From: Fulvia fulva
Taxonomy: Eukaryota; Ascomycota; Dothideomycetes; Mycosphaerellales; Mycosphaerellaceae
Length of the DNA: 64,000 bases
Direction: 5' to 3'
Assembly (NCBI RefSeq): GCF_020509005.1
Contig: NC_063012.1
Coordinates: 4,588,001-4,652,000 of the forward strand
This document shows positions 1 through 64,000 of the stretch, in pieces. The translations under genes were made by a program, and so were the position numbers. Positions within the stretch are counted from its first letter, which is position 1. Every line of letters begins with the position of its first letter. The notes under the pieces are model-generated. The model was not told the origin of the DNA, did not search any database, and was given only the letters and a program-made list of their open reading frames with translations.

Positions 1-564
1 TTTCATGCTTATGGACTGACTTATGCCGCTTCCCAGGAGGTCTGTCCTTTTTGACAGACAGTGCTTCCTGGAATATCATACACAATCTTTGTGACTCTCT
101 CCAATGAGCACTCCGGGCACATGACGTTCTGCAGCTAAAGTGCTTCAGAATAAAACACGAGATGGGGACAATGCTGGTCACAAGGGGACTGCATCTATAT
201 CGATGGATGAATGCAGAACAAACAAACACCTTTCGTGGACGAGAGTCCGCACTCTTTGCCTTGCCTCCGTGACAGCCAGTGTTGGTGAGGGCGGTATTCC
301 CTCGACGTCTCGCTACTACTCCGAAAATGTGACAAGTACAAGGCGCAATATAGAAAGAAGACTGTGCCCTCGAGAAAGGAGAAATGTCTCCGCAAAGACG
401 CAACAAGAATCCGCGGGAAAAGAGGTGGCCGCTTGCACAGCTACAGTGGCATTTCTTGTTAGCTACGACAGTCCTCTCGCAGGGGCAGCGACTATTCGTC
501 AGGCGAAAGCGTAGGAGCGTTCGCCTCTCTCTATATTGTGACATTGCTCGAAGGTACTCGGCGC
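1..564. other. Left-edge region, no recognisable gene
   Basis: Un-RIPed DNA with normal CA/TG content. Overlapping short open frames on both strands (longest about 124 codons) have no recognisable domain and no consistent coding bias, so I make no gene call. It adjoins the paralogue fragment that begins at about 565. Confidence 0.5.
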
Positions 565-780
565 GATTCGCACAGGCTCCAATCACTGTCGCTATCCGAA
601 GCGCCGTAGCCACCTTTTCTCTTAAGAGCCCTTGCACGCAGACTAGGCGGGAGACATATTTATGAGATACCGGCGTCTATAATCCAAGATCCTTCAACGT
701 TAGCATACCTGGCCGCAGTCGATCAACGCGTAAATGCGTCCGTCGCAACGCAATGCGGAAAATTTTCTAGCACTAAGCTA
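565..780 (+). pseudogene. Broken paralogue fragment of the GIY-YIG-like protein
   Basis: Read in the frame starting at 565, the translation contains LGGRHIYEIPAS, then TLAYLAAVDQRVNAS. This matches residues about 170-201 of the ORF at 1802-2749 on the other strand (LGGRHIAEIRAS, then TLAYLAVVDQRINAS). An in-frame TAG lies upstream at about 607 and similarity fades after about 770. It is therefore a diverged, non-functional piece of the same gene family in opposite orientation, about 1 kb away. No start codon or regulatory signal can be assigned. Confidence 0.6.
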
Positions 781-853
781 TCCCCCGAATCTGTAAGCTA
801 TCCCCTATCTCATCAAAGCAAATTGAAGCAAATATGCACGATCATCTCTTTCT

Positions 854-1351
854 TCATCCCTCTGTTACTGCCCTGTTCTTGCCTCTATTGCTTCTCTTCG
901 AGATGGTCTGCAGCCTGCCGTCAACTTGCTTGTCGGTAAAGCATAGTCTTGCTCCAATGTCTTTGTACTTTACACCCTTGCCCTTAACGTCCAACAAGGT
1001 ACGGTCGTCTTCTTCGGTCCGCCTTTATGTTCTGTGGGCGGAACAACTGGGGGAGCTTGTTGCGGATGACTTCAGTCTTGGTCTGCATCCGGTATGCAGT
1101 TTCTGCGGCATCGTGGCCTTCGTTCTTGAACTTCGTAAGCTCTGTGAGCTTCGCGGATGTCCAGACCATTTTCTCGGTGTATCTCAAGTTCCATGCCGTC
1201 TGTGCTTGGCTCTTCGTGGGGCGTAAGATTGCACAGATAGTTTCCCGGCTTTCGCCATCGTTCCTGAGCTTTGTGACTTGCTCAGTGTGTGTACTGGGGT
1301 GGACTCCGTACTGGCTGGGATTGTCATGGTCTCCCCACAGAGTGTACAGAA
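854..1351 (-). pseudogene. Decayed gene with Myb/SANT-like helix-turn-helix repeats
   Basis: On the minus strand two joined frames encode three consecutive helical repeats with a similar plan. Repeat 1 (about 1290-1190) reads TEQVTKLRNDGESRETICAI. Repeat 2 (about 1178-1060) contains WTSAKLTELTKFKNEGHDAA. Repeat 3 (about 1006-890) contains EEDDRTLLDVKGKGVKYKDI and ends at a stop at 854-856. Repeats 1 and 2 share one frame; repeat 3 needs a frameshift near 1007, inside an Arg-rich string. Upstream at 1331-1351 a third frame gives FCTLCGE, which could be part of a lost zinc finger. The Trp-and-spaced-Leu/Ile pattern resembles Myb/SANT-like DNA-binding repeats, but I cannot name the family. The frameshifts mean the gene is broken, unless an intron is hidden here. 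Function is not assignable beyond possible DNA binding. Confidence 0.35.
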
Positions 1352-1692
1352 GGTGGGGACAGAAGAGCCTCAGAGTGCTCAGAAGTCGTCAAGAAGTGAA
1401 AGTCCAGCTTGGTGTGTGAGCGCCAAGAATCACATGCCCCGCAACATTCACTACGGGACCCAGCCCTCCAAATTCACCACTCCACCAAACCTTGACAGAT
1501 TCACTTCGGCTCGTGACTGTGTGACTCACGGCACTCCCGCGAGCACCCGCGACTGCGCTGGACCCTGGAAGAAGCTCGTGGAAGACTCGGAACGTAGGGC
1601 AGGTTGGAATAAGGTTTTGAGCAAAGCTGCCAAGCGCGGCTTCGCACGGGTTAGCCCTGTTGATGCGGGGACACGCACTCGCGAGGGTCGCG
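1352..1692. other. Intergenic stretch, no gene supported
   Basis: GC-rich, un-RIPed DNA between the HTH-repeat relic and a TATA-like element. Open frames of 120-140 codons run through it on both strands but overlap each other and show no recognisable domain. It might be the upstream part of whatever the TATA element at 1693 once drove. Confidence 0.4.
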
Positions 1693-1700
1693 TATAAATA
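1693..1700 (+). promoter_or_regulatory. TATA-box-like element with pyrimidine-rich downstream stretch
   Basis: A consensus TATAAATA is followed by a C/T-rich stretch (about 1708-1738) and CAATCATAC, the arrangement usual at ascomycete core promoters. It points rightward, but the DNA ahead of it is the 3' end of an antisense ORF, so no sense gene is seen. It may be a stranded promoter or chance. Confidence 0.3.
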
Positions 1701-1801
1701 TCTGGCCTTCCCCAGGCCTCTCTTGCTTTCTTCGTCTTTCGTTTTGTGTAGCAATCATACTATACCCTTTGCATCTGCACTTCGCACCTGCATTCTCGCT
1801 T

Positions 1802-2749
1802 TCATTCTTGCATCTCACAGGCCAGGCTCTCGCCCTGACAGGGATTTTGCTTGACGCTTAGCGCCATCTCTCTGCCTTTCTTGAGGGACTTATGAAGGCT
1901 GTGGTACGTGAGGTAGGTAATGGCCGGGTCGACAGGCTTTAATGCCTTTTTCATGCATTTGTAGCGTTCTTTGCCAGCAGACACAACATAGGCGCCTGTC
2001 GATGTCTCATACGTTGGGCGCACGTCGTCTGTCTCCGTGTCGCCGCGCTTGCAGGCGATCCGTACAACTCGCTTAGAGACTGTTATAGGGTCGCGCGCAA
2101 AGCCACCTACGAAGAAAGAGGAGCTGTCGCGTCGCGTGATAGTGGACGCATTGATGCGCTGATCGACTACAGCCAGATATGCTAAGGTCAGGGGCTCGTC
2201 AGTTGCCGATGCCCGGATCTCAGCGATGTGTCTTCCACCTAGGCTGCGTGCCTCTTTCTTGCGCAGACGTTTCTCCTCTCGGGAGAGCTTGCTCTTTCTC
2301 AAGTACTGAGCGAGGTGTCTGTCGGCTTCGCGGAGTGGGAGGGATACGTTGAGACCCCAGTTGTCGTTGAGCAGCTGACTTGGAGACAGGAACAGGAGTA
2401 GCTGCTTACAGCAGAGGGTCTGAAACATGACTGAGGTCCATGTCTCACCGATGGCAAGGTGGTAGGCCGTATCTTCAGCCGGTAGGTCGACGGGATATCG
2501 TCCAATGATAACAACATTGTAGCTGGCACCAGGTCGCGCGAGTGCAAGACCACGCATGCCGTTTGTCTCCTTGTTATGTATCGATTGCTTAGCTGCAATG
2601 CGTCTTCCAACGTTCTTGCCTACGCCGATGGATCCTGGGTTGTCTGGATCGGTCGTATTCTTGTGGGTCTCCAGATAAATACCTGGATTGGATGAAAGAA
2701 ACATTGCCACGGATGGCTTGCAGCCGCGTGGTATCTCGCACACTGGCAT
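1802..2749 (-). CDS. GIY-YIG-like domain protein, probably frameshifted from the upstream ORF
   Basis: This is a 315-codon ORF. Near its N-terminus residues 23-25 read GIY, followed after 15 residues by IGVGKNVGRR (41-50). That is the spacing and shape of a GIY-YIG nuclease core (GIY, then Y-x-G, then a catalytic Arg), although the second-motif Tyr is replaced. A Glu in PAEDTAYHLAIGETW (about 94-108) could be the metal-binding Glu. The middle is basic (KLSREEKRLRKKEARSLGG, about 152-171) and the C-terminal half is unassigned. The start is doubtful: similarity to a GIY-YIG domain begins only about 20 residues in, and the upstream ORF overlaps by 161 bp in another frame. An ancestral single gene broken by one frameshift near 2700 is therefore likely. 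A fragment of a paralogue lies at 565-780. The domain call rests on motif shape only; the role is unknown. Confidence 0.45.
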   Translation of the reverse strand: MPVCEIPRGCKPSVAMFLSSNPGIYLETHKNTTDPDNPGSIGVGKNVGRRIAAKQSIHNKETNGMRGLALARPGASYNVVIIGRYPVDLPAEDTAYHLAIGETWTSVMFQTLCCKQLLLFLSPSQLLNDNWGLNVSLPLREADRHLAQYLRKSKLSREEKRLRKKEARSLGGRHIAEIRASATDEPLTLAYLAVVDQRINASTITRRDSSSFFVGGFARDPITVSKRVVRIACKRGDTETDDVRPTYETSTGAYVVSAGKERYKCMKKALKPVDPAITYLTYHSLHKSLKKGREMALSVKQNPCQGESLACEMQE

Positions 2750-3104
2750 CTTGCCATACTGCTTTGACGGGCTCAGACATAGCGGCCCATTGGATCTTCT
2801 TGATCGTCTGCACGCCTGTGTGTCGAACCCATGCCTTTAGTTTGGTGCCACCAAGCCCAGTCACAGACTGATCTCTTGTTAGCGGCCACCAATGTACCGC
2901 AGCGCAGCAAATACCGTAAACATAGAAGCGGAAGCGTGACACGACGCGCCTCTCTAGAAAATTGCTTAGGCCGACCGTGCTTAGATCCTTTCGCACACGT
3001 TCTAGCCGTGTCGGTCCCCATGCACCCGCGAAGCGGGTGTTGGACAACCCAGTGATATTGGACACCTCAATAGGGCCACGCTTTCCAACACGCGTATCTT
3101 CCAT
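2589..3104 (-). CDS. Hypothetical ORF upstream of and overlapping the GIY-YIG-like ORF
   Basis: A 171-codon ORF overlaps the next ORF on the same strand (1802-2749) in a different frame. Residues about 1-120 are fairly hydrophobic and aromatic (for example FRFYVYGICCAAVHWWPLT). The segment KAVWQDASVRDTTRLQAIRG ends roughly where the GIY-YIG-like domain of the other frame begins, so this ORF may be the N-terminal half of one frameshifted gene. The tail after that point is basic and probably out of frame. The first 25 codons lie over the hairpin at 3023-3039 and the 5' flank of the Fot1-like remnant, so the true start may be downstream. No known family is recognised. Confidence 0.3.
   Translation of the reverse strand: MEDTRVGKRGPIEVSNITGLSNTRFAGAWGPTRLERVRKDLSTVGLSNFLERRVVSRFRFYVYGICCAAVHWWPLTRDQSVTGLGGTKLKAWVRHTGVQTIKKIQWAAMSEPVKAVWQDASVRDTTRLQAIRGNVSFIQSRYLSGDPQEYDRSRQPRIHRRRQERWKTHCS
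3023..3039. repeat. Perfect 7-bp-stem hairpin, possible transposon terminus
   Basis: CACCCGC-GAA-GCGGGTG is a perfect stem with a 3-nt loop. It is followed by GTTGGACAACC, itself palindromic in part, and lies about 90 bp upstream of the transposase start codon at 3128. It could be part of the left terminus of the Fot1-like remnant, but no matching right end is seen. Confidence 0.3.
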
Positions 3105-3127
3105 TCAACACGCGTTATCTCATCAAT

Positions 3128-3600
3128 ATGGTTGCTTCCATCTATCGTGAAGAAGAGGAGCTCATCAGTGAGGCCGTGCAGTGGGACTGCGACGCGTCAA
3201 ATCCAGGTCCTGTCAAGCAGGTAGCCGCCAACTGGGGTGTCGATTACCAACGCTTCAGAAGACGACTTCTCGGTCACAACTCACGCAGCACACGGCCGCG
3301 TACGCACACGGTGTTGACAGACGATCAAGAAGCTGTTCTTGCAACCTACTTGAGGAGGTGTGACAAGATAGGCGTATCCGCGCGACTCCGGATGGTCCAG
3401 ATCAGCACAAATTCGATCCTCAAGCGATACCATACTGGACCTAGTTCTTGCATGACTTCGAGGCCTTCAGAAGGCAAGGAATGAAGCCAACAACCATCAT
3501 AAGCGGCTTCGAGAAGTGTGGTATCTACCCCTTCAATCCGGAGCCAATATTGGCTCGTGCAAGGCAAGACCTAGCTGCTCTTCGATCGAATAAACGAGTC
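3128..3600 (+). pseudogene. Fot1/pogo-type transposase, internal deletion
   Basis: The ATG at 3128 opens a frame whose first ~100 codons look like the N-terminal DNA-binding region of Tc1/mariner transposases of the Fot1/pogo group: KQVAANWGVDYQRFRRRLLG (psq-type helix-turn-helix), then LTDDQEAVLATYLRRCDKIG (start of the CENP-B-type second HTH). At about 3425-3450 the sequence jumps, with a frame change, to HDFEAFRRQGMKPTTIISGF and GIYPFNPEPIL, the C-terminal segment that follows the catalytic domain in this group. The whole DDE/D core (about 250-300 codons) is missing, so no active enzyme can be made. The DNA is un-RIPed, unlike the Fot1 relic that abuts it at 3605. Family placement is by motif recognition. 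Confidence 0.6.
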
Positions 3601-3604
3601 TATC

Positions 3605-4649
3605 CTATAGAATCGTTACTAGAAGGACAATTCCTCTTTAGGTTCTTCGCTATCTAGCGAGTCTACTTAATAGGTGCGTACGTTATGCCCCGACTCGCTA
3701 TATCGCTTATAGCGTCGTAGCCTTAGTACTAGCCGAACACTATCTAGCGACTCTCTACTTACTTTCTGCCTCCTAGTATCCTCTAGAGGTATCAATTACG
3801 ACGCCTTATGGAAGGTTAGAGACCCTCTAGACTAAATAAACTTGCGCTTTCGTGCTTTCCGGTATATAAGGGCCTCGTTAGACTTACGTAGCTTACTAAT
3901 CTCGCTTTGTATAAGAGCGATCTAATACGCTATCTCTCTACTCCCTCTCTATTACCCTATTAAACGACCTTCCTCTTTCTACTACGCCTTTCTAAACCCG
4001 TAACGACGCTCTAAGACGTAATGACACCTATTATAAACCCTGTCTCGTCGAAGTTATAGGTGTCCTAGTTAAGGATGCTATACTTCTCCTTTATATTACG
4101 TATAAGTAAGAACTACTTCTCGATAACGTCTAGATCTTCTATTAGGGCTCGCTAACGATCGTATCTACGTGTTATACGAACCTTTAGCTTATAATACCGC
4201 CTAATAAACCTGTCTGTCTAATTAAGACTAGCGGGCTTAAGACCCTTCTCTTATAGTAATGAATCGGCTATTACTCATATACTAGCGTTTAATAGCGGGA
4301 CACTCTAAGATTTAGCTCGAGTATATACTTAAGTATTACCCTCTCTTCTAGCTCTATAAGCTTCTTTGAATTAGGCTCGTAGTCACCCCGAGGAGGTCGT
4401 CTATTTAATCGATACCCTAGTATAGTTCGAGACGCGTCGTATACCTTTATAGCAAGTCGATTCGTGATTATCGCGTCGCGTTTCGTGGCCTAGACAGCTA
4501 AGGTCAGTTTGGCCTCGTTTAAAGACAATATACGCTATAATAGTAGTTATATAGATATATCTATAGAAGTGGTACAGTTCTTAGCAAAAGTAGCCCGCTC
4601 GATAGTATAGTCTGCTCGGTAGTATAGCCCGCTCGGTAGTAAAGTACGT
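3605..4649 (-). mobile_element. RIPed Fot1-like DNA transposon, copy 1, truncated at its left end
   Basis: On the minus strand 4530-3605 is a RIP-degraded Fot1-type transposase; FDETGF, containing the first catalytic Asp region, is readable at 4035-4052. The terminal inverted repeat lies at the right: it ends ...GTAAAGTACGT at 4649 and is followed by TA (4650-4651), the expected Tc1/mariner target. Inside the TIR are three 17-bp units (4593-4609, 4610-4626, 4627-4643) of the form GCCCGCTCGGTAGTATA. 3605-4560 is homologous to 48,455-49,400, the second copy. The left end is cut at 3605, where homology to copy 2 stops abruptly about 105 bp short of that copy's terminus. Confidence 0.7.
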
Positions 4650-4651
4650 TA

Positions 4652-6100
4652 TATAGATCCCTAAAGTCGTACGTCATTCTGTATAGAATAATTAAGCTAA
4701 GAAGAATCGGATATATTATCGCCGTCTCTAGTTAGTACTAGTATAGTTCTCTAACGAAGAGTTCTATAGTCTATATAAGATCCGGAAGGAGCTTATTAGT
4801 ATTAACAGATATATATTCATTAGCGAGTATATACCGGTTAAGTAGACTACGGCCTAGAGCGATAGCGAGATACATAATCTTAATAATATTATTGCTATTA
4901 TTAAGATAAAGGTACCTACCTAGTATACCTTTATTAAGGATCTCCTTACTAGCCGTCGTATCTAGTAGTAGTACTATAAGGATCGTAGCTATAAGAATAA
5001 GCGCAAGATAAGACGTAAGCGTATTACGACTCTAACTAGTATAATTATAGGATCTATCGCTCTAATTAGTAGTTTATAGTAGTAGAAGGTAGTCGTCTTA
5101 TTCCTTATTACGAGTAGAGTCGTCCGGCGGGTTATTACTTATCTAAGTAATATAGGTCTCTACTCTTCCTACTAGACTAGATAAATCCTACTTATTAAGA
5201 ATACTTGTTAAATAGGTACGGATAGATAGTAGCGGGGTGGAGTAAGAGATCAATCTTTAACTAACTAATAGCACGAGCATATAGCAATATATCAGGAACC
5301 AATATATTAATTGTGTTAGATGTGTATCTAAGCTAAAGGGGAGAGAAGGTATCTCCCTACAAGCTGAGTTATTGTAGATACCTTAGGCTACTAGATCACT
5401 TCCTGATTGTTGACTCCCTTTGAGATGCTACATCTTAACAATACTCGTTATTCAGAATAGCGCTTAAAGGAGCTCGCTAGAACCTAGTATAAGCGTATAG
5501 TAGTAACCTATAATAACTTTAACCGCTAATAGAAGCGTACTAAATAGTTATTAAATAACGCTAACTAGGAGATTAATATAACTACTTTGTACGTATTCGT
5601 AAACTCTAATATCCTAGAAGGCGGCTTAAAACTAAGTATACTAGATTATAGTAAGGAGCTTAATATAGATAATATTCTAATAGATATTGCCGGAGATATA
5701 ATAGCCGAGTCTATCGCTCTATAGTATATCGACTAGACTATATACTATCTATTTATAGATAAGGTAGACTAGATCTTTAAGACTACTATAAGCGAAGTAG
5801 TACGTCCTTCGAAGCTATCACTTAAGTAGATTCCCAAGTAGTCTACTAATATCTACCTACTACTAGTATCTATATTCGACGAGGTAACCCTATCCGGGTC
5901 GTATAGTATACGCGACGATATTTATCTAAAGTTTCTTTAGCTAAATAGAGATACCGACTTCTAGGATATTCTATATATCTATATTGGCGATAATATAACT
6001 ATCGTACGTATAGAGAGTATTAAGTCCTAATCTATAGAGAGTCGATTACCGTACGACCGTAATAGATAGATACTACTGACTCTAACTAGCTAGTTCTATA
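4652..6100 (+). pseudogene. RIPed coding relic, repeat family U copy 1 (unrecognised)
   Basis: A RIP-saturated former coding region, interrupted by the solo LTR at 5206-5440. Around 5875-6060 one frame reads FDEVTLSGSYSIRDDIYLKF, then IYIGDNITIVRIESIK and LPYDRNR. The rc of 14,100-14,380 gives the same protein (YDEVTIARLVKVRDNIYLNF, then IYISDNITIIRI). The GDxxTxxRI...YDR pattern reminds me of the fungal DUF6589 family, but this is tentative. It could be a host multigene family or a gene carried by an unknown transposon. RIP shows that it was repeated. It is cut at 6100 by a LINE fragment. Everything between 4652 and about 5200 is assigned to U only by position. Confidence 0.35.
5201..5445 (-). 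mobile_element. Solo LTR of the copia family, partly RIPed, with target duplication
   Basis: 5206-5440 is a 235-bp LTR, the same length as the LTRs of the intact copia at 26,338-32,241, starting TGTT and ending AACA. It is flanked on both sides by ATACT (5201-5205 and 5441-5445), a perfect 5-bp duplication, so it arose by insertion followed by LTR-LTR recombination. It carries many C-to-T and G-to-A changes, yet keeps numerous CA/TG sites (for example ATCAATC, CTTCCTGATTGTTG). It is thus less RIPed than the surrounding relic. Strand follows the intact element. Confidence 0.92.
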
Positions 6101-6104
6101 TATT

Positions 6105-6600
6105 TATAAAGCGTCCTTACTATCCCTCGATATCGTAGGAGCCTTTGACAACGTCTTATACTAAAGGCTAACATATATCCTAAAATAGAATAGTATCCCC
6201 TAGTAGGTAACGAAGTTCGTCTACTCCTTTCTCTAGGAACGGACGATATACCTAGTCCTAGGGAGCTATACGTCCGACTTGGTAAAGGTAGAGGCTAGAA
6301 TACCTCAGGGATCTACTCTCTCCCCTATTCTATTCCTAATATTTATATCTAATCTAATCCCCCTACTTACCTCTCTATAAACCTTAGTATCGGGATTTAT
6401 AGACGATATAAGTATTCTAGCCTAGTTAGACTCGACGGAGGAGAACTATCGCCTCCTTAAAGATAGGCATAAGAAATACGAGGAGTAGGTAAATAAATAT
6501 AGTACCTAGTTCGCCCCTAAAAGGTACTAGCTTATATACTTTAGTAAAGCGAGAACGTACTATAATATAAAGGTATACTAAGTAGCTAATACGCTTACGA
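6105..6600 (+). mobile_element. RIPed Tad-C LINE fragment (reverse transcriptase)
   Basis: Plus-strand conceptual translation gives SLDIVGAFDNV (RT motif A region, about 6130) and SGFIDDISILA (degraded F-x-D-D motif, about 6390), followed by LDSTEENYRLL. These align with LINE A residues about 600-720 (SLDISGAFDNV, SGFVDDTNILAW, DSTEENCRIL). 6500-6580 also matches rc 37,050-37,140 in another Tad-C copy. The 5' side is truncated against repeat U and the 3' side fades at about 6600. Confidence 0.7.
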
Positions 6601-6849
6601 TAAATTCGAAAGCTATCGCTAAACACGATATATTCGAAAGCCCTTATTAAGGCTATTCTAACGATCTATAAAGTAGGCTACTCCTAGAAATAAGGGAGTC
6701 CTACCTTATTTATTTTAAATAGCTTAAAGTTCTCTTTACCCTATTTCTTTAGCTCTAAACGCCGTGGAGGTGCTTAGCTACATTAGTTAACTCCTAGGTA
6801 ATAGTAGCCTAGGCTACGGTACTACCGGCACCTACGGCTCTATAGGCGA
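6601..6849. other. RIPed stretch, not assigned
   Basis: TA-rich, CA/TG-poor DNA between a Tad-C fragment and a Tad-B fragment. I could not match it to another segment of the window or read a domain in it. Confidence 0.4.
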
Positions 6850-8119
6850 AGCTCCTCTAAGACAACTAGTAGCAACTTATAGAGGACGTAAAAAGTATAG
6901 AAACTAACGATTAGCTCCTATACCGGTCTCTATAGGTAATGATTACTTAGCTACATACGGCGCTAGTACTATCGTATTACCGAGGGTAATAAGAAATAAG
7001 GACGACGTCTTAGGCGATTAATAAGACCACCCGGATTTAATACCCCTATAGCTAGGTATCGGTCGCGGTATCGATACTAGGCCCCCGCCTAACGTACAAT
7101 ATAGTTACGATCCGTATTATAGTAAAGGAAGACTAGGCCGAAGTTACGAAGCTATTGAATAAGGAGCTCGCCTAATGAATTAATTAACTAGGGGTAGTCG
7201 TAGTGAACTAATAGTCTAACGGTACTCTATAGATCTATACTAGCTCTACTACTACTAGGAGGTACCTAGAGGTATAGCTATAGTAGGCATCTAAGGTTAC
7301 GGTATTAGCGAAGGTCTTAACGAAGTAATTTACGATCCTAGTCTACGATATACCTAAAGAGTTCGACCTAACTAACTAAGGTTACCTACGTACTCTCTAA
7401 GAGGACAACCCGGTCACTCTTAACTCTCTAATCTAGAAGGCTACTTGGCTCTATAGGAAATGGCTAGAAGGTAAGAAGGCCTTAGCGCTAATTATATAGC
7501 TATAAGACGCGAAAGCGGCGGATCTAGTAATAGAACAAGGCCTAATCTAGTAATATAGCCTTAAGATAGTCAAAAAGTACTCCTTATCCTTTCGTGTCCT
7601 CTAATACTTTAAATGCTAATAGTATAGACACTAGTCCTATACCTATATAAATAAGTAGGCCTACTCGAACTATATAGGAGACTATATATCTAGGGACTAT
7701 ATATCGGCTACGAGACGGTACGCGAACTGTCCGGGGTACTACCTATCGTATAGCGCGGAATACCTAGAGCGGAAACTAGCGAAAAATAAGGCAATTATAA
7801 ATAGAACCGTCGCCCTAAGATTCTACGGCGACCGTAAGGCTAGTCTATACCGGGACTAGCTAGCGGCGGTTAGGTATAAGCGCCCTAGGGCCGAGAATAA
7901 TATAAAGGATACGTAACCTAGGGCGTACGGGAGGCTACGTACTCTACTAGTTATAGCGAGGGAATCTAACTAGGCCCGGCTCCCCTTTAGTATATAGCCA
8001 ATAGGCGTAGACTAGGACGTATAAGGTAGTAGGATATAGGACATTATAGAGAAAATGATTATCGATTACGATGACTAGCCTCGACACGCTTAGCATTATC
8101 TAGTATAACGTTAACTATA
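6850..8119 (+). mobile_element. RIPed Tad-B LINE fragment (ORF1 and start of ORF2)
   Basis: From about 6857 the sequence follows the reverse complement of 25,190 down to 23,931, that is ORF1 and the beginning of ORF2 of the full-length Tad-B LINE. For example 7930-8110 matches rc 24,150-23,940. It breaks off at GTTAACTATA (8110-8119), immediately before a Fot1 terminal repeat. In undisturbed Tad-B copies the next bases are GTAAGGAT; those bases are found, next to the other Fot1 end, on the minus strand at 48,340-48,349. This fragment is therefore one half of a Tad-B copy split by a Fot1 insertion and then separated by an inversion. Confidence 0.75.
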
Positions 8120-8214
8120 ACGTACTTTACTACCGAGCGGGCCACTTTTGCTAAGAACTATACCACTTCTATAGATATAGCTATATAACTACTATAAACT
8201 ATTGATATGTCTTT
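8120..8214 (+). mobile_element. 5' end of Fot1-like transposon copy 2, split by LINE A
   Basis: Begins ACGTACTTTACTACCGAG directly after TA (8118-8119). It is the inverted counterpart of the copy 1 terminus at 4649. One GAGCGGGC unit is present. Homology to the reverse complement of 4540-4649 runs to about 8195, after which LINE A starts at about 8215. The rest of this transposon is on the minus strand at 48,350-49,402. Confidence 0.75.
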
Positions 8215-8224
8215 AAGGGACACG

Positions 8225-9484
8225 ATGATAGCGATCGCAGGAAACGACCAGGAGCAGGAGAGTAACGAGTGGAAGGAGGTCTGCAGGAAGGCAGAAACAA
8301 TGGCAATGGCAGGAGATGGCGAGCACCCAGAAAGAGCACTTAAGGGGATGATTTTGGAGCTCCTTGGAGGGCTAAAGGCACTAAGGAGCCAAACAGGACA
8401 AATCATTAACAGGACAGTAGCAGCAGCAGCAAAGAAGAGGACACAGGAAGGCCAGAAACCAAGCCAACCAACCTGGGCAGCAATTGCATCCCAAAACCCT
8501 CCCCCCCCGAAAACAGCTATCAAGATCTACATTTCCGACCAGCAAGAGCAGAAAGAGATTGAGGGCCTGTCAGGCAAGGAGATCATACAGAAGATTGGGA
8601 TACAAGGCATCATTGGAGCCAGGAAAGAGAAGGGAGGTGTCCTTAAGCTGTTCACAGCACAGGAGCAAGACAGGAAGAGGCTAGCGACACAGAAGGAGTG
8701 GACAGTCAAACTAGGCAAGACGGCTAAGGTCTCACACCAACAAAATATGGTTATTGCCCATAGGATGACCACAAAGTTTGACATTGAAGGAGACCTTAAG
8801 AGGCTGCAGGACCAGAACCAGGCTGTATGCCCAGGGCTACAGATCATAAAAGCAGCATAGGTCAACAGAAAGACAAAGGACACAAAGAGAGAGTCTTCTC
8901 TAGTGCTCTGGATAGGCACTGCAGAACAGGCAAACACCGTGCTTGACAAGGGCATCTTCTGGGAATGTGAAAGAATGGACACAGAAATCTATAGAAGCAC
9001 CCACAGACTACTGCAATGCTTCAAGTGCCAACAGTATGGTCATATCTCTACTAGATGCCCAAGCCAAAAGGACACTTGTTCCCACTGTGCTGGTAGCCAC
9101 AAAGTACAGAATTGCACAGCCCCAAAGAGTGAAGCCAGATGTGCATGCTGTGGAAAGAAACACCCTTCCTGGTCCCAAGACTGCACAGCTAGGATTGAGG
9201 CAAAGAGGAGGGCAAGAGAAGCCAGGATCAACACCCCTATCAGATTCCAGACAGGGACAATCACCCAAGAACCCCTAAGGACTGTCTACAACCCTCTAAA
9301 AAGAGGCAGAACAGAAGAGACCATACAGGCCCAAGGCCACCCTGCCATAGGTAGACCAAAATCAATTGTGGTTGCAGGAAGAGACCCGTCACAAAGCAGG
9401 CTCAACCTTACCACAATCCCAAATAGCAGCCAGCAGCAGGAAGCACGAGAAGACCAGCAGGAGACCAGCATGGATGAGTCATGA
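8225..9484 (+). CDS. LINE A ORF1: gag-like RNA-binding protein with zinc knuckles, one in-frame TAG
   Basis: ORF1 proteins of Tad-type LINEs bind element RNA and form the RNP that is reverse-transcribed in the nucleus. The frame runs from ATG 8225 (MIAIAGND) to TGA 9484, 419 codons, but is interrupted by TAG at 8858-8860. The ATG at 8207 belongs to flanking DNA and is absent from LINE B, so I prefer 8225. The first part (about 211 codons) is charged, with a Gln/Lys-rich linker. The second part carries three cysteine knuckles (9017-9180): CFKCQQYGHISTRC (CX2CX4HX4C), then CSHC...H...C and CACCGKKH...C. The TAG is one C-to-T step from CAG (Gln) in CpA context and also occurs in LINE B. An AUG at 8903 could restart the second part. 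The last codon overlaps the ORF2 start as ATGA (9481-9484). Confidence 0.85.
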
Positions 9485-12400
9485 TTGAGACACCCAATCT
9501 TACCACTATCCAGTACAATGTCAACAAAAGCCAGCACAAGGTCCAGAGAAGCTTTCTCCAAGCACTGGACCCAAAGAAACACCTAGTCATTGCAGTCCAG
9601 GAACCTTGGATTAACAGCAAATCTAACAGACCATCTACTGCTAACGACCCAAGGTATCACACACTCCTAGCCAAACAAGGCACCCCTAGAACATGCATGT
9701 ACATCAGCAAAGAGATGGCAACAGACAGCTGGGAACAAATCCAACAGGAAGGGGGAGACATCACCTCAGTCAGACTCAACACCAACCAAGGCAGCATCCA
9801 CATCCACAGTGTATACAACCCACCCCCTAGCTCCAGAAGCAGCACCCAGCTGGGCACACTACAACAGCTGCCAGACATCTTGCAGAGTGACTCCCAACAC
9901 ATCGTGCTGGGAGACTTCAACTTGCACCATCCTACATGGGGATCAGACTTTGCACCTGCCTATCACTTCCTAGCTAACAGACTCCTCTCCACTACCCAAA
10001 GCAACAACATGCACCTAGTTACCCCAAAGGGCCTAACTACCTGGTCACAGAGAGCAAGCTCAAGCACCATTGACCTGTGCTTTGCATCACATGACCTGCA
10101 GCAGAAGGTCACCAGATGCTGGGTTAACCAGGACTTGGAGTCCTCATCAGATCACCTCCCAATTCAGGTGGAGTTTGAAACACAGACACAGCAGGAAGGA
10201 GACCTAGAACCTCAGCTGGCCTGGAAGGCAGCCAACTGGGAACAGATCAGACAAGACCTGGAACAGAAGCTAGCTGGACTAGAGACCAGGAGACTGGAAA
10301 CAGCCTTAGACATAGACCAAGCAGTGGCAGAACTGGTTAGAACAATGCAGGAAACTGCAGCAGCCCACACTAGAGAAAAGAAACAGTCACTGTACCAGAA
10401 GCCATTCTGGACAAAGGAATGCTCAGAGAAGGTCAAGGCAGCCAGGCAGGCCAGGAGAGCCCTTACCCAGAGTCACTCCCAGGAAGCATGGGACAGATAC
10501 AACCAGGCAACCAGAGACAAGAAGGCCCAGATCAAGAGGGACAAGATGCTGGAGTGGAGGTCAACAGTTGGATCCATTACCCAGAATCCTGAGAAGATGT
10601 GGAAACTAGCAAAGTGGGCAAGACAACCCACACAGGACAGAAACATGCTGCCCCAGTTTCCAAACATTGAAGACCAGGAAGGAGTAATCCAACACACTCT
10701 CCCAGGAAAGGCACAGGCATTGGGGAAACATTTCTTTGGCACACAGGTAGAAGCTGACCTGCAGGATCTGGAGGGCAGTGTGTATCCAACACCACTAGAG
10801 CAATCCTGCACAGTGGGAGAGGGAGAGATCAAGAGCATCATTAAGACACTCTCAGGAAACAAGGCCCCAGGACCAGATGGGATTCCAGACTTGTTCATCA
10901 AGACATGCAAGGACCAGATCTCCCCTGCACTGTCAAACATCTTTTCACAGTGCATGGTCCAAGGACACTGCCCTAAACACTTCAAGGAGTCACTGACTGT
11001 GGTCTTGAGAAAACCACAGAAAGAGGACTACACAAAGCTAAAGGCATACAGACCTATTGCCTTGCTCAACACACTAGGCAAACTCCTGGAAAAGATCATA
11101 GCAGAAAGGCTGACAAACCTAGCTGAAGAACATGGAATCCTTCCTGAAGAACAGATGGGAGGCAGGAAACAAAGATCAACACTAACAGCTGTGGAACTTA
11201 TCACAGAGCAGATCAAGACCCTATGGCACTTTGGGAACAACAAAGCAGCCACACTCCTCTCACTAGACATATCAGGAGCCTTTGACAATGTCTCACACCA
11301 GAGGCTGATCCACATCCTGAAACAGAAGGCTATCCCCAACTGGACAGTCCAGTTCATCCAGTCCTTCCTCAGAGGTAGAACCACAAGACTAAGACTGGGC
11401 AGATACAAATCTGACAGCATGCCTACAGAGACAGGAATCCCACAGGGATCAACAATGTCTCCAATCCTGTTTCTCCTCTTTATAGCAGACCTGCCAGCAA
11501 AGCTAAACTCTAGAAACACATCAACCTCAGGGTTTGTGGATGACACAAACATCCTAGCCTGGTCAGACAGCACAGAAGAGAACTGTAGAATCTTGCAGAA
11601 GAAACACGAGGAATGTGAGGAATGGGCCAGGAAACATGGAGCCAGATTTGCCCCAGAGAAGTATCAACTCATCCACTTCAGTAGAGCCAGAAACAGACAC
11701 AATATGCAAGCCCCAATCACCATTCAGGGACACACAACAGAACCCTCAAGTGAATTAAGGGTGCTAGGAATATGGCTGGATCCAAAGCTTAGCTGGGGAC
11801 CACAGGTCAAGAAAGCACAGGCAAGAGCAGACAACAACAGGCAATCAATTGACAGGCTTACAGCCTCCACATGGGGAGCCACATTTGCGAAAGCAAAGGT
11901 TATGTACAAGGCCGTTGTGAAGCTAGCCATGCTATATGGGGCCCAGATCTGGTCAGCCCAAGACAAGATCCCAAAGAGAATTGCAGATCCCATCAGCAGA
12001 GCCCAAGCCTCCTGTCTGAAAAAGGTGCTTGGAGCATACAAGTCAACTCCAACAAGGGTGGTCGAAATGGAGTCTGGCTCCCCACCAGCCAAGCTCTACC
12101 TTCAAGGGTTGAGATACCAGTATGCAGGAAAGACGTCTGCATACCCAGCCCAGCTAGTAATCCAGAAGGCAGTCAACAAAATCAGGAGCCAGTGCACAAG
12201 AAGGCACAGACAAGCAAGACCCAATCCAGCCCCACAGAAGCAGCAGGACCTGCAGAAGTTCAAAGAACTAACAGAACAGCTGCACCTAGCCCAGCAGGAA
12301 CAGGACAGAAGGGCTCAAGGGAGAGGATCAGCAGCCAGCCAAGGGAAGAAGCAACAGTCTCTAGCTGAAAGGATGGCAGGACTCCTCTGGAAGACTGAAT

Positions 12401-12696
12401 GGACAAGAACCCCACAGAGGCCAGGAACCCCAAAGGCACTCCAACAGTTTGGTAGCCACAACTACCTACTGTACTCAGACCTGACCAGGTCAGAAGCAAG
12501 CATAGCAATACAAATCCGCTCTGAACACATCGGAGTCAGGGCATACCTGCATCAGAGAAAAGTCCCAGGTATCGAAGACAAGAGTTGCCCATGCGGCTAC
12601 CTGTCCCAGAATGTCGAACATAGACTTCTGGTTTGCAAAGAATGGAGTACAGGGAGAGGTGAATGGAGGGCAAGGGCAAGGAACAGAAACTTCTAA
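9481..12696 (+). CDS. LINE A ORF2: endonuclease-reverse transcriptase
   Basis: 1,071 codons. The endonuclease, which nicks the target to prime reverse transcription, spans residues about 1-230 with N in IQYNVNKS, E41 (VQEPW), D145 and N147 (GDFNLHHP) and D224-H225 (SSDHLPI) present. The reverse transcriptase spans about 440-780: GPDGIPDLFIK, AYRPIALLNTLGKLLEKI, SLDISGAFDNVSH, GIPQGSTMSPILFLLF and the catalytic F685-V-D-D688. The C-terminal Cys/His segment is CPCG...HRLLVC, usual in this clade. No RNase H domain (no DGS-type motif) is seen. It begins inside the ORF1 stop (ATGA). The terminal TAA (12,694-12,696) seems premature: 56 more open codons follow. All listed catalytic residues are intact. 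Confidence 0.95.
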   Translation: MIETPNLTTIQYNVNKSQHKVQRSFLQALDPKKHLVIAVQEPWINSKSNRPSTANDPRYHTLLAKQGTPRTCMYISKEMATDSWEQIQQEGGDITSVRLNTNQGSIHIHSVYNPPPSSRSSTQLGTLQQLPDILQSDSQHIVLGDFNLHHPTWGSDFAPAYHFLANRLLSTTQSNNMHLVTPKGLTTWSQRASSSTIDLCFASHDLQQKVTRCWVNQDLESSSDHLPIQVEFETQTQQEGDLEPQLAWKAANWEQIRQDLEQKLAGLETRRLETALDIDQAVAELVRTMQETAAAHTREKKQSLYQKPFWTKECSEKVKAARQARRALTQSHSQEAWDRYNQATRDKKAQIKRDKMLEWRSTVGSITQNPEKMWKLAKWARQPTQDRNMLPQFPNIEDQEGVIQHTLPGKAQALGKHFFGTQVEADLQDLEGSVYPTPLEQSCTVGEGEIKSIIKTLSGNKAPGPDGIPDLFIKTCKDQISPALSNIFSQCMVQGHCPKHFKESLTVVLRKPQKEDYTKLKAYRPIALLNTLGKLLEKIIAERLTNLAEEHGILPEEQMGGRKQRSTLTAVELITEQIKTLWHFGNNKAATLLSLDISGAFDNVSHQRLIHILKQKAIPNWTVQFIQSFLRGRTTRLRLGRYKSDSMPTETGIPQGSTMSPILFLLFIADLPAKLNSRNTSTSGFVDDTNILAWSDSTEENCRILQKKHEECEEWARKHGARFAPEKYQLIHFSRARNRHNMQAPITIQGHTTEPSSELRVLGIWLDPKLSWGPQVKKAQARADNNRQSIDRLTASTWGATFAKAKVMYKAVVKLAMLYGAQIWSAQDKIPKRIADPISRAQASCLKKVLGAYKSTPTRVVEMESGSPPAKLYLQGLRYQYAGKTSAYPAQLVIQKAVNKIRSQCTRRHRQARPNPAPQKQQDLQKFKELTEQLHLAQQEQDRRAQGRGSAASQGKKQQSLAERMAGLLWKTEWTRTPQRPGTPKALQQFGSHNYLLYSDLTRSEASIAIQIRSEHIGVRAYLHQRKVPGIEDKSCPCGYLSQNVEHRLLVCKEWSTGRGEWRARARNRNF

Positions 12697-12867
12697 GCCA
12701 TGATCAGCAATAAGGGAGACCTCCAGAGAATTACAAGGTGGATCATCCACCAAGGATTTTTGGAGCAGTTCTCTCTTACTAGGGAAACAGAGAGATGGAT
12801 TGAGGAGAGAAAGAAGGAGGAGGAGAGCAGGAAGAGGGGGACAACTCCAGGGTTGCAGACAAGGTAG
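12697..12867 (+). other. Probable former C-terminus of ORF2 after an in-frame TAA
   Basis: Directly after the TAA, the same frame stays open for 56 codons to TAG 12,865-12,867. It begins AMISNKGDLQRITRWIIHQG and continues FLEQFSLTRE, then an Arg/Glu-rich end. A short amphipathic W-I-x-x-x-G-x-L-x-Q-F segment is what I expect at the end of ORF2 in this LINE clade. TAA is one C-to-T step in CpA context from CAA (Gln). LINE B has the same TAA and the same open extension. Confidence 0.55.
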
Positions 12868-13061
12868 TCAGAGGCTAACCACCATGACACTAGTGCACCC
12901 TAATGGAAGGAAAACTGAGAACTCATAGCAAGGAAGCTATTAGAGAAGGAGAGGAGGTTTTTACCTAGGAATAGGTTTCCTACCTTATGCAGTAACATAT
13001 ATAGACATAAACCCGCATGGGCCGGAGGGCACCACAACGGGTAAATAAATTATCTATCTAT
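12868..13061 (+). repeat. LINE A 3' UTR and TATC-repeat tail
   Basis: About 180 bp of non-coding DNA containing an A/G-rich stretch and GGTTTCCTACC. It ends GGGTAAATAAAT followed by about three TATC units. LINE B ends GGGTAAATGAAT with four units. A tetranucleotide tail takes the place of poly(A). Confidence 0.8.
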
Positions 13062-13533
13062 CTATATAGAAGGAAAGTCCCGGACGTATATAGCCTAGTA
13101 TACTAGTATAACTACCCGTTATAGAACCCGGAGTATATAATACTACGGTGCCCGTAATAGGTAGAAGGACGAGGCTAGTAGAGAGCTAAGGTAGTAAGAC
13201 GCGACTACTAGTTAATCGTAACGGACAAGCGAGACGTAAGACGGATAGTATAGTAGATACTATAGTAGGGCTTTCTTAAACAGTTTACGCTAGCTAGCGA
13301 GACGGAGGAGTAAATAGAGAAGAGGCGGGAGGTTAAGGGGGTGTAGATAGGGTAGTCATTAGGGTAGGCCTATAATACTAGTATACTATTAATAAGGAAA
13401 ACACGAAAGAAGGTAAGGTTAAGAACGTATAGGAGAGGAGAGGGGTTTTCACTTTATAATACGAGTTTCCCCTTTATAACTAGAAGTAGATAGTATAGCT
13501 ATATAGACTAATAGGCTCTATAATAGTATAATA

Positions 13534-13564
<31 letters not shown>
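13062..13564 (+). mobile_element. RIPed Tad-C LINE, 3' end with TA-repeat tail
   Basis: Starts with CTATATAGAAGGAAAG (13,062-13,077), also found at 54,260-54,275 on the minus strand. One frame at about 13,118-13,160 reads YPL*NPEYIILRCP, aligning with YLSQNVEHRLLVC of LINE A; stop for Gln and Tyr for His are both RIP-type changes. A 3' UTR resembling that of LINE A follows (GAGAGGAGAGGGGTTTTCAC) and then a (TA)n tail at 13,539-13,564. This is the missing 3' end of the Tad-C copy at 54,260-60,400. Confidence 0.7.
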
Positions 13565-14400
13565 CTACCTTACGAACGGTTATAAATAGTACTATCTCCT
13601 ATAGTATACGGCTTATCGTAGTAAAGGCGTTATCCGGACCTTTAGCGCCCTCCTTCTTACTAACCTAAGCCTAGGTAGTAAAGGCCTTCTTATAGATAGC
13701 GCGAATAATAGTAAGACAGGTCTACGGCTTTATCTTACGTACTACGTCCTTAATCTTCTTAATACGGACTTTACCTAGCGAAGTATTAAACTAAAGTAGC
13801 TTATAGTCGAGCAGCTCTTAAATAAATAGAGTATTTACTCTAGCGCGAAAGCTACGGAAGATAATACCTAAGGTAATAAAGTACTTAGGCTTTTAAGGAT
13901 TCTCTATACTATTAATACGCTACTAGTGTATATTATCGGATAGATAATAGTTAAGCTTCTAGTCCTCGGAGTTAATATCCTAGTAAGTACGTAGTAAGGT
14001 ATAGTAATTATTTATAAAGGTATAAACTAGCTAACCGGTACTAGAAGTAACTAGCTATTCTTATCGTACGGTAGCTCGCTCTTAATAGCCTAAGCCTTTA
14101 TACTCTATATTCTAATAATAGTTATATTATCGCTAATATAGATACGTAGGATATCGTTAAAATCCCGGTTACGATCGAGTCTAAGAAAGTTAAGATAGAT
14201 ATTATCGCGGACCTTAACTAATCTAGCTATAGTAACCTCGTCGTACCTTAATATTAGTTATAGATAACTCTCGGCAGGCTTGTCGTTACTAATATACTCT
14301 ATATTAGGCTACGGGTTCTATTAACGTACTATTTAAGTCCTAGACTATATAATACGGGTTATAGTACCTTAACTATATAAGCTTACAGACAGAATAATAA
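13565..14400 (-). pseudogene. RIPed coding relic, repeat family U copy 2
   Basis: The minus-strand translation of about 14,380-14,000 gives YDEVTIARLVKVRDNIYLNF, LDRNRDFNDILRIYISDN and LPYDKN, matching copy 1 at 5875-6060. The copy runs further to the left than copy 1 does, with FITV-like and Lys-rich segments, but has several RIP stops. Its product is unrecognised; the DUF6589 resemblance noted for copy 1 applies equally. Confidence 0.35.
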
Positions 14401-14449
14401 ACGACGGGGCGATAGCGTCGTAAAAGTAAAGAGCGCCCTTAACTCGATA

Positions 14450-17400
14450 GGATAAGGTCCTATTATATATACCGATAATACTATCGAATAGCGGAGGACG
14501 AAGAGCGACGCGCGGAGTAACGACGCGCCTAGGAGAAGCGGAGGATAGCGACTAAATATTATAACGACTATAGTAACTATAAGCCGCTAACTAAAAGAAC
14601 TAGTATACAAAATATAGTATAGAAACGGTAGATTATACCGCTGTCGTATACGAAATTATAGCTCCCCTCGCGAACGCTAATCTGCCCTAGGAACGCGTAA
14701 TCCGTAGCCTCCTCGAGACTTTAGCTAAAGTAATCTAGGAGCTACTACGGGCTACGAAGACGCTAGCGCTAGTAAAAGACGTAACAAACGCCGACCTCCT
14801 ACGGGAGATCTAAGCGCTTAGAAGAGCTAGGCCGGCGATATATACCTAAGCGGCTATAGCGGCTATAGAGTAACCGACGTACCGCGCTAGGCTAGTCTAG
14901 CGCGAGGTTACGATATATATTAATAACCTCGAAGAAAGAGAGCGGGGAGCGGTACTCTCGTACTAACGCCTCGTAGAGTAGGCGCGCTAGGCTAGTAAGT
15001 AGGACATTATCGTAGCCTAGAAGCTTAGGAGCGGAGACGTACGGTATACGCTCGTAACTATAGTAGGGAGATCGACGCTTCTATAGAACGTAGCCTAGGC
15101 GGTCGAGGTACTAAATACGAAGAGCGTAATACCGGTCGCGCTAGTATACTAGGCCCTTATATACGGTGTCTAAGTCGATACCTTCCTAGCGGATACTAGC
15201 CCGGTAGCGATAGGAGCGGTAATCGCGAAGGATAACTAGGCTACTATCCTAGGCCTCGTTATTACCCGGGCGTACTAGATAAAGAATCCGGAATAAATAG
15301 AGCGGAAATACTTATCGCTCGTAATCGCGTTTAAGTATAACGGCTAGAGGGCCTAAGCCGTAGAGAAGGGACTAGGCCTCGCCTACTCGTACTACTACGT
15401 AGAGAAGTATAACTATATCTATATAGTAACCTAGTACTTCCGGTACTAGAGATTTAGGTATACTATAAAATACTACTAACGGGAGACCTAGTATAGCTAC
15501 TACGCGATAGCGTATAATACCCGCGACTACCTCTAACCTAAGATAAGTAGGTACGCTAACTACGGTAGACGCTATAAGGCGTAGATAGTAGGTATAGAGT
15601 AAAGAGGTAGGCGGTAGAGTAGGCGGTAGGAGCGCGTCTAGGCGTACGATAGGTAGGAGAAATAGCGACCGTATTATACCGACCGAAGGTCGATACCGAC
15701 AGTTTCTAGCTAGTTATAGAAGAGGGTAAGAAGAGGCGACTAAACAGCGATAGACGCCTAGTATACGGAGTAGGTCGACTAGCGCTTACCGACCCCCGGG
15801 CTTAGGCCCCTAGATAGACGCGCCTCGATACGACGATATTCCGCCCTTACGGAGGTAACGTACCTCTACTAGTAGCCCCGGTAGCGGTAGCGGCCCCGCG
15901 ATAGGATAGCGAGGGCGGGGACGGCGATACCTAACCGCGGAGGTAGAACGGAGAACTATAGCTAATATAATAGTCTAACTATAAATAATACGCTTACCTA
16001 GCTAACTATCGTATAGTATAACGCTAATTAGAGTAAGGATAAGGCCTAGAAGCCGCTACTTAGCCTCCTATACCCTAGCCGATACTACGTAGTCGCTATC
16101 TAGGAATAGTAGACGAACGGGAAGACGATACTCGGAGACCCGACGTACTACCTCGTAGTCCCTAAAGGTAACTAGCCGGTAGCGCGGGTCTACTTCTACG
16201 TAAGTAAAGAAATCGCGATAATAACGTAGACGACCTATACCTACTCTAGCGACGTAGCTTCGCTACGGCTACGCCTTACTAACGGTAAAATAGTAGCTAT
16301 CTATAATACCTATAACTAGTACTATATACCGGGCTCGATAGAAGACAATAGCTAGTCGGCTACTCTCTACTAGCTCTAAGGAGCCCTCTAATAGGACGCC
16401 GATATATATATCCTAGTCGGTAATCTTAATCTCTACTACCCGAGATAGAAAGGGGATAGCGTACTCTCGACCTATAACGCCGCTAATATACTTATCGGCC
16501 TAATAGAAGTATCCGGCCTTAACCTCGTACTCCTAGTAGGTATAGTTACGTACTAATAGTATAATACGACCTAGACGCTTAACCTAACCTTCGCGACCTA
16601 ATAGTTAGCCTAGCGGATAGTCTTCTACGATACGGACCTAGAACTCGATACCGGCTACCTAGACTACCTAGCTATCCGTATAACGTTCAATATAGCGTAC
16701 CTATAAGCGCTACTAGCCCTCGAACCGCGGCCCTAGTAGAAGTATATAGACTAGAAGGAGGTTAATAAGGCCCTAAAGGAAGGAATAACGGCCCTCCTAC
16801 CGCCGGTACTTCTCTACTTAGAGGCGGAACTCGACGCGGTAGTAGAGAACCTATAGTAGTATATCGCGGGAGTAATCCGGGATAGGATCTCCTAAGTCCG
16901 ACCCTCTAAGTACGCGTCGCTAGCCTAGTTATAGGAATACGTAGACGTAGTCTGCTCTACGGTAGCGGCGAGGCGCTAGTAGAAAGAGACGAAATAGGAC
17001 GCTATATATACCTAATACTACTAATAAGATAACGAGAAGAGTAGGATTATCCGGCGCTAGGGTAATATCGCGTAGCGCGACGCCGTTAGGGAAGCTATAG
17101 GAGACTAGAGTAAGGTCTAGAAGCTCGCTAAGTAGGCGCGTACGAGAAAGCCGGGGACGCCGCCGCTACTACTATAATTCCCGCCTATCTATAAAAGATA
17201 AGGGATCCTCTAGGAAACCTAGTAAGGTAGAGCTAACGTATTAGTAGAAGCGTTCTTCCCTCCTCTAGTTACGGCTCGGCTCGACAATATCGAGGGCTTC
17301 GTATACCTAATAGAGCTCGAGACTAGCTAAGAGGTAATAGAGGCGGAGATACTAATAGTACTAAAAGTAGCGCAACTAGATAAGGCCTCTAGACCGGATA

Positions 17401-17761
17401 AGATCCCGAATCGATTCCTTAAATACTACCGCTAGACGCTCGCCCCGTACCTCGCGGAGCTATTTATAATATACCTCCGGTAGTCCTATATACCGACCCC
17501 TTTCCGATACTCGAGTATAGTCGTCCTCCGTAAGGAGGGTAAGGCTAGATACGACGTCGGGAAGGCCTACCGCCCGATAGCCCTACTAAGTATATCGGGA
17601 AGGCGCTAGAGCGTATCGCGGCCGACTATATCTCTAAGCTAGCCGAGGAGTACTAGCTCCTCCCGGCCGAGTAGATAGGAACCCGGCTAGTACGGTCTAC
17701 TACGACAGCCCTAGAACTCGTTACGGAGTAGGTCTATATAATATAGGTAATAGGCCGATAA
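14450..17761 (+). mobile_element. RIPed Tad-D LINE, 3' truncated by the gypsy-2 LTR
   Basis: ORF1 relic at about 14,550-15,900: 15,400-15,580 shows Tyr-rich triplets where CCHC Cys codons (TGT/TGC to TAT/TAC by RIP) are expected. ORF2 relic from about 15,930: LVGNLNLYYPR at about 16,413 corresponds to the endonuclease GDFNLHHP motif, KASRPDKIPNRFL at about 17,381 to the RT GPDGIP motif, and YRPIALL follows at about 17,570. The sequence stops within RT at 17,761, where a less-RIPed LTR-like sequence begins. The divergence suggests a family distinct from Tad-B and Tad-C. Confidence 0.65.
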
Positions 17762-20484
17762 TGTCACGGCCGCTCTATAAGAAGAGGATTCGAATCTGAT
17801 CACGTGACCCCTGATTACGTAGCCCGGATGACTAAGCTCGGCCCGATACCGACGCCCGACACCTCGGTCTTTAAGTATAGGCCTCGTTCTTAGACTCTCT
17901 TCTCTCTTTAGCTATCGACTTCGTTAATACTACCCTCTTATACCCTTGTCCTATAGTCTCGTAATACTTCGATAGCTTATATTAAGGACGCTACTATATT
18001 TAGCGCCGCTTAAGACTCTAGAAATCGCGACATTACGACTCCTTAAAATCCCCGACTCGTACTAGCGTAAAGGTAGCGTAGTACTTTCTCTTTCTCTCTA
18101 GATTAAGACGCTAAGAGGGCGTATTACTATATTATAGCTAGGCTATAGGGTACCGGTAGCCCTAGCGGCGGCGGCGGCGCGAATACTTAACGTATTAAGC
18201 GCCGCGCGCGACTAACTCGAAACTTAGAACTTTTTACGCAATCCGATTAGTATACCTAGTCCGACGACACCGTCCTACTAGATCTATTTACTAAGTACGC
18301 TAATAATAAACGCGCGGTTCTTAATAGGCTCCTAGAAGAGGAGGAAGGAGAGGATACCTAACCCGAAATTATAGATACTTTTGACCCCGTAGTATTGCTC
18401 TACGAGAGCGATATTATAGACCACCTCGATAAGAATAGGTCAACCGACAATACTCGTAAGGACTTTGCTATTAACTATATAGACGACCGCGGTCGTACCG
18501 GGATATACCGTGTCCTACTCGACTAACTACGGTTACTTAACGCGACTTAGTTTTACGACTACGTCTAGAACTAACTAGAGGCAATTGCCTACGCCCTTCG
18601 TAAACTCGAGGCTAATCACCGCTAAGCTGTCCTAGATAGGGCGGCGCTATATTAAGCTAACGAGCTAAATAAGAAGTTTAAGGGAGTATAGACCGAACTA
18701 TAATATACGGAAAAGTATAAGTAGGAATGTAAGTAGGACCTAGAACAAGCTAATAAAGACCTTATAAAGGCTAACTAGGACGTCACTAAGTATAGGAAGC
18801 AGGCTAATAACTAATATAGCTCTACTAAGAGAGCCGAAAAGGAGGTCGATATATTTAAGGTTAAAGTCGCTAAACTAGAAACACTCGTACCGGACGACTC
18901 CGCCCCTACGGCTACCGACGTAGTAGGGCTATAGTAGACTATTGCTACGCTTAAATAGGATCTCGAGGAAGCTAGGCGTAGCCGCACTACCGAGAAACCT
19001 AAGGAGCGTAGCGCCCGCTCCCTCTCTAAGTTACGACGTCGACGCGGCGATAGACTAGCTAAAAAGCCCGCCGAATAACCCGCTACGAAGCCTACGCGGA
19101 AGTAACGTAAGGAGTGATTCGCTAATAACTCCTCTAACCCCGATTCCTCCGACTCGTCCTTAGACTCTAGTTCCGATTTCGAAGAGCGTCTACGCCGTAA
19201 GAGTAAGGGTAAGGATAAGAGATCGAGAAAGAGATAAGAGACCGTTATCGTTAATAACGACGACTTTGAGATTATAGATAGTAGCGTAGATATCGTACGC
19301 TATGACCGAACTATACTAGAAGACTTTAAGACGAGTTCCCGTGTCGAAGTACCTAAACCTAAATTCTTAGGAGAGAATATAGGTAGTAAAGACTCGCCGA
19401 CACTTAATAAGTAGACTACTTAACTCGGTAATAAGCTTGCCGCCTCTATCTTTAAGGACGTGCTATCCACCCTATGTTTCGTATAAGAAACTACTATAGG
19501 GTTAGTATACTCTATACTCCGTAGTTATATTTCCTAGAAGATCGTCTTCTCTAAGATTCCCTCCGCGAGCCGGCTATTTAAGAGCGTAAAGAAATGCCTA
19601 CGTTTCCTAGATAAGAACTTTAGCGACTATAATCCCGAGGGTACCACGCGTAATAATATAGACACGTTGAAGATAGTAGAGAATAACATATTCTCCGAGT
19701 TCTATACTAAGTTCTAACGTAAGCGCGCCTAGCTCCTATAAGGCGCGAGCCGTAAGTACGAGGTTATCGATCTTAAGAAGAAGCTAAGCTTTAAGTACCG
19801 TAATCGACTAGTCCTACTACCTAACGCGAAGTCGGTTAAGGAGCTTACTCGGTAATACTACCGCCTAGAGAGCGAGCTAGCTTAACTTAAACACGACCTA
19901 CTACGTACTAAGAACGACGAGAAGAAGGACAAGAAGACGACTATACCTAAGGGTAACGGTACGGTATCGGTACCTCCTATAGTAGGGTAGATTATACTAC
20001 TAATACTCCCTTTAGATAACGGTATACCTCTCGGCCGCTCTCCTTATACTAATTAGCCGCTCCTTCCGTAGAAGGACCGCCCTAATTAGTATAAGAACCT
20101 TATATAACTTACTTAAGATTAGCGTACTTAGACTATCGCTAGCGGTAGCTACCTACGCTACTAGGGTACCGGCTATATCTTAGGCGCCGCCGGCTACCTA
20201 CTTGACCTATACGAGCGTATTAAGAAGAAGGCTAATAATAACGGCCTTACGGTCACTAAAGTACCGGCGGGAAATACCTAAGCTATCATTTGAGCGTAAT
20301 AGATAATAGTCCGCCCTAGAAAGTCTTATACTAGAACTAATACCCTTACGAACCTTATAAATATACCCGTAACGTATAGGCGTTTTCCTTGTAAGCCCGA
20401 GCGAGTACGCCCTCTTCTATAGAAGTAGATAAAGGACCCGAAGTCTCGTATTACTTTGTAGTAGAGGGTAGGGCAAATAGAATA
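17762..20484 (+). mobile_element. RIPed gypsy-type element 2: probable LTR and gag region
   Basis: TGTCACGGCC at 17,762 begins a stretch with an LTR-like look (CACGTG palindrome, TTTAAGTATAGG TATA-like site, C/T-rich leader), but no second LTR was found to prove it. From about 18,200 to 20,300 former coding sequence follows: Lys/Glu-rich coiled-coil segments, then about 19,360-19,870 reads like a gypsy gag core (NNIFSEFYTKF, RKRA, LKKKLSFKYRNRLVLLPNA). It is interrupted at about 20,485 by the Tad-B LINE; pol resumes at 32,247 beyond the copia insertion. Confidence 0.55.
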
Positions 20485-23400
20485 TATAGATAGATAGATA
20501 GATTTGTTATTCCCCTATTCTAGGACCCTATTCGGCCTATATAGGTATATATCTATTGTTATATATAAAGGGAAACCCGAATAGGTAAAAACCCTTCCCG
20601 CCTCCGACTACTCCTTATCTAGATTAGCTTTCCCTCTAAACGTATATAGTCTATATTACTACCCCGTTAGCCCCCGCTCCTAGCCGGTCTCGTCGCGCTA
20701 CGCCGTATCCTCTCTTCCTATACTACTCCTACTAGGCGGTACTATTCTAGCTAGCCCTTCTCTAGTATCTAGTTCGTAATACGCCGTAGGTCCTTAACGT
20801 TATTAAGAAGTGTACTAATCGTCCGGTTCCTCGCCTTTACTATCTACTCCCCCCTTCCTAGCGACTACCTCTAATAGACAAGGAGTACGTACCGTACGTT
20901 CTAGGAGTATTAGCCGTAGGGGTAGCTAGTATTCGTGTATCCTAGAACCTTCCTCTATAATAGGTACCCCTAGAGGCCGATGTGTTCGCTTTGTAGTTAG
21001 GTTACTATACTACTCTATACCCTCGGAAGGCGGTAGTAGATAAGCTTCGGGGGGTGCTTAACCGCGGATTTCGTAGCTAACTATTCCTTAGGTCGTCCCG
21101 CTAGCTAAGGGCGTCTACTATACCCTACACCCTAGTTGTTCTACCTCTCTTTCTATAGTTACTCTATAAACGATTTCTTACCTTCCTATTATATTACTAG
21201 CTATTCGTCCCTTACTCGGTAGTTCGGCTCGTTTCCGGGTCGAATGCCCTTATACGCTAGTACTAATTCGCGGGCCCTTACGACTATACTAGCGATGACC
21301 TTCTATACTAGGTACTATGCCGACTTGCCTAAGTAGGAGATCCGTAGTCCCTAGATATATAGGTCGATCGGCGGTATAGCGGTCTCGTACTTAGGTATCC
21401 TTATTAGTATCGACTTATATACCCCGGGAACCTTCCTTAGGCATTTGTTTTAGATCTTTGCTAGCGGCGCGACGAGTCCCTTTAATAGGTAGGCCCTCTC
21501 GCCTAAGGACTATACTTAGCTACTATAGGTAAGGACTAGCCGTATAATAGCCGTATATAGAGGTCGTAACTACCGAAAGTCCGCCCTCTATATAAACGTA
21601 GTAAGCCTCTAGTATAATACTATATTCTGTTTAGCTTTTCCTAATATTACCTATACGTACTTCCTCTACCGTAGCGCCGGGTCTACCTATAGTCCGAGGA
21701 TCCTAAGCTAATTTACCGGGTTAGTCGTATACCTCTATATCTAGATAGAAGCTTATATATTATAGAACCGTAGCCGGTACGTAAAGTATATTAGATTGTA
21801 CTTTTCTAGGGTAAACCGAGCCCCGTACCTCCTAGCCTAGTCCTCGTAGATCTTATACTTCTCTTTTAGTAGCCTATAGTTCTCCTTAGTCGAGGAAGAC
21901 TACGCCAGGATGTTCGTGTCGTCTACGAAGCCGCTCGTAGCGGTGTTTTAGGATTCTAGGGCTAGGAGTAGCGTCGCTATAAAGAAGAGGAATAGGATAG
22001 GTACTAGCGTTAAGCCTTACGGGATTCTAGTATAGACTACTTAGTATAGGCTTTCGTACTAACCGACTAAGATCGACGTACTACGGTTTTAGAGGTAGGA
22101 CCGTACGAAGTTAAGAAGCTACTTAGGGAGTCCTTCGACCTTAGGATATAGAGTAGCCGCGGGTAAAACACGTAGTCGAAGGCTCCCGATATGTCTAGAC
22201 TAAGTAAGGATGCCACCTTGTCCCTATTCTTATACTCGATAGCCTTTACCTAAGAGGTAATAAGTTCTATCGGGGATAGCGTCGATCGCTATAGGCGCGT
22301 ACCTATCTAGGTGTCCGGGAGTAGGGAGTATTCCTCTACCGCCTCGGAGAGTCTCGTTATAACTACCTTCTTAAGCGCCTTCCTAAGAGTATTAAGGAGC
22401 GTAATTAGACGGTACGACTTTATCTACGTATAGTCTTCCTTTTACGGCTTACGTAGGACTACTATCGCCGATTATTTAAATACTATCAGGTAGTGTCCGG
22501 TCTATAGGTAGGCGTTAAAGATCGCTACGACTACTAGGGCTAGTTAATCTCTATACTTCTTTCGTAGCTCGTTTAGGATCCTATCCGGCCCCGGGGCTTT
22601 CTTTACCGGCAACTTCCTTAGTATAGCGGCAACTTCTCCCTCGGACACCTCCTATTAGACCGCGATGCTAGGGGCTAGGGGAGTAGAGCTGTTTATGTCG
22701 CTTAGATCAGCCTAGACTAGGGGCGGGAAGAACTTGCTAGCTAGTAGACGCGCCTTGGCCTCGGGGTCGCTAACTAGGCCACTAGGCGATTATAGCGCTA
22801 GGATAGAGAAGGAGGGGCCCTATATAGGGTCCTGTCGGGCCCATTTCGCTAGCTTCTACATCCTCTCTAGCTTACCGGCAATTTCTTCTACTATAGCCCT
22901 CTAGCCGACTACTTTCTCCCTCCGTATTATAGCTTTCTTCTATTAGTATACCTCCCTATATACGTTTAAGGCCTCCTCGCTATAGCTGCTCGTCTATACC
23001 TAGCGGGCTCTCCTTACTTCTCTTACTACCGTAGTATACTTCGGCGTCTAGTATAGTTTAGACTATGTCGTTAGTTAAGTAAGCGGAACGTGAAGTAAGG
23101 TCGCTTTTCTTATTTCGTCTATTAACCCTTAGACTTCCTCGTCTATCTCGTCTTTACTATTATATTACTACTACGCGATCTAGACTAGCCTCTCGGAGTC
23201 GTCGAGGTACGCCTAGATATTAGCCTAGTAGGCCTTTCTCTAGTTTAGCTTAGGGGTTCTCGCTAGTATATATTATATCTATATTGTAGTAGAGGTCCTG
23301 ACTAGTATATAGTCTAACGACGCCTCGAGTTTATGTTCGATCCTATAGTAGTTTACTATATAGTAGTGGCTATCTAAGATCTAGGAGAGGTCGATCGTGC

Positions 23401-25988
23401 CTTAGAGCCCCTCTCTCTTCTAGGTACCTAGGTCCTTCGGGGTATTAAGGGCAATTGCGTTACTCGCTATCAAGTCGAGTACTTCGTCGGCTATAGGGTA
23501 CGGCTATATAAGGCTTTCCTAGGAAGGGTAGTATCTATTAAAGTCTCCTACTACGATATAGTACCCTTGTCTCTTAAGCGTACTATCTAGGTGTCTATAG
23601 ACCCTAAGGTCGCGGCTAGACCTCGAGGCTAGCGGTTGTATATATAGGTTGTATATCTAGGTGCTACCTACGTAGAGGGAGGTAATATCGCCCCCGCCTT
23701 CTTCGTCTACGTAGTACACTACCTCCTAGTCGGATTCTAGTATGTCCTTACTAATATAGAAGCACGTACGGGGTTTCCCGTCGCCTTATAGGTATGTCGT
23801 ATAGCCTAGTAACTTGTAGGTCGTTAGTCTCTTATAGTGCGAGTTAATCTATAGCTCCTAGATCACTAGGACGTAGTCGACGTACGGGTCCGCCTCGTAT
23901 AGGAAATAGTTCTAGACTATATCCTTACTATAGTTAACGGTATACTAGATAATACTAAGCGTATCGAGGCTAGTTATCGTAATCGATAATTATTTTCTCT
24001 ATAATGTCCTATGTCCTACTACCTTATACGTCCTAGTCTACGCCTATTAGCTATATACTAAAGGGAAGCCGGGCCTAATTAGATTCCCTCGCCGTAGCTA
24101 GTAGAGTACGTAGCCTCCCGTACGCCCTAGGTTACGTATCCTTTATATTATTCTCGGCCCTAGGGCGCTTATACCCGACCGCTACTAGCTAGTTCCGGTA
24201 TAGGCTAGCCTTACGGTCGCCGCAGAACCTTAGGGCGACGGTTCTATTTGTAATTGCCTTGTTTTTCGCTTGTTTCCGCTATAGGCATTCCGCGCTATAC
24301 GATAGGTAGTACCCCGGATAGTTCGCGTACCGTCTCGTAGCCAATATATAGTCCCTAGATATATAGTCTCCTATATAGTTCGAGTAGGCCTACTTGTTTA
24401 TATACGTATAGGTTTAGTGTCTATACTATTAGTATTTGAAGCATTAGAGGACACGAAAGGATAAGGAGTGCTTTTCTACTATCTTAAGGCTATATTACTA
24501 GATTAGGCCTTATTCTTCGCTAGATCCGCCGCTTTTGCGTCTTATAGCTATACTATTAGCGCCGAGGCCTTCTTACCTTCTAGCCATTTCCTATAGAGCT
24601 AAGTCGCCTTCTAGATTAGAGAGTTAAGAGTGACCGGGTTGTTCTCTTAGAGAGCACGTAGGTGACCTTAGTTAGTTAGGTCGAACTCCTTAGGTATATC
24701 GTAGACTAGGATCGTAAATTGCTTCGTTAAGACCTTCGCTAATACCGTAACCTTAGATGCCTACTATAGCTATGCCTCTAGGTGCCTCCTAGTAGTAGTA
24801 GAGCTAGTATAGATCTACAGAGTACCGTTAGACTATTAGTTCACTACGACTACCCCTAGTTAGTTAATTCGTTAGGCGAGCTCCTTATTCGATAGCTTCG
24901 TAACTTCGGCCTAGTCTTCCTTTACTATAATACGGATCGTAACTATATCGTACGTTAGACGGGGGCCTAGTATCGATGCCGCGACCGATACCTAGCTATA
25001 GGGGTATTAATTCCGGGTGGCCTTACTAATCGCCTAAGACGTCGTCCTTATTTCTTATTGCCCTCGGTAATACGATAGTATAAGCGCCGTATATAGCTAA
25101 GTGATCATTACCTATAGAGACCGGTACAGGAGCTAATCGTTAGTTTCTATACTTTTTACATCCTCTATAAGTTACTACTAGTTGTCTTAGGGTAAGGAAG
25201 GAATCGTATTTAGTAAGCTAGCTACGAGATAAGGTAATAAGTCTTAACCGCGCTTTCCTACTTATCTAGTACTACCGTATAGCCTCGTTTCGAGAGGTTA
25301 GCCTAGAGTAAAAGCTTTTCTCTACGCCCTCCCTCCCTATTTACTCCTTAAGCTAATATCTACCTCTATAGGCCTAAGCCCTTTAGTACTCTCTATCGAC
25401 CAATATACGTATCCGCCCTCTCGGGCTATATAGACAGTATTAGCCGTCGCTACTAGTATATACTATGCCCTAGGTTTTGACGCCCTTTGCGTTACCGTAG
25501 CCTATCTCTAGAAAGCGGCCGTCTATACCTCGTAGGTTTGCTCGGGGCACACACTACGCCGGGTAGCGTACTCCTTACGTTTCTAACTACTAACTAATAT
25601 AAAGTTCCTTATTACCCTACCCTCGATCCTCCCTAATTATAGAACTAATCTACTTATATTATACGTCTTTTCCCCGTCCTAATAGCCGTCTTTTCCTTAC
25701 TTAGGCTATCGTCTTTTCCTCGTTACAATCTACTATATTAGACTAGGTACGTTATATAGCGGGATAGGTAGTGCCTTAGGCAAAACCCTCGTTCCTATAC
25801 CGGGTGTTTAATAGGCCCTTATAGGCTTCGTCGCGTGTCTACCTACCTACCGTATTGCCCGCTAGTAAACACTAGATTATTTCGTAGTCCGCTCGACGCC
25901 GTCGTATAGTCCGCTTAGTTGTTATTCTATAGTCCGCTCGTCTAATATTCGTTGCTTAGCCCGCTCGGTTTACGGTCTCCGGAGGTAA
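20485..25988 (-). mobile_element. RIPed full-length Tad-B LINE
   Basis: About 5.5 kb in minus orientation. The 3' end is at the left with a GATA/TATC tail (20,485-20,502) preceded by GAATAGGGGAATAACAAA on the sense strand. The 5' end is at 25,988 and starts (T)TACCTCCGGAGACCG, the same 5' end as the copy at 55,114. The first 125 bp hold four spaced GAGCGGGCTA/GAGCGGACTA-type motifs. ORF1 lies at about 25,350-24,000. ORF2 follows: endonuclease about 23,950-23,300, RT about 22,700-21,850, F-V-D-D-T region at about 21,910-21,935. RIP stops occur throughout. It is inserted into gypsy element 2; no convincing target duplication was found. Confidence 0.75.
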
Positions 25989-26337
25989 AAATTCTATACT
26001 TATACTAGAGGTGTCCTATCGAGCGTATAGGCCACGGTTTCGCGCCCATCTTATACGTAGAAAGAAGAGGGACTCGCTCCTAACACGAGTACACGCTCGT
26101 CGGATGGTTTTTATACCCGTTTTACTAGTAGTCCTCTATTCGCCGCTACTTCGCCTACGTTACGCGCCCGTCGCGCCTACGACGCTCTAGCGTAAGAATA
26201 CTTAGCTCTCTCGTAGTAAGACGAGAGGTTCGTAGACGACACTACGTATAGGTGATTCTCGTCGTCGACTAATAGAATATATATATATATCTGCCTTAAT
26301 AATAGTACTAACTCTAGACTCGTAAATACTTCCTTTA
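25989..26337 (+). mobile_element. Gypsy-2 middle piece between the Tad-B and copia insertions
   Basis: RIPed DNA between the Tad-B 5' end and the copia target duplication CTTTA (26,333-26,337). It is assigned to gypsy element 2 by position only, because gag lies to the left and pol to the right of the two insertions. A short (TA)n run sits at about 26,277-26,290. Confidence 0.4.
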
Positions 26338-26572
26338 TGTTGAACAGGTACGGGTGGATAGCAGCGGAGTGGAGTAAGAGATCAATCTTCAACTGACTAA
26401 TAGCACGAGCATGCAGCAATATATCAGGAACCAATATGTTGATTGTGTTGGATGTCTATCTAAGCTAAAGGGGAGAGAAGGTATCTCCCTACAAGCTGAG
26501 TCATCGTGGATGCCTTAGGCTGCCAGATCACTTCCTGATTGTTGACTCCCTTTGAGATGCTACATCTTAACA
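26338..26572 (-). repeat. Copia 3' LTR (left)
   Basis: 235 bp, TG...CA ends when read on the sense strand (TGTTAAGATG to TTCAACA). Identical to the right LTR except for A at 26,360, a G-to-A difference. Confidence 0.95.
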
Positions 26573-26581
26573 CTCCCACTC
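26573..26581 (-). promoter_or_regulatory. Copia polypurine tract
   Basis: On the sense strand GAGTGGGAG lies immediately before the 3' LTR, the expected position for the plus-strand primer. Confidence 0.75.
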
Positions 26582-26637
26582 ATCTCGTATGGGAGGTTAC
26601 AGTCTGCTCACTTCCTGTCAATAGTACTTTGACCTTT

Positions 26638-29600
26638 TTATGACAGGTTCAGCTGGCTTACAAACCTCTGGAAGTGTGGACCAGTCTTTGGTTTTGTAAA
26701 CCCGTCTGCAACCATCTCAGAGGTTGGGGTGTACTCAACAGCAATAAGCCTCCTCCACCAAAGTTTCCTAACAGCGTTATAGGCAATGTCAATGTGCTTC
26801 GACTTGTCATGAACATGTGCATCTTTCACTAGGGTGAGGGCAGCTTGATTGTCACCTCTTAATTGGACTGGTCTCAAATTTGATACAGTCTCCTGGTTTC
26901 CAGTGATTCTTGGTTGATGGGAACAGTCTCCCACTAACTCTGGACAATCCATTTCCCTTAGCAGTGAAGCTAGGAATTGGGACTGCTTCGCACATGCATT
27001 CATAGCCATGTATTCAGCCTCCATTGTGGATGTTGCTACAGACTTTTGCTTCTTGCTCATCCAAGAAACTGGTGCCCCACAGAGGAAGAAGACATACCCA
27101 AGGATTGAGACTCTGTCTGCTTTGTCCATTGCATAATCAGAATCACAGTATCCAGTAAGGTGTCCTTTCCCAGACTTTGAGAACTGAAGTCCTAGATCAG
27201 GGTATGATCTTAGGTACCTAGTGATCTTCTTCAAAGCCTTCATGTGGTAGGTGGATGGGTCACTCACAAATGAGCTCATCCTTCCTAGGGCAAAAGCGAT
27301 GTCTGGCCTTGTGATTGTTGCTGGCCACATCCAAGTACCATTAATACTCTGGTACTCTGCCTTGTCACACCTCTCATCCATGTGGCTTGAAGGTTTGAGG
27401 GCCTCATAGCTGTCCATGGGTGAGTGTGTAGGTGCTGCCTTCTCATGGTTCATTCCCATCTTGGCTAGGCTGTCCCTAACAAAGTGTCCTTGGTCAAGTT
27501 TCAGGATTCCTCTCTTCCTGTCCCTTGTGACTCTCATGCCAAGGATCTTTTCAGGTTCACCTAGATCTTTGATCTTGAAGATCTTGCCAAGTTCTCTTTT
27601 GAACCAGAGAACATCTGTCAACTTTGGTGCAGCAATTGGAATGTCATCCACATGTATAAGGATTATGATCTCCCTCTTCTTATGGATAAGTAGGCATGGA
27701 TCCACTTCTGACTGTGTGAATCCAATCTCTCTGAGCTTTGACACACAGTGTTGATTCCAATCTCTAGCTGCTTGCTTAAGTCCATACAAGCTTTTGAGGA
27801 TTTTGAACACCATGTTTGGTGGAAGCTCAACTCCTGGTGGTGGTAACATGAAGATGTCTTCATGGAGGGTGCTTTCTGTGAATGCATTGTTCACATCCAC
27901 TTGGTGAAGATGAAGATCCTTCTTACACACAATAGCCATAAACACCCTAAGGGTGTCCTGTCTTACTGTAGGTGCAAATGTCTCCATAAAGTCAACACCA
28001 AACTTCTGTGAGAAGCCCCTTGCAACTAGTCTAGCCTTGAACTTTTCAATAGCTCCACTAATGCTTCTCTTAATATCAAAGACCCATCTTGATGTAACCA
28101 GATTTGCTCCTTTTGGTGGAACAGAATTTTCCCAGGTGTTGTTACTCTGTAGAGCATCTAGTTCCTTTTGGATTGCTTCCTTCCAAAGATGTCCCCATTT
28201 CTTGTCATTCACAGCATCCTTGTAGGATTTTGGAATTGGGACCTCTTGCTTGTATGCAATGGCTTCTACAGTTGCTGCAAAGGCCATTTCCTCAACTTCT
28301 TCCAGGAATTCGCTATCCCATGGTATTGAACTGTCCACTGATTGCATGGCTGCAAAGAAAGCTTGGTGAAAAGCAGCAAGGTTCTCTGAGAGGTCCATTG
28401 CTTCTCCCACTTCAGTGGTTAGTTCGGGCTTAGGGACCATGGATCTTGGGGCTTTCTGTTTCATGTCATAGCCCTCAACATCATAGTCAGCCTTTCTCTT
28501 TCTAAGGGATGATCTAGGGACCGTCACTTGTGACCTAGTAACGTTTATTTCCTGGGGATCTAGGGAGCTTCTCTCAATTGGCTGATCGATTTTCTGAAAT
28601 TCCCCTACGTTCTCCGGAGGCTGGGGAAGTTGCACAAACAGCTTTCTCGGCTGAGCGACTTTAGGGCTCTCAATTGGCTGATCTATTTCGGGGGGGCTCT
28701 GATGGACGCCTGAATGGTAGGTAGATTGTCCTAAGGATACGTTCTTCCTCGGCCTTCCTAAGGGCTTCCTAGCTGGTGCACTGCTTGGTAGATTCAATGT
28801 TGGAACATTGAGACCCATATCACCTCCAGGCTGGTCCTCAAAGAAGTCTGCATGTGTGTGTTGTTTAACAGCTCTCATGTCTGGTTCCCAAAAGAGCCAG
28901 GCTTTAGCTGTGTTTTCAACATACCCAATAAACACTGCTTCTTTACCCCTATTCATTAGCTTGTCACTTCTTGCCCATTGAGGTTGGGATCTTGTGTCCA
29001 TATAGACAACAGCTTTGCATCCCCAAACTTTCAAATGGTTGATGGTCGGTTTGATACCATCAAAAGCCTCATCTGGTGAAACCTTGAACCCATCGTAATC
29101 TGGGCCATTTGGCAGTTTGTTCCTCATATAAGTTTGGGCCTCTAGTGCTTCAGGCCAAAATTCAACCGGCATTTTAGCCTCTTCAAGCATTGCCCTTATA
29201 GAGTCCTCTGAGGTTTGTATTGACCTCTCAACTGGTCCATTCTGTAGAGAGTTGTATGCCTCAGTCGGCTCGAGCCCAATCCCCAAATCCTTCTCCCACT
29301 GCTTCACTAATGCAATAAGTTCTTTTGCATTGTCAAGTCTTACTGCTTTCAGCTGCGCTGATGATTTCCTCTCTGCTTTGATCTTCCAGTTCTGGAGAGC
29401 AACTGGAGCATCTTCTCTTTTCCTAAGAGGAAAGGTCCACTTCTTCCTAGAGAAGTTGTCAACAATCTCAAGCCAGTATTTGAATCCTAGTCTTGAGATT
29501 GGTAGTGGGCCACATATGTCAATAGATACAAGGGCAAGTCTTTCAGGTCTTCTCTCTGTAACTTTGCCTTTGTACTTCTTCATCTTTGCTATTGAGCATA

Positions 29601-31293
29601 CTCTGCACTGGTGAAAGCCATCCTTAGGGATAGGAATGGGTTCTTTCAAGTCTGTTACCTTGTGAAGATTCTGGAGCAAATTCTTCCCAAAGTGTGCAAA
29701 TCTTCTATGCCAAAGCTCCCACTGCTTCAGGTCGGTCTCTGATTGAGCAGTCACAAAGGCATTCTCCATTGGTGGTGCACATGATGAGTAATGTGCCCGT
29801 TCTTGTAGGAGAGGAGAAATCTCATCAATGAATGGAACCCCCCCAAGGAGCTTTGTCTGGACAACAGTCTCACCAGAGGGGGAAACAAGAGAAAATGATG
29901 GAGGTTGCACACCAAACTGCTTGCTAAACTGGTTCCATGAAACCAGGTTCACTCCTAGCTTGGGTACAAGCAGGACATCTTCCAAAACAACTTTTCTGCC
30001 AGCTCTCCCACTCATCTCTGCATTCCCAATATGAGTGGCCAATAAAAACCCACCTCCCACTTTGATCCATTTCTTCCTTGTCAAGGGAGTCATAGATCTA
30101 AAGAGGCAGCTTTGGTCAGTCATATGGGATGAAGCACAGGAGTCAAGTAACCACTCTGACGAGGGGAACTTGCCTTGGACTTCTGCAGTTGAGTGAGCCA
30201 CTTCATCATACTCATCATCATCAGACATTGTCTCTGGGGATGAGCTGCATGGTGACTCTTGGGCGGAGAAACCTTTTCCAGTCTTCTTTGCTTTAGAGGT
30301 ATAAGACTGGGCCTGGTTCTTCTGGAGTGACAGCATGTCAGAGCTGAGTTTCTTCACCATTTTCTTAAGTTCTTCCATAGAGGACTTCTCTCTTGGTGTC
30401 CTCCTTGAAGTGGGTGGTGGAGTTCTCTTCTTCTTGACATGTGTTGTATTCTGGGAAGATGGTGGTTGGGAATGAGATCTAAGGACCTTTCTTGCCTCAG
30501 GCAAACTAGGGCAGTCCTTGATCAGATGATCCTTCTCACAGAGAAGGCAGGAGAGTGGTCTTGCTAGACCTGAGGGCTTGACCCAGGTGGCTGCCATGCC
30601 ATACTCAGCCTTAGAGGGATCCAACCTGGCTTCTTGAGCTTCAAGGATCTTTAAGGTCCTTTCATGATCCATCTTTGGCTGAGCCATGATAGTATCCCTG
30701 GCTACATGGTAGTCAGGTGGCAGTGAGCTTAAGAGCTGGGTCATCCTCACATCAGCTTTCCTGTAATGCTGACCCTCTGGGTCAACATCAGCAATCCTTT
30801 TTCCAAGAGAAACCAGGTGTGTCCATGCAGATCTGATGGTGAACTCTTCACTCATCTCAAAGGTCACAAATTGCTTTGTGAGCTCATGTGCATGGGTTGG
30901 TAGCACCTGGCTATACTTGTTCCAGAGATACACCCACTTCTCAGCAGCTCTTCCAGATTCACATGAGCCCTCAAGCTCAAATTCATCTTCTTCTGTGATC
31001 CTACTAAGGATACTGAAGTTGCATACTGCATTGTGTCTTGTCCATGTTGGCGTATTGAGGATCTCTTTGGTTGTAGCCTCTTCTTGGAGTTTCAGAGTCT
31101 TGCCCTTGATGTTGTCAAAAGACACTTCCATTAGGTCATCAATTGCAAAGAATGCTGATTGGCTCTCCATCTTGTATCTCTGAAGGTTGAACCATCTCTT
31201 CCAATTGTCCCTCCCAAGAATTGGGATTTTGCCTCCCTTCTCCTCTGTCTTCTCTTGGTATGAATCCATAATAAATTGAATGTAATGAAACAA
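26638..31293 (-). CDS. Copia gag-pol polyprotein
   Basis: One 1,551-codon ORF. Gag spans about 1-300, with GRDNWKRWFNLQRYK near the start and a zinc knuckle C249-X2-C252-X3-H256-X4-C261, one residue shorter than the usual CX2CX4HX4C. Protease is WLLDSCASSHMT, active Asp384 followed by Ser and Cys386 where Gly is usual. Integrase has an HH-CC zinc region (LWHRRFAHFG, CRVCSIAK) and catalytic D592, D654, E689. A variable linker covers about 820-1000. Reverse transcriptase includes FKARLVARGFSQ, VDVNNAFTE, LYGLKQAARDWN and HVDD (D1216-D1217). RNase H shows GYCDSDYA, STMEAEYMA and DKSKHIDIAYN. A second Met (MDSYQEK) nine codons in could also be the start. Gag and pol are in one frame with no frameshift, so gag excess, if any, must be controlled another way. 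Confidence 0.95.
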   Translation of the reverse strand: MFHYIQFIMDSYQEKTEEKGGKIPILGRDNWKRWFNLQRYKMESQSAFFAIDDLMEVSFDNIKGKTLKLQEEATTKEILNTPTWTRHNAVCNFSILSRITEEDEFELEGSCESGRAAEKWVYLWNKYSQVLPTHAHELTKQFVTFEMSEEFTIRSAWTHLVSLGKRIADVDPEGQHYRKADVRMTQLLSSLPPDYHVARDTIMAQPKMDHERTLKILEAQEARLDPSKAEYGMAATWVKPSGLARPLSCLLCEKDHLIKDCPSLPEARKVLRSHSQPPSSQNTTHVKKKRTPPPTSRRTPREKSSMEELKKMVKKLSSDMLSLQKNQAQSYTSKAKKTGKGFSAQESPCSSSPETMSDDDEYDEVAHSTAEVQGKFPSSEWLLDSCASSHMTDQSCLFRSMTPLTRKKWIKVGGGFLLATHIGNAEMSGRAGRKVVLEDVLLVPKLGVNLVSWNQFSKQFGVQPPSFSLVSPSGETVVQTKLLGGVPFIDEISPLLQERAHYSSCAPPMENAFVTAQSETDLKQWELWHRRFAHFGKNLLQNLHKVTDLKEPIPIPKDGFHQCRVCSIAKMKKYKGKVTERRPERLALVSIDICGPLPISRLGFKYWLEIVDNFSRKKWTFPLRKREDAPVALQNWKIKAERKSSAQLKAVRLDNAKELIALVKQWEKDLGIGLEPTEAYNSLQNGPVERSIQTSEDSIRAMLEEAKMPVEFWPEALEAQTYMRNKLPNGPDYDGFKVSPDEAFDGIKPTINHLKVWGCKAVVYMDTRSQPQWARSDKLMNRGKEAVFIGYVENTAKAWLFWEPDMRAVKQHTHADFFEDQPGGDMGLNVPTLNLPSSAPARKPLGRPRKNVSLGQSTYHSGVHQSPPEIDQPIESPKVAQPRKLFVQLPQPPENVGEFQKIDQPIERSSLDPQEINVTRSQVTVPRSSLRKRKADYDVEGYDMKQKAPRSMVPKPELTTEVGEAMDLSENLAAFHQAFFAAMQSVDSSIPWDSEFLEEVEEMAFAATVEAIAYKQEVPIPKSYKDAVNDKKWGHLWKEAIQKELDALQSNNTWENSVPPKGANLVTSRWVFDIKRSISGAIEKFKARLVARGFSQKFGVDFMETFAPTVRQDTLRVFMAIVCKKDLHLHQVDVNNAFTESTLHEDIFMLPPPGVELPPNMVFKILKSLYGLKQAARDWNQHCVSKLREIGFTQSEVDPCLLIHKKREIIILIHVDDIPIAAPKLTDVLWFKRELGKIFKIKDLGEPEKILGMRVTRDRKRGILKLDQGHFVRDSLAKMGMNHEKAAPTHSPMDSYEALKPSSHMDERCDKAEYQSINGTWMWPATITRPDIAFALGRMSSFVSDPSTYHMKALKKITRYLRSYPDLGLQFSKSGKGHLTGYCDSDYAMDKADRVSILGYVFFLCGAPVSWMSKKQKSVATSTMEAEYMAMNACAKQSQFLASLLREMDCPELVGDCSHQPRITGNQETVSNLRPVQLRGDNQAALTLVKDAHVHDKSKHIDIAYNAVRKLWWRRLIAVEYTPTSEMVADGFTKPKTGPHFQRFVSQLNLS

Positions 31294-31700
31294 GGTGTGT
31301 ATGTTCCAAGGTGGTGGCTCAGATCCTGCTGAGGCTTCTGGTGTAGAATGGGAAAGTTCGTAGGTGTGGATACCAAGGCCTGCTTGGTAAAGTAAAGAAG
31401 GAGCGGTGTGAGGTCTCGGGGCTAGGACACAGGTCTGTCTCTCCTAGCAGAGCTTCAAATGACTTACTTGAAGTCCTTCTTGATAGTATCTCGATGCAGT
31501 TCTGCCTACAGAGTATCTTCAAGGTATTGGCTTTGAGTAAGCCGCACAGAGTCCTTGTCTGGGTTACCTATCACTTAGTATCGAACTAAGCTCCTTGATA
31601 GGATAGACGGGGTAGACTTCTGATTCCCAGATGTTTTCTGCTACGATAGCAAGGGATACAAGTAACCTGTACTGATATAGGTTGCTCTTATTCCTGCACA
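31294..31700 (-). other. Copia 5' leader
   Basis: About 400 bp of untranslated leader between the primer site and the gag-pol ATG. No conserved gene; short upstream open frames occur on both strands. Confidence 0.6.
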
Positions 31701-31717
31701 AACCCGGGCTCATAACC
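31701..31717 (-). promoter_or_regulatory. Primer binding site for a half initiator-Met tRNA
   Basis: Directly inside the 5' LTR the plus strand reads CCCGGGCTCATAACC, which looks like the anticodon stem and loop (CAU) of initiator tRNA-Met. The element RNA is its complement, GGTTATGAGCCCGGG. Priming would therefore use a tRNA cut in the anticodon stem, as in Drosophila copia and yeast Ty5, not the 3' CCA end. Confidence 0.8.
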
Positions 31718-32241
31718 TGTTGAACAGGTACGGGTGGATGGCAGCGGAGTGGAGTAAGAGATCAATCTTCAACTGACTAATAGCACGAGCATGCAGCAAT
31801 ATATCAGGAACCAATATGTTGATTGTGTTGGATGTCTATCTAAGCTAAAGGGGAGAGAAGGTACAGTCCAGGGCATAGTTTTTACAACCCCTGTTCTTCC
31901 ACCTTTCCTCATTAGGAAGGATGTATCCACTGCTTGGCGTAGCTCATCACCTGGTGTGTCCTCCATTGTTGGCTATTACTGCCTCGCAGCGTTCTCGCAT
32001 ACTCTTGCATATACGTTGTATGTCCTCAGGTGTGAGCTTGGCCCATTCTTGATAGTGAGATTGAAGGTAGCAACACCTTCTGAGATGGACATGGATAGCC
32101 GGAAGGGGTTAGCGTAAATACAGGGGTTGTAAAAACCATGCCCAGGACTGTATCTCCCTACAAGCTGAGTCATCGTGGATGCCTTAGGCTGCCAGATCAC
32201 TTCCTGATTGTTGACTCCCTTTGAGATGCTACATCTTAACA
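31718..32241 (-). repeat. Copia 5' LTR (right), split by a MITE
   Basis: 524 bp: 235 bp of LTR plus a 287-bp MITE and its duplicated TA. Otherwise it differs from the left LTR at one base (31,740). Confidence 0.95.
31864..32150. mobile_element. MITE of Tc1/mariner type in the copia 5' LTR
   Basis: 287 bp with 30-bp terminal inverted repeats (31,864-31,893 and 32,121-32,150; 28/30 matches) starting CAGTCC. It is flanked by TA on both sides (31,862-31,863 and 32,151-32,152), where the empty LTR has a single TA. The CAGT terminus and TA target fit Tc1/mariner. Overlapping open frames inside show no transposase domain. The insertion splits an LTR, which may affect copia transcription. Confidence 0.93.
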
Positions 32242-32246
32242 CTTTA

Positions 32247-35200
32247 CGTAAAAACATAAATTCCCGCTCTACGATATTAAGCCCTTTACGCTAGGTATAG
32301 GTAATAGCTCCTAAGTACTAACAATCATTACTAAAGCTATAAATATTAAACTAAACCTTTAAGGCTATATCGAGACGGTTAAATACCTAGTTACTAATAC
32401 CTACTATAATATAGTCCTTAGCCTTAGATCGTACGCGAAGTATAGCCCTTATAAAGACTAGAAGCGAAGCGTACTTACCTTTAACGACGTTAACTATTAG
32501 AATCACTCTCTCTATAAGAACGTTAGCCTACTAGTAACGTTACCTATCCCCGGGTTACTACTAACGCCGGTACCCGACTACGATAGCCTTAAGCGACCTA
32601 ATATCCGCGGTATACCGGTCCCTTAGCCCCTCGAAGTCGGCGCCGAAAGAGGTAGGGCTAAGTATAGAGACGATATTAAGTAGATCAACTTATACGAACT
32701 CCAAAGACTCTGTTATACGAGAGGTACGGAAGTATATACTATATAGATTAACCTACGCGAAGTATATACGGCTAAGAGCGCGGCCGATCTAGTTATAGTA
32801 TAAGCGTTAGGGCTTTACGCTATAATAGTACGAAAGGTTATAGGCGGTAACGCTATATTCGCGTACGCTATATATATTAAAGACAGCTACTATAGAACGC
32901 TCCGTTATTAATAGGAGTACTAGGTAGAGGCCTACGCAATAAACGTAGCTAATTATAACGTGTTTATAGAAAAGCTAAACCGGAAGTAGAAGGACCCCGA
33001 CGTACTCGGTAAGCTACTAGCTATATACTATTATCGGTAAGCTCTATTCTCGAAGTTAGAGTTAGATAAGATACTACCTTATCGCCCTAGCCTAGATTAT
33101 AAGATTAAGCTAAAGAAGGATACTCGGCTACCGTTTAAGCGGCCCTATCCGATTTCGAACAGAGAGTTAGAAGTAGTAAAAGCTTAGGTAGATAACTAAC
33201 TTTAGAAAGGTAATATCTAACGTAGTAACTTACCTATAGTATTACCGGTAATTATCGTACGTAAACTAGGTAGTAGACTACGTGTCTATATTAACTACCG
33301 CGCCCTAAACGCTATTACTATAAAATCGAGGTACCCTATCCTACTTATTTAAGATACTATTAACCGGATTAGTAGTAAGAGGTACTTTACTAAGCTTGAT
33401 ATAGTCGCTACCTTTAATCGTTTACGTATCGCGGAAGGGGACGAGTAGAAAACGGTATTTACTACGCGCTACGGTCAATTCGAATGTCTAGTAATGCCCT
33501 TTAGTCTCTATAATACACCCGGTACCTTCTAGTTATATATTAATAACGCGCTCCGAGAGTACCTAGACGATTTTACCTCCGCGTACCTCGATAACGTACT
33601 TATATTTAGCGACACTCTAGAGGAGTATATCGTTTACGTCGAGAAGGTTATAGCGAAGCTATAGGAGGTAGGACTTTAACTCGATATCGATAAGTACCAG
33701 TTTTACGTCTAAGAGACGAAGTACCTTAGCTTAATTATAGGCGCGGACGGTATTAAGATAGATAAGGACAAGATCGCTATGATCTAAGAATAGGAGACCC
33801 CTCGTAACCTAATAGATATTCTGTCCTTCCTTAGCTTTTATAACTTCTATAGGCGGTTTATTCGTAACTACTTAGGCATCGCCTACCCGATAATATAGCT
33901 TACTAAGAAAGACGTACTATAGGTATAGGGTAATAAATATTAGAACGCTTTCGAACGTATAAAACAAGCGTTTACTAAGGACGATATTATACTCGTACAT
34001 TTTATACCCGGGCGAGAAACAAAGCTCGAAACGGATACGTTAGACTTCGTTACTACTATAGTAATGTTGTAGTAAGAAGAAGACGGTATATAGCGCCTAG
34101 TAGCTTTTATGTCTAAGAAGATATCGCCGTAAGAATATAGCTACGATATCTATAATAAGGAACTACTCGCTATCGTAAAAGCCTTTAAGGAATAGAAGCT
34201 AGAGCTTATGTCTAGAGACATTAATAGAGATAAGGCCGACTTCGAAAACCTTACCGACAAAAGCGGTAAGCTAATCCTAGTATACTCCAATTATAAGAAC
34301 CTTAAATAGTTTATAAGTACTAAGGTCCTAAATAGACGCTAGGTACGTTAGTCCGAGTTCTTATCGTAGTTCTACTTTAAGATTGTCTATATCCCTAGCA
34401 AGACGAATGTTAAACCTAATACTCTAATACGGCGGCTATAGGACGTCCCTATAAACAATAACGACCTACGAAGACAGTATTAAGAATAGACGTTACTACC
34501 TAAGTACCGATTCCTTAATATCTCGCCGATAGAGATCCGTCTAGGCCGATAGGACAATAAACTTATAACTAAGATCCGCGTTATATACGGAGAAGCGGAG
34601 CTATAGTAAGCGTTACGCTAGTTAGACGTAGGAGAGCCTTATACGCTACTACGCTAGTACCGTATAGATAATAGCGAGGCGGTAGCTATAGGCGGCCTTA
34701 TCTATATTAGGAATAGATACAGCGGCTATAAAGTCTTCGTACTAGACGTACCGGGTTTACGCTTTAAGGTCTTCTAAGTATATTATAGTACCCCCTCTAC
34801 TAGTTACCTAGGTCGTACGAAGACCTACGAGCTTATTACTCGCGACTTCGTCTAGCCCGGCCTTTCGTAGTATATACGTAATAAGATCTTTAAGTACTAC
34901 GAATACTACTCGTTAAAACCCTCGTAGACGTAATACCTAGGGCTACTAAAACCCCTACTAATCCCGTTTGAACTATAGGACGAAATTGCTATAGATTTCG
35001 TAGTAGGACTACCGAAGAGTACTAATTATAATAGCGTTATATATACTAATACCCTTACGATTACTAACCGTACGGGTAAGGGATACTATATAATCCTAGT
35101 AAAGGAGATAACGGCCGAATATCCTACCGAGGTCTTCGTCCGGGACTACTACCGCTTATATAGTACCCCTCTATCTATCGTTATAGATCGGGATAGTTAG

Positions 35201-36373
35201 TAGCTATTAGCTTTTTAGTAACGCTTCTACGAACTAGTAGGAATAGTCTATAAGTTGTCTATAGCCTTCTATCCTAAGACCGATAGACAGTCTAAGAATA
35301 CAAATAAGGAGATAGAGAAGTACCTCCGTATCTTTATCGACTACGTATAAGGAGATTAGGTATAGTAGCTTCCGCTAGCGGAATTCGTAAAGAATAACTA
35401 TATAATAGAAGTAATAGGTATATCGCTATTCTTTGCCGAACGAGGTCGTAATCCTCGTACTAGTAACTTTAATAGAGATAGCCTCCCTAAGCGTCTAATA
35501 CCTACTAAGTAACGCCTATCCGCCGAAAAGGCAGAGCGTTTTACTTAATAGATAAAGCACTTCTATACGCACCTATACAAATACTTACGTTACGATTAAG
35601 CCCTATAAGTAGATAACGCTAATATATACCGTACTATACTACCGCGATATAGCCTAGGCGACTATATCTATATTAATACTCAGAACTAGAACTTATTACG
35701 CCTAGCTAAGAAGCTTAATATTAAATAGTTTGAACCGGTAATGATTTATAACCGCGCTCGGTAAGAATATGTATAGTATTACCCTACTAGAGACGATCCG
35801 CGTATATAACTCCTTCTATTCAAATCTTCTCCGACCGGTAGATCTAGAAGATAACGTACAACCGCCGCCGATCGAGGTTACTAATAAAACTAGTAATACG
35901 TTTAAGACCTAGGAGGTTAAACGCGTCCTAGATTCTAAGCCGAAGGGTAGAGGCATTACTATACTAGTGAAATAGAAGGGCTATTTAGATAGTAAGTCTA
36001 CCTCGGAGCCCGCGAGCGTAGTATATAAGGATATACCGAAGGTAGTCGTAGACTTTAAGTATAATAACCTAACTAAGTCTATACCAATTAACTTTTATCC
36101 GCTAGAAGATTAGATTCCGAATAAGACCTTAGTCGATATAAGGCCGGACGCGAACGTAATAGATCTAGTACCTTAGTTAACCGTAACGGTATAGCCTCTA
36201 CGTAAAGGTAATAGCCCTATAGCTCTAGCTAAGGATAACTATACGCCTAATACTAACGATAGCTATATTAAAAGGGTTTTAGTGCCTACTTCTAGTAAGT
36301 TATTCCAGCTAATAGACGAAACGAACGATATAGAGAATAATAAAGCTGTCGTATTTACGTTAAGGAAGATTTA
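32247..36373 (+). mobile_element. RIPed gypsy-type element 2, pol region
   Basis: Conceptual translation: the RT core starts at about 33,230 (VLPVIIVRKLGSRLRVYINY, RALNAITIKSRYPI), motif A-like KLDIVATFNRLRIAEGDE at about 33,392, and YLDNVLIF at about 33,580 in place of the YxDD motif (Asp to Asn, a RIP-type change). RNase H-like and integrase-like segments follow to about 35,700, then a basic C-terminal tail to about 36,370. Many TAG/TAA codons stand where CAG/CAA is expected. The right end has no LTR; a minus-strand LINE starts at about 36,374. Confidence 0.7.
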
Positions 36374-39300
36374 AGGACATACGCTTTCCGCTAGGCTTTA
36401 GGTCTTAGCCTTACTCCCGCCGGCCTAGCGAGTCCTACGCTCCTCCTCTTTTCGTACTAGCTATTCGGTGCTTGTCTATCCGGCCGTAAAGGTAGTAAGG
36501 TTATCCTCTTTTTAGCTTATCCTATGTCCGGCCCCTCTCTAGTAGCGGCTTTCTATCTTATTCTTAACCTCCTAGATCGTAGTTTATACTAGGTAATCTA
36601 TCGTCTTTACCGCGTATTAAATTCTTATTCCCCGGATGTACTGGCGGATTAGTAGTGTTCCTATCTCTATTTCTACTATACTTATTAACGTTGTCTTATA
36701 TACGCCTAGTACCCTACGTAGGTTACCTACCTATGTCCTATTTAGGGGTTGCTCTATCCGTTTCGGGATCGGCTTGCCTACGCCTCCTATTCCCTAAATC
36801 TATACCCCGTATAATATAGCTAGTCTAACGATCGCCTTATATATTACTCTTACCTTATCGAATGTTGCTCCCTATATAGATACCGTAAGCCTCTTTATCG
36901 AGGCTTTATTAACTTGCGCTCGACTCTAGGCTTTCTTAATCTATATATTCTAGCTTAGCTTCGGGTCGAGCTAGATCCCTAGTACTCGTAGCTCCGCTAA
37001 TAGCTTAGTCTCGTATCCTTAGATTCTTACCGCGGCCTTTATATTATAGTACGTTCTCGCTTTACCTAAGTGTATAAGCTAGTACTTTTAGGGGCGAACC
37101 GGGTACTATACTTCTTTACCTACTCCTCGCATTTCTTATACCTGTCTTTAAGGAGGCGATAGTTCTCCTCCCTCGAGTCTAACTAGGCTAGAATGTTTAT
37201 TTCGTCTATAAATCTCGATACTAAGGTTTATAGAGAGGTAAGTAGGGGGATTAGATTAGACATAAATATTAGAAATAGAATAGGGTAGAGAGTAGATTCT
37301 TAAGGTATTCTAGCCTCTACCTTTATCGGGTCGGACGTATACCTCCCTAGGACTAGGTATGTCGTCCGTTCCTAGAGAAAGGAGTAGACGAACTTCGTTA
37401 CCTACTAGGGGCTGCCTTTCTATTATAGGATATATATTAGCCTTTAGTATAAGACGTTATTGAAGGCCCCTATAATGTCGAGGGATAGTAAGGACGCCGC
37501 TCGGTTCCTACCGTAGTACTAGAGGGTCTGAATTTACTCCGTAATTAGCTCTATTACTATTAGTATCGATCGCTAGCTTCTTCCCCCTATCTATATTACT
37601 AGGAGTACGTAGTTGTCCTCGGCTAGCTACGTAAGTCTCTAGGCTACTATCTTTTCTAGGACCTTCTCTATCGTATTTAGAAGTACGATTAGTCTATACG
37701 ACTTAGGCTAAGTATAGTCCTCCTTCTTTAGCTTACGTAGTACTACTGTTATAGACTGTCTATACGGCTTCGGGTAATACCCTAGCCGTAGGTACGCGGT
37801 AAATAGGTTTATAAGGCTCGGCGCGATCTCTTCTCTATACTCTTTTAGTAGTATGTTTAGTATCCTATCTAGCCCTAGGGCTTTTCGTCCTTTTAGCTTA
37901 CTTATAACTCCTATTACTATATTAGAGCTAACCGCCTAATCTATGTCCTAGGGTTCCGAGTATATACTCGGGTCGATATCCGTAAGGTCTACCTATACTT
38001 ACGTCGAAAAGAAATAGTCGGCTAATACTTTTACCTTACCCCGGGGCGTAGTCTAGGTAATTACTTCGCGGTCTATAATTAGAGGGAAGTAAGGGGTTCG
38101 TTACTCTATAGGTATTCGTACCTATTTAGCTAGTCTCTATATCTATTCCGGGTTTTCTATAACGAGCCCGATCGCCGCTCTCTAGTCCTATAGCTTATCG
38201 CGTCGTATCTATACCTTCTTCTCTTATATCGCGCGATAGTATTGCTTCTACGTCTCTTAGGTATACTCCTTCGTCTACTATCTCCTTACCCTTCTAGCCT
38301 CCTTCACCTTCGTAGAGTATTTAGGGGTCTAGAAGGCCTTCTACTACGTTAAGGGCCGGAGTAACGGCGTATATTATTCCGCTACTTACCATATAACCGA
38401 GGTAATCTGTTCCGCTACTTGATCTAGCTAAGCTATCGTCTCGAGTTCTCTATACTACGGTAGGTTTACTATTAGAAAGTCTCTTATATCGTCCTAGCGT
38501 ACCTTCTTCTAGTTACGGCGTAGTTCGCTTACTAGCTCCTCTATTGCCTTTACCCCTAGCGTCGTTTAAATAGAGATATAGTCTAAGGAGGCCTCTAGCG
38601 CGTACTTTGGTCGGCATTAGACTAGTCTCTCTTTAAGTTCTCGTAATAGAAAGTATAGGTCGATTATACTTATACTTATACGGGCCTTCTACGTCTCTAT
38701 TCCCTTTAGTATTACTAAGGCCATTCCGTAGCGTACGGTTATATCTAGTAGCTTTCCCCCTATAAACGCGTACGGGGGAGTAAAGTCGAGTCCCTACTAT
38801 AGGTAGTAGAGGTTAAAGTTACCGAGGAGTACTTACTTCGTATCTTAGCTTAGGGTCCGCTCTAGGTAGGCGAGGGTTCCTAGTTCCCTACTCGTTCGAC
38901 CCTACGGTAGCGGGTTATAGACGTTATAGATCTAGATAGAGCTTTATATTGTATCGGTCTAGATTAATATTATATCTCCTAGGTTACCCTACTACGGTAG
39001 TATAACCTTCTACGACTCAAGGTCTATAGTCTTACTTAGGTATATATATGTCCTCGGGATAACGTCTCGTTCGCCCGCTATTATAGTATAGTATCTCCGG
39101 TTATTATAAGTAGCTAGGAGTCCTACGTAGAGGTTGATCTATAGTTTCTATACCGTAATAACGTAGTATCGTAGCGGGTCTAGCTCTTCTAGAAAGTAGC
39201 GCTAGACCTTATCCCTACTTTTGTTTACGTTATACTATACGATAGTAATGTCGTCGTATAGTATTATTCGTTATCCGTAAGGTCTATTTCCGTACCAGTA

Positions 39301-39734
39301 TATTATATCTCCTAAGTCTATATCCCGCTATCCGGCTAGCCTTAGGACCGCTAGGGCGCCCTAAAGATTCGTATTTAGCCTAGTTTGTTAGTAGCCCGGT
39401 TAAGGTGTCTAGGCCTACCGGGAGGTAGATACGTTTAAGGTTAGGTTCCCTTATTCGTCTCTTCTACCCTCTTCCTCTTACTTAGCTCGAAGCCCTTATA
39501 TACGGTAGGTCTCTCCTACTATCGTTAGGGGTACCTAGCTAGTATAGAGATCCTTACTTGTCTCGCTCGTTCTTATACTACTATTCTAGCTAGGTATTAG
39601 TTTAAATACGCTAGGTACCTTCTACCGTAGTATATATACCTACTCTCCTTTTTAGGCATTCCCTTCCCTAGTATAGGCCTACGTAGTAAGGGCACCTTAG
39701 GGTCTTCTCCCCGTATTTCAGGGCTATATAACCG
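36374..39734 (-). mobile_element. RIPed Tad-C LINE, part 1 (ORF2 and ORF1 C-terminus)
   Basis: Minus-strand LINE relic. 36,700-37,200 matches 54,780-55,110 plus 58,510-58,700, another Tad-C copy, and 37,050-37,140 matches rc 6,500-6,580. RT lies at about 38,000-37,100, endonuclease at about 39,200-38,600, and the cysteine-knuckle end of ORF1 at about 39,720-39,400. It is cut at 39,734 by gypsy element 1 and resumes at 46,941. Confidence 0.65.
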
Positions 39735-39739
39735 TATAG

Positions 39740-39924
39740 TGTCACCCTACCGGCGTATATTTACTTAAACCCGCGGGTACGTACCTAGACCTCGCGCCCG
39801 CTAACTAATCCGACTAGCGGCTTAGCGCCCGTATATAACTCTCGCGCCCTCCGCGCCTCCCTTAGATAGAATCTCTATTTGACTTGTACCTTACCCGACT
39901 ACGTACTTATACATACTTATAATA
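39740..39924 (+). repeat. Gypsy-1 5' LTR
   Basis: 185 bp starting TGTCACC; its last bases are ATA, in line with ...CA changed to TA by RIP. It contains GGCTTAGCGCCCGTATATAACTC, with a TATATAA promoter-like site. Confidence 0.85.
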
Positions 39925-42900
39925 CTTCGAATAGATTATTAATAACGTATAGAGAGATACGAGAAGCTATATTCGGGAGATTATAGAGAAACCGCGATAT
40001 TATACGAGGAAATACTAAGATTAGGTATCGTACTCGCTAAGTCGTACCTTAAAGTAGATTATAGCTAATATAGTAATAATAGCGAGACAGACCGGTACCG
40101 GCGTACTAGGCGTAAGTATAGAGAATACTAATAGACGCGTTCATCGCGCGTCCCTTAATAGATTATTCTTCTTTACCCTACTATCCGATCTATCTGATAA
40201 CGATAGCGCGAACCCGGCGACGTAGACTTAAGGACGTAAAGAGGATATCGTAAATAGGCTTCTCGACGAGAATAACTAGTACCGTAAGTAGTATAAGAAG
40301 GTGTTCGACTAACTTAAGGCGATTAAGGAAGAGGAGGTCGAGATAGAGCTAAACTTAGCTAACCTATATAGGGCGGAGTTTATCGAGGATAAGACAGAAG
40401 ATAAGGGTACTAAGGTACTAAGGAAGAGGAGGGTTACTATCGACAACTTCTAGGAAGCCTTCGACTCGTTAAACGGGTTGAATATAGATAAGTTTAAGAA
40501 GACGGTCAATGACTATCCCTAGTAGATCTATAAGATCCTCTATAATATCGAGTCCGATTATTAACGTACGTAGAAACTTAATACTACGCTCGATATAGCT
40601 AACCGTATTAACCTCCGTAAGGCGTAAGATACTAAGGACTAGATAGACCGACTCGAGGATATAATCGATATAGAATAGGCGACTAGACAGTTCCTAGAAG
40701 AGGAGGTTACGCGACTAAAGGAGGAGATCGCTAAGCGCGATAATACTATCGTTATTGACCTAGACGAGCTTACGAGGGCTAAAGATATAAAGAAGGTATA
40801 TCGTACGTAGTATAAGGTAGCGGAGAGCAAGCTAGTAGAGACCGAGACTAAGCTCGCAGTAGCCGAGAAGCGGATTGCTAAGCTTAAGAAGTAAGAGAAG
40901 GACCGTAGCCGGTCTAAGGAAAAGTAAGACCTACTACCTTAGCGAACCGAGTCTAAAGAGTCACTAGAACGTCGGCAAAATAGAGGCAAGCCTAATAAGA
41001 AGAAGTCGGACCCGGATTTATTAGATTTATTAGACGACGAGGACGACGGTAATAAGGGCCGTAAGAATAGCCGTAAGGACGGTAGTTATAAGGGTAGGAA
41101 GAATCGCCCGAGTACCGACTTAGATAGCAACTCTATCTCCGTATATACGACTTACGACGCCGACATAACTACTAGTATTAAGTCCTCTAACGAGCTAAAG
41201 GCCCCTACTAAGTTCGATCTAAAGAGCGACAATATTAAGTTCTAAGAGTAGTAGCGTACTACCGACGCTAAGCTCTAAGCTTCGAAGTACCGTACCGTAA
41301 AGGACTCCCTTTAGAACGTCTAGAGCTAGTTAAAGAACGGTATATAGACCTATATCGACTTAAAGATCCCTAGTCTTACTAAGTCTACGGAAGGTACGAC
41401 TACTTAGTACGCTTCTATAGATAAGATAATAGAAGATCTAGCCCGGCGCTACGGTACCCGTAATACCTATACTAATGCTATAACTAAGCTTAATAGTCTA
41501 TAGTAGGGTAATAAGGAGAAGTTTAGTAACTTCTACCTATCCTTCCGTAAGAACGCCAATATCGTTAACCTTAATAACGGCGCGAAGGAAATGAAACTCG
41601 AGAAGGACTTCCTACTCTATAAGTTAAACTCGCGCTACGACAACCGTATTATAAACGAGGACATAGTCAATATGACCCTTAAGCAAGTCGTGTCTACGCT
41701 ATATAACTACGAGGACAAGTTTAAGGCGTTCGACCTTAAGTACGGTAAGACCGGTAATAGTAATAAAACCTAAGGTAATAAGAAGACTACTAAGGGTAAC
41801 GACGATAAGAAGGATACGGCTTCGGGTAGTAGCGATAACAATATCAACCCGAACGCTAAGACTAAGTAGGCTAATCGACCTTAGACATTTTAGTATATCT
41901 AACCTTTAGATACTACTCGCGCCTAGGAATATATCGATTAGAATCGGTGCTTAAAATGCGAATAAGAAGGTTACCGCCGTATCAATACCGATTAGTACCC
42001 CCTTCGAGATGTCGTCCGCCGCCTATTTACGCTAGGCTATAACCTAAGTAATAACCGCCGTAACGGTAGTAATAGTAGTAACGCTAATAATACCGGCGGC
42101 GCGGGAAACGCCTAGTCTACTCCGTAGGCGTAATACGTAGTAGACCGTACGAGTCAGAGTTACGAGAAAACGAGAAAAAGTATAAATATAAACATAGGCC
42201 TCCTAAGAGAGGTAAGGTTTTAAGTATATCGGTATACTCCCTACTAGCTATAAACTACTCTATAGATAAACACAATCCGGTAATAGCTTCTTATCTAGTT
42301 ATACTATATATAGTAAATAGAAAAATCCCTACTCAAACCCTTTATAATAATAGTGCTAACTCTACGTACTTTAATATCGACTTTACGTATAAGAACAACC
42401 TTGATATAATATAGCTACCTAATCCGTTAGGGCTAATATTAGTAGATAGCCGACCTACTAGTGACCTTATTACTTATAGAATAACGGTACAGATTCAGAT
42501 TGGTAACTACGTAGAGACTAGGTCTAGCTACTACGTATTACTAGAATACGATATAGTCCTCGGCCGTCCCTAGTACGACGAGTATCAACCTACGTTCTAC
42601 TATACGTTAGGAACTATAATCCTATTATTACTATATTGTCGACAGAACTATATACTCGGAACTGAACTAGTATACGTATAGTCTATTAACGATAAAGGTA
42701 TTATACTAAGAGGCGTTCTTTAGACCGAGATACTAGTACTATAGAGTTCGCGACCTTAAGCTCTATCTAATTACGTTAAACCCTACGTAGAGGATAAAGA
42801 CGAACCTATAGTAGTATAGGAGACGTATACGACGAAGGTAGTAATACGACATACCGTCGATATCTACGATAAACTAGAACCGTCTTATTACGTCCGCTAG

Positions 42901-45900
42901 CTACTACCCGCCGATAGGGTTAAAACACTTAAGCGCCTAGCGCGTCGAACGAAGAAAGAACTAGAGGTCGAGACTAAGCCGGAGATCGATATCAAGCCTA
43001 TTAATATAGAAGTACTTCGGCGTATAAGCCGGAGGAAGGGCTATAAAGTATATATAATATAGATATTTAACCCGAAAGAAAATCTTAATAGGTAAGTCGC
43101 GCGAGACCCGCTATCCGCGTATATACTAAAGGCTTTTAGTATAAGAGCGAAGCTAGTACTAGGAGGTAGCGCGGCGATCTTAGTAGATACTAATACTTAA
43201 GAAAACATAGATAGATAGGAGGAGCCCCGGGGTAACTATACCTAGCGGTAACTTAACGCTTCTACTATATTAGCTAACGACTATTAACGTTTTATAAACG
43301 GTAAGGACAAAGACTAGGATCCTATCCCTTTATTACTAGTAGAGTTTAGGGAAATGGCTAGGCTGTTTAGCCGAAAGGAAGTAGATAAGGTCCTACCGCG
43401 ACGACCTAGCGTAGACTATAAGATTAAGCTAAAGAATAGTTAGACACCGCTATTTCGAAGACTATACTCCTTCTCTATACGAGAGAACGAGGTGATTAAG
43501 AAGTGGATCGACGACTAACTTGAGAAAGGTTTTATTTAGAGAAGCGTATTACTAGTAGTAGTACCTATTCTAATAGTCAAAAAGCCGGGTAGAGGGCTAC
43601 GAGTATACATAGACTATAGAGCTCTAAACGCGCTTACGACGAAGAGTCGCTACCCGATTCTACTATTTTAAGAGACCTTAGATTGTATTACTAGCGCGTA
43701 ATAGTTCACTAAGCTAGATATTATCGCTACGTTTAATCGTATCCGTATTATAGTAGGAGACGAGTAGAAAACGGCCTTTACTACTAGATATAGGCAGTTT
43801 AAGTACGTAGTTATGCCTTTTAGACTATATAATATACTAGGAACGTTTTAGTTATTTATAAACAATATACTAAGGGGGTTTCTAGATAGCGTCGTGTTAT
43901 ATTACCTTAATAACGCACTTGTCTTTAGTAAGACAAGAGAAGAGTATATCTAATATATCCTAAAGGTTCTATAAAAGCTAGATACCGCCGGGCTCTAGTT
44001 AGATATTAACAAATACGAGTTCTTTAGACACGGGACTACTTATCTAGATGTCATCATCACAAATAAGGGTATTAAGATAGACCTAGCTAAGATTAAATAC
44101 GTTAAGAATTGGCCTATACCCGCGAATGTCACTAACATCTTATCGTTTATAGGGTTTACTAACTTCTACCGTAGGTTTATTAAGGATTTCAGTAAGATCT
44201 ACTTGCCTATAACAAAGCTTACGAGGAAGAATGTCCTATAGGACTGGTCTCTAGTATATTAATAGGCGTTCGAGGCATTAAAGTAAGTATTTATCGATAC
44301 GCCTACCTTAAAACACTTCTACCTAGGGCGAGAGACTATTCTAGAAACAGATGCCTTAGATTACGTAATATTAGTAGTACTCTTATAACGTAACGAGCGA
44401 GGAGTATTATATCCTATCGCTTATATATCTAAGAAGATAGATCCCTAGTAATATAACTACGACATCTACGTTAAGGAGCTCCTAGCTATTATATAAGCTT
44501 TCGAGGAATAGCGACCGGAACTAACTATTAACGAATACGGTACCGACGATTATAAGAATCTACTAGACCGGGAATCTAAGGACAAGCCGACGCTTATATA
44601 CTCCGATTATTAGAACCTCGAATAGTTTATAAGCACGAAGCAATTGAACCGTAGACAAGCTCGCTAGGCCGAGTTTCTCTCGTAGTTCTTCTTTAAGATC
44701 GTCTATAGGCTAGGAGTTTAAGGTACTAAGCTAGACAGCTTAACCCGACGTTTATAGGACTTACCGAAGCCTAGAGACCTAGATAACCTACGAAACCAAT
44801 AGTAGTATTAGGTATTACTAGGCCTAGATCGTATCCTAAACCTATTATCTACTAGAGTATTATCGGTATATACTAATAACGTTATGACCCCGCTTACGAC
44901 CGCTATTTAAGGACTCTATACGTAACTAGAGGCTAAGGAAGCCGTTTAATAGCTAGAACGAGATGATCTATACACCTTACTAAGGAAGCACCGTATCGAT
45001 AACCGATATATAGTCCTAGTTAGAGGTATAATATACATTAAGAATATATATAGTAGTTATAGCCTATTCGTTCCTCCGGAGTTAGAAGACAATCTAGATA
45101 AAGGTGAAATCCCGGTACGTACTCGTATCGTATAGTCTTTCTACGACTATATAGCAGCTAGTAACTTAGGGGACGAGAAGACGTATAAATTAGTAGCTCG
45201 TAACTATACCTAGCTAGGTATCGTACGATTTATTAAGAGCTATATACGTACCTACCGCGCTTACCGTACGAACAAGAATACTAATATCTAGTACCTAGGG
45301 CTATTAAGACCGCTACTAGTACTATTTAGCGCTTAGGAGGATATCTCTATTAACTTCGTAGTCAAACTACCGAAGGGAATAAGCGTAGTCGACGGATAAA
45401 CGTACGAGAACATTATAACCGTTATATATCGCTTAACTAAGGAGCGATATATCATTCCTATTACCTCGATAATAGTAGAGTATTACGTACTAGTATTCCT
45501 TAAGTACGTATTTAGTAGACATAGGCTCCCGAAGTCTATTGTCTCGGATCGTAGTACGTAATAGGTTTCCGTATTCTAGCGTAGGATATACGCGCTACTT
45601 AGTATTAATCGAAAGCTATCTTTGTTGTTCTACCTAGAAATAGATAGATAGTCGGAGAACACGAATAAAGTAATAGAGCAATACCTACGTATCTTTATTA
45701 ACTATGCCTAGGACGACTAGCTAGATTAGACTCTATTAGCTAAGTTTATAGTAAACAATATAGTGTCCGTAATAATAGGCGTCTCGCCGTTCTATACTAA
45801 TACTAGGCGTAATCTAAGGTTCTCTAAGTTCGACTTAGACTTGCCTATACTACTAATGCTATATAAATAGCGACTAGACGCCGAGTCCGCGGACAAGTTT

Positions 45901-46750
45901 ACGGCTAAGATATAAGAGATATACTAATACTTACGGTAGTAGATAGCCTTAGTATAAGTAGTCTAAGCTAAGTACGTAAACTAGACGCGTACACCTATAC
46001 TACGGTACGCCGAAGGCGACGAAGTATAGGCAAGTACTAAGAACTAGATAATAGAGAGACCTTCTCGTAAGATAGACGTAAAGTAGTCTAGACCGTACGT
46101 AATTACGGAGGTACTACCGGGCAATACTTATAAAGTAGAGCTCCTATATACTTTAAATATCGATAATCGCTTCTACTTATACCTTCTTATACTAGTTCAT
46201 CCGCCGGTTATAGGACAGACATAACCCGTACTACTACCGATCCGAATTGTCGACGACGAATAATACGAAGCCGATCCCGCCGAACCCGATTAATAGGAAG
46301 TTAAGCAAATTCTAGACTATAAGAAGAGATAGTAGCGAGGACTAACACCGGTAGGAGGTAAGTAGCTATATTAAAAATACTTAGTGAAATATATTAGATA
46401 CAATAAGCTACCCTATAAAGCTACGGACTAGGTTATTAAGACTACCGCCGCCTCCGTAGCCGACTTTTACTATAACTACCCGAGAGCGACTAAGCTACCT
46501 AGTTTTTAACTACCTATAGACTAGATACCGAATGAGAATGCTATAGGTATACGTATAGCGCGCTAACTAGTATAAGTAGCGATAGCTCTAATACCGGTAG
46601 AACGAGGCCTCCGGGCTTATAAGAAAGAGAGCGATACGTATAGTCTAATAGATAATAAGGTATTCGCGAAGGCAATAAGAGATGTAATAGATACGATAGA
46701 TATAAGAGGAGAGGAGAGTACTCCGGAGCGTACTCTAAGAGGGGGGGTAG

Positions 46751-46935
46751 TATTACCGTACCGGCGTATATTTACTTAAACCCGCGGGTACGTACCTAGA
46801 CCTCGCGCCCGCTAACTAATCCGACTAGCGGCTTAGCGCCCGTATATAACTCTCGCGCCCTCCGCGCCTCCCTTAGATAGAACATCTATTCGACTTATAC
46901 CTTACCCGACTACGTACTTATACCTACTTATAGTA
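46751..46935 (+). repeat. Gypsy-1 3' LTR
   Basis: 185 bp, same length as the 5' LTR. Its first bases are TATTACC, where the 5' LTR has TGTCACC, so both the TG and the CA dinucleotides were RIPed here. Confidence 0.85.
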
Positions 46936-46940
46936 TATAG

Positions 46941-48049
46941 TTAGTATTAGAAGTATTATAGTACACTATAGCTACTCTAATAGATCTCCGTATCTATTCT
47001 CTCGTAGTTCTAGAATAGCCTATTATCTAGTATCTAGTTAGCTTGTTCCGCTATCTCTACCTAGATAATAAGTGATAAATACGTCTTCTCTCGGTCTACT
47101 ATCTTATATAGCTATACCGCCTTTGTTAGTCGTACTCCTAGGGATATGTTCTAGTTCTATACCTAGAGTTAGGTAAGGTCTTCGACCTTAAATGTCCTAG
47201 GGACCCCGTAGGCGATGACGGTATACTATTAGTAGGAGACTCGTACTAACTTCGCGACTTGAGTAGTCTACTCCTTATAGGTCTCTAGTTTTTATCTATT
47301 AGACTCTTATACGATAAAGAGTCTTACTACGCCTATTACCTCTACCTTCGCTCTAACTACCTCCTTTTAGCCGATTCTATCGACAATCTCCTTACTTATT
47401 AGGGCTACGATTCCTTATTTCTCCGCCGGATTAGTAATATATAGGCGTACCGTATTACCTACCTTTGTAGGGGGTTAATTCTTACCTACTACTACTATTA
47501 CCTATATAGTTAGTCTCTAGGCTACCTTCTGTATTACTTATTAGATTGTCTTCAGGATTTAGTATAATAGCGCTTTTAGCGCTCCTAGTAGCTATACTAT
47601 AGTATTCTTATATACCCGGGCTAGGTGTTCATTATCCCCTAGTAAGTTTTCTACCTCCGTATATAGAGTTATCTATACTATATTATTTATCGTTAGCCTC
47701 TACTTTCTATATAGTAGCCCTTAGCTTATGTCCTAGGTTTTTCCTTAGTTTGTTCCTCGGCTTAGCTCTTAGTACTAAATGTTTGTAAGGCTATAGCTCT
47801 CGTTAGTTACTATCCTCCGCTACTATTCGGGGTGAGGTCGCGCTTCCTAATTAAGTAGTTGTCCTCCGTAACTCCGTAACTCTAGGGTCTACCGTTAGGG
47901 GAACGGAACCTTAGTTTTAGGGTTCTTTATACTACGATTACGCCGCCGCTAGCGTAGGCGGGTCGCTACTACTTAAGTAGATTGCCCGTCTTAATAAGGG
48001 CTGTCGAATAGATAGTCCTCGTCGATATTCTACTCTCGAAGGTCCGTTC
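46941..48049 (-). mobile_element. RIPed Tad-C LINE, part 2 (rest of ORF1)
   Basis: Continues part 1 after the gypsy-1 insertion. The minus-strand translation near 47,330-47,080 gives KLETYKE, AKLVRVSY, YTVIAYGV and VDREKTYLS, aligning with LINE A ORF1 (RLATQKEWTVKLGKTAKVSH, MVIAHRM). The 5' limit is not clear; the last ~100 bp up to 48,049 may already belong to the neighbouring Tad-B piece. Confidence 0.55.
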
Positions 48050-48349
48050 TAGTTATATATATATATATTATATATCTAAGTACTACCTACGTAGAGGGAG
48101 GTAATATCTCCCCCGCCTTCTTCGTCTATATAGTATACTACCTCCTAGTTAGATTTAAGTATATTCTTACTAATATAGAAGTACGTACGGGGCCTACTAT
48201 CGCTTTATAGGTATATTATATAGCCTAGTAATTTATAGATTATTAGTCTCTTATAGTACGGGTTGATCTATAGCTCCTAGATTACTAGGACGTAGTAGAC
48301 GTACGGGTCCGCCTCGTATAGGAAATAGTTTTATACTATATCCTTACTA
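48050..48349 (-). mobile_element. RIPed Tad-B LINE fragment (start of ORF2), separated half
   Basis: Matches 23,640-23,930 of the full-length Tad-B in the same orientation. It breaks off at ATCCTTACTA (48,340-48,349) next to a Fot1 terminal repeat. Its missing neighbour bases, GTTAACTATA on the sense strand, lie at 8,110-8,119. Confidence 0.75.
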
Positions 48350-49402
48350 ACGTACTTTACTACCGAGTAGGCTATACTACCGAGCGGGCTACTTTTACTA
48401 AGAACTATACTACTTCTACTTCAATTACGACGGTATCTTAATACGACGACATCCTATAGAATTATTACTAGAAGGACGATTCCTCTTTAGATTCTTCGCT
48501 ATCTAGCGAGTCTACTTAATAGGTACGTACGTTATGCCCCGACTCGCTATATCGCTTATAGCGTCGTAGCCTTAGTACTAGCCGAACACTATCTACGACT
48601 CTCTACTTACTTCCTACCTCCTAGTATCCTCTAGAGGTATCAATTACGACGCCTTATGGAAGGTTAGAGACCCTCTAGACTAAATGTACTTGCGCTTTCG
48701 TGCTTTCCGCTATATAAGGGCCTAGTTAGACTTACGTAGCTTACTAATCTTACTTCGTATAAGAGCTATCTAATACGCTATCTCTCTACTCCCTCTCTAT
48801 TGCCCTATTAAATGACCTTCCTCTTTCTACTACGCCTTTCTAAACCCGTAACGACTCTCTAAGACGTAATAATACCTATTATAAACCCTATCTCGTCGAA
48901 GTTATAGGTGTCCTAGTTAAGGATACTATACTTCTCCTTTATATTACGTATAAGTAAGAACTACTTCTCGATAACGTCTAGATCTTCTATTAGGGCTCGC
49001 TAACGATCGTATCTACGTGTTATACGAACCTTTAGCTTACAATACCGCCTAATAAACCTGTCTATCTAATTAAGACTAGCGGGCTTAAGACCCTTCTCTT
49101 ATAGTAATCAATCGGCTATTACTCGTATACTAGCCTTTAATAGCGGGAAACCTCTAAGATCTAGCTCGAGTATATACTCAAGTATTACCCTCTCTTCTAG
49201 CTCTATAAGCTTCTTCGAATTAGGCTCATAGTTACCCCGAGGAGGTCGTCTATTTAATCGATACCCTAGTATAGTTCAAGACGCGTCGTATACCTTTATA
49301 GCAAGTCGATTCGTAATTATCGCGTCGCGTTTCGTAGCCTAGACAGCTAAGATCAGTTTGGCCTAGTTTGAAGACAATATACGCTATAATAGTAGTTATA
49401 TA
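48350..49402 (-). mobile_element. Fot1-like transposon copy 2, main part, split by LINE B
   Basis: Starts at the left with ACGTACTTTACTACCGAG directly after TA (48,348-48,349), two 17-bp TIR units, then a RIPed transposase on the minus strand. FDEIGF at 48,883-48,900 corresponds to FDETGF of copy 1. 48,455-49,400 is homologous to 3605-4545. It ends where the LINE B tail begins (49,403). With the 95 bp at 8120-8214 it would make an element of about 1.1 kb, short for an autonomous Fot1-type transposon, so it is probably an internal-deletion form. Confidence 0.75.
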
Positions 49403-49603
49403 TAGATAGATAGATAGATAATTCATTTACCCGTTGTGGTGCCCTCCGGCCCATGCGGGTTTATGTCTATATATGTTACTGCATAAGGTAGGAAACCTAT
49501 TCCTAGGTAAAAACCTCCTCTCCTTCTCTAATAGCTTCCTTGCTATGAGTTCTCAGTTTTCCTTCCATTAGGGTGCACTAGTGTCATGGTGGTTAGCCTC
49601 TGA

Positions 49604-49774
49604 CTACCTTGTCTGCAACCCTGGAGTTGTCCCCCTCTTCCTGCTCTCCTCCTCCTTCTTTCTCTCCTCAATCCATCTCTCTGTTTCCCTAGTAAGAGAG
49701 AACTGCTCCAAAAATCCTTGGTGGATGATCCACCTTGTAATTCTCTGGAGGTCTCCCTTATTGCTGATCATGGC
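49604..49774 (-). other. LINE B open extension after the ORF2 TAA
   Basis: Mirror of the extension in LINE A: the same TAA closes ORF2, and the same 56 further codons are open to a TAG. Sharing by both copies shows the stop was in the common source. Confidence 0.55.
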
Positions 49775-52700
49775 TTAGAAGTTTCTGTTCCTTGCCCTTG
49801 CCCTCCATTCACCTCTCCCTGTACTCCATTCTTTGCAAACCAGAAGTCTATGTTCGACATTCTGGGACAGGTAGCCGCATGGGCAACTCTTGTCTTCGAT
49901 ACCTGGGACTTTTCTCTGATGCAGGTATGCCCTGACTCCGATGTGTTCAGAGCGGATTTGTATTGCTATGCTTGCTTCTGACCTGGTCAGGTCTGAGTAC
50001 AGTAGGTAGTTGTGGCTACCAAACTGTTGGAGTGCCTTTGGGGTTCCTGGCCTCTGTGGGGTTCTTGTCCATTCAGTCTTCCAGAGGAGTCCTGCCATCC
50101 TTTCAGCTAGAGACTGTTGCTTCTTCCCTTGGCTGGCTGCTGATCCTCTCCCTTGAGCCCTTCTGTCCTGTTCCTGCTGGGCTAGGTGCAGCTGTTCTGT
50201 TAGTTCTTTGAACTTCTGCAGGTCCTGCTGCTTCTGTGGGGCTGGATTGGGTCTTGCTTGTCTGTGCCTTCTTGTGCACTGGCTCCTGATTTTGTTGACT
50301 GCCTTCTGGATTACTAGCTGGGCTGGGTATGCAGACGTCTTTCCTGCATACTGGTATCTCAACCCTTGAAGGTAGAGCTTGGCTGGTGGGGAGCCAGACT
50401 CCATTTCGACCACCCTTGTTGGAGTTGACTTGTATGCTCCAAGCACCTTTTTCAGACAGGAGGCTTGGGCTCTGCTGATGGGATCTGCAATTCTCTTTGG
50501 GATCTTGTCTTGGGCTGACCAGATCTGGGCCCCATATAGCATGGCTAGCTTCACAACGGCCTTGTACATAACCTTTGCTTTCGCAAATGTGGCTCCCCAT
50601 GTGGAGGCTGTAAGCCTGTCAATTGATTGCCTGTTGTTGTCTGCTCTTGCCTGTGCTTTCTTGACCTGTGGTCCCCAGCTAAGCTTTGGATCCAGCCATA
50701 TTCCTAGCACCCTTAATTCACTTGAGGGTTCTGTTGTGTGTCCCTGAATGGTGATTGGGGCTTGCATATTGTGTCTGTTTCTGGCTCTACTGAAGTGGAT
50801 GAGTTGATACTTCTCTGGGGCAAATCTGGCTCCATGTTTCCTGGCCCATTCCTCACATTCCTCGTGTTTCTTCTGCAAGATTCTACAGTTCTCTTCTGTG
50901 CTGTCTGACCAGGCTAGGATGTTTGTGTCATCCACAAACCCTGAGGTTGATGTGTTTCTAGAGTTTAGCTTTGCTGGCAGGTCTGCTATAAAGAGGAGAA
51001 ACAGGATTGGAGACATTGTTGATCCCTGTGGGATTCCTGTCTCTGTAGGCATGCTGTCAGATTTGTATCTGCCCAGTCTTAGTCTTGTGGTTCTACCTCT
51101 GAGGAAGGACTGGATGAACTGGACTGTCCAGTTGGGGATAGCCTTCTGTTTCAGGATGTGGATCAGCCTCTGGTGTGAGACATTGTCAAAGGCTCCTGAT
51201 ATGTCTAGTGAGAGGAGTGTGGCTGCTTTGTTGTTCCCAAAGTGCCATAGGGTCTTGATCTGCTCTGTGATAAGTTCCACAGCTGTTAGTGTTGATCTTT
51301 GTTTCCTGCCTCCCATCTGTTCTTCAGGAAGGATTCCATGTTCTTCAGCTAGGTTTGTCAGCCTTTCTGCTATGATCTTTTCCAGGAGTTTGCCTAGTGT
51401 GTTGAGCAAGGCAATAGGTCTGTATGCCTTTAGCTTTGTGTAGTCCTCTTTCTGTGGTTTTCTCAAGACCACAGTCAGTGACTCCTTGAAGTGTTTAGGG
51501 CAGTGTCCTTGGGCCATGCACTGTGAAAAGATGTTTGACAGTGCAGGGGAGATCTGGTCCTTGCATGTCTTAATGAACAAGTTTGGAATCCCATCTGGTC
51601 CTGGGGCCTTGTTTCCTGAGAGTGTCTTAATGATGCTCTTGATCTCTCCCTCTCCCACTGTGCAGGATTGCTCTAGTGGTGTTGGATACACACTGCCCTC
51701 CAGATCCTGCAGGTCAGCTTCTACCTGTGTGCCAAAGAAATGTTTCCCCAATGCCTGTGCCTTTCCTGGGAGAGTGTGTTGGATTACTCCTTCCTGGTCT
51801 TCAATGTTTGGAAACTGGGGCAGCATGTTTCTGTCCTGTGTGGGTTGTCTTGCCCACTTTGCTAGTTTCCACATCTTCTCAGGATTCTGGGTAATGGATC
51901 CAACTGTTGACCTCCACTCCAGCATCTTGTCCCTCTTGATCTGGGCCTTCTTGTCTCTGGTTGCCTGGTTGTATCTGTCCCATGCTTCCTGGGAGTGACT
52001 CTGGGTAAGGGCTCTCCTGGCCTGCCTGGCTGCCTTGACCTTCTCTGAGCATTCCTTTGTCCAGAATGGCTTCTGGTACAGTGACTGTTTCTTTTCTCTA
52101 GTGTGGGCTGCTGCAGTTTCCTGCATTGTTCTAACCAGTTCTGCCACTGCTTGGTCTATGTCTAAGGCTGTTTCCAGTCTCCTGGTCTCTAGTCCAGCTA
52201 GCTTCTGTTCCAGGTCTTGTCTGATCTGTTCCCAGTTGGCTGCCTTCCAGGCCAGCTGAGGTTCTAGGTCTCCTTCCTGCTGTGTCTGTGTTTCAAACTC
52301 CACCTGAATTGGGAGGTGATCTGATGAGGACTCCAAGTCCTGGTTAACCCAGCATCTGGTGACCTTCTGCTGCAGGTCATGTGATGCAAAGCACAGGTCA
52401 ATGGTGCTTGAGCTTGCTCTCTGTGACCAGGTAGTTAGGCCCTTTGGGGTAACTAGGTGCATGTTGTTGCTTTGGGTAGTGGAGAGGAGTCTGTTAGCTA
52501 GGAAGTGATAGGCAGGTGCAAAGTCTGATCCCCATGTAGGATGGTGCAAGTTGAAGTCTCCCAGCACGATGTGTTGGGAGTCACTCTGCAAGATGTCTGG
52601 CAGCTGTTGTAGTGTGCCCAGCTGGGTGCTGCTTCTGGAGCTAGGGGGTGGGTTGTATACACTGTGGATGTGGATGCTGCCTTGGTTGGTGTTGAGTCTG

Positions 52701-52990
52701 ACTGAGGTGATGTCTCCCCCTTCCTGTTGGATTTGTTCCCAGCTGTCTGTTGCCATCTCTTTGCTGATGTACATGCATGTTCTAGGGGTGCCTTGTTTGG
52801 CTAGGAGTGTGTGATACCTTGGGTCGTTAGCAGTAGATGGTCTGTTAGATTTGCTGTTAATCCAAGGTTCCTGGACTGCAATGACTAGGTGTTTCTTTGG
52901 GTCCAGTGCTTGGAGAAAGCTTCTCTGGACCTTGTGCTGGCTTTTGTTGACATTGTACTGGATAGTGGTAAGATTGGGTGTCTCAATCAT
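49775..52990 (-). CDS. LINE B ORF2: endonuclease-reverse transcriptase
   Basis: 1,071 codons, two amino-acid differences from LINE A ORF2: Asn in GPDGIPNLFIK and Ala in SQCMAQGHC. All endonuclease residues (E41, D145, N147, D224, H225) and the FVDD motif are kept. The Asp-to-Asn change is G-to-A; it lies close to the RT fingers motif and might weaken activity, but Asn is not at a known catalytic position. Start codon and ATGA overlap with ORF1 as in LINE A. Confidence 0.95.
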   Translation of the reverse strand: MIETPNLTTIQYNVNKSQHKVQRSFLQALDPKKHLVIAVQEPWINSKSNRPSTANDPRYHTLLAKQGTPRTCMYISKEMATDSWEQIQQEGGDITSVRLNTNQGSIHIHSVYNPPPSSRSSTQLGTLQQLPDILQSDSQHIVLGDFNLHHPTWGSDFAPAYHFLANRLLSTTQSNNMHLVTPKGLTTWSQRASSSTIDLCFASHDLQQKVTRCWVNQDLESSSDHLPIQVEFETQTQQEGDLEPQLAWKAANWEQIRQDLEQKLAGLETRRLETALDIDQAVAELVRTMQETAAAHTREKKQSLYQKPFWTKECSEKVKAARQARRALTQSHSQEAWDRYNQATRDKKAQIKRDKMLEWRSTVGSITQNPEKMWKLAKWARQPTQDRNMLPQFPNIEDQEGVIQHTLPGKAQALGKHFFGTQVEADLQDLEGSVYPTPLEQSCTVGEGEIKSIIKTLSGNKAPGPDGIPNLFIKTCKDQISPALSNIFSQCMAQGHCPKHFKESLTVVLRKPQKEDYTKLKAYRPIALLNTLGKLLEKIIAERLTNLAEEHGILPEEQMGGRKQRSTLTAVELITEQIKTLWHFGNNKAATLLSLDISGAFDNVSHQRLIHILKQKAIPNWTVQFIQSFLRGRTTRLRLGRYKSDSMPTETGIPQGSTMSPILFLLFIADLPAKLNSRNTSTSGFVDDTNILAWSDSTEENCRILQKKHEECEEWARKHGARFAPEKYQLIHFSRARNRHNMQAPITIQGHTTEPSSELRVLGIWLDPKLSWGPQVKKAQARADNNRQSIDRLTASTWGATFAKAKVMYKAVVKLAMLYGAQIWSAQDKIPKRIADPISRAQASCLKKVLGAYKSTPTRVVEMESGSPPAKLYLQGLRYQYAGKTSAYPAQLVIQKAVNKIRSQCTRRHRQARPNPAPQKQQDLQKFKELTEQLHLAQQEQDRRAQGRGSAASQGKKQQSLAERMAGLLWKTEWTRTPQRPGTPKALQQFGSHNYLLYSDLTRSEASIAIQIRSEHIGVRAYLHQRKVPGIEDKSCPCGYLSQNVEHRLLVCKEWSTGRGEWRARARNRNF

Positions 52991-54246
52991 GACTCATCCA
53001 TGCTGGTCTCCTGCTGGTCTTCTCGTGCTTCCTGCTGCTGGCTGCTATTTGGGATTGTGGTAAGGTTGAGCCTGCTTTGTGACGGGTCTCTTCCTGCAAC
53101 CACAATTGATTTTGGTCTACCTATGGCAGGGTGGCCTTGGGCCTGTATGGTCTCTTCTGTTCTGCCTCTTTTTAGAGGGTTGTAGACAGTCCTTAGGGGT
53201 TCTTGGGTGATTGTCCCTGTCTGGAATCTGATAGGGGTGTTGATCCTGGCTTCTCTTGCCCTCCTCTTTGCCTCAATCCTAGCTGTGCAGTCTTGGGACC
53301 AGGAAGGGTGTTTCTTTCCACAGCATGCACATCTGGCTTCACTCTTTGGGGCTGTGCAATTCTGTACTTTGTGGCTACCAGCACAGTGGGAACAAGTGTC
53401 CTTTTGGCTTGGGCATCTAGTAGAGATATGACCATACTGTTGGCACTTGAAGCATTGCAGTAGTCTGTGGGTGCTTCTATAGATTTCTGTGTCCATTCTT
53501 TCACATTCCCAGAAGATGCCCTTGTCAAGCACGGTGTTTGCCTGTTCTGCAGTGCCTATCCAGAGCACTAGAGAAGACTCTCTCTTTGTGTCCTTTGTCT
53601 TTCTGTTGACCTATGCTGCTTTTATGATCTGTAGCCCTGGGCATACAGCCTGGTTCTGGTCCTGCAGCCTCTTAAGGTCTCCTTCAATGTCAAACTTTGT
53701 GGTCATCCTATGGGCAATAACCATATTTTGTTGGTGTGAGACCTTAGCCGTCTTGCCTAGTTTGACTGTCCACTCCTTCTGTGTCGCTAGCCTCTTCCTG
53801 TCTTGCTCCTGTGCTGTGAACAGCTTAAGGACACCTCCCTTCTCTTTCCTGGCTCCAATGATGCCTTGTATCCCAATCTTCTGTATGATCTCCTTGCCTG
53901 ACAGGCCCTCAATCTCTTTCTGCTCTTGCTGGTCGGAAATGTAGATCTTGATAGCTGTTTTCGGGGGGGGAGGGTTTTGGGATGCAATTGCTGCCCAGGT
54001 TGGTTGGCTTGGTTTCTGGCCTTCCTGTGTCCTCTTCTTTGCTGCTGCTGCTACTGTCCTGTTAATGATTTGTCCTGTTTGGCTCCTTAGTGCCTTTAGC
54101 CCTCCAAGGAGCTCCAAAATCATCCCCTTAAGTGCTCTTTCTGGGTGCTCGCCATCTCCTGCCATTGCCATTGTTTCTGCCTTCCTGCAGACCTCCTTCC
54201 ACTCGTTACTCTCCTGCTCCTGGTCGTTTCCTGCGATCGCTATCAT
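52987..54246 (-). CDS. LINE B ORF1: gag-like RNA-binding protein, in-frame TAG
   Basis: Begins at ATG 54,246 (MIAIAGND). The upstream ATG of LINE A is absent, which supports this start. The same in-frame TAG as in LINE A closes the first part at 53,611; the frame stays open after it and carries the three CCHC knuckles to 52,987. No amino-acid difference from LINE A ORF1 was noticed. Confidence 0.85.
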
Positions 54247-54259
54247 CGTGTCCCTTTTC

Positions 54260-55113
54260 CTTTCCTTCTATATAGGTAGGCCCTTAACCCGATATGTTCG
54301 GACCTAATCTATATCGCGATGCTTACTTCGGCCCTTGTTAGGTTACGGTAGAGTAGGTAGTTATGTCTCTAGAAGGGGCGTAAGGCTAGGGGTCCTCGAT
54401 TTAGTAGAGGATTCTCTTCCTATTCCTATTCCTAAAGGTATCCCGCTACCTACTCTATAAGGCTTTACGTCTTTACCCTTTTCCTCCGTACCTTGTCCTC
54501 CCCCTCCTTCCTCTCTAGTCACTCCTAGGTTCGCTTAACGACTTTAAACGTACGTAGATCGTCTTACTTCTAGCTTTAACGTACCCTAAGGCTAGGTAGT
54601 CGGTCGTACCTCCTAGCGATCTTCTCTATAGAGTCCCGAATAGCTTATTATACTAGATAATCCGCCGTCTTCCTAGCGTATTAGATCCTTATTCCCTTAC
54701 TAAAATGTTTAATCGGGGGGGACCCTGTCTCTACCTCTACTACTCTTGTTAGCGTTGTCTTATAGGCTCCTAGTATCCGTCTAAGGTTCGCGGCCTACGT
54801 CCGGTTTAGGGTCCCTCTATTCGCTTCGGGGTCGGTTTACCTACTCCTCCTATCCCTATATCTAGGCCCCGTAGAGCATTACTAGTTTTACGATCGTCTT
54901 ATATATAATCCTTACCTTATTAAACGTAGCTCCCTATATTAACGTTATAAGTCTAGTTATTATAGCCTCGTTAACCTAGGCTCTATTCTAGGCTTTCCTA
55001 ATCTAGGGGTTCTAGCTAAGCTTAGGGTCTAGCTAGATTCCTAGGACTCGTAATTCGGGAGAGGGCTTCGTTACGTAACCCTAGATAGTAACCGTTACTT
55101 ATATATTATAGTA
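54260..55113 (-). mobile_element. RIPed Tad-C LINE, C-terminal part of ORF2
   Basis: The minus-strand translation near 54,390-54,280 matches LINE A HNYLLYSDLTRSEASIAI and IRSEHIGVRAYLH with RIP-type changes (HNYLLY, SIAI, IRSEHIGLRAYLY). It ends at the LINE B 5' end with CTATATAGAAGGAAAG, whose continuation is at 13,062. On the right it is cut by the Tad-B insertion and resumes at 58,502. Confidence 0.75.
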
Positions 55114-58100
55114 CTTACCTCCGGAGACCGTAAACCGAGCGGGCTACGCGACGAATATTAGACGAGCGGACTACAGAACAACAACTAAGCGGACTATATA
55201 ACGGCGTCGAGCGGACTACGAAACAATCTAGTGTTTGCTAGCGGGCAATACGGTAGGTAGGTAGATACGCGACGAAGCCTATAAGGGCCTATTAAACACC
55301 CGGTATAGGAACGAGGGTTTTGCCTAAGGCACTGCCTATCCCGCTACATAACGTACCTAGTCTAATATAGTAGATTGCGACGAGGAAAAGACGATAGCCT
55401 AAGCAAGGAAAAGACGGCTATTAGGACGGGGAAAAGACGTATAATACAAGTAGATTAGTTCTATAATCGGGGAGGATCGAGGGTAGGGTAATAAGGAACT
55501 TTATATTAGTTAGTAGGTAGAAACGTAAGGAATACGCTGCCCGGCGTAGTGTGTGCCCCGAGCAAACCTACGAGGCATAGACGGCCGCTTTCTAGAGATA
55601 GGCTACGGTAACGCGAAGGGCGTCAAAACCTAGGGCGTGGTGTATACTAGTAGCGACGGCTAACACTGTCTATATAGCCCGAGAGGACGGATACGTATGT
55701 CGGTCAATAGAGAGCACTAAAGGGCTTAGGCCTATAGAGGTAGATATTGGCTTAAGGAGCAAATAGGGAGGGAGGTCGTAGAGGGAAGCTTTTGCTCCGG
55801 GCTAACCTCTCGAAACGAGGCTATACGGTAGTACTAGATAAGTAGGAAAGCGCGGTTAAGACTTGTCACCTTATCTCGTAGCTAGCTTACTAAATACGAT
55901 TCCTTCCTTACTAACTAACGATATAGTCCAAACTATACTAGACGCCGGAGTATACTACGGTAGTAAGAGAAGCAAGGAGAGCCCGCCGGGTGTAGACGAG
56001 TAGCTATAGCGAGAAGGCCTAGAACGTATATAGGGAGGCATACTAACAGAAGAAAGCTATAATACGGAGGGAGAAAGCAGTCGGCTAGAGGGCTATAGTA
56101 GAAGAAATCGCCGGCAAGCTAGAGAGGATGTAGAAGCTAGTAAAATGGGCCCGACAGGACCCTATTTAGGGCCCCTCCTTCTCTATCCTAGCGCTATAAT
56201 CGCCTAGTGGCCTAGTTAGCGACCCCGAGGCCAAGGCGCGTCTACTAGCTAGCAAGTTCTTCCCGCCCCTAGTCTAGGCTGATCTAAGCGACATAAACAG
56301 CTCTACTCCCCTAGCCCCTAGCATCGCGGTCTAATAGGAGGTGTCCGAGGGAGAAGTTGCCGCTATACTAAGGAAGTTGCCGGTAAAGAAAGCCCCGGGG
56401 CCGGATAGGATCCTAAACGAGCTACGAAAGAAGTATAGAGATTAACTAGCCCTAGTAGTCGTAGCGATCTTTAACGCCTACCTATAGACCGGACACTACC
56501 TGATAGTATTTAAATAATCGGCGATAGTAGTCCTACGTAAGCCGTAAAAGGAAGACTATACGTAGATAAAGTCGTACCGTCTAATTACGCTCCTTAATAC
56601 TCTTAGGAAGGCGCTTAAGAAGGTAGTTATAACGAGACTCTCCGAGGCGGTAGAGGAATACTCCCTACTCCCGGACACCTAGATAGGTACGCGCCTATAG
56701 CGATCGACGCTATCCGTAATAGAACTTATCACCTCTTAGGTAAAGGCTATCTAGTATAAGAATAGGGACAAGGTAGCATCCTTACTTAGTCTAGACATAT
56801 CGGGAGCCTTCGACTAAGTGTTATACCCGCGGCTACTCTATATCCTAAGGTCGAAAGGACTCTCTAAGTAGCTTATTAACTTCGTACGGTCCTACCTCTA
56901 AAACCGTAGCACGTCGATCCTAGTCGGCTAGTATAAAAGCCTATTTTAAGTAGTCTATACTAGAATCCCGTAAGGCTTAACGCTAGTACCTATTCTGTTC
57001 CTCTTCTTTATAGCGACGCTACTCCTAGCCCTAGAATCCTAGAACACCGCTACGAGCGGCTTCGTAGACGATACGAACATCCTAGCGTAGTCTTCCTCGA
57101 CTAAGGAGAACTATAGGCTACTAGAAGAGAAGTATAAGATCTACGAGGACTAGGCTAGGAGGTACGGGGCTCGGTTTACCCTAGAAAAGTACAATCTAAT
57201 ACACTTTACGCGCCGGCTACGGTTCTATAATAAATAAGCTTCTATCTAGATATAGGGGTATACGACTAACCCGGTAAATTAGCTTAGGATCCTCGGACTA
57301 TAGGTAGACCCGGCGCTATAGTAGAGGAAGTACGTATAGGTAATATTACGGAAAGCTAAATAGAATATAGTATTATACTAGAGGCTTACTACGTCTATAT
57401 AGGGGGCGGACTTTCAGTAGTTACGACTTCTATATACGGCTAGTATACGGCTAGTCCTTACCTATAGTAGCTAAGTATAGTCCCTAGGCGAGAGGGCCTA
57501 CCTATTAAAGGGACTCGCCGCGCCGTTAGCGAAGATCTAAAACTAATGCTTAAGGAAGGTCACCGGGGTATATAAGTCGATACTAACGAGGATACTTAAG
57601 TACGAGACTACTATACCGCTAATCGACCTATATATCTAGGGACTACGGACCTCCTACTTAGGTAAGTCGGTATAGTACCTAGTATAGAAGGTCATCGCTA
57701 GTATAGTCGTAAGGGCCTACGAATTAGTACTAGCGTATAAGTGCATTCGACCTAGAAACGAGCCGAACTACCGGGTAAGGGACGAATAGCTAGTAATACG
57801 ATAGGAAGGTAAGAAATCGTTTATAGAGCAACTATAGAAAGAGAGGTAGAACAACTAGGGTGTAGGGTATAGTAGACGCCCTTAGCTAGCGGGATAACAT
57901 AAGTAATAGTTAGCTACGAAATCCGCGGTTAAGTACCCCCCGAAGCTTATCTACTACCGCCTTACGAGGATATAGAGTAGGATAGGAACCTAACTACGAA
58001 GCGAACACATCGGCCTCTAGAGGTACCTATTATAGAGGAAGGTTCTAGAATATACAAATACTAGCTACCCCTACGGCTATTACTCCTAGAACGTACGGTA

Positions 58101-58501
58101 CGTACTCCTCGTCTATCCGAGGTAGTCGCTAGGAAGGGGGAGTAGATAGTAAAGGCGAGGAACCGGACGATTAGGGCACTTCTTAATAATATTAAGGACC
58201 TACGGCGTATTACGAACTAGATACTAGAGAAGGGCTAGCTAGAACAGTACCGCCTAGTAGGAGCAGTATAGGAAGAGAGGACACGACGTAGCGCGACGAG
58301 ACCGGCTAGGAGCGGGGGCTAACGGGGTAGTTATATAGACTACGTACGTTCAGAGGGAAAGCTAATCTAGATAAGGAGTAGTCGGGGGCGGGAAGGGTTT
58401 TTACCTATTCGGATTTCCCTTTGTATATAACAATAGATATATACCTATATAGGCCGGATAGGGTCCTAGAACAGGGGAATGACAAATCTATCTATCTATC
58501 T
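55114..58501 (+). mobile_element. Internally deleted RIPed Tad-B LINE
   Basis: Plus orientation. It shares the full-length 5' end (TTACCTCCGGAGACCG) and the TATC-repeat 3' tail (58,487-58,501) with the 20,485-25,988 copy, but is 3.39 kb long. About 2.1 kb corresponding to 25,190-23,075 (ORF1 C-terminus and endonuclease) is missing at a junction near 55,905. RT is present (56,400-57,100, FVDDTNILA at 57,061-57,087, catalytic Asp pair unmutated). A duplication of ATATATTATAGTA flanks it (55,101-55,113 and 58,502-58,514). It lies within Tad-C. Confidence 0.82.
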
Positions 58502-60403
58502 ATATATTATAGTAGGTTCTTGCCTTACTTAAGTAGATAAGCTAGTACTTTTCCGGGGCAAAACGGGCGCCGTATCGACGTACCTATTCCTCGTATACCT
58601 CGTATCTTTCTATAAGTAGCCGGTAGTTTTCTTCGGTCGTCGTTAACTAGACTAGGATGTTCGTATCGTCGACAAACCCCGAGGCCGACGTCTATAGTAA
58701 GGTAAGTAGTAGGATTAGGTCCGCTATAAAGATTAAGAAGAGGATCGGGGATAGTATTAAGCCCGAGGGGATCCCGTATTCTATATATATAAGTTTGCCC
58801 TCCTTACGCGTCCTAAGGACAATCTACGTTATTCTCTCCTTAAGGAAGGAGTTTACGAAACTTTTTACCTACCGCGGGATTCATTTTTACTGTAGGATAT
58901 AGAGGAGTCGCTCGTAGAAGACGTTATTGAATGCCCCTAAGATATTTATAGATAATAGTAATAAAGCTCTATTCCGTCCGTAGTACTAGAGAGTCTCAAT
59001 CTATTCGGTAATAAGCTCTATAGCCGTTAGGGTAGATCGTTTGCTCCTACTACCTATCTATATCTCTAGGAGTAGGTTATTATCCTCGACGAGCTATATA
59101 ATTCTTCTCGCTACGACCTTCTCTAGTATCTTTCCGATTATATTTAGGAGTACGATCGGCCTATAGGACTTTAGCTTTATATAGTCCTCCTTCTATAGCT
59201 TCTTTAGGACGACTATAAGGGACCGCCTAAATAGCTATAGGTAGTACCTCTTACGTAGGTAAGCCGTAAATAGTTTAACGAGGTATAGGGCGACTTCTTC
59301 TTTATATTCTTTAAGGAGGAGGTTTAGGATACCGTTAGGTCCCGGGGCCTTACGGCCCTTTAGCTTTCCTATAATCTCCTTTATCTCCTTATTGCCTACT
59401 ATCTAGTATATATCGAGTAGCTCCGGGTAGATCGTTCCCTCTATATCCGTTACGTCGGCCGTTAACTACATCGTAAAGAAGTAGTCGGCGAACGCCTTCG
59501 CCTTCCCTTCCGGCGTTATCTATATTATACCTATCGTATCCTAGATTAGGGGAAGTATAGTATCCTATCCCCGTCTCCGGCCCTTACCTACTTTATAAGC
59601 CGCTATATCTACTCCGAGTTCTCTATTACGAGACCTATAGTTACCCTCTAGTCTTCTCGCTTGTCTCGTTATATTTAGGCCTTCTTTGCCTAACTTACTT
59701 TCTAGTACTTGTCCTACGCTTCTTAGCTTTACTCCTTCGTCTATTTTCGCCTTGCCCTCCTTACGTCCTTAACTTTAGCTAAGTACTCTAGGGTCTAGAA
59801 GGGCTTCTAGTGCTTCGAGGGCCTTAGTTCTAGTATATATTCCTCGGCCGCCTACTATATCGTCGTTACTATCTGTTCCGCCGTACTATTAAGCTCGGCT
59901 TCCGTCTCCCCGATACTAGTGTTATTTAGGTACTATTTAAGTAGATTCCGGATCTCCTCCTAGAGAGCTTTTTTCTAGTTAAGGCGCTTTTCACCCCGAA
60001 GCTCCTCTTCTATTCCCGTCGCTATCGTTATCTAGATAGGGATGTAGTCTAACCCTACCTCTAGGGTAAGGTTAGGTCTATACTCTACTAGCCTTATTAC
60101 TACGTCCCTCGATAGGAAGTATAGGTCGATAGTACTCGCGCTTATTCTTACCGTCTACGTCTCTATACCCTTTAGGGTCACGAGCTCTATATCCCTACTT
60201 TCCGTAATCTCTAGGAGCTTACTACCTAAATATACGTAAGGGGGGGGGGGGTGAATTCTAGACTCTACGTTAGGTAGTAGAGGTTGAAGTCGCCTAGGAG
60301 GATATAGTTTATATCCCCTTAGTCGAGTACCTAGTTAAGTCGTACTAGCGTACCGAGGTCTCTACTCGTTCTTTCCTAAGGAGGAGGGTTATAGACGTTA
60401 TAT
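58502..60403 (-). mobile_element. RIPed Tad-C LINE, RT and endonuclease part
   Basis: Continues 54,260-55,113 beyond the Tad-B insertion. RT motifs on the minus strand: FVDDTNILV-like at about 58,660-58,680 and GIP region at about 58,770. Endonuclease relic at about 60,400-59,900. It contains a run of 12 G at 60,240-60,251. On the right it is interrupted by another Tad-B whose tail starts at about 60,404. The 81-codon open frame on the plus strand at 58,657 is an antisense shadow. Confidence 0.7.
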
Positions 60404-63400
60404 AGATAAATAGATTTGTTATTCCCCTATTCTAGGACCCTATTCGGCCTATATAGGTATATGTCTATTATTATATATAAAGGGAAACCCGAATAGGTAA
60501 AAACCCTTCCCGCCCCCGACTTCTCCTTATCTAGATTAGCTTCCCCTTAAAACGTATGTAGTCTATATTACTACTCCGTTAGCCCCCGCTCCTAGCCGGT
60601 CTTATTACGCTACGCCGTATCCTCTCTTCCTATACTACTCCTACTAGGCGGTACTATTCTAGCTAGCCCTTCTCTAGTATCTAGTTCGTAATACGCCGTA
60701 GGTCCTTAATATTATTAAGAAGTGCCCTAATCGTCCGGTTCCTCGCCTTTACTATCTACTCCCCCTTCCTAGCGACTACCTCGGATAGACGAGGAGTACG
60801 TACCGTACGTTCTAGGAGTAATAGCCGTAGGGGTAGCTAGTATTTGTATATTCTAGAACCTTCCTCTATAATAGGTACCTCTAGAGGCCGATGTGTTCGC
60901 TTCGTAGTTAGGTTCCTATCCTACTCTATATCCTCGTAAGGCGGTAGTAGATAAGCTTCGGGGGGTACTTAACCGCGGATTTCGTAGCTAACTATTACTT
61001 ATGTTATCCCGCTAGCTAAGGGCGTCTACTATACCCTACACCCTAGTTGTTCTACCTCTCTTTCTATAGTTGCTCTATAAACGATTTCTTACCTTCCTAT
61101 CGTATTACTAGCTATTCGTCCCTTACCCGGTAGTTCGGCTCGTTTCTAGGTCGAATGCACTTATACGCTAGTACTAATTCGTAGGCCCTTACGACTATAC
61201 TAGCGATGACCTTCTATACTAGGTACTATACCGACTTACCTAAGTAGGAGGTCCGTAGTCCCTAGATATATAGGTCGATTAGCGGTATAGTAGTCTCGTA
61301 CTTAAGTATCCTCGTTAGTATCGACTTATATACCCCGGTGACCTTCCTTAAGCATTAGTTTTAGATCTTCGCTAACGGCGCGGCGAGTCCCTTTAATAGG
61401 TAGGCCCTCTCGCCTAGGGACTATACTTAGCTACTATAGGTAAGGACTAGCCGTATACTAGCCGTATATAGAAGTCGTAACTACTGAAAGTCCGCCCCCT
61501 ATATAGACGTAGTAAGCCTCTAGTATAATACTATATTCTATTTAGCTTTCCGTAATATTACCTATACGTACTTCCTCTACTATAGCGCCGGGTCTACCTA
61601 TAGTCCGAGGATCCTAAGCTAATTTACCGGGTTAGTCGTATACCCCTATATCTAGATAGAAGCTTATTTATTATAGAACCGTAGCCGGCGCGTAAAGTGT
61701 ATTAGATTGTACTTTTCTAGGGTAAACCGAGCCCCGTACCTCCTAGCCTAGTCCTCGTAGATCTTATACTTCTCTTCTAGTAGCCTATAGTTCTCCTTAG
61801 TCGAGGAAGACTACGCTAGGATGTTCGTATCGTCTACGAAGCCGCTCGTAGCGGTGTTCTAGGATTCTAGGGCTAGGAGTAGCGTCGCTATAAAGAAGAG
61901 GAACAGAATAGGTACTAGCGTTAAGCCTTACGGGATTCTAGTATAGACTACTTAAAATAGGCTTTTATACTAGCCGACTAGGATCGACGTGCTACGGTTT
62001 TAGAGGTAGGACCGTACGAAGTTAATAAGCTACTTAGAGAGTCCTTTCGACCTTAGGATATAGAGTAGCCGCGGGTATAACACTTAGTCGAAGGCTCCCG
62101 ATATGTCTAGACTAAGTAAGGATGCTACCTTGTCCCTATTCTTATACTAGATAGCCTTTACCTAAGAGGTGATAAGTTCTATTACGGATAGCGTCGATCG
62201 CTATAGGCGCGTACCTATCTAGGTGTCCGGGAGTAGGGAGTATTCCTCTACCGCCTCGGAGAGTCTCGTTATAACTAGCTTCTTAAGCGCCTTCCTAAGA
62301 GTATTAAGGAGCGTAATTAGGCGGTTCGACTTCACCTACGTATAGTCTTCCTTTTACGGCTTACGTAGGACTACTATCGTCGATTATTTAAATACCGTTA
62401 GGTAGTATCCGGTCTATAGGTAGGCGTTAAAGATCGCTACGACTACTAGGGCTAGTTAATCTCTATACTTCTTTAGTAGCTCGTTTAGGATCCTATCCGG
62501 CTCCGGGGCTTTCTTCGCCGGTAACTTCCTAAGTATAGCGGTAACTTCTCCCTCGGACACCTCCTATAAGACCGCGATACTAGGGGCTAGGGGAGTAGAG
62601 CTGTTTATATCGCTTAGATTAGCCTCGACTAGGGGCGGGAAGAACTTACTAGCTAGTAGACGCGCCTTAGCCTCGGGGTCGCTAACCGGGCTACTAGGCG
62701 ATTATAGCGCTAGGATCGAGAAGGAGGGGCCCTATATAGGGTCCTATCGGGCCTATTTTGCTAGCTTCTATATCCTCGCTAGCTTACCGGCGATTTCTTC
62801 TACTATAGCCCTCTAGCCGATTGCTTTCTCCCTCCGTATTATAGCTTTCTTCTATCAGTATACCTCCCTATATACGTTCAAGGCCTCCTCGCTATAGCTA
62901 CTCGTCTATACCCGGCGGGCTCTCCTTACTTCTCTTACTACCGTAGTGTACTTCGGCGTCTAGTATAGTTTAGACTATATCGTTAGTTAGGTAAGCGGAA
63001 CGTGAAGTAAGGTCGCTTTTCTTATTTCGTCTATTAACCCTTAGACTGCCTCGTCTATCTCGTCTTTACTATTATATTGCTACTACGCTATCTAGACTAG
63101 CCTCTCGGAGTTATCGAGGTACGCCTAGATATTAGCCTAGTAGGCCTTTCTCTAGTTTAGCTTAGGGGTTCTCGCTAGTGTGCGTTATATCTATGTCGTA
63201 ATAGAGGTTCTAACTAGTATATAGTCTAACGACGCCTCGAGTTTATGTTCGATCCTATAGTAGGTTACCGTATAGTAGTAGCTATCTAAGATCTAGGAGA
63301 GGTCGATTGTGCCTTAGAGTCCCCCTCTCTCTAGGTATCTAGGTCCTTCGGGGTATTAAGGGCAATTACGTTACTCGCTATTAAGTCGAGTACTTCGTCG

Positions 63401-64000
63401 GCTATAGGGTACGGCTATATAAGGCTCTCCTAGGAAGGGTAGTTTATGTTAAAGTCTCCTACTACGATATAGCACCCTTGTCTCTTAAGCGTACTGTCTA
63501 GGTGTCTATAGACCCTAAGGTCGCGGCTAGACCTCGAGGCTAGCGGTTGTATATATAGGTTGTGTATCTAGGTACTACCTACGTAGAGGGAGGTAATATC
63601 GCCCCCGCCTTCTTCGTCTACGTAGTACACTACCTCCTAGTCGGATTCTAGTATGTCCTTACTAATATAGAAGCACGTGCGGGGTTTCCCGTCGCCTCGT
63701 AGGTATGTCGTATAGCCTAGTAACTTATAGGTCGTTAGTCTCTTATAGTGCGGGTTAATCTATAGCTCCTAGATCACTAGGACGTAGTAGACGTACGGGT
63801 CCGCCTCGTATAGGAAATGGTTCTAGACTATATCCTTACTATAGTTAATGTTATACTAGATGATACTAAGCGTATCGAGGCTAGTTATCGGCATCGACAA
63901 TCATTTCCTCTATATCGTCCTATGTCCTACTGCCCTATACGTCCTAGTCTACGCCTATCGGCTATGTACTAAAGGGGAGCCGGGCCTAGTTAGATTCTCT
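60404..64000 (-). mobile_element. RIPed Tad-B LINE, runs off the right edge
   Basis: The 3' tail with TATC/GATA repeats at 60,404-60,416 is followed by the same sequence as 20,503-24,090, base for base apart from scattered RIP-type and other substitutions. RT at about 62,700-61,800, endonuclease at about 63,900-63,200. The intact Tad-B sequence at 63,830-63,850 (ATCCTTACTATAGTTAA) shows the empty state of the site where Fot1 copy 2 inserted elsewhere. ORF1 and the 5' end lie outside the window. Confidence 0.78.

Follow-up and report, generated by a model that had tools for sequence, protein, structure and literature searches.

What could leave two copies of one LINE, lying in opposite orientation within a single locus, each with one flank that matches a flank of the other? 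The question was raised by a stretch of 64,000 nt of the Fulvia fulva genome (NC_063012.1, positions 4,588,001–4,652,000; the window), for which a preliminary description had proposed an inversion of 36 kb between the two copies.

Two nearly identical LINE copies in opposite orientation

LINE copy A occupies positions 8,219–13,046 on the plus strand and its homologue, copy B, positions 49,425–54,252 on the minus strand, one at each end of the segment in question. In the A/B alignment they differ by three substitutions in 4,829 aligned bases (99.9% identity over 4.8 kb) and by a single tail base, at 49,424 in B and 13,047 in A. In copy A, an ORF with a CCHC zinc knuckle precedes ORF2, which encodes the endonuclease and reverse transcriptase (9,478–12,696), and Pfam matches were obtained for zf-CCHC (5.8e-05), RVT_1 (5.9e-37) and Exo_endo_phos_2 (1.3e-22). 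The presence of both ORFs identifies the element as a LINE (non-LTR retrotransposon) and bears out the type given to it earlier; the label ‘Tad’ is the preliminary description's own, and the Pfam basis covers the LINE type only. LINE Tad1 has been reported to be abundant in this species, Cladosporium (Fulvia) fulvum (PMC10823647).

Target duplications are exchanged between the two copies

Of the ∼280 LINE 3′ ends in the same genome, we scored 41 copies for target duplications. For 20 of them, a duplication of the copy's own (∼13–18 bp in size) was found at a score of at least 13, and an additional copy, C1:4764760, likewise carries one (15/15). The remaining 21 did not show one at this threshold; A and B, with scores of 7 and 8, are among them. 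Their duplications have been exchanged. The sequence at the 3′ end of LINE A, CTATATAGAAGGAAAG (13,062–13,077, plus strand), matches the 5′ flank of LINE B at 16 of 16 positions (54,260–54,275, minus strand), where seven extra bases lie ahead of the LINE body. Reciprocally, the sequence at the 3′ end of LINE B (49,389–49,402, minus strand) matches the 5′ side of LINE A at 14 of 14 positions (TATATAACTACTAT; 8,182–8,195, plus strand), here with 23 extra bases ahead of the LINE body. Both pairs lie where the preliminary description had placed them. CTATATAGAAGGAAAG has only these two sites in the window, whereas TATATAACTACTAT has a third that had gone unmentioned, at 4,540–4,553 (minus strand), inside another copy of the same TA-target transposon.

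Globally, A/B was the sole pair among the 820 formed by the 41 scored copies in which both cross-matches exceeded 10 (16 and 14), and its weaker side, 14, compares with 10 for the next pair. A one-way match of 15 bases connects the 3′ side of copy L042 with the 5′ side of copy L038 (Chr1/Chr12), the reverse side being unmatched. By themselves, the letter counts of the 16-mer and the 14-mer make them only moderately rare in the window: with up to two mismatches, the 16-mer was found twice against 0.18 expected, a count also reached in 2 of 100 shuffles, and with up to one mismatch, the 14-mer was found three times against 0.31 expected (three reached in 1 of 100 shuffles). Genome-wide, CTATATAGAAGGAAAG occurs at 104 places (56 + 48), because it belongs to an abundant host element, and with so little specificity we rejected it as a stand-alone proof of inversion. 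The earlier concern that the half-matches might be widespread rather than specific pairs is thus justified for the 16-mer, but the A/B swap is unique among the 820 pairs and the hosts rejoin. It is the location at the LINE ends, together with the reciprocity and the continuity of the hosts, that makes the match more than chance. Furthermore, the two duplications differ from each other, as do the extra 5′ bases (23 and 7), which argues for two independent insertions, both older than the exchange, in line with the order of events suggested before.

Interrupted host elements are restored by re-paired flanks

The names ‘Fot1’, ‘Tad-B’ and ‘Tad-C’ for the elements around the LINEs are those of the preliminary description. 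The host of one LINE is a TA-target transposon (‘Fot1’) whose left end lies at 8,120–8,195 (plus strand) and whose remaining 1,053 bases, at 48,350–49,402 (minus strand), now adjoin LINE B; TA is found next to these parts at 8,118–8,119 and 48,348–48,349. The terminal ∼69 bases of this transposon recur in inverted orientation beside many copies among the candidates scored, and the TA target and terminal inverted repeats are consistent with the Fot1/pogo type for the split host. In the single 110-aa ‘Fot1’ ORF that we tried (locus L051), Pfam returned no transposase domain at E values up to 0.1; a sub-threshold match to HTH_Tnp_Tc5 (E = 0.11) was detected at 3,074–3,481 in the window. The proposed split of one element between 8,120 and 48,350 holds, with both ends beside TA and a continuous span once rejoined, but the name ‘Fot1’ found no backing in a Pfam transposase in the ORF tried.

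The searches for the two host elements gave 748 and 912 first-look candidates, of which 40 each were scored. With the transposon flanks re-paired, an unbroken match was seen in L051, L053 and L054 and in the window copy at 3,602–4,611; L050 and L052 reach the joint without spanning it. The other LINE sits in a Tad-C-like element, with its left part at 54,260–55,112 (minus strand) and its right part at 13,062–13,557 (plus strand, outer end approximate). Here the re-paired flanks span in six of the seven fetched loci with a close match (>90%) at the joint (L054 and L056–L060), and L020 reaches the joint without spanning. All spanning alignments are free of gaps for 20 bases on either side of the joint, and the identities of the left and right parts (91–95% and 95–97%) are comparable to those between paralogues (90–96% and 94–98%). 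A degenerate frame of the Tad-C-like piece tracks the LINE ORF2 pattern through the joint, in agreement with the earlier observation that it ends at 54,260 and resumes at 13,062. Joined as they lie, the flanks gave no spanning match in either set of alignments (47 and 82) from the 59 records searched. The host sequence is thus whole only with re-paired flanks, as in a transposon-mediated inversion.

These results bear on the simplest objection, namely that nothing was rearranged and that the LINEs sit by chance at the edges of unrelated fragments of abundant repeats, the matches being mere repeat sequence. The 104 genomic places of the 16-mer and the large numbers of first-look candidates, of which only 40 from each search were scored, would fit such a scenario. 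However, two different hosts would each have to be broken in complementary fashion, in addition to a reciprocal match unique in 820 pairs, and the scenario is disfavoured by the outcome that re-paired flanks span and those in the present order do not. We consider it exceedingly improbable.

The TA-target transposon itself splits a Tad-B-like element, one part of which lies at 6,857–8,119, inverted relative to 23,929–25,190, and the other at 48,058–48,349, in the same direction as 23,639–23,930. After re-inversion, these pieces come to lie on either side of the transposon and join up at complementary bases. GTTAACTATA, TAGTAAGGAT and their joined 18-mer (23,921–23,938) were all present at the positions given for them, TAGTAAGGAT additionally at 63,832–63,841, so that the strings and the join were correct in the preliminary description; that the halves come from a single copy was not proved. 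Divergence is roughly double in the right piece compared with the left (37/292 versus 38/588), the changes in the right piece being skewed to the C-to-T type, and the nearest paralogues among the matches listed (40 per piece) are star-like, at 92% for the right and 94–95% for the left piece. Given this unequal divergence, the sequence gives no proof of one copy, and we did not retain the two pieces as such.

Recombination between the LINE copies as the probable cause

When the segment 13,062–49,402, whose present orientation is opposite to that inferred for the ancestral order, is turned back, the halves of both target duplications come together again, and so do those of the split TA-target transposon and of the Tad-C-like element, as had been claimed. 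A limited scan of the segment found just a transposon ORF and no non-transposon gene. On this sequence evidence, ectopic homologous recombination between the inverted LINE copies very probably flipped the ∼36 kb between them, and the swapped duplications and host continuity support what had been called the simplest cause. Two copies of one LINE family would have inserted independently, in opposite orientation and ∼41 kb apart, one into the TA-target transposon, itself inserted in a Tad-like element, and the other into a different Tad-like element. The two copies would then have undergone homologous recombination, with the crossover somewhere within the ∼4.83 kb of shared sequence and thus inside the LINEs, and the ∼36 kb in between would have been flipped, so that each LINE would come to link the 5′ flank of one insertion with the 3′ flank of the other. 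We infer that the event was a single reciprocal crossover and that the current order is real in the living fungus rather than a choice of the assembly.

The near-identity of A and B over 4.8 kb could also have led to wrong flanks being joined through the LINEs during assembly, in which case the fungus would have the unflipped order, the one in which the hosts are whole. Such an artefact is quite unlikely because of the published read length, depth and quality checks. The Race 5 assembly comprises 67,169,167 bp in 14 contigs, the longest of 11,362,290 bp (PMC9453070, Table 1), and the mean PacBio read of 14,638 bp, at ∼125× coverage, is three times the length of the LINE. According to the same report, Sniffles called just two possible structural variants on the mapped PacBio reads, with Illumina support for neither, no misassembly was visible by Hi-C, and the authors regard the assembly as essentially without major misassembly (PMC9453070).

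Alternatively, the chimeric junctions of A and B might have arisen without a single inversion, in two unconnected non-reciprocal events such as break-induced copying involving LINE copies elsewhere. With 21 of the 41 copies, including A and B, lacking a duplication of their own at the threshold, odd LINE junctions are common here, and break-induced replication between transposable elements has been proposed for one loss of Avr9 (PMC10823647). Both events would, however, have to leave complementary halves of two hosts at one locus, whereas one inversion accounts for both junctions. We therefore regard two such events as very unlikely and favour the inversion.

Comparison with known rearrangements

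The yeast element Ty1 is an LTR element. Its copies are reported as retroelement substrates of rearrangement, the role proposed here for A and B, in a system that differs in that the breaks were induced by Cas9 (PMC9879454). The Galileo inversions of Drosophila buzzatii resemble the A/B case in having transposon copies in opposite orientation at both breakpoints and exchanged target duplications, and ectopic recombination is the stated mechanism (PMC2775673). That study included the non-inverted chromosome and reported chimeric structure for both copies (PMC2775673), whereas here the copies are LINEs, the ancestral order is inferred from the host elements and a chimera is not visible.

In C. 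fulvum itself, a crop pathogen in which avirulence genes have reportedly been lost via transposon-mediated rearrangement, non-allelic recombination between transposon copies was proposed for structural variants, among them a 91-kb deletion that removed Avr5 between two LINE/Tad1 copies on the same strand (PMC10823647). Direct copies would have led to a deletion in that case, while the inverted copies A and B led, in our reading, to an inversion. In the portion of this five-isolate comparison consulted, the inversions named measure 1.2 Mb (Chr1) and 654 kb (Chr10), each in another isolate, and the 36-kb inversion is not among them (PMC10823647). Transposon-mediated rearrangement is thus already reported in C. 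fulvum, and the A/B case fits the known pattern; the kind of event is well known, and the scars of this one are unusually complete. With the nested host elements serving as witnesses, one genome and no outgroup sufficed to resolve the probable inversion to the base and to trace it to a pair of retrotransposon copies. The combined test of duplication swap and host rejoining could be applied to LINE copies in all five published isolates as a means of counting past recombination events.

Differences between copies A and B

All three body differences between A and B fall within 71 bases (10,888–10,958, plus strand), a clustering with P = 0.00054 for three random sites, computed post hoc. Among the exact patterns searched, A's alleles at 10,888 and 10,958 each occur once in the genome, in A itself, so that no donor copy can be named; at 10,899, both alleles are found in the family (C in 25 and T in 17 of 42 copies). 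The copies compared did not tell the LINE halves of A and B apart. Mapping the single-base differences, as had been suggested for finding the crossover, consequently gave no location, and we rejected this approach for differences that are clustered in 71 bases without a donor or informative copies. A and B are simply too alike for the chimera to be visible or the crossover to be placed.

This likeness could itself be a product of exchange. The LINE pair might be a live switch, in which repeated exchange flips the 36-kb segment between nuclei or isolates of a mainly asexual fungus and keeps the copies near-identical, the 71-base cluster being an exchange scar; we regard this as unlikely. Gene conversion as the cause of the identity was likewise set aside, as it is not distinguishable from a recent shared origin. 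A and B are mutual nearest neighbours among the 42 aligned copies (three differences), and each is at least 37 differences from every one of the other 40, L009 being the next-nearest, with 38 differences to A and 37 to B. Outside this alignment, in a set of 30 scored candidates that does not contain L009 and is not a full ranking, C1:4764760 reached 8597 bits; B scored 8694, and none of the other 27 near full-length matches exceeded 8491.

Inverted LINE copies with exchanged target duplications

LINE copies A (8,219–13,046, plus strand) and B (49,425–54,252, minus strand) lie in opposite orientation, 36.3 kb apart, on contig C1 (11,362,290 bases; the window occupies 4,588,001–4,652,000) of the 67,169,167-base, 14-contig genome. 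Endonuclease and reverse transcriptase domains are encoded in ORF2, and a zinc knuckle in the ORF before it. Every string quoted in the preliminary description was found at its position, including the 16-mer 3′ of A (13,062–13,077, plus) and 5′ of B (54,260–54,275, minus), and the 14-mer 5′ of A (8,182–8,195, plus) and 3′ of B (49,389–49,402, minus). At the mismatch levels used, shuffles yielded 0.18 and 0.31 expected chance matches, respectively. The 14-mer occurs a third time within another copy of the same transposon (4,540–4,553), and the 16-mer is found at 104 places genome-wide because it is part of an abundant element. The concern that such half-matches are common to many copies thus held for the 16 letters, not for the junctions; judged on the letters alone, the finding is of moderate strength.

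As a control, we compared target duplications across other copies of the LINE. The 5′-end pattern (≤2 mismatches) matched 67 genome places including A and B, and the 3′-end pattern 280. Forty of the 65 other 5′-end copies were sampled, giving 42 examined copies with A and B, of which 41 were scored (the 3′ end of copy L029 was not found), the 3′ flank of each copy being set against the 5′ flank of every copy. Own-side matches scoring ≥13 were present in 20 of 41 copies, and 12 of 1,640 cross comparisons reached this score. A and B had self scores of 7 and 8 and cross scores of 16 and 14; in the next best reciprocal pairs the weaker side scored 10. High one-way scores also exist (copy L019 to copy L035, 20; B 3′ to copy L014, 17), which we think derive from shared host repeats. 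In 21 of the 41 copies, A and B included, the ∼250 bases nearest the 5′ end held no own duplication scoring ≥13; two of these copies reached 11. This could be due to long 5′ extensions, decay or other exchanges. Since roughly every second copy shows no own duplication, its absence says little, and the reciprocal swap is the signal.

Individual copies showed further features. The 3′ flank of L042 had a one-way 15-base match to the 5′ flank of L038, a match between LINE junctions on Chr1 and Chr12, with the partner sides unmatched. In L014, the LINE start is separated from the copy's own 15-base duplication by a stretch of ∼60 bases resembling the transposon that hosts a window LINE. In L012, ∼145 bases are duplicated in tandem inside the LINE (query 2,633–2,777 matches twice).

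Host elements continue across the re-paired joints

The flanks were joined both as they stand and re-paired, and compared with the window and 58 fetched loci (59 records), excluding four loci equal to the window's own stretch. No alignment among these records spanned the as-is joins (0/47 for A, 0/82 for B). For the re-paired joins, 6 of 69 alignments spanned joint 1 and 5 of 49 spanned joint 2. Seven loci matched joint 1, in the Tad-C-like element, at >90%, and six of them spanned it (L054, L056–L060), with the 20 bases to either side of the joint free of gaps and with left and right identities resembling those between paralogues. The seventh match, in L020, halts at the joint, and L020 is itself a LINE copy adjoining that site; other LINE loci matched at 71–73% from their own ORF2 region without spanning. 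A degenerate frame in the re-paired piece keeps the LINE ORF2 C-terminal pattern over the joint. Joint 2, in the TA-target transposon, was spanned by L051, L053 and L054 (the last at two places) and by the window copy at 3,602–4,611; L050 and L052 carry the long part without spanning, and L014, L027, L033 and L056 matched over 30–52 bases only.

The transposon had been described as lying between two halves of one Tad-B-like element. The pieces have complementary end bases with a TA repeat, matching the uninterrupted stretch at 23,639–24,516. The right piece is more diverged (37/292 versus 38/588 for the left) and skewed to C-to-T type changes, so the pairing is backed by position, not by kinship in sequence.

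The LINE copy at L020 (positions 1–232) directly adjoins, on the other strand, the Tad-C-like site into which LINE B is set. The match of the L020 flank ends ≤2 bases from the joint, and this copy has no own duplication.

Proposed origin of the inversion

The pattern here consists of copies in opposite orientation, duplications that have changed places and hosts made whole by re-pairing. Drosophila Galileo inversions share the first two, and the portion of PMC2775673 covered infers ectopic recombination from such a pattern. Two different duplications and unequal extra bases at the LINE 5′ ends (23 versus 7) point to two insertions, each older than the exchange, as the preliminary description had it. 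Two LINE insertions would thus have come first, followed by one crossover inside the LINEs.

An assembly error would also place the segment in this orientation but is unlikely. According to the parts of PMC9453070 covered, the Race 5 assembly was built from reads averaging 14,638 bases at ∼125x, which should span a 4.8-kb repeat many times; Hi-C revealed no visible misassembly, and Illumina data supported neither of the two candidate structural variants, the only ones called against the assembly. In the sections covered, the five-isolate paper (PMC10823647) names three large rearrangements, none of them the A/B inversion, and puts insertions or deletions at 97–98% of structural variants from pairwise alignment.

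Inversion with exchanged duplications is a known kind of event. The term 'exchanged target site' is present in PMC2775673 and PMC3355041. No published account of the A/B locus was found among the fungal papers listed (by title) or in the portions covered of the C. fulvum inversion and LINE literature, and the instance is unnamed in what was covered of PMC9453070 and PMC10823647.

Within the inverted segment (13,062–49,402), the sole stop-to-stop ORF of ≥200 codons is an uninterrupted copia-type frame of 1,601 aa (26,638–31,443, minus). A limited scan of shorter ORFs (≥110 codons), which intron-rich genes would escape, covered 15,375–15,713, 18,814–19,299 and 31,758–32,114, none of which matched a Pfam entry at E ≤ 1; four ORFs overlapping the copia ORF were left out.

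Sequence differences between A and B

The bodies of A and B differ at 10,888, 10,899 and 10,958 (A coordinates); further differences are the tail base 13,047 and the count of tail TATC units. All three body differences fall within 71 of 4,828 bases (P = 0.00054, computed after the fact). Genome patterns carrying two of A's alleles in this interval were present in A only, and neither the allele search of the genome nor the copies compared yielded a donor for the cluster. With A and B so close to identity and no donor found, the crossover site cannot be placed.

From their sequences, A and B look mosaic. B is identical to L019, L024 and L042 over 863 bases (10,474–11,336, A coordinates), and L009 is nearest or joint nearest to A/B at 9,425–10,630 and 11,435–11,836. 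The most A/B-like copies among those compared, one at C1:4764760–4769585 and L009 (C1:4934337), are both on the chromosome of A and B, no more than ∼340 kb away, possibly reflecting local conversion or local insertion. An in-frame stop at 8,858–8,860 interrupts the first ORF in A and B; of the 42 copies, 16 have it when A and B are counted. When A is set against the column majority of the other 40 copies, CpA/TpG context accounts for 19 of the 29 C-to-T/G-to-A differences, a context shared with repeat-induced point mutation.
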